This document shows, one piece after another, positions 1 to 64,000 of a stretch of DNA of 64,000 nucleotides. How positions within the stretch are numbered: the stretch's first letter is position 1; the number at the start of each line of letters is the position of its first letter. The notes beneath the pieces were generated by a model. It searched no databases. It saw only the letters and a program-made list of their open reading frames with translations, and had not been told where the DNA came from. The translations under genes and the position numbers were made by a program. The stretch lies in the NCBI RefSeq assembly GCF_963675165.1, contig NC_087386.1, positions 1,786,931-1,850,930 of the forward strand. Reading direction: 5' to 3'. The stretch is from Halichondria panicea (lineage: Eukaryota; Porifera; Demospongiae; Suberitida; Halichondriidae).

Positions 1-960
1 TAATGTGCACTATTTCCAGTGGAGGTTTGTACACATGGCAGTGGAAGAGCGATAAAAATACAATAGAAATAGAAAAGAAAGGCCACTACACAGTCACCAT
101 TGGAGACGGAAGTAGAACAACTAAGTTGAGGATAAACAAACTGGACTTCAGTAATGCTGCTAATTATGAATGTATAGCAACAACAACACACGATGTGGAT
201 TTAAAGAACTCAACAACGTATTTAGTGGAGTTTCCAGGTACGTAAGTATCATACTCACATACTCACCTATTACTGTCCATCCTTTCTAGAGCATGTCGTT
301 TCCACATCTGGTGTGTGTGGATATCGACACACAGAAGAGGTTACCTTGACCTGTGAACTCCATGGTTACCAGTCATCACTCTCTCCTCCTGTGTGGCTAA
401 ACACAAATGGCAGTGAAATAACCACCACTACAAAATCAAAATACACCATCACTTCTGGTGAAGGGTTGAACGTAATTGTCTCTGAGAATGGAATTACTAA
501 CCCGAGTGTGATTGTCATGCTTAGAATTCGAGATCTATCGTTAGCTGATGGAGGTACCTACACGTGTCGTGGTGTCAGAGGAGGGAAAGGTGTCACTCAC
601 CTTGCCATTTTAGAAGGAATAGCCCCTCCCAGTACACCACCTTTGACCTCGTTAGCACTCAGTAATGTTTTGCTACCTATAGTGTACGGATTAGTATCTA
701 TAGTAACTCTCCTAGTGATTGCATTACTTCTCCTCATTATCTTCATCGTTTACCTACTGAGGAAGATCAACAAAACAAAGAATTCCTTAATACGCTCGAC
801 TGAAGCTTTACAAGTACCTAATTCTCTCTCCATACAAGAAAGGGAAGACACCTCAATTTCTGTGCAGGATGTAATATATGAAGAGATTTCCGAAAGACGC
901 GTCGTGTCATTGACAAAGAATGAAGCCTACGTATGTGTGTCGACTCCTCTAGAAAAATAG
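1..960 (+). CDS. g1: type A two-Ig receptor, 5' end outside window
   Basis: Visible exons are 1-237 (end of exon 2, most of Ig1) and 290-960 (Ig2, stalk, helix, tail); the intron is 238-289, a GT-AG intron with donor GTACGTAAG. Ig1 shows the WQW core and the AANYEC ending. Ig2 shows TLTCELHG, VWLNTNG and DGGTYTC. A short Pro/Thr stalk leads to a helix of about 25 residues (LVSIVTLLVIALLLLIIFIV), then a basic stop-transfer YLLRK and a tail with YEEI and YVCV. The predicted product is a type I membrane receptor that binds an unknown ligand outside the cell and recruits SH2 proteins inside. All visible exons are open. Exon 3 and its 3' flank are nearly identical to those of g24, so the missing 5' part probably resembles g24. 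Confidence 0.82.
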
Positions 961-1602
961 ACAACCAAAAAGTAACTTTTTTTACTTCGTCAATGTGTCT
1001 GTGTTTACTATAGTTTGCATTTATGCAAATCCATTTACCCTTAGACTTTATAGCTGTAAACACCCTGTGTGTTACGTTGTGTGTGTGTATGCACGTACAA
1101 TTGTAGTTTCATTTGAGTTGCTTACAGAAATTCTAGAATGCTGTTAATAAACTACCTGTTCCTGGGAAACCCACAATAGCGACGAAGACGTCCAAATAGC
1201 CAGTTCTACCCCCTGTTAGGAAATCCCCTGTGCATGGAGATTAAGCCCAATGTCATCCCAAAGCCTTTCCTTGCCTCGAAATATATAAGTTGCTTGGTAT
1301 AGCAAACACTTGTTACTCCTTTGAGGTAATGTGATATGTATAGTAGCTAAAAGTTTCCATGCAGAAGAGATCTCATTCATGTACACTGATATTTGTTTTT
1401 AGTTGACGTTATTAGTTCAGTACACGTTGACATCCCATGTGCAGGTCATTCGATTGTCATTTGTCACTCCATTATCTGTCCCATATTTGCTTATCTAATG
1501 TTAGTTCCACCTCATTCTATATCCACCTCTTCTATGTACATGTAGGTCTACATAGCTAATTTGCAAAAGTTGGACTAACAAACTATTGTCTCTTGAACAA
1601 TC
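961..1602 (+). promoter_or_regulatory. Intergenic g1-g2: 3' block and g2 upstream region
   Basis: Holds AATAAA at 1146-1151, followed by the conserved block CTGTTCCTGGGAAACCC, a short GT run near 1075-1090, TGACGTT at 1404-1410, and the leader AGTTGGACTAACAAACTATT ending at the g2 ATG. No coding potential is seen. Functional roles are inferred from recurrence before and after other copies. Confidence 0.5.
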
Positions 1603-3496
1603 ATGATTCTATTTCTAACTGCTCTGCTCATCAGTGGCTATTGTGATGCTCTCACTTGTAATCAAACTGGTAAGCTTAAGCAGACATTTGAAGACTTATT
1701 TTCATGTTATATTTCAACCGATTAGCCCTTCCTACACTGTATCGAGGTCTGTGGTTAGATGGTGATCCAATTGCATACAACGATGTTCTGATCACCTATC
1801 CATCAAATTGTACACAGCCTAACATTCTTGCTAGATTCACTGTCTGTGATTACAGTGTTGTACTGGGTGATGGAGCAATCATTCCATCTCCTCCTGATCT
1901 CAATAGCTCGAGTTATTTCAGACACTTCATTACTTGGAACAGAGACTCATTGAATAGTTTTATTGACTTTGACCTCACTACAGCAACGGCTGGGATTACT
2001 GCTATAGAGCTCAGTTTCTTTAACAGTCCCGCCAACAGAATCAGTTTGCCTGATATTACAATATCAGTAGTTCATTTTGGAACTGTATCGCCCATTGCAA
2101 GCTGGATATTTGATAATGAACATCTTGATCAGACAGACAACCAAATCAGAACTATTAGCATTCGGCCATTCAGATCACTTAGTGCTGTGAACCTCAGAAT
2201 TAGGTTCCAATTTACAGTGTTTCATGATTTTGATTGGGTCTTTCTAAGTGAAGTACGCTTTTGTACAGACCTTCAACTAAACTTACAACCAGAAGTAATA
2301 TTTCAAATGCCACCATCAAACAATATCCAGCCAGATGCAGAGGACCTGAGAAGAGGATCAACAGAGTTAGTGTGCACTGTTTCTAGTGAAGGATCGTACA
2401 CATGGCAGTGGAAGAAAGATAATGTTATAATAGTGAATAAAGAGGACTACAGAATCACCATTGGAGATGGAAGTAGAACAACTAAGCTGACAATCAATAA
2501 TCTAGACTTTAGTGATGCTGCTAAATATGAATGTACGGGAATGACAAGACGAGATGCAAATGTCATGAACTCAGCAGTGTATGTACTGGAATTTCCAGGT
2601 ACCTAAACATCTTACCAGGAGTACATTAAGTACTCCTGCTCTTACTTATATACATACTGTTTGTTGCTGTCTTCCTTTTTTTAGAGCGTGTCATTACTAC
2701 ACCTGATGTCAGTGGATATCTACAGACTGGAGAGGTTACCCTGACCTGTGAGCTCCATGGTTACCAGTCATCACTCTCTCCTCCTGTGTGGATATAAACA
2801 CAAATGGCAGTGAAACAAATGACTCTGCCAAATACACTGTGTCCGTGTGTGAAGGAAACAACACCATGATTCTACAGAATGGCACTGTCGTCCCTAGTAT
2901 CATTTTCAACATCATAATTCACAACCTTTCATTAGCTGATGGAGGTACCTACACGTGTCGTGGTGTCAGAGGAGAGAGTGTCACTCAACTCACAATATTG
3001 GAAGGGACTGATCCAAACATGGTATCGCAAACATGCATTTCTACGTCTATAGAGGGTGAGTAAACTGTGACTGAGTTTACTTTCATTATACATTATATAT
3101 GCCTATTATCAGAAACAATTATAACTTGGTTTCGTATTTATTACTGCAGGTATCACTCCCACTCCATCTCCTGGCAACGAAACTACCACTCGTGTCCCTG
3201 TAATGGATGAAACCATTGTCATCATAGCAGCTGCAGTAGGGAGTGTTATTATAGTACTCACAATACTTATCCTCATAATCTTCATCGTTTACCTACTGAG
3301 GAAGATCAACAAGATGAAAATACGTTCGACTGAAGCTTTACAAGTACCTAATTCTCTCTCCATGCAAGAAAGGGAAGACACCTCAATTTCTGTGCAGGAT
3401 GTGACATATGAAGAGATTACCGAAAAAAATGACAAGTTATTGACAAAGAACGAAGCCTATGTGTGTGTATCGACTCCTCTAGAAAATATAAATTAA
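1603..3496 (+). pseudogene. g2: type B two-Ig receptor, frameshifted in Ig2
   Basis: Exons are 1603-1669 (signal peptide), 1726-2598 (N-terminal domain of the LPTLYRGLW class plus Ig1), 2685-3055 (Ig2) and 3150-3496 (type B stalk, helix, tail). Exons 1, 2 and 4 are open. In exon 3 the usual TGG-CTA-AAC reads TGG-ATA-TAA: two extra bases create an in-frame stop at 2795-2797, in the middle of Ig2. The rest of Ig2 continues in another frame. A protein made from this copy would end inside Ig2 and lack the membrane helix. Only this lesion is visible, so it could be recent, polymorphic or an assembly error. Intron 2 carries the hairpin AGGAGTAC-ATTAA-GTACTCCT, shared with g15 and g27. Confidence 0.75.
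3059..3081 (+). promoter_or_regulatory. Hairpin overlapping the type B exon 3 splice donor
   Basis: AGTAAACT (3059-3066) and AGTTTACT (3074-3081) are perfect reverse complements around a 7-base loop. The left arm covers bases 4-11 of the intron whose donor is GTGAGT at 3056. The same arms follow the donor in g5, g10, g11, g12, g15, g16, g21, g25 and g27; g8 has a mismatch. It could mask the donor in RNA. This is an inference from sequence. Confidence 0.45.
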
Positions 3497-4130
3497 AATT
3501 TCACTGAGCAGACCTTTAACACTATCCTGTGTTGTTTGAATACCATTTACCTGATACTTTAATTTTCTCTATCTGTAAAAACATTTTGTGTGTTACGTGT
3601 GTACAATAGTAATTCCATTTAAGAAGCAATCTGAGAATGCTGTTTTATAAAATAAACCACCTGTTCCTGGGAAACCCAATAGCGACAAAGACGTCCAAAC
3701 AGCGAGTTTAGACCCCCTGTGGAGATTAAGCCCAATGTCAAACGAAAGCCTATAAAGTCGAAATATCTGTAGTATAGAGCGGACATGCATGTTCCATTGA
3801 GATCATGTTAGTATGTCTAAGTATTTTGCGATATTAAATTGAGCAACTGAGAGTTGACTCATGAACACTGGTGTTTGTGATTGTTTGTCAAACAGTGACG
3901 TTATTTGATAAACTTGTCACTTTAGTATGGGAAGTTATATAAACCATATCATAATTACTCAGTATTACCTCAGTACATCAGTTGTTGACGTCCCTATGTG
4001 CAGATCATTCACTTTATCAATTCATGCGTATATAATTTGCTCCATTCTGCCCCCCCATATATATTCTATATATAATGAGTACTGCAACTCTTGTACACAT
4101 AATTATTCAGTTACTATAATCTGAGCAATC
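3497..4130 (+). promoter_or_regulatory. Intergenic g2-g3: 3' block and bZIP-like sites
   Basis: AATAAA lies at 3651-3656 with the conserved block after it. Upstream of g3 are a consensus AP-1 heptamer TGACTCA at 3855-3861 and TGACGTCC at 3986-3993, a near match to the CRE octamer. Nothing coding is seen. Confidence 0.5.
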
Positions 4131-5429
4131 ATGATTCTATTTCTAATTTCTAACGGCTCTGCTCATCAGTGGCTATTTGTGATGCTCTCACTTGTAATCA
4201 AACAGGTGAGCTTAGGCAGACATTAATTTTGAACATTTATTTTATGCCAATTAGCCCTTCCTACACTGTATCGAGGTATGTGGTTAGATGGTGATCCAAT
4301 TACATACAACGATGTTCTGATCACCTATCCATCAAATTGTACACGGAGGAGCATTCTTGCTAGATACATTGTCTGTGATTACAGTGTTGTACTGGGTGAC
4401 GGAGCAATCATTCCATCTCCTCCTGATCTCAATAGTTATTTCAGACATTTCATTGCTTGGAACAGAGACTCATTGAATAGTTTTATTGACTTTGACCTCA
4501 CTACAGCAACGGCTGGGATTACTGCTATAGAGCTCAGTTTCTTGAACAGTCCTGCCAGTCGAATCAGTTTGCCAGAACCTAGACTATCTGTAGTTGAATA
4601 TACCCGAAGCCTGAGAGATCGAACCGAAACAAGTATCACAACCTGTATAATTTGATAATCAAGATCTGACTCAGACAGACAACCAAATCAGAACTATTAT
4701 AGTATTCGGCTATTCACATCACTTAGTGCTGCGAACCTCACACAGCCTCTATCTCCTTTTCAACAACTTAAGGCTGTAATCCTTCAAACACCATCATCAA
4801 TTATTGTTCAGCCAAGTGCGGACGACCTGAGAAGAGGATCAACAGATATAGTGTGCACTGTTTCCAGTGAAGGATTGTACGTATGGCAGTGGAAGAGAAA
4901 CAATGCTATTATAGAAAATAGTAAGGACTACAGAATCACCATTGGAGATGGAAGCAGAACAACTAAGTTGACGATTAACAATCTGGACTTTAGTGATGCT
5001 GCTGATTATGAATGCATAGCAACAACAACACACGATGTGGATTTAATGAACTCAACAGTGTATTTAGTGGAGTTTCCAGGTACCTAAAATTAATTACTTA
5101 ATACATGACTAATTAACTTGCTGTTCCTTCCATTCCAGAGCATGTCATTACAACACCTGATGTCAGTGGGTATCTACAGACTGGAGAGGTTACCCTGACC
5201 TGTGAGCTCCATGGTTACCATGCAGTCAACACTCTCTCCTCCTGTGTGGCTAAACACAAATGGTAGTGAAACAAATGACTCTGCCAAATACACTGTGTCT
5301 GTGTGTGAAGGAAACAAAACAATAATTCTACAGAATGGCACTGTTGTCCCTAATATAATTTTGGACATCACAATTCACAACCTTTCATTAGCCGATGGAG
5401 GTACCTACACGTGTCGTGGTGTCAGAGGA
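4131..5429 (+). pseudogene. g3: heavily broken receptor copy, 3' end lost
   Basis: Exon 1 (4131-4205) is 75 bases instead of 67, so it no longer joins exon 2 in frame. Exon 2 (4255-5079) has a frameshift near 4646 (TGTATAATTT for TGGATATTT) ending at a stop at 4653-4655. It also has a deletion near 4740 that removes the end of the N-terminal domain, including the FHDFDW and RFC motifs. Ig1 (4851-5079) is open. Exon 3 starts at 5139 and has four extra bases near 5220. At 5429/5430 the Ig2 sequence stops abruptly and continues as the middle of an exon 2 belonging to g4. Stalk, helix and tail are missing. g18 carries the same lesions up to this point but not the fusion. Confidence 0.8.
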
Positions 5430-6657
5430 TTCGGCCACTCACACCACTTAGTGCTGCGAACCTCAGAATTAGGTTTCAATTCACAGCGTTTCATGATTTT
5501 GATTGGGTCTTTCTGAGTGAAATAAGATTTTGCACACAGTCTCAACCTCCTTTTCAACTTATTAACGCTGTCATACTTCGAACACCATCATCGATTATTG
5601 TTCAGCCAAATGCAGGCGACCTGAGAAGAGGATCAACAGAGTTAGTGTGTACTATTTCGGGTGAAGGATCGTACGTATGGCAGTGGAGGAGAGACAATGC
5701 TATCATAATGATGGAAAATGGTGAGTCCTACAGAATCACCATTGGAGACGGAAGCAGAACAACTAAACTGATGATTAACAATCTGGAATTTAGCGATGCT
5801 GCTAATTATGAATGCATAGCAAAAACAACACACGATGTGGATTTAATGAACTCAACAGTGTATTTAGTGGAATTTCCAGGTACCTAAATTACTTGATACA
5901 AATTGCCATTCTACACCCTGCATGTACTCGTGTACATATTCACCTATTAAATGTATATTGCTGTCCTTCCTTTCTAGAACATGTCGTTTCCACATCTGGT
6001 GTGTGTGGGTATCTACAGACTGGAGAGGTTACCCTGACCTGTGAGCTCCATGGTTACCAGTCATCACTCTCTCCTCCTGTGTGGCTGGACTTGGGTGGCA
6101 GTGAAATAACCGCATCTACAAAATACACCATCACTTCTGGTGAAGGAGGGAACACCATCGTTTTTGAGAATGGCACTGCTATCCCTAGTGTGATTGTCAG
6201 GCTTAGAATTCGAGATCTATCGTTAGCCGATGGAGGGAACTACACGTGTCGTGGTGTCGGAGGAGGAGAGAGTGTCACTCAACTTGTGATTACAGAAGGG
6301 ACAGCCCCTCCCACTACTGCACTACCTGTGACTACTCAAGGGACGTTAGCACCTAATAATGTTTTGCTACCAACAGTACATGGATTAGTGTCCATAGTAA
6401 CTATCCTAGTGATTGCATTACTTCTCCTCCTTGTCTTCATCGTTTACCTACTGAGGAAGAAGATCAACAAGATAATAAACTCCTTAATACGTTCGACTGA
6501 AGCTGTACAAGTACCTAATTCTCTCTCCATACAAGAAAGGGAAGACACCTCAATTTCTGTGCAAGACGCGACATATGAAGAGATTGCTGAAAGAAGCAAC
6601 ATGTTATTGACAAAGAACGAAGCCTACGTGTGTGTGTCGACTCCTTTAGAAAAATAG
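5430..6657 (+). pseudogene. g4: type A receptor lacking its 5' half, fused to g3
   Basis: The sequence begins inside exon 2 at the end of the N-terminal domain (LSAANLRIRFQF, FHDFDW, RFC), continues through an open Ig1 to 5879, and has exon 3 at 5978-6657 with Ig2, a Pro/Thr stalk (TTALPVTTQGT), a helix and an intact YEEI/YVCV tail. There is no signal exon, promoter or exon 2 start; these were lost at the 5429/5430 junction. Every base of the remaining coding part reads open. The segment from 5430 through the 3' flank closely matches g20, which supports a deletion between neighbouring copies rather than a separate short gene. Confidence 0.8.
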
Positions 6658-7351
6658 ACAACCAAAAAAATTAAACTTTTACTGAGCAGCCTTTAACATT
6701 ATCCTGGACTAATTTGTCACAATGTCTGTATTTACTATTGTTTGTGTATTTGTTATCCATTTACCCTATATACTCTGACACATATATGTGGTTCCATTTG
6801 AGTTGCTTTGAAATGTCTATATAATAAACCACCTGTTCCTGGGAAACCCACATGCAATAGCGACAAAGCCGTCAAACAGCCAGTTCTACCCTGTGGAGTT
6901 TAAGCCCAATGTCAAACCAAAGCCTAAGCCTCAAAATATGTAATTTGCTTGGTATGTCATAATAACATTGTGTTGAAGTCATGCAGTAGCTATAATACGT
7001 ACTGTATGTAATTTTTTTGTGAGTATTAAAGAGAATTGAGCAACAGAGAGTTGATTCATGAACACCGTATATCAAACATTGACATTATCTGTATAAAGTT
7101 GTCAAATTATTACTGCAGATTATGCAAACTAGCTATGTTATATACCTCAGTACACTGTGACGATGTGCAAATTATTTCAATTTGTCAATTCATGGATGTG
7201 TTTGATTGAACCCATTCTTATATGCATACCACATATTTACTTTCTATAATTCCACTCTTAAAAACATCTCTATTTCCGCCTATAATTTTATACATGTAGT
7301 CTACTCATAATTTAAAATCGGTTGGACTAACAGGCTCTTAACTGAACAATC
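6658..7351 (+). promoter_or_regulatory. Intergenic g4-g5
   Basis: AATAAA at 6823-6828 opens the conserved 3' block. TGATTCA at 7052-7058 sits where other copies have TGACTCA. The leader GGTTGGACTAACAGGCTCTT precedes the ATG. The region is nearly identical to the g20-g21 and g23-g24 intervals. Confidence 0.45.
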
Positions 7352-9234
7352 ATGATTCTATTTCTAACTGCTCTGCTCATCAGTGGCTATTGTGATACTC
7401 TCACTTGCACTCAAACAGGTATATAAGTTTAAGTAGCATCGAATTATTTTAATGTTGTATTCCAACCGATTAGTCCTTCCTACACTGTATCGAGGTCTGT
7501 GGTTAGATGGTGATCCAATTACATACAATGATGTTCTGATCACCTATCCATCAAATTGTACACAGTATTTTTTTGCTAGCTTCACTGCCTGTGATTATAA
7601 TGTGGTACTGGGTGACAGAGCAATCATTCCATCTCCTCCTGATCTCAATAGTGCAAGTTATGTCAGATATTTCATTGCTTGGAACAGAGACTCATTGAAC
7701 AGTTTTATTGACTTTGACCTCACTACAGCAACGACTGGGATTACTGCTATAGAGCTCAGTTTCTTGAACAGTCCTGCCAACAGAATCAGTTTGCCAGAAC
7801 CTAGACTATCTGTTATTGAATATACCCCAGGCCTTAGGGATCGAAACGAAACAAGTATTACAACCTGGATACTTAATAATCAAGATCTGGCTCAGACAGA
7901 CAACCAAATCAGAACTATTAGCATTCGGCCATTCCCACCACTTAGTGCTGCAAACCTCAGAATTAGGTTCCAATTCACAGTGCTTCATGATTTTGATTGG
8001 GTCTTTCTGAGTGAAATACGATTTTGCACAGACCTTCAACAACCAGAAGTAACATTTCAAACGCCATCATCAAACTATATACAGCCAAGTGCGGGTGATC
8101 TGAGAAGAAGATCAACAGAGTTAGTGTGCACTGTTTCCAGTGAAGGTTCATACACATGGCAGTGGGAGAGAGATAATGTTATGATAGTAAATAACGGCGA
8201 CTACACAATCACCATTGGAGACGGAAGTAGAACAACTAAGCTGACAATCAACAATCTAGACTTTATAAGTGATGCTGCTGAATATGAATGTACGGTAATG
8301 ACAAGACGAGATGCGAATGTCGTTAATTCAGCAGTGTATGTATTGGAGTTTCCAGGTACCTAAACCTCTTACTTATACATACTGTTTGTTACTGTCTTCC
8401 TTTTTTTGGAGCATGTCATTACTACACTTGATGTCAGGGGATATTTACAGACTGGAGAGGTTACTCTGCCCTGTGAGCTCCATGGTTACCAGTCATCACT
8501 CTCTCCTCCTGTGTGGCTAAACACAAATGGTAGTGAAACAAATGACTCTGCCAAATACACTGTGTCTGTGTGTGAAGGAAACAACACCATAATTCTACAG
8601 AATGGCACTGTCGTCCCTAGTATCATTTTCAACATCACAATTCACAACCTTTCGTCAGCCGATGGAGGCACCTACACGTGTCGTGGTGTCAGAGGAGAGT
8701 GTCACTCAACTCACAATATTAGAAGGGACTGATCCAAACATGTTATCACAAACATACATCTCTACGTTTATAGAGGGTGAGTAAACTGTGACTGAGTTTA
8801 CTTTCATTATACATTTTATATGCCTATTATCAGTAAAAAATTATGACTTGCTTTCTACTGGTTATTATTCTCTCATATTTACTGCAGGTATCACCCCCAC
8901 TCTACCCCCTAGCAACGAAACTACCACTCGTGTCCCTGTAATGGATGAAACCATTGTCACCATAGCAGCTGCAGTAGTGACTGTTATTATAGTACTCACA
9001 TTACTTCTCCTCATAATCTTCATCGTTTACCTACTGAGGAAGATCAACAAGATGAAAATACGTTTGACTGAAGTTTTACAAGTACCTAATTCTCTCTCCA
9101 TACAAGAAAGGGAAGACACCTCAATTTCTGTGCAGGATGTGACATATGAAGAGATTGCCGAAAGACACGACATTTTATTGACAAATAACGAAGCCTACGT
9201 GTGTGTATCGACTCCTCTAGAAAATAGAACTTAA
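7352..9234 (+). pseudogene. g5: type B receptor with lost splice acceptor
   Basis: Exon 1 is 7352-7418 and exon 2 is 7474-8355; both are open. Exon 2 has one extra residue in Ig1 (LDFISDAAEYEC). The acceptor of intron 2 is GG at 8408-8409 where other copies have AG after the same T tract. The next AG, two bases on, would shift the frame into an early TGA. Exon 3 (8410-8776) also lacks two bases near 8695 (GGAGAGTGTC for GGAGAGAGTGTC), which shifts the end of Ig2. Exon 4 (8888-9234) is open, with stalk TPTLPPSNETT, helix and full tail. Two independent lesions make loss of function likely, but retention of intron 2 would still give a short soluble N-domain plus Ig1 product. Confidence 0.75.
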
Positions 9235-10139
9235 AAATACATTTCACTGAGCAGACCTTTAACACTATCCTGTGTTTACTTTTGTTTGCATATACCATTT
9301 TACCTGACACTTTAATTTTTCTAGCTGTAAACATTTTGTGTGTTACTTGTGTACAGTAGTAACTCCATTTGAGAAGCAATCTGAGAATGCTGTTAAATAA
9401 ACCACCTGTTCCTGGGAAACCCACAATAGCGACGAAGACGTCCAAACAGCCACTTGACACCCTGAGGAGATTAAGCCCAATGTCAAACGAAAGCCTATAA
9501 AGTCGAAATATCTAATAGCGGACATGCATGTTCCATTGAGATCATATGATATGTATAGTATGTCTAAGTATTTTGCGATATTAAATTGATCAACTGAGAG
9601 TTGACTCATGAACACTGGTGTTTGTGATTGTTTGTCAAACAGTGACGTTGTTTGTATAAACTTGTCACTTTAGTGTGGGAAATTATTTAAACCATATCAT
9701 AATTACTCAGTAATATCTCAGTACATTAGTTGTTGACGTCCCTATTATGTGCAGATCATTCACTTTTTCAATTCATGCGTAATCCTTCCACTAATAATTT
9801 GTTCCATTCTGCATACCCCCATTCTGAGTACCGTATAGCGCGAAATTTTCGAGGGGCTTAATTTTCGTGGATTTCGTGGGTTAGCAATCCTACACGAAAA
9901 TTAAGTCCACGAAAATCGTTCTTTACCTGCTATAACGTGCAAGATCTAAAGGCGTGGCTTCCGGTAAGCAGTCATTCCGCGAACATTGTGCAACGAAATG
10001 GCTTTTAGAGGCCAATCCACGAAATATAAGTGCCTCGAAAATTTCGCGCTATACGGTATATACTGCAACTCTTGTACACATATTCATAGCTAAAGTTTTA
10101 TACTTACACAAACTAGCTCTTGCTCTAATCTGAGCAGTC
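9235..10139 (+). promoter_or_regulatory. Intergenic g5-g6, interrupted by a small transposon
   Basis: AATAAA at 9396-9401, TGACTCA at 9602-9608 and TGACGTCC at 9734-9741. The inserted element at 9831-10056 separates these sites from the leader and ATG of g6, adding about 230 bases to the usual spacing. Confidence 0.5.
9831..10056. mobile_element. MITE with 24-base terminal inverted repeats and TA duplication
   Basis: The left end CCGTATAGCGCGAAATTTTC (running on to 9854) is the exact reverse complement of the right end (10033-10056). TA flanks both sides (9829-9830 and 10057-10058). The matching region upstream of g17 (near 37950) reads GAGTATATACTG with a single TA, which gives the empty site. 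An inner, weaker inverted repeat (CACGAAAATTAAG and TTAATTTTCGTG) is present. No coding capacity. The TA target and short length fit a non-autonomous Tc1/mariner-type element; the class is an inference. Confidence 0.88.
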
Positions 10140-11779
10140 ATGATTCTATTTCTAACTGCTCTGCTCATCAGTGGCTATTGTGATACTCTCACTTGTAATC
10201 AAACAGGTAAGCTTAAGCAGACATTTGAAAATTTATTTCATATTGTAATCCAACTGTTTAGTTAACCCTACGATGTATCGAGGTCTGTGGTTAGATGGTG
10301 AACCAATTAAATACAACGATGTTCTGATCACCTATCCATCAAATTGTACACAGCCAAACATTCTTGCTAGATACATTGTCTGTGATTACAGGGACGGAGC
10401 AATCATTCCAGCTCCTCCTGATCTCAATAGTGCAAGTTATTTCAGACATTTCATTACTTGGAACAGAGATTCATTGAATAGTTTTATTGACTTTAACCTC
10501 ACTACAGCAACAGCTGGGATTACTGCTATAGAACTCAGTTTCTTGAACAGTCCAGTCAACGGAATCAATTTGCCAGAACCTATGCCCCAAGCCTGAGAGA
10601 TCGAAGTGAAACAAGTATAACAACCTGGATATTTGATAATCAAGATCTGGCTCAGGCAGACAACCAAATCAGAACTATTAGCATTCGGCTACTCACACCA
10701 CTTAGTGCTGCGAACCTCAGTTAGGTTCCAATTCACAGTGCTTCATGATTTTGATTGATTTTTTCTAAGTGAAATACGGTTTTGCACACAGCCTCAACCT
10801 CCTTTGAAGGATCGTACGTATGGCAGTGGAAGAGAGATAAAAATACAATAGGAAAGAATGGAATAGAAAAGAAAGGCCACTACACAGTCACCATTGGAGA
10901 CGGAAGTAGAACTACTAAGTTGAGGATAAATAAACTGGACTTCAGTAATGCTGCTAATTATGAATGCATAGCAGCACAGAAACTGAATGTGGGTTTAAAG
11001 AACTCAACAACGTATTTAGTGCAGTTTCCAGGTACGTAAGTATCATACTAACATACTCACCTATTACTGTCCATCCTTTCTAGAGCATGTCGTTTCCACA
11101 TCTGGTGTGTGTGGATATCGACACACAGAAGAGGTTAACTTGACCTGTGAGCTCCATGGTTACCAGTCATCACTAGCTCTCTCCTCCTGTGTGGCTGGAC
11201 TTGGGTGGCAGTGAAATAACCACCACTACAAAATACACCATCACTTCTGGTGAAGGTTTGAACACAATTATTTCTGAGAATGGAATTACTAACCCTAGTG
11301 TGATTGTCAGGCTTAGAATTCTAGATCTATCGTTAGCTGATGGAGGTACCTACACGTGTCGTGGTGTCAGAGGAGGAGAGAGTGTCACTCAATTTGCCAT
11401 TTTAGAAGGAGCAGCGCCTCCCACTACACCACCCCCTCTCACTACACCACCTTTGACCTCTCAGCGTTCGTTAGCACCTAGTAATGTTTTGCTACCTATA
11501 GTATATGGATTAGTATCCATAGTAACTATCCTAGTGATCGCGTTACTTCTCCTCGTTGTCTTCATCATTTACCTACTGAGGAAAGTCAACAAGACAAAGA
11601 ATTCCTTAATACGCTCGACTGAAGCTGTACAAGTATCTAATTCGCTCTCCATACAAGAAAAAGAAGACACCTCAATTTATGTGCGGGATGTGATATATGA
11701 AGAGATTTCCAAAAGACGCGTCGTGTCATTGACAAAGAACGAAGCCTATGTGTGTGTGTCGACTCCTCTAGAAAAATAG
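10140..11779 (+). pseudogene. g6: type A receptor with several deletions
   Basis: Exon 1 is 10140-10206. Exon 2 (10262-11031) begins VNPTMYRGLW, a mix of the two N-domain classes. It lacks four residues in frame (CDYRDGA for CDYSVVLGDGA), then has a frame-breaking deletion near 10580, a two-base loss near 10715, and a deletion near 10805 that removes the start of Ig1 including its first cysteine. The end of Ig1 (WQWKRD to NYEC) remains. Exon 3 (11084-11779) has four extra bases near 11174 before the Ig2 tryptophan; after that, Ig2, a long Pro/Thr stalk, helix and tail are open. In the tail, SVQD is replaced by YVRD before the YEEI motif. Clearly non-functional as a receptor. Confidence 0.8.
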
Positions 11780-12440
11780 ACAACCAAAAAATAACTTTTT
11801 TACTTTGTAAATGTGTCTGTGTTTACTATATAGTTTGTGCATTTATGCAAATCCATTTACCCTTAGACTTTACAGCTGTAAACACCCTGTGTTACGTTGT
11901 GTGTTTGTATGCATGTACAATGGTATTTTCATTTGAATTGCTTACAGAAATTCTAGCAATCTGAGAATGCTATTAAATAAACCACCTGTTCCTGGGAAAC
12001 CCACAATAGCGACGAAGACGTCCAAACAGCCACTTAGACCCCCTGTGCATGGAGATTAAGCCCAATGTCAAACCAAAGCCTTGCCTTGCCTCAAAATATA
12101 TATAACTATATAATCTAACTTGCTTGGTATAGCAAACATTCGTTACTCCTTTGAGGTAATGTGATATGTAGCTAATCAAGAAGAAATCTGATTCATGTAC
12201 ACTGATATTTGTTTTTAGTTGACATTATCGGTAATTATAGCTCAGTACACATTGACGTCCCATGTGCAGGTCATGCGATTGTCATTTGTCATTTCACTTT
12301 CCATTATCTATTACACATGTCCCATATTTGCTTATCTATGATAATTCCACCTCATGCATTCTATATCCGCCTCTCTTATGTGCATGTACATCACTAATTC
12401 GCAAAAGTTGGACTAACAAACTATTGTCTCTTGAACAATC
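11780..12440 (+). promoter_or_regulatory. Intergenic g6-g7
   Basis: AATAAA at 11976-11981 with the conserved block after it. TGACGTCC at 12253-12260 lies about 180 bases before the ATG. The leader AAAGTTGGACTAACAAACTA precedes g7. No coding signal. Confidence 0.5.
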
Positions 12441-14279
12441 ATGATTCTATTTCTAACTGCTCTGCTCATCAGTGGCTATTGTGATGCTCTCACTTGTAAT
12501 CAAACAGGTAAGGCTTAAGCAAACATTTGAAGACTTATTTTCATGTTGTATTTCAACCGATTAGCCCTTCCTACACTGTATCGAGGTCTGTGGTTAGATG
12601 GTGATCCAATTACATACAACGATGTTCTGATCACCTATCCATCAAATTGTACACAGAGACACTTTTTTGCTAGATTCACTTGTGATTACAGTGTTGTACT
12701 GGGTGACGGAACAATCATTCCATCTCCTCCTGATCTCAATAGTTCAAGTTATTTCACCCACTTCATTACTTGGAACAGAGACTCGTTGAATAGTTTTATT
12801 GACTTTAACCTCACTACAGCAACGGCTGGGATTACTGCTATAGAGCTCAGTTTCTTTAACAGTCCAGTCAACGGAATCAGTTTGCCAGAACCTAGACTAT
12901 CTGTTATTGAATATGCCCCAGGCCTGAGAGATCGAAACGAAACAAGTATTATAACCTGGGTATTTGATAATCAAGATCTTGATCAGACAGACAACCAAAT
13001 CAGAACTATTAGCATTCGGCCACTCACACCACTTAGTGCTGCAAACCTCAGAATAAGGTTTCAATTTACAGTGCTTCATGATTTTGATTGGATCTTTCTG
13101 AGTGAAATACGATTTTGCACACAGCCTCAACCTCCTTTTCAACAACTTAAGGTTGTCATCCTTCAAGCACCATCATCAATTGTTGTTCAGCCAAGTGCAG
13201 ACGACCTGAGAAGAAGATCAACAGAGTTAGTGTGCACTGTTTCCAGTGAAGGTTCGTACACATGGCAGTGGAAGAGAAATAACACTTTTTTAGAAAATAA
13301 TGGTGACTACACAATCACCATTGGAGACGGAAGTAGAACTACTAAGTTGACGATTAACAATCTGGACTTTAGTGATGCTGATAATTATGAATGCATAGCA
13401 ACAACAACACAGGATGTGGATTTAATGAACTCAACAGTGTATTTAGTGGAGTTTCCAGGTACCTAAATTACTTGATAACAACTTTCCCTTCTACACCCTG
13501 CATGTACTCGTGCACATATTCACCTATTAAATATATATTGCTGTCCTTCCTTTCTAGAGCATATCGTTTCCACATCTGGTGTGTGTGGGTATGACTATCT
13601 ACAGACTGGAGAGGTTACCCTGACCTGTGAGCTCCATGGTTACCAGTCATCACTCTCTCCTCCTGTGTGGCTGGACTTGGGTGGCAGTGAAATAACCGCA
13701 TCTACAAAATACAACATCACTTCTGGTTCAGGAGGGAACACAATTGTCTTTGAAGATGGCACTGCTATCCCTAGTGTGATTGTTAGCCTTACAATTCACA
13801 ATCTATCATCAGCCGATGGAGGGAACTACACGTGTCGTGGTGTCAGAGGAGGAGAGAGTGTCTCTCAACTTGTGATTGCAGAAGAGACAGCCCCTCCCAC
13901 TACACCACCCCCTCTCACTACACCACCCCCTCCCACTACTGCACTACCTGTGACTACTCAGGGCACGTTAGCATCTAATAATGTTTTGCTACCAACAGTA
14001 CATGGATTAGTATCCATAGTAACTATCCTAGTGATTGCATTACTTCTCCTCATTGTATTCATCGTTTACCTACTGAGGAAGAAGATCAACAAGATAATAC
14101 ATTCCTTAATACGTTCGACTGAAGCTGTACAAGTACCTAATTCTCTCTCCATACAAGAAAGGGAAGACACCTCAATTTCTGTGCAGGATGTGACGTATGA
14201 AGAGATTGCCGAAAGAAGCATCATGTCATTGACAAAGAACGAAGCCTACGTGTGTGTGTCGACTCCTTTAGAAAAATAG
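12441..14279 (+). CDS. g7: intact type A two-Ig membrane receptor
   Basis: Exons 12441-12507, 12565-13458 and 13558-14279 join in frame (all phase 1) to 560 residues. Approximate layout: signal peptide 1-17; N-terminal domain 23-208 with cysteines in LTC, SNC, TCD and RFC; Ig1 215-320; Ig2 321-428; Pro/Thr stalk 429-470 with repeated TTPP units; helix 471-495; basic KKINK; tail with YEEI near 534 and YVCV near 551. The ATG is fixed by the signal peptide, which every copy shares. Introns are 57 and 99 bases. The product should be a cell-surface receptor whose tail recruits SH2 proteins when phosphorylated; the ligand is unknown. The gene's own AATAAA block is missing because a relic follows at once. 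Confidence 0.88.
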
Positions 14280-15108
14280 ACAACTAAACTTTTACTGAGC
14301 AGTCCTTTAACTTAATCCTGACTAATTTGTCAATGTCTGTATTTAGTATTGTTATGTGCACTTGCATAATTATCCATTTACTGTATATACCCTTTACCCT
14401 GATACGTATAATATGTGGTTCCATTTGAGTTGCTTTGAAATGTCTATATATAGCAATCTGAGAATGCTGGTTATTGACAAAGAACGAAGCCTACGTGTGT
14501 GTGTCGACTCCTCTAGAAAATAGAAATTAGAAATTAACATTTCACTGAGCAGACCTTTAACACTACCCTGTGTTTGAATACCATTTACCTGATACTTTAA
14601 TTTTCTCTAGCTGTAAACATTTTGTGTGTTACGTGTGTACAATAGTAACTCCATTTGAGAAGCAATCTGAGAATGCTGTTTTATAAAAACCACCTGTTCC
14701 TAGGAAACTCACAATAGCGACAAAGACGTCCAAACAGCGAGTTAGACCCCCTGTGGAGATTAAGCCCAATGTCATTAGTATGTTAAGTATTTTTGCAAGT
14801 TGCTATATTAAATTAATCAACTGAGAGTTGACTCATGAACACTGGTGTTTGTGTTTGTTTGTCAAACATTGACGTTGTTTGTAAACTTGTCACTGTAGTG
14901 TGGGAAATTATTTAAACCATATCATAATTACTCAGTAATACCTCAGTACATCAGTTGTTGACGTCCCTATTATGTGCTGATCATTCACTTTTTCCATTCA
15001 TGCGTATACCTTCCACTATATAATGAGTAGATACTGCAACTCTTGTAAAAATATTCATAGCTAAAGTTGTACTAACACAAACTAGCTCTTGCTCTAATCT
15101 GAGCAGTC
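14280..15108 (+). other. Intergenic g7-g8 with a deletion scar
   Basis: The g7 3' flank runs to about 14470, then jumps into the last codons of a type B gene (14471-14530) and that gene's 3' flank. The usual AATAAA is replaced by TTATAAAAACC near 14681. TGACTCA lies at 14829-14835 and TGACGTCC at 14959-14966 ahead of g8. Confidence 0.6.
14471..14530 (+). pseudogene. Relic: last codons of a type B gene
   Basis: From 14471 the sequence encodes LLTKNEAYVCVSTPLENRN followed by stop, then a type B 3' flank. It joins the g7 flank at GAGAATGCTG/GTTATTG. All upstream exons of this copy are gone, so a recombination removed most of one gene between g7 and g8. Confidence 0.8.
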
Positions 15109-16946
15109 ATAATTCTATTTCTAGCTGCTCTGCTCATCAGTGGCTATTGTGATGCTCTCACTAATTGTAATCAAACAGGTAAATTTAACAGACATTAGAA
15201 AATTTATTTCATGTTGTATTCCAACCAATTAGTTCTTCCTACACTGTATCGAGGTCTGTGGTTAAATGGTGGTGAAGTAATTAGATTCAACGATATTCTG
15301 ATCACCTATCCATCAAATTGTACACAGCCTAACATTCTTGAAAGATTCACTGTCTGTGATTACAGTGTTGTACTGGGTGACGGAGCAATCATCCCATCTC
15401 CTCCTGATCTCTATAGTTCACGTTATTTCAGACATTTCATTACTTGGAACAGAGACTCATTGAATAGTTTTATTGACTTTGACCTCACTACAGCAACGGC
15501 TGGGATTACTGCTATAGAACTCAGTTTCTTGAACAGTCCTGCCAGTGGAATAAGTTTGCCAGAACCTAGACTATCTGTAGTTGAATATAAACGTGGCCTT
15601 AGTGTTCGAAACGAAACAAACTTTAAAACCTGGGTATTTGATAATCAAGATCTTGATCAGACAGACAACCAAATCAGAACTATTAGCATTCGGCCATTCC
15701 CACCACTTAGTGCTACGAACCTCAGAATTAGGTTCCAATTCACAGTGTTTCATGATTTTGATTGGATCTTTCTGAGTGAAATACGATTTTGCACACAGCC
15801 TCAACCTCCTTTTCAACAACTTAAGGCTGTCATCCTTCAAGCACCATCATCAATTGTTGTTCAGCCAAGTGCAGACGACCTGAGAAGAAGATCAACAGAG
15901 TTAGTGTGCACTGTTTCCAGTGAAGGATCGTACGTATGGCAGTGGAAGAGAGACAATGGTATCATATTAATGGAAAATAATGGGGACTACAGAATCACCA
16001 TTGGAGATGGAAGCAGAACAACTAAGTTAATTGACGATTAACAATCTGGACTTTAGTGATGCTGATAATTATGAATGCATAGCAACAACAACACACGATG
16101 TGGATTTAATGAACTCAACAGTGTATTTAGTGGAGTTCTCAGGTACCTAAATTACTTAATACATGACTAATTAACTTGCTCTTCCTTCCATTCTAGAGCG
16201 TGTCATTACTACACCTGATGTCAGTAGATATCTACAGACTGGAGAGGTTACCCTGACCTGTGAGCTCCATGGTTACCAGTCATCACTCTCTCCTCCTGTG
16301 TGGCTGGACTTGGGTGGCAGTGAAATAACTACCACTACAAAATACACTCTGTCTTTGCATGCATGAAGGACTCAACACCATAATTCTACAGAATGGCACT
16401 GTCGTCCCTAGTATTATTTTGGACATCACATTTCACCACCTTTCATCAGCCGATGGAGGTAACTACACGTGTCGTGGTGTCAGAGGAGAGAGTGTCACTC
16501 AACTCACAATATTAGAAGGGACTGATCGATACATATTATCCCAAACAAGAATTTCTACGTCTATAAAGGGTGAGTAAACAGTGACTGAGTTTATATTTAT
16601 TATTATTTTGTTTTTTGATTCAGGTATCACCCCCACTTCATCCCCTGGCAACGAAACCATTGTCACCATAGCAGCTGCTGTAGTGACTGTTATTATAGCA
16701 CTCACAATACTTCTCCTCATAATCTTCATCGTTTACCTACTGAGGAAGAAGATCAACAAGATACTACATTTCTTAATACGCTCGACTGAAGCTGTACAAA
16801 TACCTAATTCTCTCTCCATACAAGAAAGGGAAGACACCTCAATTTCTGTGCAGGATGTGACATATGAAGAGATTGCTGAAAGAAGCGTCATGTCATTGTC
16901 AAAGAACGAAGCCTACGTGTGTTTGTCAACTCTTCTAGAAAAATAG
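15109..16946 (+). pseudogene. g8: type B receptor with lost start codon
   Basis: The start reads ATA (15109-15111) where other copies have ATG; the rest of exon 1 (to 15178) still encodes a signal peptide with an extra residue (LTNCNQT). Exon 2 (15233-16142) is open through the N-domain but has four extra bases in Ig1 near 16029 (KLIDD then stop). Exon 3 (16197-16569) has four extra bases near 16360 in Ig2. Exon 4 (16624-16946) is open, with a shortened stalk (TPTSSPGNETIVT) and a full helix and tail ending TLLEK. Three separate lesions indicate an older pseudogene than g19 or g20. Confidence 0.82.
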
Positions 16947-17599
16947 ACCAACCGAAAAGTTATTAACATTATCCTGGATAAATTTTTTAATGTTTGTGTT
17001 AACCATTGTTTGTATTAGTTTATTTGTGAATTAGTTTGTTCAAATCCATTTACCCTAACACTTTAATTTGTCTATAGCTGTAAACTAGCCTCCTTCTCAG
17101 GCGTCTTTTCGAGTATGGATGAAGTGGTGATGGGGACAAGGCTATAGCTGTATATATTATGTTGTGTGTTGCTTACAGAATATATATAGCTACCAATCTG
17201 AGAATACTGTTTAATAAACCTGTTCCTGGAAAACCCACTATAACAACGAAGCCGTCCAAACAGCCAATTTTACGAACTGTATGTAATTTTTGTGTAAGTA
17301 AGAAAATTGAGCAACAGAGTTGAAGTTCATGAGCACCGTATATCAAACATTGACATTTTATGTATAAAGTTGTCCTGCAGATTATGTAAACTAGCTTTAT
17401 ATCTCAGTAAACTGTTGACGATGTGCAAATTATTTCAACACATTCAATTTGTCAATTCAAGGTGTTTAATTGAACCCATTCTCATATGCATGCCGCATAT
17501 TGGTTTCTATATACCACTCTTAAAAACACCGCCTATAATTTTATACATGTACTCATAATTTAAAATCGGTTGGACTAACAGGCTCTTAACTGAACAATT
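16947..17599 (+). promoter_or_regulatory. Intergenic g8-g9
   Basis: Contains the 70-base direct-repeat insert at 17072-17152, AATAAA at 17213-17218 and a conserved block, then the g9 leader. No TGACTCA or TGACGTCC site is seen here; TTGACGATG near 17415 takes the place of the second. Confidence 0.45.
17072..17152. repeat. Short insert between direct repeats, recurring in type C flanks
   Basis: CTATAGCTGTA occurs at 17072-17082 and 17142-17152; between them lies a segment starting CTAGCCTCCTTCTCAGG. Similar inserts between copies of AGCTGTAAAC lie at 29780-29855, 39862-39937, 42106-42180, 44402-44472 and 51687-51762. Type A and B flanks have a single AGCTGTAAAC and no insert. The ends (CTAGCCT and AGGCCAG) are weakly inverted, so this may be an old insertion with a target duplication of about 10 bases, copied by gene duplication. 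Confidence 0.6.
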
Positions 17600-19297
17600 A
17601 TGATTCTATTTCTAACTGCTCTGCTCATCAGTGGCTATTGTGATGCTCTCACTTGTAATCAAACAGGTAAATTTAAGCAGACATTTGAAGACTCATTTTC
17701 ATGTTGTATGTTCCAACCGATTAGCCCTTCCTACACTGTATCAAGGTCTGTGGTTAGATGGTGATTCAATTACATACAACGATGTTCTGATCACCTATCC
17801 ATCAAATTGTACACAGGGAAACTTTCTTGATAGATTCACTGTCTGTGATTACAGTGTTGTACTGGGTGACGAAGCAATCATTCCATCTCCTCCTGATCTC
17901 AATAGTTTAAGTTATTTCGTTACTTGGAACAGAGACTCATTGAATAGTTTTATTCACTTTGACCTCACTACAGCAACGGCTGGGATTACTGCTATAGAAC
18001 TCAGTTTCTTGAACAGTCCTGCCAACGGAATCAGTTTGCCAGAACCTAGACTATCTGTTATTGAATATAACCGAGGCTTTAGCGACCGAACCGAAACAAG
18101 TATTTAGGTTCCAATTCACAGTGTTTCATGATTTTGATTGGGTTTTTCTAAGTGAAGTACAATTTTGCACAGACCTTCAACCACCTCTTCAACTTATTAA
18201 TGTCATTTTTCGAACACTATCATCAATTATTGTTCAGCCAAGTGCAGACAATTTGAGAAGAGGATCAACAGAGTTAGTGTGCACTATTTCGGGAGAAGGA
18301 TCGTACGTATGGCAGTGGAAGAGAGACAACACTTTTTTAGAAAATAATGGTGACTACAAGATCACCATTGGAGACGGAAGTAGAACTACTAAGTTGACGA
18401 TTAACAATCTGGACTTTAGTGATGCTGATAATTATGAATGCATAGCAACAACAACACACTATGTGGATTTAAGGAACTCAACAGTGTATTTAGTGGAATT
18501 TACAGGTACCTAAACAAATTGCCATTCGATCTTCACCCTGCATGCACTCATCCACATATTCACCTGTTAAATGTATATTGCTGTCCTTCCTTTCTAGAGC
18601 ATGTCGTTTCCACATCTGGTGTGTGTGGATATGAGACTGGAGAGATTAACCTGACCTGTGAGCTCCATGGTTACCAGTCATCACTCTCTCCTCATGTGTG
18701 GCTAAACACAAATGGCAGTGAAATAACCACATCTACAAAATACACCATCACTTCTGATGAAGGATCGAAGACAATTGTTTTTGAGAATGGCACTGCTATC
18801 CCTAGTTTAATTGTCAGCCTTACGATTCGAAATCTATCATCAGCCGATGGAGGGAACTACACGTGTCGTGGTGTCAGAGGATGAGAGAGTGTCACTCAAC
18901 TTGTGATTGCAGAAGGGACAGCCCCTCCCACTACACCACCCCCTATCACTACGGCACAACCTTTGACTACTCAGCGCACGTTAGCACCTAATAATGTTTT
19001 GCTACCAACAGTACATGGATTAGTATCCATAGTAACTATCCTAGTGATTGCATTACTTCTCCTTATTGTATTCATCGTTTACCTACTGAGGAAGAAGATC
19101 AACAAGATAATACATTCCTTAATATGCTCGACTGAAAAGCTGTACAAGTACCTAATTCTCTCTCCATACAAGAAAGGGAAGACACCTCAATTTCTGTGCA
19201 GGATGTGACATATGAAGAGATTACCGAAAGAAGCGTTATGTCATTGACAAAGAACGAAGCCTACGTGTGTGTGTCGACTCCTCCTCTAGAAAAATAG
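17600..19297 (+). pseudogene. g9: type A receptor with deletion, stop and frameshift
   Basis: Exons are 17600-17666, 17725-18505 and 18598-19297. In exon 2, three residues are missing in frame (SYFVTWN for SYFRHFITWN). A deletion at about 18104 then removes roughly 130 bases of the N-domain and shifts the frame to a TAG at 18105-18107. Ig1 is otherwise open. In exon 3, GGA-GGA-GAG reads GGA-TGA-GAG, an in-frame stop at 18882-18884 just after Ig2, and two extra bases near 19135 shift the tail. The 3' part and flank are nearly identical to g14. Confidence 0.82.
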
Positions 19298-19975
19298 ACA
19301 GCCAAAAAATTAAACTTTTACTGCATGAGCAGCTCTTTAACATTATCCTTGACTAATTTATCATTAAATTTTGTGCATAATTCTATTTAGTACCCTGACA
19401 CTTTAGATTTGTCTATATATAGCTTATAAACATACTGTGTGTCGTATTGTGTGTGTGTGTACTTCTATATGAGTTGCTTCACACACATTCTAGCAATTTG
19501 AGAATAAACCACCTGTTCCTGGGAAACCCACAATAGCGGCGAAGCCATTCAAATAGCCATTTATACCCTGTGGAAATTAAGCCCAATGTCAAACCAAAGC
19601 CTTATTTAACTATATTGCTTGCTTGAGCAAAAATGTTCAGATCTACAGGCATGTGATAATGTAGTAGATAAGCATTATTTTTTTGAAGTGGGGATAATAT
19701 TGAGCAACAGAGATTTGATTCATGAACACTGATATTTGTTTTTATTGATGTCATCAGCGATATATACCTCAGCACACGTTGATGTCCCTATATGTGCTGA
19801 TCATTCGATTTGTCGATTTGTCAATTCATGCATGCGTACTTTCCATTTTATATGTCCCATATTTGCTATAATGAATAGTCCCACCCCTTTTCTATATATA
19901 GGCCTGTCATACATGCATAACTGTACATCACTAATCCATCATGCTGAAGTTGGTCTTGTCTTTAACTGAACAATC
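19298..19975 (+). promoter_or_regulatory. Intergenic g9-g10
   Basis: AATAAA at 19503-19508 opens the conserved block. TGATGTCC at 19780-19787 stands where other copies have TGACGTCC. The interval closely matches the g14-g15 interval. Nothing coding is seen. Confidence 0.45.
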
Positions 19976-21823
19976 ATGATTCTATTTCTAACTGCTCTGC
20001 TCATCAGTGGCTATTGTGATGCTCTCACTTGTAATCAAACAGGTAAATTTAGGCAGACATTTGAAGAATTTACTTTACTTTACTGTTTTAGTGAACCCTC
20101 CGACGTATCGACGTCTGTGGTCTGATAATGTGAATGATTACAATGATGTTACCATCACCTATCCACCAAATTGTATGCGGCAAAATCTCCATGAAATCTG
20201 TGACTACGATGTGGTACTGGGTGATGGAGCAATCATTCAATTTCCTCCTGATCTCAATAGTTCAAGTTATTTTGAGCATTTCATTGGGATCAGCAACTCA
20301 ATGAATTCGTATATTGACTTTGACCACACTACAGTAATGGCTGGGATTACAGCTATAGAGCTCAGTTTCTTGAACAGTCCTGCCAACAGAATCAGTTTGC
20401 CAGACATTGCAATATCAATAGTCATTAACAGTAGAACTGTAACGACTATTGCAAACTGGATACTTGACAATCAAGATCTGACTCAGACAGACAACCAAAT
20501 CAGAACTATTAGCATTCGGCCATTCACACCACTTAGTGCTGTGAACCTCAGAATTAGGTTTCAATTTACAGTATTTCATGATTTTAATTGGATCTTTCTA
20601 AGTGAAGTACGCTTTTGTACAGACCTTCAACCAAACTTACAACCAGAAGTAACATTTCAAATACCACCATCAAACAATATACAGCCAAGTGCAAAGGACC
20701 TGAGAAGAGGATCAACAGAGTTAGTGTGCACTGTTTCCAGTGAAGGTTCGTACACATGGCGGTGGGAGAGAGATAACAATATGATAGAAAATAAAGGGGA
20801 CTACAGAATAACCATTGGAGATGGAAGTAGAACAACTAAGTTGACGATCAACAAACTAGGCTTTAGTGATGCTGCTGAATATGAATGTACGGGAATAACA
20901 AGACTGGATGCGAATGTCATGAACTCCACAGTGTATGTATTGGAGTTTCCAGGTACTTAAATATAAAACTACTACAACTATAATAATTGCATGCTGTTTA
21001 TTCCATTTTATAGAGCGTGTTATTACTACGCCTGGTGTAAGTGGGTATCTACAGACTGGAGAGGTTACCCTGACCTGTGAGCTCCATGGTTACCAGTCAT
21101 CACTCTCTTCTCCTGTGTGGCTAAACACAAATGGCAGTGAAACAAATGACTCTACCAAATACACTGTGTCCGTGTGTGAAGGAAACAACACAATAACACT
21201 ACAGAATGGCACTATTGTCCCTAGTATTATTCTGAGCATAACAATTCACAACCTTTCATTAGCTGATGGAGGTGCCTACACGTGTCGTGGTGTCAGAGGA
21301 GAGAGTGTCACTCAACTCACAATATTAGAAGGGACTGATCCAAACATGTTATTGCAAACATGCATTTCTACGTCTATAGAGGGTAAGTAAACTGTGACTG
21401 AGTTTACTTTCATTATACATTATATATGCTTATTATCAGAAACAATTATAACTTAGTTTTGTATTTATTACTGCAGGCATCACTCCCACTCCATCCCCTG
21501 GCAACGAAACTACCACTCGTGTCCCTGTAATGAACGAAACCATTGTCATCATAGCAGCTGCAGTAGGGAGTGTTATTATAGTACTCACAATACTTCTCCT
21601 CATAATCTTCATCGTTTACCTACTGAGGAAGATCAACAAGATGAAAATATGTTTGACTGAAGCTTTACAAGTGCCTAATTCTCTCTCCATACAAGAAAGG
21701 GAAGACACCTCAATTTCTGTGCAGGATGTGACGTATGAAGAGATTGCCGAAAGACACGACATGTTATTGACAAATAACGAAGCCTACGTGTGTGTGTCGA
21801 CTCCTCTAGAAAATAGAAACTAG
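19976..21823 (+). CDS. g10: intact type B two-Ig membrane receptor
   Basis: Exons 19976-20042, 20092-20952, 21014-21382 and 21477-21823 join to 547 residues. The N-terminal domain is of the second class: it starts VNPPTYRRLWSD and has NCMRQN, HFIGISNSMNS and no PRLSVVEY segment. Ig1 covers roughly residues 205-309 (WRWERDN, AAEYECT). Ig2 covers roughly 310-415 with DGGAYTC. The type B linker PNMLLQTCISTSIEG closes exon 3, and exon 4 adds TPTPSPGNETTTRVP, the helix IVIIAAAVGSVIIVLTILLL and the YEEI/YVCV tail. Exon 3 has donor GTAAGT, stronger than the usual GTGAGT. Reading through it adds only GK before a stop, giving a possible soluble form. Confidence 0.87.
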
Positions 21824-22484
21824 AAATTAACATTTCACTGAGCAGACCTTTAACACTATCCTGTGTTTGCATACCATTTACCTGATACTTTAATTTTCTC
21901 TAGCCGTAAACATTTTGTGTGTTACATGTGTACAATAGTAATTCCATTTGAGAAGCAATCTGAGAATGCTGTTTTATATAAACCACCTGTTTCTAGGAAA
22001 CTCACAACAGCGACGAAGACGTCCAAACAGCCACTTAGACCCCTGTGGAGATTAAGCCCAACGTCAAACGAAAGCCTATAAAGTCGAAATATCTAAATAA
22101 TTATAGTATAGTGGACATGCATGTTCCATTGAGATCATGTGATATGTGTTTGCAATTTGCAATATTAAATTGAGCAACAGATAGTTGACTCATGAACACT
22201 GGTGTTTGTCAAACAGTGACGTTGTTTGTGTAAACTTGCATGTCACTGTAGTGTGGGAAATTATTTAAACCATATCATAATTCTCAGTAATACCTCAGTA
22301 CATTAGTTGTTGACGTCCCTATGTGCAGATCATTCACTTTTTCAATTCATGCGTAATCCTTCCACTATATAATTTGTTCCATTCTGCATGCCCCCATTCT
22401 GAGTATATGCTGCAACTCTTGTACACATATTCATAGCTAAAGTTGTACTAACACAAACTAGCTCTTGCTCTAATCTGAGCAGTC
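21824..22484 (+). promoter_or_regulatory. Intergenic g10-g11
   Basis: The 3' block is present, but the hexamer reads TATAAA instead of AATAAA (near 21976). TGACTCA at 22186-22192 and TGACGTCC at 22311-22318 precede g11. No gene seen. Confidence 0.5.
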
Positions 22485-24376
22485 ATGATTCTATTTCTAA
22501 CTGCTCTGCTCATCAGTGGCTATTGTGATGCTCTCACTAATTGTAATCAAACAGGTAAATTTAACAGACATTAGAAAATTTATTTCATGTTGTATTCCAA
22601 CCAATTAGTTCTTCCTACACTGTATCGAGGTATGTGGTTAGATGGTGGTGAAGTAATTAGATTCAATGATATTCTGATCACCTATCCATCAAATTGTACA
22701 CAGCCTAACATTCTTGAAAGATTCACTGTCTGTGATTACAGTGTTGTACTGGGTGACGGAGCAATCATTCCATCTCCTCCTAGTAATCTCAATAGTGCAA
22801 GTTATGTCAGACATTTCATTGCTTGGAACAGAGACTCATTGAATAGTTTTCTTGACTTTGACCTCACTACAGCAACGGCTGGGATTACTGCTATTGAGCT
22901 CAGTTTCTTGCACAGTCCTGCCAACAGAATCAGTTTGCCAGAACCTAGACTATCTGTAGTTGAATATAAACGTGGCCTTAGTGTTCGAAACGAAGTGAGT
23001 ATTACAACCTGGATATTTGATAATCAAGATCTGTCTCAAACAGACAACCAAATCAAAACTATTAGCATTCGGCCACTCACACCACTTAGTGCTGCAAACC
23101 TCAGAATTAGGTTCCAATTCACAGTGCTTAATGATTTTGATTGGTTTTTTCTAAGTGAAGTACGCTTTTGCACAGACCTTCAACAACCAGAAGTAACATT
23201 TCAAACACCATCATCAAACTATATACAGCCAAGTGCGGGTGATCTGAAAAGAAGATCAACAGAGTTAGTGTGCACTGTTTCCAGTGAAGGATCGTACACA
23301 TGGCAGTGGGAGAGAGACAATGTTATGATAGTAAATAACGGCAACTACACAATCACCATTGGAGACGGAAGTAGAACAACTAAGCTGACAATCAATAATC
23401 TAGACTTTAGTGATGCTGCTGAATATGAATGCACGGCAATGACAAGACGAGATGTGAATGTCATGAACTCAATAGTGTATGTACTGGAGTTTCCAGGTAC
23501 CTAAGCATATCTTACTTGCAAACTGTTTGTTACTGTTCTCCTTTTTCTAGAGCATGTCATTACAACACCTGATGTCAGTGGATATCTACAGACTGGAGAG
23601 GTTACCCTGACCTGTGAGCTCCATGGTTACCAGTCATCACTCCCTCCTCCTGTGTGGCTAAACACAAATGGTAGTGAAACAAATGACTCTACCAAATACA
23701 CTGTGTCTGTGTGTGAAGGAAACAACACCATAATTTTACAAAATGGCACTGTCGTTCCTAGTATCAGTTTGGACATCACAATTCACAACCTTTCATTAGC
23801 TGATGGAGGTACCTACACGTGTCGTGGTGTCAGAGGAGAGAGTGTCACTCAACTCACAATATTAAAAAGGACTGATCCAAACATGTTATCGCAAACATAT
23901 ACATCTCTACGTCTATAGAGGGTGAGTAAACTGTGACTGAGTTTACTTTCATTATACATTTATATGCCTATTATCAGTAAAAAATTATAACTTGGTTTCT
24001 ACTGCATGGTTATTATTCTCTCGTATTTACTGCAGGTATCACTCCCACTCCACCCCCTGGCAACAAAGACACCACTCGTGTCCCTATAATGAACGAAACC
24101 ATTGTCACCATAGCAGCTGCAGTAGGGAGTGTTATTATAGTACTCACAATACTTCTCCTCATAATCTTCATCATTTACCTACTGAAGAAGAAGATCAACA
24201 AGATGAAAATACGCTCGACTGAAGCTGTACAAGTACCTAATTCTCTCTCCATACAAGAAAGGGAAGACACCTCAATTTCTGTGCAGGATGTGACATATGA
24301 AGAGATTGCTGAAAAAAACGTTATGTCATTGACAAAGAACGAAGCCTACGTGTGTGTGTCGACTCCTCTAAATTAA
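22485..24376 (+). pseudogene. g11: type B copy ending before the membrane helix
   Basis: Exons are 22485-22554 (signal peptide with one extra residue), 22609-23496 (N-domain of the LPTLYRGMW class and Ig1, fully open), 23551-23921 (Ig2) and 24036-24376 (stalk, helix, tail). Two extra bases near 23898 (CATATACATC for CATGCATT) shift the last 20 residues of exon 3 into a TAG at 23916-23918, five bases before the splice donor. Translation would give a signal peptide, N-domain, Ig1 and complete Ig2 but no membrane helix, so the product would be secreted. Exon 4 remains open, with a short C-terminus (STPLN). It may be a recent pseudogene or a genuine soluble receptor. Confidence 0.7.
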
Positions 24377-25480
24377 AAATTAACATTTCACTGAGCAGAC
24401 CTTTAACACTATCCTGTGTTTGCATACCATTTACCTAATACTTTAATTTTCTCTAGCTGTAAACATTTTGTGTGTTACGTGTGTACAATAGTAATTCCAT
24501 TTGAGAAGCAATCTGAGAATGCTTTATAATAAACCACCTGTTCCTAGGAAACTCACAATAGCGACAACCAGCCAGTTAGATCCCTGTGGAGATTAAGCCC
24601 AACGTCAAACGAAAGCCTATAAAGTCGAAATATCTAAATATAGTATAGCGGACATGCATGTTCCATTGAGATCATGTGATATAGTATGTCTAAGTATTTT
24701 GTGATATTAAATTGAGCAACAGATGGTTGACTCATGAACACTGGTGTTTTGTGATTGTTTATCAAACAGTGACGTTGTTTGCATAAACTTGTCACTGTAG
24801 TGTGGGGAATTATTTAATAATTCTCAGTAATACCTTGGTACATCAGTTGTTGACGTCCCTATGTGCAGATCATGCACTTTTTCAATTCATGCGTAATCCT
24901 TCCACTATATAATTTGTTCAATTCTGCATACCCCCTATATTCTATATAATGAGTACTGCAACTCTTGTACACATATTCATAGCTAAAATTGGACTAACAG
25001 GCTCTTGTCTCTAACTGAGCAGTCTAAATAGTATTTTTGAAAGTCACGAGAATTGATTAACAAAGATCTGATCCATATACACTGATATTTGTTTTTAGTT
25101 GACGTTATCAGTAATTATAGCTCAGTACACGTTGACGTCACTGCTGTATAATTTGGCTGATAAGCGCACTTGGTTAAAGAGCCTTGATAGAAGGTGCATA
25201 GTTCTGTAGGCATGGTTAATCTCTATAAGCGCATCCAGATAATAGGCGCATAGAGGCCTGCTATTTTTTCCCATGCGCTTATTAACCAGACTGATTATAT
25301 GGTATGTAACGGTCATTCGATTTGTCATGGTACTTTCCATTTCTACATGTCCCATATTTGCTTATCTATGATAATTCCACCCCCTTTTGAAAAATCTCTA
25401 TATCCGCCTTTCATAATTATATCTATGTACATGTACATATGCAAAAGTTGGACTAACAAACTATTGTCTCTTGAACTATC
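24377..25480 (+). promoter_or_regulatory. Long intergenic g11-g12: orphan promoter and unexplained insert
   Basis: AATAAA at 24528-24533. TGACTCA (24728-24734), TGACGTCC (24851-24858) and a full leader (TTGGACTAACAGGCTCTTGT, ending near 25022) follow, but where ATGATTC should start the sequence reads TAAATAGT and passes into the upstream region of another copy. This second region has a perfect CRE octamer TGACGTCA at 25133-25140, the insert at 25141-25309, and the g12 leader. One gene body appears to have been deleted here. Confidence 0.6.
25141..25309. other. Unexplained insert in the g12 upstream region
   Basis: Other copies read TTGACGTCCCATGTGCAGGTCATTCG. Here the sequence between GACGT and GGTCATTCG is replaced by about 170 unrelated bases, rich in GCGCAT and AAGCGCA words (TAAGCGCACTTGG, TAAGCGCATCCAG, CATGCGCTTATTAACC). 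The ends GCTGATAAGCGCACTTGGTTAA and GCGCTTATTAACC are partly inverted. A small mobile element is plausible, but no clear target duplication is visible. Confidence 0.45.
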
Positions 25481-27379
25481 ATGATTCTATTTCTAACTGC
25501 TCTGCTCATCAGTGGCTATTGATGCTCTCACTTGTAATCAAACTGGTAAGCTTAGGCAGACATTTGAAGGCTTACTTTCATATTGTATTTTTACCAACTA
25601 GTTCTTCCTACACTGTATCGAGGTATGTGGTTAGATGGTGATCCAACTACATACAACGATGTTCTGATCACTTATCCATCAAATTATACACAGAGAAACT
25701 TTCTTCTTAGACTCACTGTCTGTGATTACAGTGTTGTACTGGGTGACGGAGCAATCATTCCATCTCCTCCTGATCTCAATAGTTTAAGTTATTTCAGACA
25801 CTTCATTACTTGGAACAGAGACTCATTGAATAGTTTTCTTGACTTTGACCTCACTACAGCAACGGCTGGGATTACTGCTATAGAATTCAGTTTCTTGAAC
25901 ACTCCTGCCAACAGAATCAGTTTGCCAGAACCTAGACTATCTGTTATTGAATATTCCCCAGGCCTGACAGATCGAAATGAAACAAATATTACAACCTGGA
26001 TACTTAACAATCAAGATCTGACTCAGACAGACAACCAAATCAGAACTATTAGCATTCGGCCATTTCCACCACTTAGTGCTGCGAACCTCAGAATTAGGTT
26101 TCAGTTTACAGTATTTCATGATTTTGATTGGGTCTTTCTGAGTGAAATACAATTTTGCACACGGTCTCAACATCCTTTTCAACTTCAGGCTCTAATCTTT
26201 CAAACACCATCATCAATTGTTGTTCAGCCAAGTGCAGACGACCTGAGAAGACGATCAACAGAGTTAGTGTGTACTATTTCCAGTGAAGGATTGTACGTAT
26301 GGCAGTGGAAGAGAGACAATGCTATCATAATGATGGAGAATAACGGGGACTACAGAATCACCATTGGAGACGGAAGCAGAACTACTAAGAGTTGACGATT
26401 AACAATCTGGACTTTAGTGATGCTGATAATTATGAATGCATAGCAACAACAACACACGATGTGGATTTAAGGAACTCAACAGTGTATTTAGTGGAGTTTC
26501 CAGGTACCTAATTTACTTGATATATAACTATTAAATTGTTGTTTTTTCCATTCTAGAGCATGTCATTACTACACCTGATGTCAGTGCGTATCTACAGACT
26601 GGAGAGGTTACCCTGACCTGTGAGCTCCATGTTTACCAGTCATCACTCTCTCCTCTTGTGTGGCTGGACTTGGGTGGTAGTGAAACAAATTACTCTACCA
26701 AACACACTGTATCTGTGTATGAAGGAAACAACACCATAATTCTACAAATGGCACTGTCTTCCCTAGTATCATTTTGGACATCACAATTCACAACCTTTCA
26801 TTAGCTGATGGAGGTACCTACACGTGTCGTGGTGTCAGAGGAGATAGTGTCACTCAACTCACAATATTAGAAGGGACTGATCCAAACATGTTATCACAAA
26901 CATGCATCTCTACGTCTATAGAGGGTGAGTAAACTGTGACTGAGTTTACTTTCATTATACATTTTATATGCCTATTATCAGTAAAAAATTATGACTTGCT
27001 TTCTACTGGTTATTATTCTCTCATATTTACTGCAGGTATCACCCCCACTCTACCCCCTGGCAACGAAACTACCATTCGTGTTCCTATAATGAACGAAGCC
27101 ATTGTCACCACAGCAGCTGCAGTAGGGAGTGTTATTATAGTACTCACATTACTTCTCATAATCTTCATCGTTTATCTATTGAGGAAGATCAACAAGATGA
27201 AAATACGCTCAACTGAAGCTGTACAAGTACCTAATTCTCTCTCCATACAAGAAAGGGAGGACACCTCAATTTCTGTGCAGGATGTGACGTATGAAGAGAT
27301 TGCCGAAAGACACGACATGTTATTGACAAAGAACGAAGCCTACATGTGTGTGTCGACTCCTCTAGAAAATATAAATTAG
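25481..27379 (+). pseudogene. g12: type B receptor broken in exons 1, 2 and 3
   Basis: Exon 1 (25481-25545) is two bases short (GGCTATTGATG), giving a TGA at 25520-25522 within the signal peptide. Exon 2 (25602-26503) has the first N-domain cysteine changed to tyrosine (SNYTQ) and two extra bases near 26388 in Ig1, ending at a TGA at 26393-26395. Exon 3 (26557-26924) lacks one base near 26746 (CTACAAATGG). Exon 4 (27036-27379) is open and complete, ending STPLENIN. The open fourth exon beside three broken ones is the common pattern in this array: tails decay last or are refreshed by conversion. Confidence 0.82.
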
Positions 27380-27943
27380 AAATTAACATTTCACTGAGCA
27401 GACCTGTAACATTATCCTGTGTTTGCATACCATTTACCTGATACTTTAATTTTCTCTATCTGTAAAAACATTTTGTGTGTTACCTGTGTACAATAGTAAT
27501 TCCATTTAAGAAGCGATCTGAGAATGCTTTATAATAAACCACCTGTTCCTGGGAAACCCACAATAGTGACAAAGACGTCCAAACAGCGAGTTAGACCCCC
27601 TGTGGGGAGATTAAGCCCAATGTCAAACGAAAGCCTATAAAGTCGAAATATCTGTAGTATAGCGGACATGCATGTTCCATTGAGATCATGTTAGTATGTC
27701 TAAGTATTTTGCGGTATTAAATTGAGCAACTGAGAGTTGACTCATGAACACTGGTGTTTGTGATTGTTTGTCAAACAGTGACATTATTTGTTAAACTTTT
27801 CCAATTCATGCGTAATCCTTCCACTATATAATTTGTTCCATTCTGCATGCCCCCATTCTGAGTAGATACTGCAACTCTTGTACACATATTCATAGCTAAA
27901 GTTGTACTAACACAAACTAGCTCTTGCTCTAATCTGAGCAGTC
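27380..27943 (+). promoter_or_regulatory. Intergenic g12-g13
   Basis: AATAAA at 27533-27538 and TGACTCA at 27738-27744. The stretch that normally carries TGACGTCC is deleted (GTTAAACTTTTCCAATTCATGC near 27790), so the intact g13 has a shortened upstream region. Confidence 0.5.
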
Positions 27944-29709
27944 ATGATTCTATTTCTAACTGCTCTGCTCATCAGTGGCTATTGTGATGCTCTCACTTGT
28001 AATCAAACAGGTAAATTTAGGCAGACATTTAAAGACTTATTTTCATATTGTATTCCAACCAATTAGTCCTTCCTACACTGTATCGAGGTCTGTGGTTAGA
28101 TGGTGATCCAATTACATACAACGATGTTCTGATCACCTATCCATCAAATTGTACACAGAGGAGCATTCTTGCTAGATATATTGTCTGTGATTACGGTGTT
28201 GTACTGGGTGACGGAGCAATCATTCCATCTCCTCCTGATCTCAATAGTGCAAGTTATTTCAGACATTTCATTACTTGGAATAGAGATTCATTGAAAAGTT
28301 TTATTGACTTTGACCTCACTACAGCAACGGCTGGGATTACTGCTATAGAGCTCAGTTTCTTGAACAGTCCTGCCAGTGGAATCAGTTTGCCAGAACCTAG
28401 ACTATCTGTAGTTGAATATACCCGAGGCCTGAGAGATCGAAGTGAAGCAAGTATTACAACCTGGATATTCGATAATCAAGATCTGTCTCAGACAGACAAC
28501 CAAATCAGAACTATTAGCATTCGGCCATTCCCACTATTAAGTGCTATGAACCTCAGAATTATGTTCCAATTCACAGCGTTTCATGATTTTGATTGGGTCT
28601 TTCTGAGTGAAATACGATTTTGCACACAGCCTCAACCTCCTTTTCAACTTCAGGCTGTAATCCTTCAAACACCATCATTGATTGTTGTTCAGCCAAGTGC
28701 AGACGATCTGATAAGAGGATCAACAGAGTTAGTGTGCACTGTTTCCAGTGAAGGATTGTACGTATGGCAGTGGAAGAGGGACAACGCTATCATAATGATG
28801 GAAAATATAAGCCAATACAGAATCACCATTGGAGACGGAAGCAGAACAACTAAGTTGAGGATTAACAATCTGGACTTTAGTGATGCTGCTAATTATGGAT
28901 GCATAGCAACAACAACACACGATGTGGATTTAATGAACTCAACAGTGTATTTAGTGGAGTTTCCAGGTACTTAAATTACTTAATACATGACTAATTAACT
29001 TGCTGTTCCTTCCATTCTAGAGCGTGTCATTACTACACCTGATGTCAGTAGATATCTACAGACTGGAGAGGTTACCCTGACCTGTGAGCTCCATGGTTAC
29101 CAGTCATCACTCTCTTCTCCTGTGTGGCTGGACTTGGGTGGCAGTGAAATAACTACCACTACAAAATACACTCTGTCTTTGCGTGAAGGACTCAACACCA
29201 TAATTCTACAGAATGGCACTCTTGTCCCTAGTATCATTTTAGACATCACAATTCACAACCTTTCATCAGCCGATGGAGGTACCTACAGGTGTCGTGGTGT
29301 CAGAGGAGAGAGTGTCACTCAACTCACAATAGTGGAGAGTACAGCCCCTCCCACTACACCACCTCCTCCAACCACACCCCATTTGACTACTCGTTCAACG
29401 CAGCCTACGTTAGCACCTAATAACCAGTTGCCTCCTGTACATATTTTAGTATCCGTAGTAACCATCCTAGTCATTGCATTACTTCTCTTCATTGTCTTTA
29501 TCGTTTGCCTTCTGAGGAAGATAAAGAAAAAGAAATCGTTACTGACTGAAGCTGTAAAAGTACCTAATCTACTCTCCGTAAAAGAAAAGTGTTCAATTTC
29601 TGTGCAGGATGTGATATATGAAGAGATAGCTGAAAGACGTGACATGTCATTGACAAAGAACGAAGCCTACGTGTGTGTGTCGACTCTTAGACAACCAAAA
29701 AGTTATTAA
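27944..29709 (+). CDS. g13: intact type C two-Ig membrane receptor
   Basis: Exons 27944-28010, 28067-28966 and 29021-29709 join to 551 residues. The N-domain is of the LPTLYRGLW class with PRLSVVEYTRGL. Ig1 has an extended strand (IIMMENISQYRIT) and NYGC in place of NYEC. Ig2 keeps its cysteine pair (TLTCELHG, TYRC). The type C stalk (TAPPTTPPPPTTPHL, then TTRSTQPTLAPNN) leads to a helix ending FIVCLLRK. The tail has KIKKKKSLLTEAVKVPNL, a four-residue deletion before CSISVQD, the YEEI and YVCV motifs, and a different C-terminus (STLRQPKSY) with a third tyrosine. This is the reference copy for the type C tail. Confidence 0.87.
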
Positions 29710-30179
29710 CATTATCCTGGACTAATTTGTCAATGTCTGTGTTAATAGTTTGTATTAGTGAATTAGTTTTGTGCAAAATAGCTGTAAACTAGCCTCCTTC
29801 TCAGGCCTCTTTTTGAGTAGAGGAAGTGATCACGGGGACAAGGCCAGCTGTAAACATATAATGCGTGCGTGTGTGTGTGCGTGCGTGTGTGCAATAGTTT
29901 GTGTTTTAATAATTAAGGAAGAGAATTGAGCAACAGAGAGTTGACTGTATATCAAACATTGTCAAATTAGTGCTGCAGACTAGCTATATACAGTACACTG
30001 ATGTCCTTAAGTGCAAATCATTTCAATATTTGTCATTTAATTGAACCGATTCTCATGCAACTTATTTGCTTTCTAATTCCACTCTTAAAAACATCTCTAT
30101 ATCTGCCTACTTATATATAATCATGTACTTATAATTTAAAGTTGGACTAACAGGCTCTCGTCTCTATAACTGAACAATC
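29710..30179 (+). promoter_or_regulatory. Intergenic g13-g14
   Basis: Type C flank: the conserved A/B 3' block and AATAAA are absent. It holds the direct-repeat insert 29780-29855, a GT/GC-rich simple run at about 29863-29892 and TGATGTCC at 29999-30006, then the g14 leader. Confidence 0.45.
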
Positions 30180-32131
30180 ATGATTCTATTTCTAACTGCT
30201 CTGCTCATCAGTGGCTATTGTGATGCTCTCACTTGTAATCAAACAGGTAAATGTAAGCATATAGATACTATAAAATTTATAGTATCTGGTTTAAGCTACT
30301 ATTTTGAAGACTTATTTTCATGTTGTATTATCCAACCAATTAGTCCTTCCTACACTGTATCACGGTCTGTGGTTAGATGGTGATCCAATTACATACAACG
30401 ATGTTCTGATCACCTATCCATCAAATTGTATACGGAGGAGCATTCTTGAAAGATTCACTGTCTGTGATTACAGTGTTGTACTGGGTGACGGAGCAATCAT
30501 TCCATCTCCTCCTGATCTCAATAGTGCCAGTTATTTCAGACATTTCATCTCTTGGAACAGAGACTCGTTGAATAGTTTTATTGACTTTGACCTCACTACA
30601 GCAACGGCTGGGATTACTGCTATAGAACTCAGTTTCTTAAACAGTCCAGTCAATGGAATCAGTTTGGCAGAACCTAGACTATCTGTTATTGCATATGGTC
30701 CAGGCTTTAGAGATCAAACGGAAACAAATATCACAACCTAGATACTTGACAATCAAGATCTGACTCAGGCAGACCACCAAATCAGAACTATTAGCATTCT
30801 GCCACTCACACCACTTAGTGCTGCGAACCTCAGAATTAGGTTTCAGTTTACAGTGTTTCATGATTTTGATTTAGTCTTTCTGAGTGAAATACGATTTTGC
30901 ACACAGCTTCCTTTTCAACTTTAGGCTCTAATCTTTTAAACACCATCATCAATTGTTGTTCAGCCAAGTGCAGATGACCTGAGAAGAGGATCAACAGAGT
31001 TAGTGTGCACTGTTTCCAGTGAAGGATCGTACATATGGCAGTGGAAGAGAAATAACACTTTTTTAGAAAATAATGGTGACTACAGGATCACCATTGGAGA
31101 CGGAAGCAGAACAACTGAGTTGACGATTAACAGTCTAGACTTTAGTGATGCTGCTAATTATGAATGCATAGCAACAACAACACACGATGTGGATTTAAGG
31201 AACTCAACAGTGTATTTAGTGGAATTTCCAGGTACCTAAATTACTTGATACAAATTGCCATTCTTCACCCTGCATGTACTCGTGCACATGTTCACCTATT
31301 AAATGTATATTACTGTCCTTCCATGTCGTTTCCACATCTGGAAATAGTGTATGTATACTGGTACCTAAGCATATCTTTCGCAAACTGTTTGTTACTGTCC
31401 TCCTTTTTCTTTTTATAGAGCATGTCATTACAATACCTGATGTCAGTGGATATCTACAAACTAGAGAGGTTATCCTGACCTGTGAGCTCCATGGTTACCA
31501 GTCATCATTCTCTCCTCCTGTGTGGTTCGACTTGGGTGGCAGTGAAATAACCGCATCTACAAAATCAAAATACACCATCACTTCTGATGAAGGAGGGAAC
31601 ACCATCGTTTTTGAGAATGGCACTGCTATCCCTAGTGTGATTGTCTGGCTTAGAATTCGAGATCTATCATCAGCCGATGGAGGTACCTACATGTGTCGTG
31701 GTGTCAGAGGAGGAGAGAGTGTCACTCAACTTGTGATTATTGCAGAAGGGAAATCCCCTCCCACTACACCACCTCCCACTACTGCACTACCTGTGACTAC
31801 TCAGCACACATCAGCATCTAATAATGTTTTGCTACCAACAGTACATAGATTAGTATCTGTAGTAACTATCCTAGTGATTGTATTACTTCTCCTCATTGTC
31901 TTCATCGTTTACCTACTGAGGAAGAAGATCAACAAGATAATACATTCCTTAATACGCTCGACTGAAGCTGTACAAGTACCTAATTCTCTCTCCATACATA
32001 TACAAGAAAGGGAAGACACCTCAATTTCTGTGCAGAATGTGACCTATGAAGAGATTGCCGAAAGAAGCGTTATGTCATTGACAAAGAACGAAGCCTACGT
32101 GTGTGTGTCGACTCCTCCTCTAGAAAAATAG
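30180..32131 (+). pseudogene. g14: type A receptor with three in-frame stops
   Basis: Exons are 30180-30246, 30344-31231 and 31419-32131. Exon 2 keeps its frame but has TAG at 30739-30741 (TGG in other copies), TAG at 30922-30924 (CAG elsewhere) and TAA at 30937-30939 (CAA elsewhere); the last two lie in the linker between the N-domain and Ig1. Ig1 is open. Intron 2 is a hybrid: it starts like a type A intron, includes a piece of a type A exon 3 start near 31323-31341, then continues as a type B intron ending TTTTTATAG. Exon 3 starts with type B sequence (VITIPDVSGYLQT) and then becomes type A, with an open stalk, helix and tail (SIHIQERED has two extra residues). Confidence 0.82.
30263..30287. 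repeat. Perfect 12-base hairpin in g14 intron 1
   Basis: AGATACTATAAA (30263-30274) and TTTATAGTATCT (30276-30287) are exact reverse complements around one base. They lie in extra intron sequence absent from the other copies, which read GTAAGCTTAAGCAGACATTT here. It could be a small palindromic insertion. Confidence 0.7.
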
Positions 32132-32820
32132 ACAGCCAAAAAATTAACCTTTTACTGCATGAGCAGCTCTTTAACATTATCCTGGACTTATTTATCATTA
32201 AATTTTGTGCATAATTCTATTTAGTACCCTGACACTTTAGATTTGTCTATATATAGCTTATAAACATACTGTGTGTCATATTGTGTGTGTGTGTACTTCT
32301 ATATGAGTTGCTTCACACACATTCTAGCAATTTGAGAATGCTGTTTAATAAACCACCTGTTCCTGGGAAACCCACAATAGCGGCGAAGCCATTCAAATAG
32401 CCATTTATACCCTGTGGAGATTAAGCCCAATGTCAAACCAAAGCCTTATTTAACTATATTGCTTGGTATAGCAAAAATGTTCAGATCTACAGGCATGTGA
32501 TAATGTAGTAGATATATAAGCATTTTTTGAAGTGGGGATAATATTGAGCAACAGAGATTTGATTCATGAACACTGATATTTGTTTTTATTGATGTTATCA
32601 GCGATATATACCTCAGCACACGTTGATGTTTCTATGTGATCATTCGATTTGTCGATTTGTCAATTCATGCATGCATACTTTCCATTCTATATGTCCCGTA
32701 TTTGCTAATCTACATGAATAGTCCCACCTCTTTTCTATATATCGGCCTCTCATACACATGCATGACTGTACATCACTAATTCATCATGCTGAAGTTGGTC
32801 TTGTCTTTAACTGAACAATC
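32132..32820 (+). promoter_or_regulatory. Intergenic g14-g15
   Basis: AATAAA at 32347-32352 with the conserved block. The upstream part matches the g9-g10 interval, including the TTGATGT word near 32620 and the ATGCTGAAGTTGG leader variant. No TGACTCA or TGACGTCC. Confidence 0.45.
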
Positions 32821-34779
32821 ATGATTCTATTTCTAACTGCTTTGCTCATCAGTGGCTATTGTGATGCTCTCACTTGTAATCAAACAGGTGAGCTTAAACA
32901 TACATTTGAAGATTAATGTTATATTGTATTCCAACTGTTTTAGTGAACCCTACGACGTATCGACGTCTGTGGTCAGATACTGGGAATGATTACAATGGTG
33001 TTCCCATTACCTATCCACCAAATTGTATGCGGCAAAATCTCCATGAAATCTGTAACTACGACCTGGTACTGGGTGACGGAGCAATCATTGCATCTCCTCC
33101 TGATCTCAATAGTTCAAGTTATTTCGAGCATTTCATTGGGATGAGTGCATCAATGAATTCGTATATTGACTTTGACCTCACTACAGTAACCGCTGGGATT
33201 ACTGCTATAGAGCTCAGTTTCTTGAACAGTCCTCCCAACAGAATCAGTTTACCAGACATTGCAATATCAGTAGTTTATTTTGGAACTGTAGCACCTATTG
33301 CAAGCTGGATATTTGATAATCAAAATCTTGATCAGACAGACAACCAAATCAGAACTATTAGTATTCAGCCATTCAGACCATTTAGTGCTGCGAACTTCAG
33401 AATTACGTTTCAATTCACAGAATTTCATGATTTTAATTGGGTCTTTGTAAGTGAAGTACGCTTTTGTACAGACCTTCAACCAAACTTACAACCAGAAGTA
33501 ATATTTCAAATGCCACCATCAAACAATATCCAGCCAGATGCAGAGGACCTGAGAAGAAGATCAACAGAGTTAGTGTGCACTGTTTCCAGTGAAGGTTCGT
33601 ACACATGGCAGTGGAAGAAAGATAATGTTATAATAGTGAATAAAGGGGACTACAGAATCACCATTGGAGATGAAAGTAGAACAACTAAGCTGACAATCAA
33701 TAATCTAGATTTTAGTGATGCTGCTGAATATGAATGTACGGGAATGACAAGACGAGATGCGAATGTCATGAACTCAGCAGTGTATGTACTGGAATTTCCA
33801 GGTACCTAAACATCTTACCAGGAGTACATTAAGTACTCCTGCTCTTACTTATATACATATTGTTTGTTGCTGTCTTCCTTTTTTTAGAGGTACCTAAACA
33901 TCTTACCAGGAGTACATTAAGTACTCCTGCTCTTACTTATATACATATTGTTTGTTGCTGTCTTCCTTTTTTTAGAGCGTGTCATTACTACACCTGATGT
34001 CAGTGGATATCTACAGACTGGAGAGGTTACCCTGACCTGTGAGCTCCATGGTTACCAGTCATCACTCTCTCCTCCTGTGTGGCTAAACACAAATGGCAGT
34101 GAAATAAATGACTCTGCCAAATACACTGTGTCCGTGTGTGAAGGAAACAACACCATGATTCTACAGAATGGCACTGTCGTCCCTAGTATCATTTTCAACA
34201 TCACAATTCACAACCTTTCATTAGCTGATGGAGATACCTACACGTGTCGTGGTGTCAGAGGAGAGAGTGTCACTCAACTCACAATATTAGAAGGGACTGA
34301 TCCAAACATGTTATCGCAAACATGCATTTCTACGTCTATAGAGGGTGAGTAAACTGTGACTGAGTTTACTTTCATTATACATTATACATGCTTATTATCA
34401 GAAACAATTATAACTTAGTTTCGTATTTATTACTGCAGGCATCACTCCCACTCCATCCCCTGGCAACGAAACTACCACTCGTGTTCCTGTAATGGATGAA
34501 ACCACTGTCATCATAGCAGCTGCAGTAGTGGCTGTTATTATAGTACTCACAATACTTATCCTCATAATCTTCATCGTTTACCTACTGAGGAAGATCAACA
34601 AGATGAAAATACGTTTGACTGAAGCTGTACAAATACCTAATTCTCTCTCCATACAAGAAAGGGAAGACACCTCAATTTCTGTGCAGGATGTGACGTATGA
34701 AGAGATTGCCGAAAGAAGCGTCATGTCATTAACAAAGAACGAAGCCTACGTGTGTGTGTCGACTCCTCTAGAGAAATAG
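32821..34779 (+). CDS. g15: intact type B receptor with a duplicated intron
   Basis: Exons 32821-32887, 32944-33801, 33976-34344 and 34439-34779 join to 544 residues, provided intron 2 is spliced from its first donor (33802) to its last acceptor (33975). The N-domain is of the VNPTTYRRLWSD class, with SNC replaced by PNC and ICNYD after it. Ig1 has WQWKKDNVIIVNKGDY. Ig2 has DGDTYTC. Exon 4 adds TPTPSPGNETTTRVP, a helix starting TVIIAAAVVAVII and a tail with AERSV between the two tyrosine motifs, ending STPLEK (the type A ending) rather than LENRN. The mixture suggests past exchange with type A copies. No coding lesion is visible. Confidence 0.86.
33802..33975 (+). repeat. Exact tandem duplication of g15 intron 2
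   Basis: The intron unit (GTACCTAAACATCTTACCAG to TTTTTTTAGAG) occurs twice in direct tandem with an 88-base period; the second copy starts at 33890. This creates two donors (33802, 33890) and two acceptors (AG at 33886-33887 and 33974-33975). Only first donor to last acceptor keeps the frame. Each unit contains the hairpin AGGAGTAC-ATTAA-GTACTCCT. Confidence 0.93.
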
Positions 34780-35499
34780 GCAACCAAAAAATTAAACTTT
34801 TACTGAGCAGACCTTTAACATTATTCTGGACTAAGTCAATGTCTTTGTTTACTATTGTTTGTGCATTTGTGCATAATTATCCATTTATTCTACCCTGACA
34901 CGTATATGTGTGTACAATAGTAGTTCCATTTGAGTTGCTTTGAAATGTCTATTATAATAAACCACCTGTTTCTGGGAAAAACCCAGAATAGCGACAAAGA
35001 CGTCCAAACAGCCAGTTCTACCCCCCCGTTGGGAGACCCCCTGTGGAGATTAACCAGTGTTAAACCAAAGCCTAAATAAAGCCTTGCCTTGGATAGCGAA
35101 CACGTTATATTAGTTGAAATCATGGTGTGTATAGATATACGTAGATGTGTTTTGTTAAGTTACAAGAATTGAGCAACAGAGAGATCATTCATGTACACTA
35201 ATTGTTTGTCAACATTGAAGTTGTCTGCCGGTGTAAAGTTGCATGCCTATATGGCAGATTATGTATACCATGCGATGTACTTCAGTACACCGTTGACGTC
35301 CTATGCCCAGTCATTCAATATTCATTTGTCACTTCATGTGTGTATGTTTCCATTCTGCATGCCCCATATTTGTTTATCTATACATGATACAAACAAATAA
35401 TTCCACCCCCTAAACTATATCCGCCTCTCATACCAGTATAGCTAACCTACATCACTATAATTCATATACTTAAGAAGTTGGATTAACAAAGTATTAGTC
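34780..35499 (+). promoter_or_regulatory. Intergenic g15-g16
   Basis: AATAAA at 34956-34961, TGACGTCC at 35294-35301, then a leader variant (AAGAAGTTGGATTAACAAAG). The interval is similar to g26-g27 from about 35100 on. Nothing coding is seen. Confidence 0.45.
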
Positions 35500-37377
35500 A
35501 TGATTCTATTTCTAACTGCTCTGCTCATCAGTGGCTATTGTGATGCTCTCATTTGTAATCAAACAGGTGAGCTTAAGCAGACATTTGAAGATTAATGTCA
35601 TAGTAACTGTATTCCTAATGTTTTAGTGAACCCTATGACGTATCGACGTCTGTGGTCAGATATTGGGAATGATTACAATGGTGTCCCCATCACCTATCCA
35701 CCAAATTGTATGCGGCAAAATCTTCAGGAAATCTCCATCCTCTGTGACTATGATGTGGTACTGGGTGACAGAGCAATCATTCCATCTCCTCCTGATCTCA
35801 ATACTTCAAGTTATTTCGAGCATTTCATTGGGATGAGCAACTCAGTGAATTCGTATATTGACTTTGACCTCACTACAGCAACGGCTGGGATTACTGCTAT
35901 AGAGCTCAGTTTCTTGAACAGTCCTACCAACAGAATCAGTTTGCCAGACATTACAATATCAGTAGTTCATTTTGGAGCTGTATCGCTTATTGCAAGCTGG
36001 ATATTTGATAATGAACATCTTGATCAGACAGACAACCAAATCAGAACTATTAGTATTCAGCCATTCACACCACTTAGTGCTGTGAACCTCAGAATTAGGT
36101 TCCAATTCACAGTGCTTCATGATTTTGATTGGATCTTTCTGAGTGAAGTACGCTTTTGTACAGACCTTCAACCAAACTTACAACCAGAAGTAACATTTCA
36201 AATACCACCATCAAACAATATACAGCCAAGTGCAGAGGACCTGAGAAGAGGATCAACAGAGTTAGTGTGCACTATTTCCAGTGAAGGTTCATACACATGG
36301 CAGTGGAAGAGAGACAATGCTATGATAGAAAATAAAGGGGACTACAGAATAACCATTGGAGATGGAAGTAGAACAACTAAGTTGACAATCAACAATCTAG
36401 AGTTTAGTGATGCTGCTGAATATGAATGTACGGTAATGACAAGACTGGATGCGAATGTCAGGAACTCAACAGTGTATGTACTGGAGTTTCCAGGTACTTA
36501 AATATCATACTTACACTACACTATGATTTTTTGTGATGTTCATTCCATTTTATAGAGCATGTCATTACAACACTTGATGTCAGTGGACATCTACTGACTG
36601 GAGAGGTTACTCTGACCTGTGAGCTCCATGGTTACCAGTCATCACTCTCTCCTCCTGTGTGGCTAAACACAAATGGCAGTGAAACAAACGACTCTACCAA
36701 ATACACTGTGTCCGTGTTTGAAGGAAACAACACCATAATTCTACAGAATGGCACTGTCGTCCTTAGTATTATTCTGAGCATCACAATTCACAACCTTTCA
36801 TCAGTTGATGGAGGTACCTACACGTGTCGTGGTGTCAGAGGAGAGAGTGTCACTCAACTCACAATATTGGAAGGGACTGATCCAAACATGGTATCGCAAA
36901 CATGCATTTCTACGTCTATAAAGGGTGAGTAAACTGTGACTGAGTTTACTTTCATTTTACATTTTATATGTCTATTATCAGAAACAATTATAACTTAGTT
37001 TCTACTGCATTGTTATTATTCTCTCGTATTTACTGCAGGCATCACTCCCACTCCACCCCCTGGCAATGAAACTACCACTCGTGTCCCTGTAATGGATGAA
37101 ACCATTGTCATCATAGCAGCTGCAAGTAGGGAGTGTTATTATAGTACTCACAATACTTATCCTCATAATCTTCATCGTTTACCTACTGAGGAAGATCAAC
37201 AAGATGAAAATACGTTTGAATGAAGCTGTACAAGTACCTAATTCTCTCTCCATGCAAGAAAGGGAAGACACCTCAATTTCTGTGCAGGATGTGACATATG
37301 AAGAAATTGCCGAAAGAAACGACATGTTATTGACAAATAACGAAGCCTACGTGTGTGTGTCGACTCCTCTAGATTAA
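35500..37377 (+). pseudogene. g16: type B receptor frameshifted in the membrane helix
   Basis: Exons 35500-35566, 35627-36493, 36556-36924 and 37039-37377. Exons 1-3 are open: signal peptide, N-domain of the VNPMTYRRLWSD class with two extra residues (EISILCDYD), Ig1, and Ig2 with GHLLTGEV. In exon 4 one extra base near 37134 (GCTGCAAGTAGGG for GCTGCAGTAGGG) shifts the frame at the start of the helix, replacing it with a polar sequence that ends at a TGA near 37231. The resulting protein would keep the whole ectodomain but lose the membrane anchor and both tyrosine motifs. In the original frame the tail is complete, ending STPLD. This is the only lesion. Confidence 0.75.
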
Positions 37378-38042
37378 AATTAACATTTCACTGAGCAGAC
37401 CTTTAACACTATCCTGTGTTTACTTTTGTTTGCATATACCATTTACCTGACACTTTAATTTTTCTAGCTGTAAACATTTTGTGTGTTACTTGTGTACAGT
37501 AGTAACTCCATTTGAGAAGCAATCTGAGAATGCTGTTAAATAAACCACCTGTTCCTGGGAAACCCACAATAGCGACGAAGACGTCCAAACAGCCAGTTAG
37601 ACCCCTGTGGAGATTAAGCCCAATGTCAAACGAAAGCCTATAAAGTCGAAATATCTAATAGCGGACATGCATGTTCCATTGAGATCATATGATATGTATA
37701 GTATATGTCGAAGTATTTTGCGATATTAAATTGATCAACTGAGAGTTGACTCATGAACACTGGTGTTTGTGATTGTTTGTATAAACTTGTCACTTTAGTG
37801 TAGGAAATTATTTAAACCATATCATAATTACTCAGTAATACCTCGGTACATTAGTTGTTGACGTCCCTATTATGTGCAGATCATTCACTTTTTCAATTCA
37901 TGCGTAATCCTTCCACTATATAATTTGTTCCATTCTGCATGCCCCCCATTCTGAGTATATACTGCAACTCTTGTACACATAATTATTCATAGCTAAAGTT
38001 TTATACTTAAACAAATTAGCTCTTGCTCTAATCTGAGCAGTC
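37378..38042 (+). promoter_or_regulatory. Intergenic g16-g17
   Basis: AATAAA at 37539-37544, TGACTCA at 37747-37753 and TGACGTCC at 37859-37866. GAGTATATACTGC near 37955 is the empty target for the element at 9831-10056. Confidence 0.5.
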
Positions 38043-39795
38043 ATGATTCTATTTCTAACTGCTCTGCTCATCAGTGGCTATTGTGATGCTCTCACTTGTA
38101 ATCAAACAGGCAGACATTTTGAAAATTTATTTCATATTGTAATCCAACTGTTTAGTTAACCCTACGACGTATCGAGGTCTGTGGTTAGATGGTGAACCAA
38201 TTAAATACAACGATGTTCTGATCACCTATCTATCAAATTGTACACAGCCAAACATTCTTGCTAGATACATTGTCTGTGATTACAGTGTTGTACTGGGTGA
38301 CGAAGCAATCATCCCATCTCCTCCTGATCTCAATAGTGCAAGTTATTTCAGACATTTCATTGCTTGGAACAGATACTCATTGAGTAGTTATGTTGACTTT
38401 GACCTCATTACAACAACGGCTGGAATTACTGCTATTGAGCTCAGTTTCTTAAACAGTCCAGCCAATGGAATCAGTTTGCCAGAACCTAGACTATCTGTAG
38501 TTGAATATATCCGAGGCCTGAGAGATCGAAGTGAAGTAAGTATAACAACCTGGATATTTGATAATCAAGATCTGGCTCAGACAGACAACCAAATCAGAAC
38601 TATTAGCATTTGGCCATTCCCACCACTTAGTGCTGCGAACCTCAGAATTAGGTTCCAATTCACAGTGCTTCATGATTTTGATTGGATCTTTCTGAGTAAA
38701 ATACGAGTTTGCACAAAGCCTCAACCACCTTTTCAACAACTTAAGGCTGTCATCCTTCAAACACTATCATCTATTGTTCTTCAGCCGAGTGCAGATGACC
38801 AGAAAAGAGGATCAACAGAGTTAGTGTGCACTATTTTGGGAGAAGGATCGTACACATGGCAGTGGAAGAGAGATAACAATATGATAGAAAATAGTGAGGA
38901 CTACAAAATCACTATTGGAGACGGAAGCAGAAAAACTAAGTTGACGATTAACAATCTGGACTTTAGTGATGCTGCTAATTATGAATGCATAGCAACAACA
39001 ACACAGGATATGGATTTAATGAAATCAACAGTGTATTTAGTGGAGTTCTCAGGTACCTAAATTACTTAATACATGACTAATTAACTTGCTGTTCCTTCCA
39101 TTCTAGAGCATGTCATTACTACACCTGATATCAGTGAGTATCTACAGACTGGAGAGGTTACCCTGACCTGTGAGCTCCATGGTTACCAGTCATCACTCTC
39201 TCCTCCTGTGTGGCTAAACACAAATGGTAGTCAACCAAACGACTCTGCCAAATACACTGTGTCCGTGTTTGAAGGAAACAACACCATAATTCTACAGAAT
39301 GGCACTGTCGTCCCTAGTATTATTCTGAGCATCACAATTCACAACCTTTCATCAGCTGATGGAGGTACCTACACGTGTCGTGGTGTCAGAGGAGAGAGTG
39401 TCACTCAACTCATAATAGTAGAGGGTACAGCCCCTCCCACTGCACCACCTCCTCCAACCACACCCCATTTGACTACTCGTTCAACGCTGCCTACGTTAGC
39501 ACCTAATAACCAGTTGCCTCCTGTACATATTTTAGTATCCATAGTAACCATCCTAGTCATTGCATTACTTCTCTTCATTGTCTTTATCGTTTGCCTTCTG
39601 AGGAAGATAAACAAAAAGAAATCGTTACTGACTGAAGCTGTAAAAGTACCTAATCTACTCTCCGTAAAAGAAAAGTGTTCAATTTCTGTGCAAGATGTGA
39701 TATATGAAGAGATAGCTGAAAGACGTGACATGTCATTGACAAAGAACGAAGCCTACGTGTGTGTGTCGACTCTTAGACAACCAAAAAGTTATTAA
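38043..39795 (+). CDS. g17: type C receptor, open if a GC donor is used
   Basis: Exons 38043-38109, 38156-39052 and 39107-39795 would join to 550 residues. Exon 1 ends CAAACAG followed by GCAGAC: about ten bases that normally carry the GTAAGC or GTGAGC donor are deleted, so intron 1 (46 bases) starts with GC. GC-AG introns exist in animals, and using it keeps the frame exactly; retention gives a stop at the intron end. The N-domain starts VNPTTYRGLWLDGEP and has substitutions in HFIAWNRYSLSSYVDF. Ig1 ends NYEC, Ig2 has TNGSQPNDSAKYT and TYTC, and the type C stalk, helix and STLRQPKSY tail are intact. All coding exons are open. Confidence 0.7.
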
Positions 39796-40435
39796 CATTA
39801 TCCTGGACTAATTTGTCAATGTCTGTGTTAATAGTGTTAGTGAATTAGTTTTGTGCAAAATAGCTGTAAACTAGCCTCCTTCTCAGGCGTCTTTTTGAGT
39901 AGAGGAAGTGGTCATGGGGACAAGGCCAGCTGTAAACATATAATGCGTGCGTGCGTGCATGCGTGTGTGCAATAGTTTGTGTTTTAATAATTAAGGAAGA
40001 GAATTGAGCAACAGAGAGTTGACTGTATATCAAACATTGTCAAATTAGTGCTGCAGACTAGCTATACAGTACACTGATGCCCCTATGTGCAAATCGTCAA
40101 TTTGTGAACCCGTTCTCATGCAACTTATACGGATTAGTATCCATAGTAACTCTCCTAGTGATTGCATTACTTCTCCTCATAATCTTCATCGTTTACCTAC
40201 TGAGGAAGATCAACAAAACAAAGAATTCCTTAATACACTCGACTGAAGCTTTACAAGTACCTAATTCTCTCTCCATACAAGAAAGGGAAGACACCTCAAT
40301 TTCTGTGCAGGATGTAATATATGAAGAGATTTCCGAAAGACGCGTCGTGTCATTGACAAAGAATGAAGCCTACGTATGTGTGTCGACTCCTCTAGAATAA
40401 TAATATATAGTATAGTTACTATAATCTGAGCAATC
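39796..40435 (+). other. Intergenic g17-g18 containing a gene relic
   Basis: The type C flank has the direct-repeat insert 39862-39937 and a GC/GT simple run near 39944-39970. Its upstream portion is cut at about 40128 (CATGCAACTTATA) and continues as the helix and tail of a type A gene to 40400. Only about 35 bases separate the relic's stop from the g18 ATG. Confidence 0.6.
40129..40400 (+). pseudogene. Relic: helix and tail of a type A gene
   Basis: The sequence encodes YGLVSIVTLLVIALLLLIIF, YLLRKINKTKNSLI and a full YEEI/YVCV tail ending STPLE and stop, matching g1 and g24. There are no signal, N-domain or Ig exons. It sits between a type C flank and g18, so it marks an unequal exchange. 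It is not expected to reach the membrane without a signal peptide, although its helix could act as a signal anchor if transcribed. Confidence 0.78.
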
Positions 40436-42036
40436 ATGATTCTATTTCTAATTTCTAACGGCTCTGCTCATCAGTGGCTATTTGTGATGCTCTCACTTGT
40501 AATCAAACAGGTGAGCTTAGGCAGACATTAATTTTGAACATTTATTTTATGCCAATTAGCCCTTCCTACACTGTATCGAGGTATGTGGTTAGATGGTGAT
40601 CCAATTACATACAACGATGTTCTGATCACCTATCCATCAAATTGTACACGGAGGAGCATTCTTGCTAGATACATTGTCTGTGATTACAGTGTTGTACTGG
40701 GTGACGGAGCAATCATTCCATCTCCTCCTGATCTCAATAGTTATTTCAGACATTTCATTGCTTGGAACAGAGACTCATTGAATAGTTTTATTGACTTTGA
40801 CCTCACTACAGCAACGGCTGGGATTACTGCTATAAAGCTCAGTTTCTTGAACAGTCCTGCCAGTCGAATCAGTTTGCCAGAACCTAGACTATCTGTAGTT
40901 GAATATACCCGAAGCCTGAGAGATCGAACCGAAACAAGTATCACAACCTGTATAATTTGATAATCAAGATCTGACTCAGACAGACAACCAAATCAGAACT
41001 ATTATAGTATTCGGCTATTCACATCACTTAGTGCTGCGAACCTCACACAGCCTCTATCTCCTTTTCAACAACTTAAGGCTGTAATCCTTCAAACACCATC
41101 ATCAATTATTGTTCAGCCAAGTGCGGACGACCTGAGAAGAGGATCAACAGATTTAGTGTGCACTGTTTCCAGTGAAGGATTGTACGTATGGCAGTGGAAG
41201 AGAAACAATGCTATTATAGAAAATAGTAAGGACTACAGAATCACCATTGGAGATGGAAGCAGAACAACTAAGTTGACGATTAACAATCTGGACTTTAGTG
41301 ATGCTGATAATTATGAATGCATAGCAACAACAACACACGATGTGGATTTAATGAACTCAACAGTGTATTTAGTGGAGTTCTCAGGTACCTAAATTACTTA
41401 ATACATGACTAATTAACTTGCTGTTCCTTCCATTCCAGAGCATGTCATTACAACACCTGATGTCAGTGGGTATCTACAGACTGGAGAGGTTACCCTGACC
41501 TGTGAGCTCCATGGTTACCATGCAGTCAACACTCTCTCCTCCTGTGTGGCTAAACACAAATGGTAGTGAAACAAAATTAATGACTCTGCCAAATACACTG
41601 TGTCTGTGTGTGAAGGAAACAAAACAATAATTCTACAGAATGGCACTGTTGTCCCTAATATAATTTTAGACATCACAATTCACAACCTTTCATTAGCCGA
41701 TGGAGGTACCTACACGTGTCGTGGTGTCAGAGGAGAGAGTGTCACTCAACTCACAATATTAGAGGGTACAGCCCCTCTCACTGCACCACCCTAGTCATTG
41801 CATTACATCTCTTCATTGTCTTTATCGTTTGCCTTTTTTTGAGGAAGATAAAGAAAAAGAAATCCTTATTGACTGAAGCTGTAAAAGTACCTAATCTACT
41901 CTCTATAAAAGAAAAGTGTTCAATTTCTGTGCAGGATGTGATATATGAAGAGATAGCTGAAAGACGCGACATGTCATTGACAAAGAACGAAGCCTACGTG
42001 TGTGTGTCGACTCTTAGACAACAAAAAAGCTATTAA
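40436..42036 (+). pseudogene. g18: broken type C copy, twin of g3
   Basis: Exons are 40436-40510 (75 bases, the same eight-base expansion as g3), 40560-41384 and 41439-42036. Exon 2 shares with g3 the TGTATAATTT frameshift and the deletion of the N-domain end. Exon 3 shares the four extra bases (ACCATGCAGTCAAC), has five further extra bases near 41575 (ACAAAATTAATGAC), and loses most of the stalk and the first half of the helix near 41790. The tail is open (KIKKKKSLLTEAVKVPNL, YEEI, YVCV). Unlike g3, this copy runs through Ig2 into its own tail, so the common ancestor was already broken before duplication. Confidence 0.82.
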
Positions 42037-42519
42037 CATTATCCTGGACTAATTTGTCAATGTCTGTGTTAATATTTGTATTAGTGAATTAGTTTTGTGC
42101 AAAATAGCTGTAAACTAGCCTCCTTCTCAGGCTTCTTTTTGAGTAGAAGAGTGGTCATAGGGACAAGGCTAGCTGTAAACATAATAATGTGTGTGTGCAT
42201 GTGTGCGTGTGTGTGTGTGTGTGCGTGCGTGTGTGTGCAATAGTTTTGTGTTTTAATAATTAAGTAAGAGAATTGAGCAACAGAGAGTTGACTGTATATC
42301 AAACATTGTCAAATCAGTGCTACAGACTAGCTATATGCAGTACACTGATGTCCCTATGTGCAAATCATTTCAATAGTCAATTTGTGAACCCATTCTCATG
42401 CAACTTATTTGCTTTCTAATTCCACTCTTAAAAACATCTCTATATCTGCCTACTTATAATATTATATAACTATAATTTAAAGTTGGACTAACAGGCTCTC
42501 GTCTCTATAACTGAACAAC
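42037..42519 (+). promoter_or_regulatory. Intergenic g18-g19
   Basis: Type C flank with the direct-repeat insert 42106-42180, a GT-rich microsatellite at 42186-42240, and the leader CTAACAGGCTCTCGTCTCTA before g19. TGATGTCC occurs near 42347. No AATAAA block. Confidence 0.45.
42186..42240. repeat. GT/GC dinucleotide microsatellite
   Basis: About 55 bases of alternating GT with GC and CATG interruptions. Shorter versions occupy the same place in the flanks of g13, g17, g19 and g22, so the repeat belongs to the type C unit. Confidence 0.85.
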
Positions 42520-44266
42520 ATGATTCTATTTCTAACTGCTCTGCTCATCAGTGGCTATTGTGATACTCTCACTTGCACTCAAACAGGTATATAAGTTTAA
42601 GTAGCATCGAATTATTTTAATGTTGTATTCCAACCGATTAGTCCTTCCTACACTGTATCGAGGTCTGTGGTTAGATGGTGATCCAATTACATACAATGAT
42701 GTTCTGATCACCTATCCATCAAATTGTACACAGTATTTTTTTGCTAGCTTCACTGCCTGTGATTATAGTGTGGTACTGGGTGACAGAGCAATCATTCCAT
42801 CTCCTCCTGATCTCAATAGTGCAAGTTATGTCAGATATTTCATTGCTTGGAACAGAGACTCATTGAACAGTTTTATTGACTTTGACCTCACTACAGCAAT
42901 GGCTGGGATTACTGCTATTGAGCTCAGTTTCTTGAACAGTCCAGCCAATGGAATCAGTTTGCCAGAACCTAGACTATCTGTAGTTGAATATACCCGAGGC
43001 CTGAGAGATCGAAGTGAAATAAGTATAACAACCTGGATATTTGATAATCAAGATTTGGCTCAGACAGACAACCAAATCAGAACTATTAGCATTCGGCCAT
43101 TCCCACCACTTAGTGCTGTGAACCTCAGAATTAGGTTCCAATTCACAGTGCTTCATGATTTTGATTGGGTCTTTCTGAGTGAAATACGATTTTGCACACA
43201 GCCTCTACCTCCTTTTAAACTTTAGGCTCTAATCTTTCAAACACCATCATCAATTGTTGTTCAGCCGAGTGCAGACGATCTGAGAAGAGGATCAACAGAG
43301 TTAGTGTGCACTATTTCGGATGAAGGATTGTACATATGGCAGTGGAAGAGAGACAAAGCTATCATATCGATGGAAAATATAACCCAATACAGAATCACCA
43401 TTGGAGACGGAAGCAGAACAACTAAGTTGAGGATTAACAATCTGGACTTTAGTGATGCTGCTAATTATGAATGCATAGCAACAACAACACACGATGTGGA
43501 TTTAATGAACTCAACAGTGTATTTAGTGGAGTTCTCAGGTACCTAAATTACTTAATACATGACTAATTAACTTGCTGTTCCTTCCATTCTAGAGCATGTC
43601 ATTACTACACCTGATATCAGTGAGTATCTACAGACTGGAGAGGTTACCCTGACCTGTGAGCTCCATGGTTACCAGTCATCACTCTCTCCTCCTGTGTGGC
43701 TAGACTCGGGTGGCAGTGAAATAAATACCACTACCAAATACACTGTGTCTGTGTGTGAAGGAACTAACACCATAATTCTACAGAATGGCACTGTCGTCCC
43801 TAGTATAATTTTGGACATCACCATTCACAATCTTTCATCAGCTGATGGAGGAGGTACCTACACGTGTCGTGGTGTCAGAGGAGAGAGTGTCACTCAACTC
43901 ACAATAGTGGAGGGTACAGTCCCTCCCACTGCACCACCTCCTCCAACCACACTCCATTTGACTACTCGTTCAACGCAGCCTACGTTAGCACCTAATAACC
44001 AGTTGCCTCCTGTACATATTTTAGTATCCGTAGTAACCATCCTAGTCATTGCATTACTTCTCTTCATTGTCTTTATCGTTTGCCTTTTGAGGAAGATAAG
44101 GAAAAAGAAATCGTTTTTGACTGAAGCTGTAAAAGTACCTAATCTACTCTCCGTAAAAGAAAAGTGTTTAATTTCTGTGCAGGATGTGAAATATGAAGAG
44201 ATAGCTGAAAGAAGCGTCATATCATTGACAAAGAACGAGGCCTACGTGTGTGTGTCGACTCTTTAA
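42520..44266 (+). pseudogene. g19: type C receptor with one in-frame stop
   Basis: Exons are 42520-42586, 42642-43538 and 43593-44266. The only lesion is TAG at 43223-43225, in the linker between the N-domain and Ig1 (PFKL then stop), where related copies have CAG. Reading resumes in the same frame, through an open Ig1 (IISMENITQYRIT), Ig2 with one extra glycine (ADGGGTYTC), the type C stalk, helix and tail. The tail differs by a short end (VCVSTL) and by KYEEI instead of IYEEI. The first part of exon 2 is nearly identical to g5. A stop-terminated product would be a secreted N-domain alone. Confidence 0.75.
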
Positions 44267-44787
44267 AAAAAATAGAAAACCCGAAAGTAATTAACATTAT
44301 TCTGGACTAATTTGTCAATGTCTGTGTTAATAATTATGTAACCATTGTTTGTGAATTAGTTTTGTGCAAATCCATTTACCCTAAAACTTTAATTTATCTA
44401 TAGCTGTAAACTAGCCTCCAGGCGTCTTTTTGAGTAGAGGAAGTGGTCACGGGGACAAGGCCAGCTGTAAACATATAATGCGTGCGTGCGTGTGTGCAAT
44501 AGTTTGTGTTTTAATAATTAAGGAAGAGAATTGAGCAACAGAGAGTTGACTGTATATCAAACATTGTCAAATTAGTGCTGCAGATCTAGACTAGCTATAT
44601 ACAGTACACTGACCTGCCTATGTGCAAATCATTTTAATAGTCAATTTTGTGAACCCATTCTCATGCAACTTATTTGCTTTCTAATTCCACTCTTAAAAAC
44701 ATCTCTATATCTGCCTACTTATATATAATCATGTACTTATAATTTAAAGTTGGACTAACAGGCTCTCGTCTCTATAACTGAACAATC
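44267..44787 (+). promoter_or_regulatory. Intergenic g19-g20
   Basis: Type C flank with the direct-repeat insert 44402-44472, a short GC/GT run, a shared GAGCAACAGAGAGTTGACTG stretch near 44532, and the leader before g20. No AATAAA block and no TGACTCA. Confidence 0.45.
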
Positions 44788-46609
44788 ATGATTCTATTTC
44801 TAACTGCTCTGCTCATCAGTGGCTATTGTGATGCTCTCACTTGTAATCAAACAGGTGAGCTTAATTAAGCAGACATCTGAAGACTTATTATTTTTAATTC
44901 AATGTTGTATTATCCAACCGATTAGCCATTCCTACACTGTATCGAGGTCTGTGGTTAGATGGTGATCCAATTACATACAACGATGTTCTGATCACCTATC
45001 CATCAAATTGTACATGGAGGAGCATTCTTGAAAGATTCATTGTCTGTGATTACAGTGTTGTACTGGGTGACGGAGCAATCATTCCATCTCCTCCTGATCT
45101 CAATAGTGCAAGTTATTTCACACATTTCATTGCTGCTTGGAACAGAGACTCATTGAATAGTTTTATTGATTTTGACCCCACTACAGCAACGGCTGGGATT
45201 ACTGCTATAGAGCTCAGTTTCTTGAACAGTCCTGCCAGTGGAATCAGTTTGCCAGAACCTAGACTATCTGTAGTTGAATATAACCCAAACCTTAGTGTTC
45301 GAAACGAAACAAATATTATAACCTGGGTATTTGATAATCAAGATCTGACTCGAATAGACAACCAAATCAGAACTATTAGGATTCGGCCACTCACACCACT
45401 TAGTGCTGCGAACCTCAGAATTAGGTTTCAATTCACAGCGTTTCATGATTTTGATTGGATCTTTCTGAGTGAAATAAGATTTTGCACACAGCCTCTACCT
45501 CCTTTTCAACTTATTAACGCTGTCATACTTCGAACACCATCATCGATTATTGTTTAGCCAAATGCAGGCGACCTGAGAAGAGGATCAACAGAGTTAGTGT
45601 GTGCTATTTCGGGTGAAGGATCGTACGTATGGCAGTGGAGGAGAGACAATGCTATCATAATGATGGAAAATGGTGAGTACTACAGAATCACCATTGGAGA
45701 CGGAAGCAGAACAACTAAACTGATGATTAACAATCTGGAATTTAGCGATGCTGCTAATTATGAATGCATAGCAAAAACAACACACCATGTGGATTTAATG
45801 AACTCAACAGTGTATTTAGTGGAATTTCCAGGTACCTAAATTACTTGATACAAATTGCCATTCTACACCCTGCATGTACTCGTGTACATATTCACCTATT
45901 AAATGTATATTGCTGTCCTTCCTTTCTAGAACATGTCGTTTCCACATCTGGTGTGTGTGGGTATCTACAGACTGGAGAGGTTACCCTGACCTGTGAGCTC
46001 CATGGTTACCAGTCATCACTCTCTCCTCCTGTGTGGCTGGACTTGGGTGGCAGTGAAATAACCGCATCTACAAAATACACCATCACTTCTGGTGAAGGAG
46101 GGAACACCATCGTTTTTGAGAATGGCACTGCTATCCCTAGTGTGATTGTCAGGCTTAGAATTCGAGATCTATCGTTAGCCGATGGAGGGAACTACACGTG
46201 TCGTGGTGTCGGAGGAGGAGAGAGTGTCACTCAACTTGTGATTGCAGAAGGGACAGGCCCTCCCACTACTGCACTACCTGTGACTACTCAGGGCACGTTA
46301 GCACCTAATAATGTTTTGCTACCAACAGTACATGGATTAGTGTCCATAGTAACTATCCTAGTGATTGCATTACTTCTCCTCCTTGTCTTCATCGTTTACC
46401 TACTGAGGAAGAAGATCAACAAGATAATAAACTCCTTAATACGTTCGACTGAAGCTGTACAAGTACCTAATTCTCTCTCCATACAAGAAAGGGAAGACAC
46501 CTCAATTTCTGTGCAAGACGCGACATATGAAGAGATTGCCGAAAGAAGCAACATGTTATTGACAAAGAACGAAGCCTACGTGTGTGTGTCGACTCCTTTA
46601 GAAAAATAG
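44788..46609 (+). pseudogene. g20: type A receptor with one in-frame stop
   Basis: Exons 44788-44854, 44926-45831 and 45930-46609. The single lesion is TAG at 45555-45557 (CAG in g4 and others), again in the linker just before Ig1. The N-domain is complete (AIPTLYRGLW start, one extra alanine in HFIAAWNRD). Ig1 has a WRR core (WQWRRDNAIIMMENGEYY), and Ig2 carries CRGVGGGESV. The type A stalk (TTALPVTTQGT), helix and tail (ATYEEIAERSN) are open. From about 45382 on it matches g4 closely, down to flanking sequence, so it shows what g4 looked like before its fusion with g3. Confidence 0.75.
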
Positions 46610-47296
46610 ACAACCAAAAAAATTAAACTTTTACTGAGCAGCCTTTAACATTATCCTGGACTAATTTGTCACAATGTCTGTATTTACTATTGTTTGTGGA
46701 TTTGTTATCCATTTACCCTATATACTCTGACACATATATTATGTGGTTCCATTTGAGTTGCTTTGAAATGTCTATATAATAAACCACCTGTTCCTGGGAA
46801 ACCCACATGCAATAGCGACGAAGCCGTCCAAACAGCCAGTTCTACCCTGTGGAGTTTAAGCCCAATGTCAAACCAAAGCCTAAGCCTCAAAATATGTAAT
46901 TTGCTTGGTATGTCATAATAACATTGTGTTGAAGTCATGCAGTAGCTATAATACGTATTTTTTGTGAGTATTAAAGAGAATTGAGCAACAGAGAGTTGAT
47001 TCATGAACACCGTATATCAAACATTGACATTATCTGTATAAAGTTGTCAAATTATTACTGCAGATTATGCAAACTAGCTATATTATATACCTCAGTACAC
47101 TGTGACGATGTGCAAATCATTTCAATTTGTCAATTCATGGATGTGTTTGATTGAACCCATTCTTATATGCATACCACATATTTACTTTCTATAATTCCAC
47201 TCTTAAAAACATATCTATTTCCGCCTATAATTTTATACATGTAGTCTACTCATAATTTAAAATCGGTTGGACTAACAGGCTCTTAACTGAACAATC
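46610..47296 (+). promoter_or_regulatory. Intergenic g20-g21
   Basis: AATAAA at 46778-46783, the conserved block with an ACATGCAATAGC variant, TTGATTCATGAAC near 46997, and the leader. Near-identical to the g4-g5 and g23-g24 intervals. Confidence 0.45.
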
Positions 47297-49176
47297 ATGA
47301 TTCTATTTCTAACTGCTCTGCTCATCAGTGGCTATTGTGATACTCTCACTTGTAATCAAACAGGTATATAAGTTTAAGTAGCATCGAATTATTTTAATGT
47401 TGTATTCCAATCGATTAGTCCTTCCTACACTGTATCGCGGTCTGTGGTTTGATGGTGATCCAATTACATACAACGATATTCTGATCACCTATCCATCATT
47501 TTGTACACTGCCAAACTTTCTTGTTAGATTCAGTGTTTGTGAATACAGTGTTGCACTGGGTGACGGAGCAATCATTCCATCTCCTCCTGATCTCAATAGT
47601 TTAGATTATGTCAGAAATTTCATTGCTTGGAACAGAGACACATTGAATAGTTTTATTGACTTTGACCTCACTACAGCAATGGCTGGGATTACTGCTATAG
47701 AGCTCAGTTTCTTGAACAGTCCTGCCAACAGAATCAGTTTGCCAGAACCTAGACTATCTGTAGTTGAATATGCCCCAGGCTATAGAGATCGAAACGAAAT
47801 AAGTATCACAACCTGGATATTTGACAATCAAGATCTGGCTCAGACAGACAACCAAATCAGAACTATTAGCATTCGGCCATTCCCATCACTTAGTGCTGCG
47901 AACCTCAGAATTAGGTTTCAATTCACAGTGTTTCATGATTTTGATTGGGTCTTTCTGAGTGAAATACGATTTTGCACACAGCCTCAACGTCCTTTTCAGG
48001 CTATAATCTTTCAAACACCATCATCAATTATTGTTCATCCAAGTGCAGACGACCTGAGAAGAGGATCAACAGAGTTAGTGTGCATTGTTTCCAGTGAAGG
48101 ATCGTACGTATGGCAGTGGAAGAGAGACAATGGTATCATATTAATGGAAAATAATGGGGACTACAATATCACCATTGGAGATGGAAGCAGAACAACTAAG
48201 TTGACGATTAACAATCTGGACTTTAGTGATGCTGCTAATTATGAATGCATAGCAACAACAACACAGGATGTGGATTTAAGGAACTCAACAGCGTATTTAG
48301 TGGAGTTTCCAGGTACCTAAATTACTTAATACATGACTAATTAACTTGCTCTTCCTTCCATTCTAGAGCGTGTCATTACTACACCTTATGTCAGTAGATA
48401 TCTACAGACTGGAGAGGTTACCCTGACCTGTGAGCTCCATGGTTACCAGTCATCACTCTCTCCCCCTGTGTGGCTAAACACAAATGGCAGTGAAACAAAT
48501 GACTCTACCAAATACACTGTATCTGTGTATGAAGGAAACAACACAATAATTCTACAAAATGGCACTGTCTTCCCTAGTATTATTTTGGACATCACAATTC
48601 ACAACCTTTCATTAGCTGATGGAGGTACCTACACGTGTCGTGGTGTCAGAGGAGAGAGTGTCACTCAACTCACAATATTAGAAGGGACTGATCCAAACAT
48701 GTTATCGCAAACATGCATTTCTACGTCTATAGAGGGTGAGTAAACTGTGACTGAGTTTACTTTCATTATACATTTTATATGCCTATTATCAGAAACAATT
48801 ATAACTTGGTTTTGTATTTATTACTGCAGGTATCACTCCCACTCCATCCCCTGGCAACGAAACTACCACTCGTGTCCCTGTAATGGACGAAGCTATTGTC
48901 ATCATAGCAGCTGCAGTAGGGAGTGTTATTATAGTACTCACAATACTTATCCTCATAATCTTCATCGTTTATCTACTGAGGAAGATCAACAAGATGAAAA
49001 TATGTTTGACTGAAGCTGTACAAGTACCTAATTCTCTCTCCATACAAGAAAGGGAAGACACCTCAATTTCTGTGCAGGATGTGATATATGAAGAGATTGC
49101 CGAAAGACACGACATGTTATTGACAAATAACGAAGCCTACGTGTGTGTGTCAACTCCTCTAGAAAATAGAAATTAG
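47297..49176 (+). CDS. g21: intact type B two-Ig membrane receptor
   Basis: Exons 47297-47363, 47419-48312, 48367-48735 and 48830-49176 join to 558 residues. The N-domain is distinctive: LWFDGDP, YPSFCTLPNFLVRFSVCEYS, and SLDYVRNFIAWNRDT, so variation lies around the SNC-VCD cysteine pair. Ig1 has a long C'-D region (GIILMENNGDYNITIGDGS). Ig2 carries AKYTVSVYEGNN-like changes (TKYTVSVYEG). Exon 4 encodes TPTPSPGNETTTRVP, the helix IVIIAAAVGSVIIVLTILIL and a tail with DVIYEEIAERHD and EAYVCV, ending LENRN. The 3' end resembles g10. No lesion is visible in any exon or splice site. Confidence 0.88.
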
Positions 49177-49801
49177 AAATTAACATTTCTGAGCAGACCT
49201 TTAACACTATCCTGTGTTTGCATACCATTTACCTGATACTTTATCTGTAAAAACATTTTGTGTGTTACGTGTGTACAATAGTAATTCCATTTGAGAAGCA
49301 ATCTGAGAACGCTGTTTTAAATCACCTGTTCCTGGGAAACCCACAATAGCGACGAAGACGTCCAAACAGCGAGTTAGACCCCCTGTGAAGATTAAGCCCA
49401 ATGTCAAACGAAAGCCTATAAAGTCGAAATATCTAAATATATTATAGTGGACATGCATGTTCCATTGAGATCTTGTGGTATAGTATGTCTAAGATTAATT
49501 TTTAGCGATATTAAATTGAGCAACAGATAGTTGACTCATGAACACTGGTGTTTGTGATTGTTTATCAAACAGTGACGTTGTTTGTGTAAACTTGTCACTG
49601 TAGTGTGGGAAATTATTTAAACCATATCATAATTACTCAGTATTACCTCAGTACATCAGTTGTTGACGTCCCTATTATGTGCAGATCATTCACTTTTTAT
49701 CAATTCATGCGTAATCCTTCCACTGTATAATTTGTTCCACTTAACTCTTGTACACAATTATTCATATATAGCTAAAGTTACTACCTCTTGCTGAGCAAAT
49801 C
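49177..49801 (+). promoter_or_regulatory. Intergenic g21-g22
   Basis: The conserved 3' block is present, but its AATAAA is reduced to TTTAAATCACC (near 49317). TGACTCA at 49532-49538 and TGACGTCC at 49664-49671 precede g22. The leader just before the ATG is shortened (CTACCTCTTGCTGAGCAAAT). Confidence 0.5.
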
Positions 49802-51549
49802 ATGATTCTATTTCTAACTGCTCTGCTTATCAGTGGCTATTGTGATGCTCTCACTTGTAATCAAACAGGTGAGCTTAAGCAGACATTTGAAGACTTATTT
49901 TCATATATGTATTCCACCAATTAGCCCTTCCTACTCTGTATCGAGGTCTGTGGTTAGATGGTGATCCAATTACATACAACGATGTTCTGATCACCTATCC
50001 ATCAAATTGTACAAAGAATATTCTTGCTAGCACTGTCTGTGATCACAGTGTTGTACTGGGTGACGGAGCAATCATTCCATCTCCTCCTGATCTCAATAGT
50101 GCAAGTTATTTCAGACATTTCATTGCTTGGAACAGAGACTCATTGAATAGTTTTATTGACTTTGACCTCACTGCAGCAACGGCTGGGATTACTGCTATAG
50201 AACTCAGTTTCTTGAACAATCCTGCCAGTGGAATCAGTTTGCCAGAACCTAGACTATCTGTAGTTGAATATACCCGAGGCCTGAGAGATCGAAGTGAAGT
50301 AAGTATAACAACCTGGATATTTGATAATCAAGATCTGGCTCAGACAGACAACCAAATCAGAACTATTAGCATTCGGCCATTCCCACCACTTAGTGCTGTG
50401 AACCTCAGAATTAGGTTTCAATTCACAGCGTTTCATGATTTTCATTGGGTCTTTCTGAGTGAAGTACGATTTTGCACACAGCCTCAACCTCCTTTTCAAC
50501 TTATTAACGCTGTCATCCTTCAAATACCATCATCAATTGTTGTTCAGCCAAGTGCAAGCAATCTGAGAAGAAGATCAACAGATTTAGTGTGCACTGTTTC
50601 CAGTGAAGGATCGTACGTATGGCAGTGGAAGAGAGACAATGGTATCATATTAATGGAAAATAATGGGGACTACAGAATCACCATTGGAGACGGAAGCAGA
50701 ACAACTAAGTTGTTGATTAACAATCTGGACTTTAGTGATGCTGCTAATTATGAATGCATAGCAACAACAACACAGGATGTGGATTTAAGGAACTCAACAG
50801 TGTATTTAGTGGAGTTCCCAGGTACGTAAATTACTTAATACATGACTAATTAACTTGCTGTTCCTTCCATTCTAGAGCGTGTCATTACTGCACCTGATGT
50901 CAGTGAGTATCTACAGACTGGAGAGGTTACCCTGACCTGTGAGCTCCATGGTTACCAGTCATCACTCTCTCCTCCTGTGTGGCTAGACTTGGGTGGCAGT
51001 GAAATAAATACCACTACCAAATACACTGTGTCTGTGTGTGAAGGAAACAACACCATAATTCTACAGAATGGCACTGTTGTCCCTAGTATCATTTTGGACA
51101 TCACCATTCACAATCTTTCATCAGCTGATGGAGGAGGTACCTACACGTGTCGTGGTGTCAGAGGAGAGAGTGTCACTCAACTCACAATAGTGGAGGGTAC
51201 AGCCCCTCCCACTGCACCACCTCCTCCAACCACACTCCATTTGACTACTCGTTCAACGCAGCCTACGTTAGCACCTAATAACCAGTTGCCTCCTGTACAT
51301 ATTTTAGTATCCGTAGTAACCATCCTAGTCATTGCATTGCTTCTCTTCATTGTCTTTATCGTTTGCCTTTTGAGGAAGATAAGGAAAAAGAAATCGTTTT
51401 TGACTGAAGCTGTAAAAGTACCTAATCTACTCTCCGTAAAAGAAAAGTGTTCAATTTCTGTGCAGGATGTGATATATGAAGAGATAGCTGAAAGAAGCGT
51501 CATGTCATTGACAAAGAACGAGGCCTACGTGTGTGTGTCGACTCTTTAA
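49802..51549 (+). CDS. g22: intact type C two-Ig membrane receptor
   Basis: Exons 49802-49868, 49925-50821 and 50876-51549 join to 545 residues. The N-domain is of the LPTLYRGLW class with a shortened cysteine loop (SNCTKNILASTVCDHS). Ig1 has GIILMENNGDYRIT and a long linker (SNLRRRSTDLVCT). Ig2 has the extra glycine of g19 (ADGGGTYTC). The type C stalk (TAPPTAPPPPTTLHL) is followed by the helix, KIRKKKSFLTEAVK, YEEI and YVCV; the C-terminus stops at STL, lacking the RQPKSY seen in g13 and g17. The donor of intron 2 is GTACGTAAA. Exon 3 and flank are nearly identical to g19, but this copy has CAA where g19 has its stop region. Confidence 0.88.
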
Positions 51550-52073
51550 AAAAAATAGAAAACCCGAAAGTTATTAACATTATTCTGGACTAATTTGTCA
51601 ATGTCTGTGTTAATAATTATGTAACCATTGTTTGTGAATTAGTTTTGTGCAAATCCATTTACCCTAATACTTTAATTTATCTATATAGCTGTAAACTAGC
51701 CTCCTTCTCAGGCGTCTTTTTGAGTAGAGGAAGTGGTCACGAGGACAAGGCCAGCTGTAAACATATAATGCGTGCATGTGTGTGTGCAATAGTCTGTGTT
51801 TTAATAATTAAGGAAGAGAATTGAGCAACAGAGAGTTGACTGTATATCAAACATTGTCAAATTAGTGCTGCAGACTAGCTATATACAGTACACTGACCTG
51901 CCTATGTGCAAATCATTTCAATATTTGTCATTTAATTGAACCCATTCTCATGCAACTTATTTGCTTTCTAATTCCACTCTTAAAACATCTCTATATCTGC
52001 CTACTTATATATAATCATGTACTTATAATTTAAAGTTGGACTAACAGGCTCTCGTCTCTATAACTGAACAATC
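51550..52073 (+). promoter_or_regulatory. Intergenic g22-g23
   Basis: Type C flank with the direct-repeat insert 51687-51762, a short GT run, GAGAGTTGACTGTATATC near 51832 and the g23 leader. No AATAAA block. Confidence 0.45.
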
Positions 52074-53913
52074 ATGATTCTATTTCTAACTGCTCTGCTC
52101 ATCAGTGGCTATTGTGATGCTCTCACTTGTAATCAAACAGGTGAGCTTAAGCAGACATCTGAAGACTTAATTCAATGTTGTATTATCCAACTGATTAGCC
52201 ATTCCTACACTGTATCACGGTCTGTGGTTAGATGGTGATCCAATTACATACAACGATGTTCTGATCACCTATCCATCAAATTGTACATGGAGGAGCATTC
52301 TTGAAAGATTCATTGTCTGTGATTACAGTGTTGTACTTGGTGACGGAGCAATCATTCCATCTCCTCCTGATCTCAATAGTGCAAGTTATTTCACACATTT
52401 CATTGCTTGGAACAGAGACTCATTGAATAGTTTTATTGATTTTGACCTCACTACAGCAACGGCTGGGATTACTGCTATAGAGCTCAGTTTGTTGAACAGT
52501 CCAGTCAACGGAATCAGTTTGCCAGAACCTAGACTATCTGTAGTTGAATATAACCCAAACCTTAGTGTTCGAAACGAAACAAATATTATAACCTGGATAT
52601 TTGATAATCAAGATCTGACTCGAATAGACAACCAAATCAGAACTATTAGCATTCAGCCACTCACACCACTTAGTGCTGCAAACCTCAGAATTAGGTTCCA
52701 ATTCACAGTGTTTCATGATTTTGATTGGGTCTTTCTGGGTGAAATAAGATTTTGCACACAGCCTCAACCTCCTTTTCAACTTATTAACGCTGTCATACTT
52801 TGAACACCATCATCAATTATTGTTCAACCAAATGCAGGCGACCTGAGAAGAGAATCAACAGAGTTAGTGTGTACTATTTTGGGTGAAGGATCGTACGTAT
52901 GGCAGTGGAGGAGAGACAATGCTATCATACTGATGGAAAATGGTGAGTACTACAGAATCACCATTGGAGACGGAAGCAGAACAACTAAGTTGACGATTAA
53001 CAATCTGGACTTTAGTGATGCTGCTAATTATGAATGCATAGCAACAATAACACAGGATGTGGATTTAATGAACTCAACAGTGTATTTAGTGGAATTTCCA
53101 GGTACCTAAATTACTTAATACAAATTGCCATTCTACACCCTGCATGTACTCGTGTACATATTCACCTATTAAATGTATATTGCTGTCCTTCCTTTCTAGA
53201 ACATGTCGTTTCCACATCTGGTGTGTGTGGGTATCTACAGACTGGAGAGGTTACCCTGACCTGTGAGCTCCATGGTTACCAGTCATCACTCTTTCCTCCT
53301 GTGTGGCTGGACTTGGGTGGCAGTGAAATAACCGCATGTACAAAATACACCATCACTTCTGGTGAAGGAGGGAACACCATCGTTTTTGAGAATGGCACTG
53401 CTATCCCTAGTGTGATTGTCAGGCTTAGAATTCGAGATCTATCGTTAGCCGATGGAGGGAACTACACGTGTCGTGGTGTCGGAGGAGGAGAGAGTGTCAC
53501 TCAACTTGTGATTACAGAAGGGACAGCCTCTCCCACTACACCAACCCCTCCCACTACTGCACTACCTGTGACTACTCAGCACACGTTAGCACCTAGTAAT
53601 GTTTTGCTACCAACAGTACATGGATTAGTATCCATAGTAACTCTCCTAGTGATTGCATTACTTCTCCTTATTGTATTCATCGTTTTACCTACTGAGGAAG
53701 AAGATCAACAAGATAATACATTCCTTAATACGCTCGACTGAAGCTGCACAAGTACCTAATTCTCTCTCCATACAAGAAAGGGAAGACACCTCAATTTCTG
53801 TGCAGGATGTGACATATGAAGAGATTGCCGAAAGAAGCAACATGTTATTGACAAAGAACGAAGCCTACGTGTGTGTGTCGACTCCTAGGAAAATAGACAA
53901 TCAAAAAAATTAA
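52074..53913 (+). pseudogene. g23: type A receptor with a stop and a tail frameshift
   Basis: Exons are 52074-52140, 52199-53101 and 53200-53913. TGA at 52801-52803 replaces CGA in the linker between the N-domain and Ig1 (NAVIL then stop); Ig1 and Ig2 are open after it. One extra T near 53684 (CGTTTTACC for CGTTTACC) shifts the frame at the inner end of the membrane helix, so the tail would read LPTEEEDQQDNTFLNTLD and stop at 53741, without YEEI or YVCV. In the original frame the tail is still recognisable to about 53890, and its end is altered by a two-base loss (TCCTAGGAAAATAG). Upstream it resembles g20; downstream it resembles g4. Confidence 0.8.
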
Positions 53914-54607
53914 ACTTTTACTGAGCAGCCTTTAACATTATCCTGGACTAATTTGTCACAATGTTTGTATGTACTATTGTTTGTGCATTTGTGCATAATT
54001 ATCCATTTACCCTATATACTCTGACACATATATGTGGTTCCATTTGAGTTGCTTTGAAATGTCTATATAATAAACCACCTGTTCCTGGGAAACCCACATG
54101 CAATAGCGACGAAGCCGTCCAAATAGCCAGTTCTACCCTGTGGAGTTTAAGCCCAACGTCAAACCAAAGCCTAAGCCTCAAAATATGTAATTTGCTTGGC
54201 ATGTCATAATAACATTGTGTTGAAGTCATACAGTAGCTATAATACGTACTGTATGTAATTTTTTGTGAGTATTAAAGAGAATTGAGCAACAGAGAGTTGA
54301 TTCATGAACACCGTATATCAAACATTGACATTATCTGTATAAAGTTGTCAAATTATTAATTACTGCACATTATGCAAACTAGCTATAATATATACCTCAG
54401 TACGTATACACTGTGACGATGTGCAAATCATTTCAATTTGTCAATTCATGGATGTGTTTGATTGAACCCATTCTCATATGCATACCACATATTTACTTTC
54501 TATAATTCCACTCTTAAAAACATCTCTATTTCCGCCTATAATTTTATACATGTAGTCTACTCATAATTTAAAATCGGTTGGACTAACAGGCTCTTAACTG
54601 AACAATC
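53914..54607 (+). promoter_or_regulatory. Intergenic g23-g24
   Basis: AATAAA at 54069-54074 and the conserved block with the ACATGCAATAGC variant. TTGATTCATGAACACC lies near 54298. The leader GGTTGGACTAACAGGCTCTT precedes g24. Closely matches g4-g5 and g20-g21. Confidence 0.45.
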
Positions 54608-56350
54608 ATGATTCTATTTCTAACTGCTCTGCTCATCAGTGACTATTGTGATGCTCTCACTTGTACTCAAACAGGTATATAAGTTTAAGTAGCATCGAAT
54701 TATTTTAATGTTGTATTCCAACCGATTAGTCCTTCCTACACTGTATCGCGGTCTGTGGTTAGATGGTGATCCAATTACATACAACGATATTCTGATCACC
54801 TATCCATCAAATTGTACACGGCCAAATGTTCTTGTTAGATTCAGTGTTTGTGAATACAGTGTCGCACTGGGTGACGGAGCAATCATTCCATCTCCTCCTG
54901 ATCTCAATAGTTTAGGTTATGTCAGACATTTCATTGCTTGGAACAGAGACTCATTGAATAGTTTTATTGATTTTGACCTCACTAAAGCAACGGCTGGAAT
55001 TACTGCTATAGAGCTGAGTTTCTTGAACAGTCCTGCCAACAGAATCAGTTTGCCAGAACCTAGACTATTTGTTATTGAATATGCCCCAGGCTATAAAGAT
55101 CGAAACGAAAAAAGTATCACAACCAGGATATTTGATAATCAAGATCTGACTCAGACAGACAACCAAATCAGAACTATTAGCATTCGGCCATTCACACCAC
55201 TTAGTGCTGCGAACCTCAGAATTAGGTTTCCAATTCACAGTGCTTCATGATTTTGATTGGGTCTTTCTGAGTGAAATACGGTTTTGCACACAGCCTCAAC
55301 CTCCTTTTCAACTTATTAAGGCTGTCATCCTTCAAACACCATCATCTATTATTGTTCAGCCAAGCGCAGACGATTTGAGAAGAGGATCAACAGAGTTAGT
55401 GTGCACTATTTCCAGTGAAGGATCGTACGTATGGCAGTGGAAGAGCGATAAAAATACAATAGAAATAGAAAAGAAAGGCCACTACACAGTCACCATTGGA
55501 GACGGAAGTAGAACTACTAAGTTGAGGATAAACAAACTGGACTTCAGTAATGCTGCTAATTATGAATGCATAGCAACAACAACACAGGATGTGGGTTTAA
55601 AGAACTCAACAACGTATTTAGTGGAGTTTCCAGGTACGTAAGTATCATACTCACATACTCACCTATTACTGTCCATCCTTTCTAGAGCATGTCGTTTCCA
55701 CATCTGGTGTGTGTGGATATCGACACACAGAAGAGGTTACCTTGACCTGTGAGCTCCATGGTTACCAGTCATCACTCTCTCTTCCTGTGTGGCTAAACAC
55801 AAATGGCAGTGAAATAACCACCACTACAAAATACACTATCACTTCTGGTGAAGGGTTGAACGTAATTGTCTCTGAGAATGGAATTACTAACCCGAGTGTG
55901 ATTGTCATGCTTAGAATTCGAGATCTATCGTTAGCTGATGGAGGTACCTACACGTGTCGTGGTGTCAGAGGAGGGAAGGGTGTCACTCACCTTGCCATTT
56001 TAGAAGGAATAGCCCCTCCCAGTACACCACCTTTGACCTCGTTAGCACCCAGTAATGTTTTGCTACCAACAGTGCATGGATTAGTATCCATAGTAACTCT
56101 CCTAGTGATTGCATTACTTCTCCTCATTATCTTCATCGTTTACCTACTGAGGAAGATCAACAAAACAAAGAATTCCTTAATACGCTCGACTGAAGCTTTA
56201 CAAGTACCTAATTCTCTCTCCATACAAGAAAGGGAAGACACCTCAATTTCTGTGCAGGATGTACTATATGAAGAGATTTCCGAAAGACGCGTCGTGTCAT
56301 TGACAAAGAATGAAGCCTATGTGTGTGTGTCGACTCCTCTAGAAAAATAG
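54608..56350 (+). pseudogene. g24: type A receptor with one N-domain frameshift
   Basis: Exons are 54608-54674 (signal peptide with ISDYC for ISGYC), 54730-55633 and 55686-56350. One extra T near 55228 (AGGTTTCCAATTC for AGGTTCCAATTC) shifts the frame within the last strand of the N-domain, ending at a TGA near 55250. From there the correct frame continues open through the FHDFDW-type motif (LHDFDW), RFC, Ig1 (WKSDKNTIEIEKKGHYTVT), Ig2, stalk (PPSTPPLTSLAPS), helix and tail. Exon 3 and the 3' flank are nearly identical to g1. A single one-base change in a T run could also be a sequencing error, in which case the gene is intact. Confidence 0.72.
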
Positions 56351-57016
56351 ACAACCAAAAATTACCTTTTTTTACTTCGTCAATGTGTCTGTGTTTACTA
56401 TAGTTTGCATTTATGCAAATCCATTTACCCTTAGACTTTATAGCTGTAAACACCCTGTGTGTTACGTTGTGTGTGTGTATGCACGTACAATGGTATTTTC
56501 ATTTGAGTTGCTTACAGAAATTCTAGAATGCTGTTAAATAAACCATCTGTTCCTGGGAAACCCACAATAGCGACGAAGACGTCCAAATAGCCAGTTATAT
56601 TCCCCTGTAAGGAGACCCCCTGTGCATGGAAATTAAGCCCAATGTCATCCCAAAGCCTTTCCTTGCCTTGAAATATAAGTTGCTTGGTATAGCAAACACT
56701 TGTTACTCCTTTGAGGTAATGTGATATGTAGTAGCTAAGTATTTTTGGAAGTTTCAAGAAGAGATCTGATTCATGTACACTGATATTTGTTTTTAGTTGA
56801 CGTTATCAGTATTTATAGCTCAGTACACGTTGACATCCCATGTGCAGGTCATTCGATTGTCATTTGTGACTCCATTATCATTATTTCTATTACACATGTC
56901 CCATATTTGCTTATCTAATGTTAGTTCCACCTCATTCTATACCCGCCTCTTCTATGTACATGTACATAGCTAATTCGCAAAAGTTAGACTAACAAACTAT
57001 TGTCTCTTGAACAATC
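56351..57016 (+). promoter_or_regulatory. Intergenic g24-g25
   Basis: AATAAA at 56537-56542 with the conserved block. TTGACGTTATC near 56800 and TTGACATCCCATGTG near 56830 replace the TGACGTCC site. Nearly the same as g1-g2. Confidence 0.45.
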
Positions 57017-59158
57017 ATGATTCTATTTCTAACTGTTCTGCTCATCAGTGACTATTGTGATGCTCTCACTTGTAATCAAACAGGTAAGGCTTAAGCAGAC
57101 ATTTGAAGACTTATTTTCATATTGTATTCCAACCAATTAGCCCTTCCTACACTGTATCGAGGTCTGTGGTTAGATGGTAGTCCAATTACATACAACGATG
57201 TTCTGATCACCTACAGTGCCTTTAGTCTATAGAGTAAATAAACGCAATTTGGTACGTGTTAGTACATAAATGTCAATATTTTGAGATTGGAACATTTCTA
57301 AGAAAATATGATGATACCATTGTGTTGGTGAACAAATTATCTAAAACATATCCAAAAATATTTCCATGGCAACCAAAGGTGGTGGGTATGTGGTGGTTTA
57401 TAAAACACCAACATTTTTCTATAGTGGACAATCACTTAGCGACGGAAAAGACCAATTATTTTCGGCTAATGTATGGAACTTTGGCACAACATTCCTGAAT
57501 AGTTTAGCTAACATATGCATGGTTACGTATAGCTTACATAAGTATACGTACTGATTAATACTCAATTATAGGATATTTTAGGTGCCTTTTCGCTTAGCGA
57601 TGGAACTCAAGCAAATTTGTCGGCTAAGGTCTAATTGTTTTTGCACATTAATTGTTAATAAATTTTCTATCTTTTGATACAAAAAAGTTGTCCAGAAATA
57701 CTTTAGTTCCGGAGATATTTCATGTTACACATATATTTTACGATCACCCCCATTTTTACCTAAAATAATTTCCCACTACAACAAATTTTGGGGAAATATT
57801 TTCAAATAAGGTTGTAGCTTATTTATTCACCTACTACACAATGGTATCAGCACAATTTCTTAGAAATGTTCCAATCTTGAGATACATTTAAGTACAACTA
57901 CTCACTCTGTGATTAAATTTACTCTCAAAGCTGAAGGCACTGTATCCATCAAATTGTACACAGAGAAACATTCTTGCTAGATTCACTTGTGATTACGGTG
58001 TTGTACTGGGTGACGGAACAATCATTCCATCTCCTCCTGATCTCAATAGTTCAAGTTATTTCAGACATTTCATTATTCCACTATTCCAGGTGAAGGATCA
58101 TATGTATGGCAGTGGAAGAGAGACAATAGTATCATGATTCTAGAAAATAATGGGGATTATAGAATCACCATTGAAGACGGAAGCAGAATAACTAAGTTGA
58201 TTATTAACAATCTGGACTTTAGTGATGCTGCTATTATGAATGCATAGCAACAACACACGATGTGGATTTAATGAACTCAACAGTGTATTTAGTGGAGTTT
58301 CCAGGTACCTGGTATATATATTTATGATTAAAAAATTAAATCGCTGTTCCTTAATTCCAGAGCATGTCATTACTACACCTGATGTCAGTGGATATCTACA
58401 GACTGGAGAGGTTACCCTGACCTGTGAGCTCCATGGTTACCAGTCATCACTCTCTCCTCCTGTGTGGCTAAACACAAATGGCAGTGAAACAAATGACTCT
58501 GCCAAATACACTGTGTCCGTGTGTGAAGGAAACAACACCATAATTCTACAGAATGGCACTGTCGTCCCTAGTATCATTTTCAACATCACAATTCACAACC
58601 TTTCATTAGCTGATGGAGGTACCTACACATGTCGTGGTGTCAGAGGAGAGAGTGTCACTCAACTCACAATATTAGAAGGGACTGATCCAAATATGTTATC
58701 ACAAACATGCATTTCCTCGTCTATAGAGGGTGAGTAAACTGTGATTGAGTTTACTTTCATTATATGCTTATTATCAGAAACAATTATAACTTAGTTTCGT
58801 ATTTACTGCAGGTATCACTCCCACTCCATCCCCTGGCAACGAAACTACCACTCGTGTCCCTATAATGAACGAAGCCATTGTCACCATAGCAGCTGCAGTA
58901 GTGACTGTTATTATAGTACTTACAATACTTATCGTCATAATCTTCATCGTTTATCTACTGAGGAAGATCAACAAGATGAAAATACGCTCAACTGAATCTG
59001 TACAAGTACTTAATTCTCTCTCCATACAAGAAAGGGAGGACACCTCAATTTCTGTGCAGGATGTGACATATGAAGAGATTGCCGAAAGAAATGACATGTT
59101 ATTGACAAAGAACGAAGCCTACGTGTGTGTGTCGACTCCTCTAGAAAATAGAAATTAA
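57017..59158 (+). pseudogene. g25: type B receptor interrupted by a transposon
   Basis: Exon 1 is 57017-57083 (ISDYC variant). Exon 2 (57141-58304) is split by the 729-base element at 57214-57942, inserted in the codons for ITYPSNC. After the element the N-domain resumes but is cut near 58080, where HFI is joined directly to the start of Ig1 (GEGSYVWQWKRDN). A two-base loss near 58232 then breaks the end of Ig1. The donor of intron 2 reads GTACCTGG, the only copy without the usual TAA. Exon 3 (58361-58729) and exon 4 (58812-59158) are fully open, with Ig2, TPTPSPGNETTTRVP, helix and tail (SVQDVTYEEIAERND). Non-functional as a full receptor. Confidence 0.85.
57214..57942. mobile_element. 729-base non-autonomous inverted-repeat element, TA target
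   Basis: The ends are CAGTGCCTTTAGTCTATAGA on the left and, reversed, CAGTGCCTTCAGCTTTGAGA on the right; the inverted similarity continues inward (GATTGGAACATTTCTAAGAA on both arms, then GATACCATTGTGT) for well over 100 bases. TA is duplicated at 57212-57213 and 57943-57944; uninterrupted copies read ATCACCTATCCATC with one TA. The small open frames inside do not resemble a transposase to me. Best fit is a long-TIR MITE of a TA-targeting family. Confidence 0.87.
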
Positions 59159-59768
59159 AAATTAACATTTCACTGAGCAGACCTTTAACACTATCCTGTG
59201 TTTGCATACCATTTACCTGATACTTTAATTTTCTCTATCTGTAAAAACATTTTGTGTGTTACGTGTGTACAATAGTAATTCCATTTGAGAAGCAATCTGA
59301 GAATGCTGTTTTATAATAAACCACCTGTTCCTGGGAAACTCACAATAGCGACAAAGACGTCCAAACAGCGAGTTAGACCCCCTGTGGAGATTAAGCCCAA
59401 TGTCATTAGTATGTTAAGTATTTTTGCAAGTTGCAATATTAAATCTATCAACAGATAGTTGACTCATGAACACTGGTGTTTGTGATTGTTTGTCAAACAT
59501 TGACGTTGTTTGTATAAACTTGTCACTGTAGTGTGGGAAATTATTTAAACCATATCATAATTCTCAGTAATACCTCGGTACATTAGTTGTTGACGTCCCT
59601 ATTATGTGCAGATCATTCACTATTCATGCGTAATCCTTCCACTATATAATTTGTTCAATTCTGCATGCCCCCATTCTATATAATGAGTAGATACTGCAAC
59701 TCTTGTACACATATTCATAGCTAAAGTTGTACTAACACAAACTAGCTCTTGCTCTAATCTGAGCAGTC
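59159..59768 (+). promoter_or_regulatory. Intergenic g25-g26
   Basis: AATAAA at 59315-59320, TGACTCA at 59460-59466, TGACGTCC at 59591-59598, then the leader GTACTAACACAAACTAGCTC. A clean example of the full set of shared upstream sites ahead of an intact gene. Confidence 0.55.
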
Positions 59769-61577
59769 ATGATTCTATTTCTAGCTGCTCTGCTCATCAG
59801 TGGCTATTGTGATGCTCTCACTTGTAATCAAACAGGTAAGTTTAGGCAGACATTAGAAAATTTATTTCATGTTGTAATCCAACTGTTTAGTTAACCCTAA
59901 AACGTATCGAGGTCTGTGGTTAGATCGTGATCCTATTACATACAACGATGTTCGGATCACCTATCCATCAAATTGTACACAGAGAAACTTTCTTGCTAGA
60001 TACATCTGTGATTACAGTGTGGTACTGGGTGACGGAGCAATCATTCCATCTCCTCCTGATCTCAATAGTGCAAGTTATTTCAGACATTTCATTGCTTGGA
60101 ACAGAGACTCATTGAATAGTTTTATGGACTTTAACCTCACTACAGCAACGGCTGGGATTACTGCTATAGAACTCAGTTTCTTGAATAGTCCTGCCAATGG
60201 AATCAGTTTGCCAGAATCGAGACTATCTGTTATTGAATATGCCCAAGGCCTTAGTGTTCGAAACGAAACAAGTATTACAACCTGGATATTTGATAATCAA
60301 GATCTGGCTCAGACAGACAACCAAATCAGAACTATTAGCATTCGGCTATTCCCACCACTTAGTGCTGCGAACCTCAGAATTAGGTTCCGATTCACAGTGT
60401 TTTATGATTTTGATTGGTTTTTTCTAAGTGAAGTACGCTTTTGCACAGACCTTCAATCTCCTTTTCAACTTAGGGCTGTAATCCTTCAAACACCATCATC
60501 TATTATTGTTCAGCCAAGTGCAGACGATCTGAAAAGAGGATCAACAGAGTTAATGTGCACTATTTTGGGTGAAGGATTGTACGTATGGCAGTGGAAGAGA
60601 GACAAATCTATAATCATAATAACAGACAACTACACGATCACCATTGGAGACGGAAGCAGAACAACTAAGTTGACGATTAACAATCTGGACTTTAGCGATG
60701 CTTTTAATTATGAATGCATAGCAACAACAACACAGGATGTGGATTTAATGAACTCAACAGTGTATTTAGTGGAGTTTCCAGGTACTTAAATTACTTGATT
60801 GCTTTTCCATTTTGGTATACTCATGCACATACTCACCTATTAAATATATGTCCTTCCTATTTAGAGCATGTCGTTTCCACATCTGGTGTGTGTGGATATC
60901 AGACTGGAGAGGTTACCTTGACCTGTGAGCTCCATGGTTACCAGTCATCACTCTCTCCTCCTGTGTGGCTGGACTTGAATGGCAGTGAAATAACCACCAC
61001 TACAAAATACACTATAACTTTTGGCTCAGGAGGAAACACCATTGTTTTTGAGAATGGCACTGCTATCCCTAGTGTGATTGCCAGTCTTACAATTCGAAAT
61101 CTATCATCAGCCGATGGAGGGAACTACACGTGTCGTGGTGTCAGAGGAGGAGAAAGTGTCACTCAACTTGTGATTGCAGAAGGGACAGTCCCTCCCACTA
61201 CACCACCCCCTCTCACTACACCACCCCCTCCCACTACTGCACTACCTGTGACTACTCAGGGCACGTTAGCATCTAATAATGTTTTGCTACCAACAGTGCA
61301 TGGATTAGTGTCCATAGTAACTATTCTAGTGATTGTATTACTTCTCCTCATTGTATTCATCGTTTACCTACTGAGGAAGAAGATCAACAAGATAATACAT
61401 TCCTTAATACACTCGACTGAAGCTGTACAAGTACCTAATTCTCTCTCCATACAAGAAAGGGAAGACACCTCAATTTCTGTGCAGGATGTGACGTATGAAG
61501 AGATTGCCGAAAGAAGCGTCATATCATTGACAAAGAACGAAGCCTACGTGTGTGTGTCGACTCCTTTAGAAAAATAG
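59769..61577 (+). CDS. g26: intact type A two-Ig membrane receptor
   Basis: Exons 59769-59835, 59891-60781 and 60865-61577 join to 556 residues. The signal peptide has LAALL for LTALL. The N-domain starts VNPKTYRGLWLDRDP, mixing the two class signatures, and lacks one residue near the second cysteine (RYICDYS). Ig1 has a unique C'-D region (KSIIIITDNYTITIGDGS) and ends FNYEC. Ig2 carries LNGSEITTTTKYTITFGSGG. The stalk has two TTPPP-LTTPPPPTT units like g7 and unlike g20, so stalk length varies between copies. Helix, KKINK and tail (DVTYEEIAERSV, EAYVCVSTPLEK) are complete. No lesion seen. The 3' half is close to g7. Confidence 0.88.
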
Positions 61578-62350
61578 ACAGCTAAACTTTTACTGAGCAG
61601 TCCTTTAACTTAATCCTGACTAATTTGTCAATGTCTGTATTTACTATTGTTATGTGCACTTGCATAATTATCCATTTACTGTATACCCTTTACCCTGATA
61701 CGTATAATAATTATGTTGTTCCATTTGAAATGTCTATATATAGCAATCTGAGAATGCTGTTTAATAAATCACCTGTTCCTGGGAAACCCAGAATAGCGAC
61801 GAAGACGTCAAAACAGCTAGTTCTACCCCCCCGTTAGGAGACCCCCTGTGGAGATTAAGCCCAATGTCAAACCAAAGCCTAAAGCCTTGCCTCGAAATAT
61901 TTAAACTTGGATAGCAAACACGTTATTTTAACATTATGTTGAACATTATGTTGAAATCATGATATGTATATAGCTACGTTTAGATGTGTTTTGTTAAGTT
62001 ACGAGAATTGAGCATGCAACAGAGAGATCAGATCATTCATGTACACTAATACTTGTAATTATTTGTCAACATTGAAGTTGTCTGCCGGTGTAAAGTTGCA
62101 TGCCTATTTAGTGTGGCAGATTATGTAAACCATAAAATATTGCGATGTACTTCAGTGCACTGTTGACATAACTATGTCCCGATCACTTCATGTGTGTATG
62201 TTTCCATTCTGCATGCCCCATATTTGTTTATCTATACATGATAAAAAATACTTCCACCCCCTAAACTATATCCGCCTCTCATACCAGTAACCTACATCAC
62301 TATAATTCATAATTATACTGAAGAAGTTGGACCAACAAACTATTACAGTC
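61578..62350 (+). promoter_or_regulatory. Intergenic g26-g27
   Basis: AATAAA at 61763-61768 and the conserved block. From about 61900 it resembles g15-g16, with the leader variant AGAAGTTGGACCAACAAACT. TTGACATAACTATG near 62163 stands where TGACGTCC is found elsewhere. Confidence 0.45.
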
Positions 62351-64000
62351 ATGATTCTATTTCTAACTGCTCTGCTCATCAGTGGCTATTGTGATGCTCT
62401 TACTTGTAATCAAACAGGTGAGCTTAAGCAGACATTTGAAGATTAATGTCATAGTTACCTAATGTTGTAGTGAACCCTCCGACATATCGACGTTTGTGGT
62501 CAGATATTGGGAATGATTACAATGGTGTTCCCATCACCTATCCACCAAATTGTATGCGGCAAAATCTCCATGAAATCTGTGACTACGATGTGGTACTGGG
62601 TGACGGAGCAATCATTCAATTTCCTCCTGATCTCAATAGTTCAAGTTATTTTGAGCATTTCATTGGGATGAGCAACTCAATGAATTTGTATATTGACTTT
62701 GACCTCACTACAGTAATGGCTGGGATTACAGCTATAGAGCTCAGTTTCTTGAACAGTCCTGCCAACAGAATCAGCTTGCCTGATATTACAATATCAGTAG
62801 TTCATTTTGGAACTGTAGCACCTATTGCAAGCTTGATATTTGATAATGAAGATCTGGCTCAGACAGACAACCAAATCAGAACTATTAGTATTCAGCCATT
62901 CAGATCACTTAGTGCTGTGAACCTCAGAATTAGGTTTCAGTTTACAGAATTTCATGATTTTAATTGGGTCTTTCTAAGTGAAGTACGCTTTTGTACAGAC
63001 CTTCAACCAAACTAACAACCAGAAGTAATATTTCAAATGCCACCATCAAACAATATCCAGCCAGATGCAGAGGACCTGAGAAGAGGATCAACAGAGTTAG
63101 TGTGCACTGTTTCCAGTGAAGGTTCGTACACATGGCAGTGGGAGAGAGACAATGCTATAATAGTGAATAAAGGGGACTACAGAATCACCATTGGAGATGG
63201 AAGTAGAACAACTAAGCTGACAATCAATAGTCTAGATTTTATGATGCTGCTGAATATGATGAATGTATGGGAATGACAAGACGATATGCAAATGTCATGA
63301 ACTCAGCAGTGTATGTACTGGAATTTCCAGGTACCTAAACATCTTACCAGGAGTACATTAAGTACTCCTGCTCTTACTTATATACATACTGTTTGTTGCT
63401 GTCTTCCTTTTTTTAGAGCGTGTCATTACTACACCTGACGTCAGTGGATATCTACAGACTGGAGAGGTTACCCTGACCTGTGAGCTCCATGGTTACCAGT
63501 CATCACTCTCTCCTCCTGTGTGGCTAAACACAAATGGCAGTGAAACAAATGACTCTGCCAAATACACTGTGTCCGTGTGTGAAGGAAACAACACCATGAT
63601 TCTACAGAATGGCACTGTCGTCCCTAGTATCATTTTCAACATCACAATTCACAACCTTTCATTAGCTGATGGAGGTACACTGTAAAAACAAATGGGTTGA
63701 AATAACCCATTTTTGGTTGCCTGAATTGCAATTTTGCAATTCAGGCAACCAAAAATGGGTTATTTCAACCAATTTGTTTTTACAGTGTACCTACGCGTGT
63801 CGTGGTGTCAGAGGAGAGAGTGTCACTCAACTCACAATATCAGAAGGGACTGATCCAAACATGTTATCACAAACATGCATTTCCTCGTCTATAGAGGGTG
63901 AGTAAACTGTGATTGAGTTTACTTTCATTATATGCTTATTATCAGAAACAATTATAACTTAGTTTTGTATTTATTACTGCAGGTATCACTCCCACTCCAC
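62351..64000 (+). pseudogene. g27: type B receptor, broken, 3' end outside window
   Basis: Exons are 62351-62417, 62471-63330, 63417-63897 and 63983 to beyond the window. The N-domain is of the VNPPTYRRLWSD class and open. TAA at 63013-63015 replaces TTA in the linker before Ig1 (TDLQPN then stop). A one-base loss near 63240 and three extra bases near 63258 break the end of Ig1. Exon 3 is interrupted at 63678 by a 110-base palindromic element, which adds an in-frame TAA four codons after DGG. The end of Ig2 and the type B linker follow the element. Only the first bases of exon 4 are visible. Confidence 0.83.
63678..63787. mobile_element. 110-base near-perfect palindromic MITE in the Ig2 exon
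   Basis: Left arm CACTGTAAAAACAAATGGGT and right arm ACCAATTTGTTTTTACAGTG are inverted copies; the two halves match over about 54 bases with one difference. TA is duplicated at 63676-63677 and 63788-63789; uninterrupted copies read GGAGGTACCTACACG. The near-perfect symmetry suggests a recent insertion. The CACTGTAAAAA ends and TA target suggest a Tc1/mariner-type origin; the class is an inference. Confidence 0.92.

Follow-up and report, generated by a model that had tools for sequence, protein, structure and literature searches.

Organization of the receptor locus

The question raised by this locus is what a dense tandem array of similar cell-surface receptor genes may do in the sponge Halichondria panicea, and to which larger receptor system its units belong. 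We analysed a stretch of 64,000 nt (‘the window’) and searched the genome from which it comes (131.46 Mb, 39 contigs); coordinates outside the window are given in the numbering of contig C10.

Profile scans of the window detected 27 Ig2 exons (E3), the last interrupted by an insertion, 25 signal-peptide exons (E1), each the start of a complete gene, and 26 complete TM/tail stretches with one small stray piece (40145..40397, + strand, between units U15 and U16). The exon encoding the N-domain and Ig1 (E2) appeared as 33 pieces because of lesions. The 27 Ig2 exons match the 27 copies of one receptor plan claimed in the original prediction; 25 of them lie in complete units, one in the 3′ end of U0 and one in a partial second copy in U2 (5426–6657). 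U0 (1..960, +) is present with its 3′ part only (E2 end, Ig2, stalk, TM and tail); its start lies left of the window, with E1 at C10:1786144. The prediction that all copies run in one direction holds inside the window, where every listed match is on the + strand, and fails outside it, where one unit (about C10:1864.1–1865.9 kb) runs on the minus strand, as does one E1 fragment. A scan at Rfam gathering scores found no known RNA genes in the window. Counted over the whole locus, 36 Ig2 exons are of the kinase-less type, and eight units carry a kinase; the window is the middle of this large tandem receptor locus.

In every unit, a signal peptide is followed by an N-domain of ∼190 residues, two Ig domains, a stalk, a single TM helix and a 60–69-residue tail. 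This plan, with its Thr/Pro stalk and YEEI tail, had been read correctly from the sequence, and Pfam supports both Ig domains. Units were divided into type A (intron in the stalk) and type B (stalk without intron). An automatic frame and splice check left eight intact units, all on the + strand: type A units U8 (19976..21823, 547 aa), U13 (32821..34779, 544 aa) and U19 (47297..49176, 558 aa), and type B units U5 (12441..14279, 560 aa), U11 (27944..29709, 551 aa), U15 (38043..39795, 550 aa; frame intact, GC donor after E1), U20 (49802..51549, 545 aa) and U24 (59769..61577, 556 aa). U19 served as the reference unit (E2 47421–48312; E3 from 48367; E4 from 48831).

Ig module related to Geodia receptors

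Comparison of the spliced U19 with PDB sequences produced two strong matches covering both Ig domains, 8ovq (Cell recognition molecule, long form; 1.7e-15) and 8qpx (Receptor tyrosine kinase fragment; 2.2e-15); the third-ranking match reached only 5.5e-6. In the reverse search with 8qpx there were 55 matches in this genome at E ≤ 1e-3, the best of which (6.7e-14) was U19 itself. Units of the U19 receptor family account for 51 of the 55, and the other four are nearby on the same contig (C10:1642–1661 kb). The genome has many other Ig genes, with 149 matches to PF00047. A silicatein pattern had no match in the genome, although such a motif could be split by an intron. We take both PDB chains to be from Geodia cydonium, one a receptor tyrosine kinase (RTK) and the other the cell recognition/adhesion molecule GSAM, presumably a form without kinase. 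The Geodia RTK/cell recognition molecule family is known to be polymorphic between individuals and to be expressed in response to grafts. As best matches in both search directions place it, the tandem two-Ig module of the array belongs to this sponge family. Geodia also resembles the array in having two forms with a near-identical Ig pair (95.0% identity over 202 residues of 8ovq and 8qpx), just as the Ig pair here is common to forms with and without a kinase. It differs in that a single locus here holds 36 kinase-less-type Ig2 exons with eight kinase units; the extra N-terminal domain and the YEEI tail of the array may be further differences, the Geodia chains being compared over the Ig pair only.

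Kinase-bearing units and exon reassortment

About 39 kb past the end of the array (C10:1911.7–1940.2 kb), eight further units carry an array-type ectodomain on a tyrosine kinase. The kinase frame is open in five of these eight RTK units, which also have the catalytic motifs. Measured on those five, kinase dN/dS is 0.16; the kinase of the open units is under purifying selection.

Exon reassortment was examined in 19 of the 25 window units (U2, U4, U7, U16, U23 and U25, too damaged or cut, were excluded) and in seven of the eight RTKs (all except R4). Among the eight intact genes, correlations of distances within exons were 0.70–0.79 and those between adjacent exons −0.08 and 0.01. Trees of N, Ig2 and tail rejected each other (p-AU at most 3.1e-4, 19 units). 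Ig1 and Ig2 distances do correlate among the 19 window units, broken ones included (r 0.32, p 0.007); reassortment is therefore incomplete there. For segment N1 the nearest relative is a kinase-less unit in six of seven RTKs, and for the other four segments in five of seven. The stalk and half of the TM helix of type A match an exon of four RTKs at 88–90% over 112 nt, and the match ends there. These data show that units have exchanged exons at phase-1 introns and that the exchange crosses the line between genes with and genes without a kinase; both kinds of gene take their ectodomains from one pool.

Mean ectodomain distances were 0.113 between RTKs, 0.135 between RTKs and kinase-less units and 0.143 among kinase-less units. 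RTK ectodomains are thus on average nearer to each other than to kinase-less ones, while their distance to kinase-less ones is as small as that among the latter.

Tyrosine motifs of the tail

YEEI and NEAY[VM]C are kept in all 26 complete tails of the window; the second of these conserved tyrosine motifs reads NEAYVCV. The ITIM-type consensus is [SILV]xYxx[ILV]. The YEEI site fits it in 24 of 26 window tails (the other two carry A at −2), and the NEAY motif does not fit it in the 26. ITAMs consist of two YxxL/I motifs 6–12 residues apart; no canonical ITAM is formed here, as the spacing from YEEI to YVCV is 13 residues. A member with a 49% identical N-domain retains YEEIAER and NESYV, while the tails of two divergent members (C10:1676–1681 kb) are damaged or different and have no in-frame YEEI.

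A putative paired-receptor locus

The locus thus has two features of paired receptors, a common ectodomain on different signalling parts at one locus and an ITIM-type motif at YEEI. We consider it probable that this is a paired-receptor locus, in which a kinase form and a form with a phosphotyrosine-docking tail share an ectodomain pool. Kinase and kinase-less receptors would then be a pair directed at a single class of variable surface ligands, which could be conspecific cells, symbionts or microbes. RTK forms would signal through their own kinase. In kinase-less forms, a co-clustered RTK or a kinase of the Src type would phosphorylate YEEI, which would then recruit SH2 proteins. These could be Src-type kinases with adaptors or, since the YEEI site of 24 tails fits the ITIM consensus, SHP-type phosphatases. 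Kinase-less forms might in this way adjust or counteract the RTK signal, and exon exchange would renew the ectodomains with the specificity of both outputs staying matched. Several results weigh against this reading: dN/dS values that give no sign of gene-wide diversifying selection and the small difference in variability between ectodomain and tail (see below), the residual Ig1–Ig2 correlation, the closeness of RTK ectodomains to each other, the divergent members with no in-frame YEEI, the lack of a canonical ITAM and of an ITIM fit at the second motif, and the poor N-domain model.

Sponges reject foreign grafts, and we know of no genes that decide this rejection. If the paired-receptor reading is true, a single kinase/kinase-less locus with an exchanged ectodomain pool would be a concrete, typable candidate for graft rejection, and a branch of animals among the earliest to diverge would have a paired-receptor design based on receptor tyrosine kinases instead of ITAM adaptors. 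The RTK and cell recognition molecule described from Geodia in the 1990s would now have a genomic setting, and its two forms, whose Ig pairs are 95% identical, would be the expected product of exchange between kinase and kinase-less genes. The locus is a good candidate for self or microbe recognition; an allorecognition role is a hypothesis by analogy. A more specific proposal is that of a sponge allorecognition locus, a germline array in which tyrosine kinases would present the same exon-shuffled pool of ectodomains as tails that dock SH2 proteins and may be inhibitory. A single animal would then have activating receptors for conspecific cell surfaces together with restraining receptors that match them; this proposal is speculative and we think it rather doubtful.

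Among nine N-domain proteins scanned against Pfam there was no real match (just DUF2417 at E 0.05–0.11 in three) and no match to the discoidin/F5-8C sequence profile; an 11-sequence profile found no PDB match at E ≤ 10. AlphaFold2 models of two window paralogs were poor (pLDDT 44 and 46; pTM 0.49 for the second). Fold matches of the second model were mostly beta sandwiches (CBM32, F5/8 type C, DOC, CBM6 and DDR1), with Foldseek E 0.05 at best and VIA Z at most 7.9, scores that unrelated models commonly reach. A discoidin-like beta sandwich may thus be the fold of the N-domain, but with scores at chance level this is a lead only. The N-domain profile also matched the ectodomain of a neighbouring Ig-less RTK (E 1.5e-4, probability 52%; E 0.26 for a control Ig stretch), which is suggestive only. 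Discoidin/CBM32-like domains often bind glycans. In a variant that overlaps the paired-receptor reading and differs in the ligand, the receptors would be germline sensors of microbes or symbionts with a glycan-binding N-domain. The resemblance of the low-confidence model to CBM32, F5/8 type C, DOC and DDR1 discoidin-like domains speaks for this variant, as does one study, in which putative cytokine receptors of Halichondria with kinase and Ig domains are grouped with immune receptors (PMC8242945). Given the chance-level fold scores, we regard this choice of ligand as possible and somewhat doubtful.

Diversity and selection

Mean nucleotide identity is 0.84 for N, Ig1 and Ig2 (25 units); in the tail it reaches 0.89, measured over the final 110 nt (23 tails). 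Among the eight intact units dN/dS is 0.67 for N, 0.62 for Ig1, 0.53 for Ig2 and 0.51 for the tail, with overlapping bootstrap ranges; gene-wide diversifying selection was not found in these eight, and windows above 1 were nominal only. The predicted contrast of variable ectodomains with conserved tails is therefore only weakly borne out: ectodomain exons are just slightly more variable than the tail.

These values bear on an alternative in which the kinase-less proteins are ordinary homophilic adhesion molecules, their copy number a matter of dosage or turnover and not of recognition of variable partners. Values of dN/dS below 1 in every domain are in line with it, and so is the nearest named relative, a cell recognition molecule; Geodia GSAM is termed an adhesion molecule in a review (PMC7916673). 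Exon reassortment, the many broken copies and ectodomains shared with kinases exceed the needs of plain adhesion, and we consider this alternative unlikely.

Broken units and decay

The frame and splice check classed 17 of the 25 complete units as broken (68%), so the original estimate of about two thirds was correct. The ends given for broken units, all on the + strand, are approximate. In type A units the Ig2 exon is hit in U1 (1603..3500) and U3 (7352..9240) and E4 in U14 (35500..37390); U9 (22485..24385) has a lesion at the Ig2 exon end. All three segments are hit in U6 (15111..16960) and U10 (25481..27385). E2 is broken in U22 (54608..56350), has in-frame stops in U12 (30180..32131), a single one in U17 (42520..44266) and likewise in U18 (44788..46609), and is damaged together with the tail in U21 (52074..53900). 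U4 (10140..11779) is broken, U7 (17600..19300) partly lacks the N-domain, an element with terminal inverted repeats interrupts the shortened E2 of U23 (57017..59160), which is broken, and U25 (62351..64000) is broken and continues past the window end. U2 (4131..6657) is broken and followed by its partial second copy (E2 part 5426–5877; Ig2 to tail 5977–6657); U16 (40436..42035) has E2 lesions in common with U2, i.e. broken copies were themselves duplicated.

Such a record could be left by a burst of duplicates of one receptor, now mostly pseudogenes without special function. The proportion of broken units, the common lesions of U2 and U16 and dN/dS of 0.5–0.7 fit this description. It agrees poorly with exons far more alike (identity 0.84–0.97) than introns and flanks (0.60–0.74), with both tyrosine motifs in every complete tail and with an excess of intact genes, eight observed versus 5.2 expected with independent lesions (P 0.041); mere decay is quite improbable. 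To a modest extent, lesions tend to fall together in the same genes, as expected with each gene a unit of selection. Since all introns of the intact units are phase 1 and window units share one strand, exons of broken units might be used in read-through transcripts, and intact exons (E1 21/25, E2 12/25, E3 with tail 13/25) outnumber the eight intact genes; the clustering of lesions, mildly, and the own start exon in 25 units make such combinatorial splicing across units very unlikely.

Comparison with known receptor clusters

The original comparison of a birth-and-death receptor cluster with immune or allorecognition clusters finds support as an analogy, and that interpretation is enlarged by the Geodia-type Ig module, the kinase paralogs and exon reassortment. 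In the literature covered, with subscription journals mostly and the 1990s Geodia papers outside it, no tandem array of RTK and kinase-less Ig receptors was reported from a sponge.

KIR, LILR, SIRP and CEACAM are paired immune receptor clusters, tandem, with exon exchange, many pseudogenes and an ITAM adaptor as second output. The sponge locus resembles them in its tandem array, common ectodomains on different signalling parts, exon exchange and many pseudogenes; unlike there, a tyrosine kinase within the same chain provides the second output, and the likeness drawn here is one of design. With Hydractinia Alr and Botryllus fuhc/fester, where extreme allelic polymorphism controls fusion or rejection, it has in common clustered variable receptors in a sessile animal. 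It differs in the kinase paralogs and the N-domain; this likeness too is one of design, and the locus is known here from one haplotype. DDR1/2 are similar as RTKs with a possible discoidin-like N-domain, by a weak fold match, and differ as the receptors here have two Ig domains and no discoidin sequence match in Pfam. In plant clusters, receptor-like kinases and receptor-like proteins share ectodomains, as kinase and kinase-less receptors do here; the proteins are unrelated, and in the sponge a tyrosine docking tail is retained.

Kinase and kinase-less receptors at one locus

The genome containing the window (131.46 Mb in 39 contigs) carries tandem receptor genes on contig C10, where the window occupies positions 1786931-1850930. 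Direct-repeat analysis of the window detected 300-nt blocks recurring every 2.1–5.2 kb in about 20–23 copies. Iterated scans with profiles of the four exons of the unit identified, all on the + strand, 25 signal-peptide exons (E1, 67 nt), 33 pieces of E2 (N-domain plus Ig1 in a single exon), 27 Ig2 exons (E3) and 26 complete stretches of transmembrane segment (TM) and tail, with one further small piece. The exon order is E1, E2, E3 in each unit; type A units continue with a stalk intron and E4, and in type B units E3 reads straight into stalk, TM and tail without an intron.

On a wider scale, N-domain and Ig2-to-tail searches placed the main array at C10:1785158 to 1872543, a second group at C10:1911833-1938314 (starting ∼39 kb past the array end and ∼61 kb right of the window), divergent members upstream at C10:1666-1712 kb, and two outliers, on contig C6 and at C10:196 kb. 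Exon profiles applied to the fetched loci counted 36 Ig2 exons across the main array, those of the window among them, and eight in the second group. A tyrosine-kinase match comes after each of these eight units; it is stop-free in five (C10:1914147, 1918287, 1921938, 1929022 and 1939391) and damaged in three. The five open receptor tyrosine kinases (RTKs) have the catalytic motifs and three to four NPxY motifs in the juxtamembrane part; they are constrained in the kinase (dN/dS 0.16; juxtamembrane part 0.53). Further RTKs, some without Ig domains, are located at C10:1701-1734 kb. Neighbouring Ig-less RTKs with a tyrosine-rich juxtamembrane part were seen in fetched loci L020 (5059-8331 and 1744-3648) and L014 (2845-4572). 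The interval separating the kinase-less array from the kinase group contains a fibrinogen-related gene (Fibrinogen_C, E 1.3e-30; L017 2632-3534, C10 about 1887.5 kb), and a RING/B-box gene is present at locus L019.

Exchange of ectodomain exons

Ectodomains are common to the kinase and kinase-less genes and are exchanged exon by exon. We compared distance matrices of segments for 19 window units and seven RTK units. Correlations within exons were 0.44 (N1–N2, segments of the N-domain), 0.58 (N2–Ig1) and 0.74 (Ig2a–Ig2b, parts of Ig2); across intron 2 there was none (Ig1–Ig2a 0.09, p 0.17; N1–Ig2a 0.03). The 19 window units alone showed a weak Ig1–Ig2a link (0.32, p 0.007) that might stem from adjacent blocks having been duplicated together; in the same set Ig2b–tail was 0.14 (p 0.11) and N–tail about zero. 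The eight intact units showed a sharp contrast, with 0.70, 0.79 and 0.77 within exons and −0.08 (Ig1–Ig2a), 0.01 (Ig2b–tail), 0.11 and 0.16 (N–tail) between exons; with five RTKs added, 0.72, 0.76 and 0.78 within exons and 0.00 for Ig1–Ig2a. Trees of N, Ig2 and tail (19 units) rejected each other (p-AU at most 3.1e-4).

The RTK ectodomains form no clade: the nearest relatives of most RTKs are kinase-less units (for six of seven in N1, for five of seven in each of the other four segments). Mean ectodomain distance was 0.143 among kinase-less units, 0.113 among RTKs and 0.135 between the two; RTKs are thus somewhat closer to each other, yet not set apart. The stalk and first TM half of type A units match an exon of four RTKs at 88–90% over 112 nt, and the match stops inside the TM. 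One and the same exon start therefore leads into a kinase in some genes and into a YEEI tail in others.

Conserved tails and a paired-receptor reading

YEEI is the preferred SH2 site of Src type. Together with NEAY[VM]C it is kept in all 26 complete window tails, also in broken units; in 24 of them YEEI agrees with the ITIM consensus as well, and the other two carry A at −2. YEEIAER and NESYV are retained in a member whose N-domain is 49% identical. The tails of two other divergent members are damaged or different, with no in-frame YEEI, and the tail of the C10:196 kb outlier is of a different, tyrosine-rich kind.

A locus of this structure, with shared and exchanged ectodomains, conserved docking tyrosines and constrained kinases, probably encodes paired receptors. 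Kinase and kinase-less forms would be displayed on the cell surface and would see a common class of ligand; the co-clustered kinase may phosphorylate YEEI, SH2 proteins would be recruited, and the kinase-less forms could tune the RTK signal. That microbes are the ligand, a variant overlapping with this reading, is possible and is put forward tentatively. The receptor family and the paired-receptor idea are already known. Our search of the open-access literature did not find the array, an exon-shuffled ectodomain pool common to tyrosine kinases and docking-tail receptors, or the N-domain plan.

Relatives of the ectodomain

Pfam profiles matched both Ig domains. Among all PDB sequences, the top two matches to the spliced protein of reference unit U19 were 8ovq (‘Cell recognition molecule, long form’) at E 1.7e-15 and 8qpx (‘Receptor tyrosine kinase (Fragment)’) at E 2.2e-15, each alignment spanning the two Ig domains; NCAM was third (5.5e-6). 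We take 8ovq and 8qpx to be Geodia cydonium proteins. Identity between their chains is 95.0% across 202 residues, so a kinase form and another form have almost identical Ig pairs in Geodia as well. A Geodia RTK is described as having an Ig-like ectodomain (PMC12018476), and GSAM as an Ig-domain adhesion molecule of Geodia (PMC7916673). Simple adhesion is an unlikely account of the present family.

A search of the genome with the 8qpx stretch returned 55 matches (threshold E ≤ 1e-3); U19 was the best (6.7e-14), and 51 fell within units of the two-Ig receptor family. PF00047 found many other Ig genes (149 matches from 150 scored candidates), none of them among these 55. The remaining four 8qpx matches, all weak, lie upstream of the array (C10:1642323, 1646882, 1657556 and 1661295). 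PF00047 matches also cluster on contigs C4, C6, C9 and C1 (e.g. C4:5.66-5.72 Mb, C6:2.57-2.62 Mb and C9:6.69-6.70 Mb).

For the N-domain, Pfam gave nothing convincing and no sequence match was found in the PDB. Fold matches of its low-confidence structure models were mostly galactose-binding-like beta sandwiches, DDR1 among them, with chance-level scores. The ectodomain of an Ig-less neighbouring RTK bears a suggestive resemblance to the N-domain: its alignment with the profile scored E 1.5e-4 (probability 52%), and an Ig stretch used as control scored E 0.26.

Integrity and selection

Frame and splice checks found 8 of the 25 complete units intact (U5, U8, U11, U13, U15, U19, U20 and U24; in U15 the donor following E1 is GC) and 17 failing. 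Part of the lesions could be assembly errors, an unlikely origin for the in-frame stops (U12, U17, U18 and U21) and for the large deletions or insertion (U2, U4, U7, U16 and U23). Among the 25 units, E1 is intact in 21, E2 in 12 and E3 plus tail in 13; independent lesions would leave 5.2 intact genes against the eight observed (P 0.041; 20,000 shuffles). In the intact units dN/dS was 0.67 for N (bootstrap 0.53–0.87), 0.62 for Ig1 (0.43–0.90), 0.53 for Ig2 (0.43–0.73) and 0.51 for the tail (0.29–0.71). These values indicate moderate constraint and give no hint of diversification across the whole gene, although comparing paralogs tests poorly for diversity among alleles. Similarity is far higher in exons than in introns and flanks, also when broken units are counted, so the damage is mostly recent or the exons are homogenised. 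Decay of the array is a rather improbable explanation. Every intron in the intact units is of phase 1. Splicing across units, by which exons of different copies would be joined, is highly improbable.

U2 (4257-5077) and U16 (40562-41382) have E2 lesions in common, and their stop pattern recurs in a third copy at C10:1856964, right of the window; broken copies have thus themselves been duplicated. The N-domain exon of U23 contains an insertion of ∼730 nt (57212-57944) that resembles a small DNA transposon targeting TA sites: it is bounded by TA and has terminal inverted repeats whose 28-nt arms are 82% complementary. E1 (e.g. 47297-47363) hardly varies, with a mean identity of 0.967 across the 25 units and pS of 0.034 among the intact ones, beside identities of 0.739 in intron 1 and 0.654 in the upstream 200 nt; nucleotide-level selection or local homogenisation may be responsible. 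In intron 2 of U13 (33800-33977) an 88-nt segment is perfectly duplicated in tandem, which gives the intron a second copy of its splice acceptor end.
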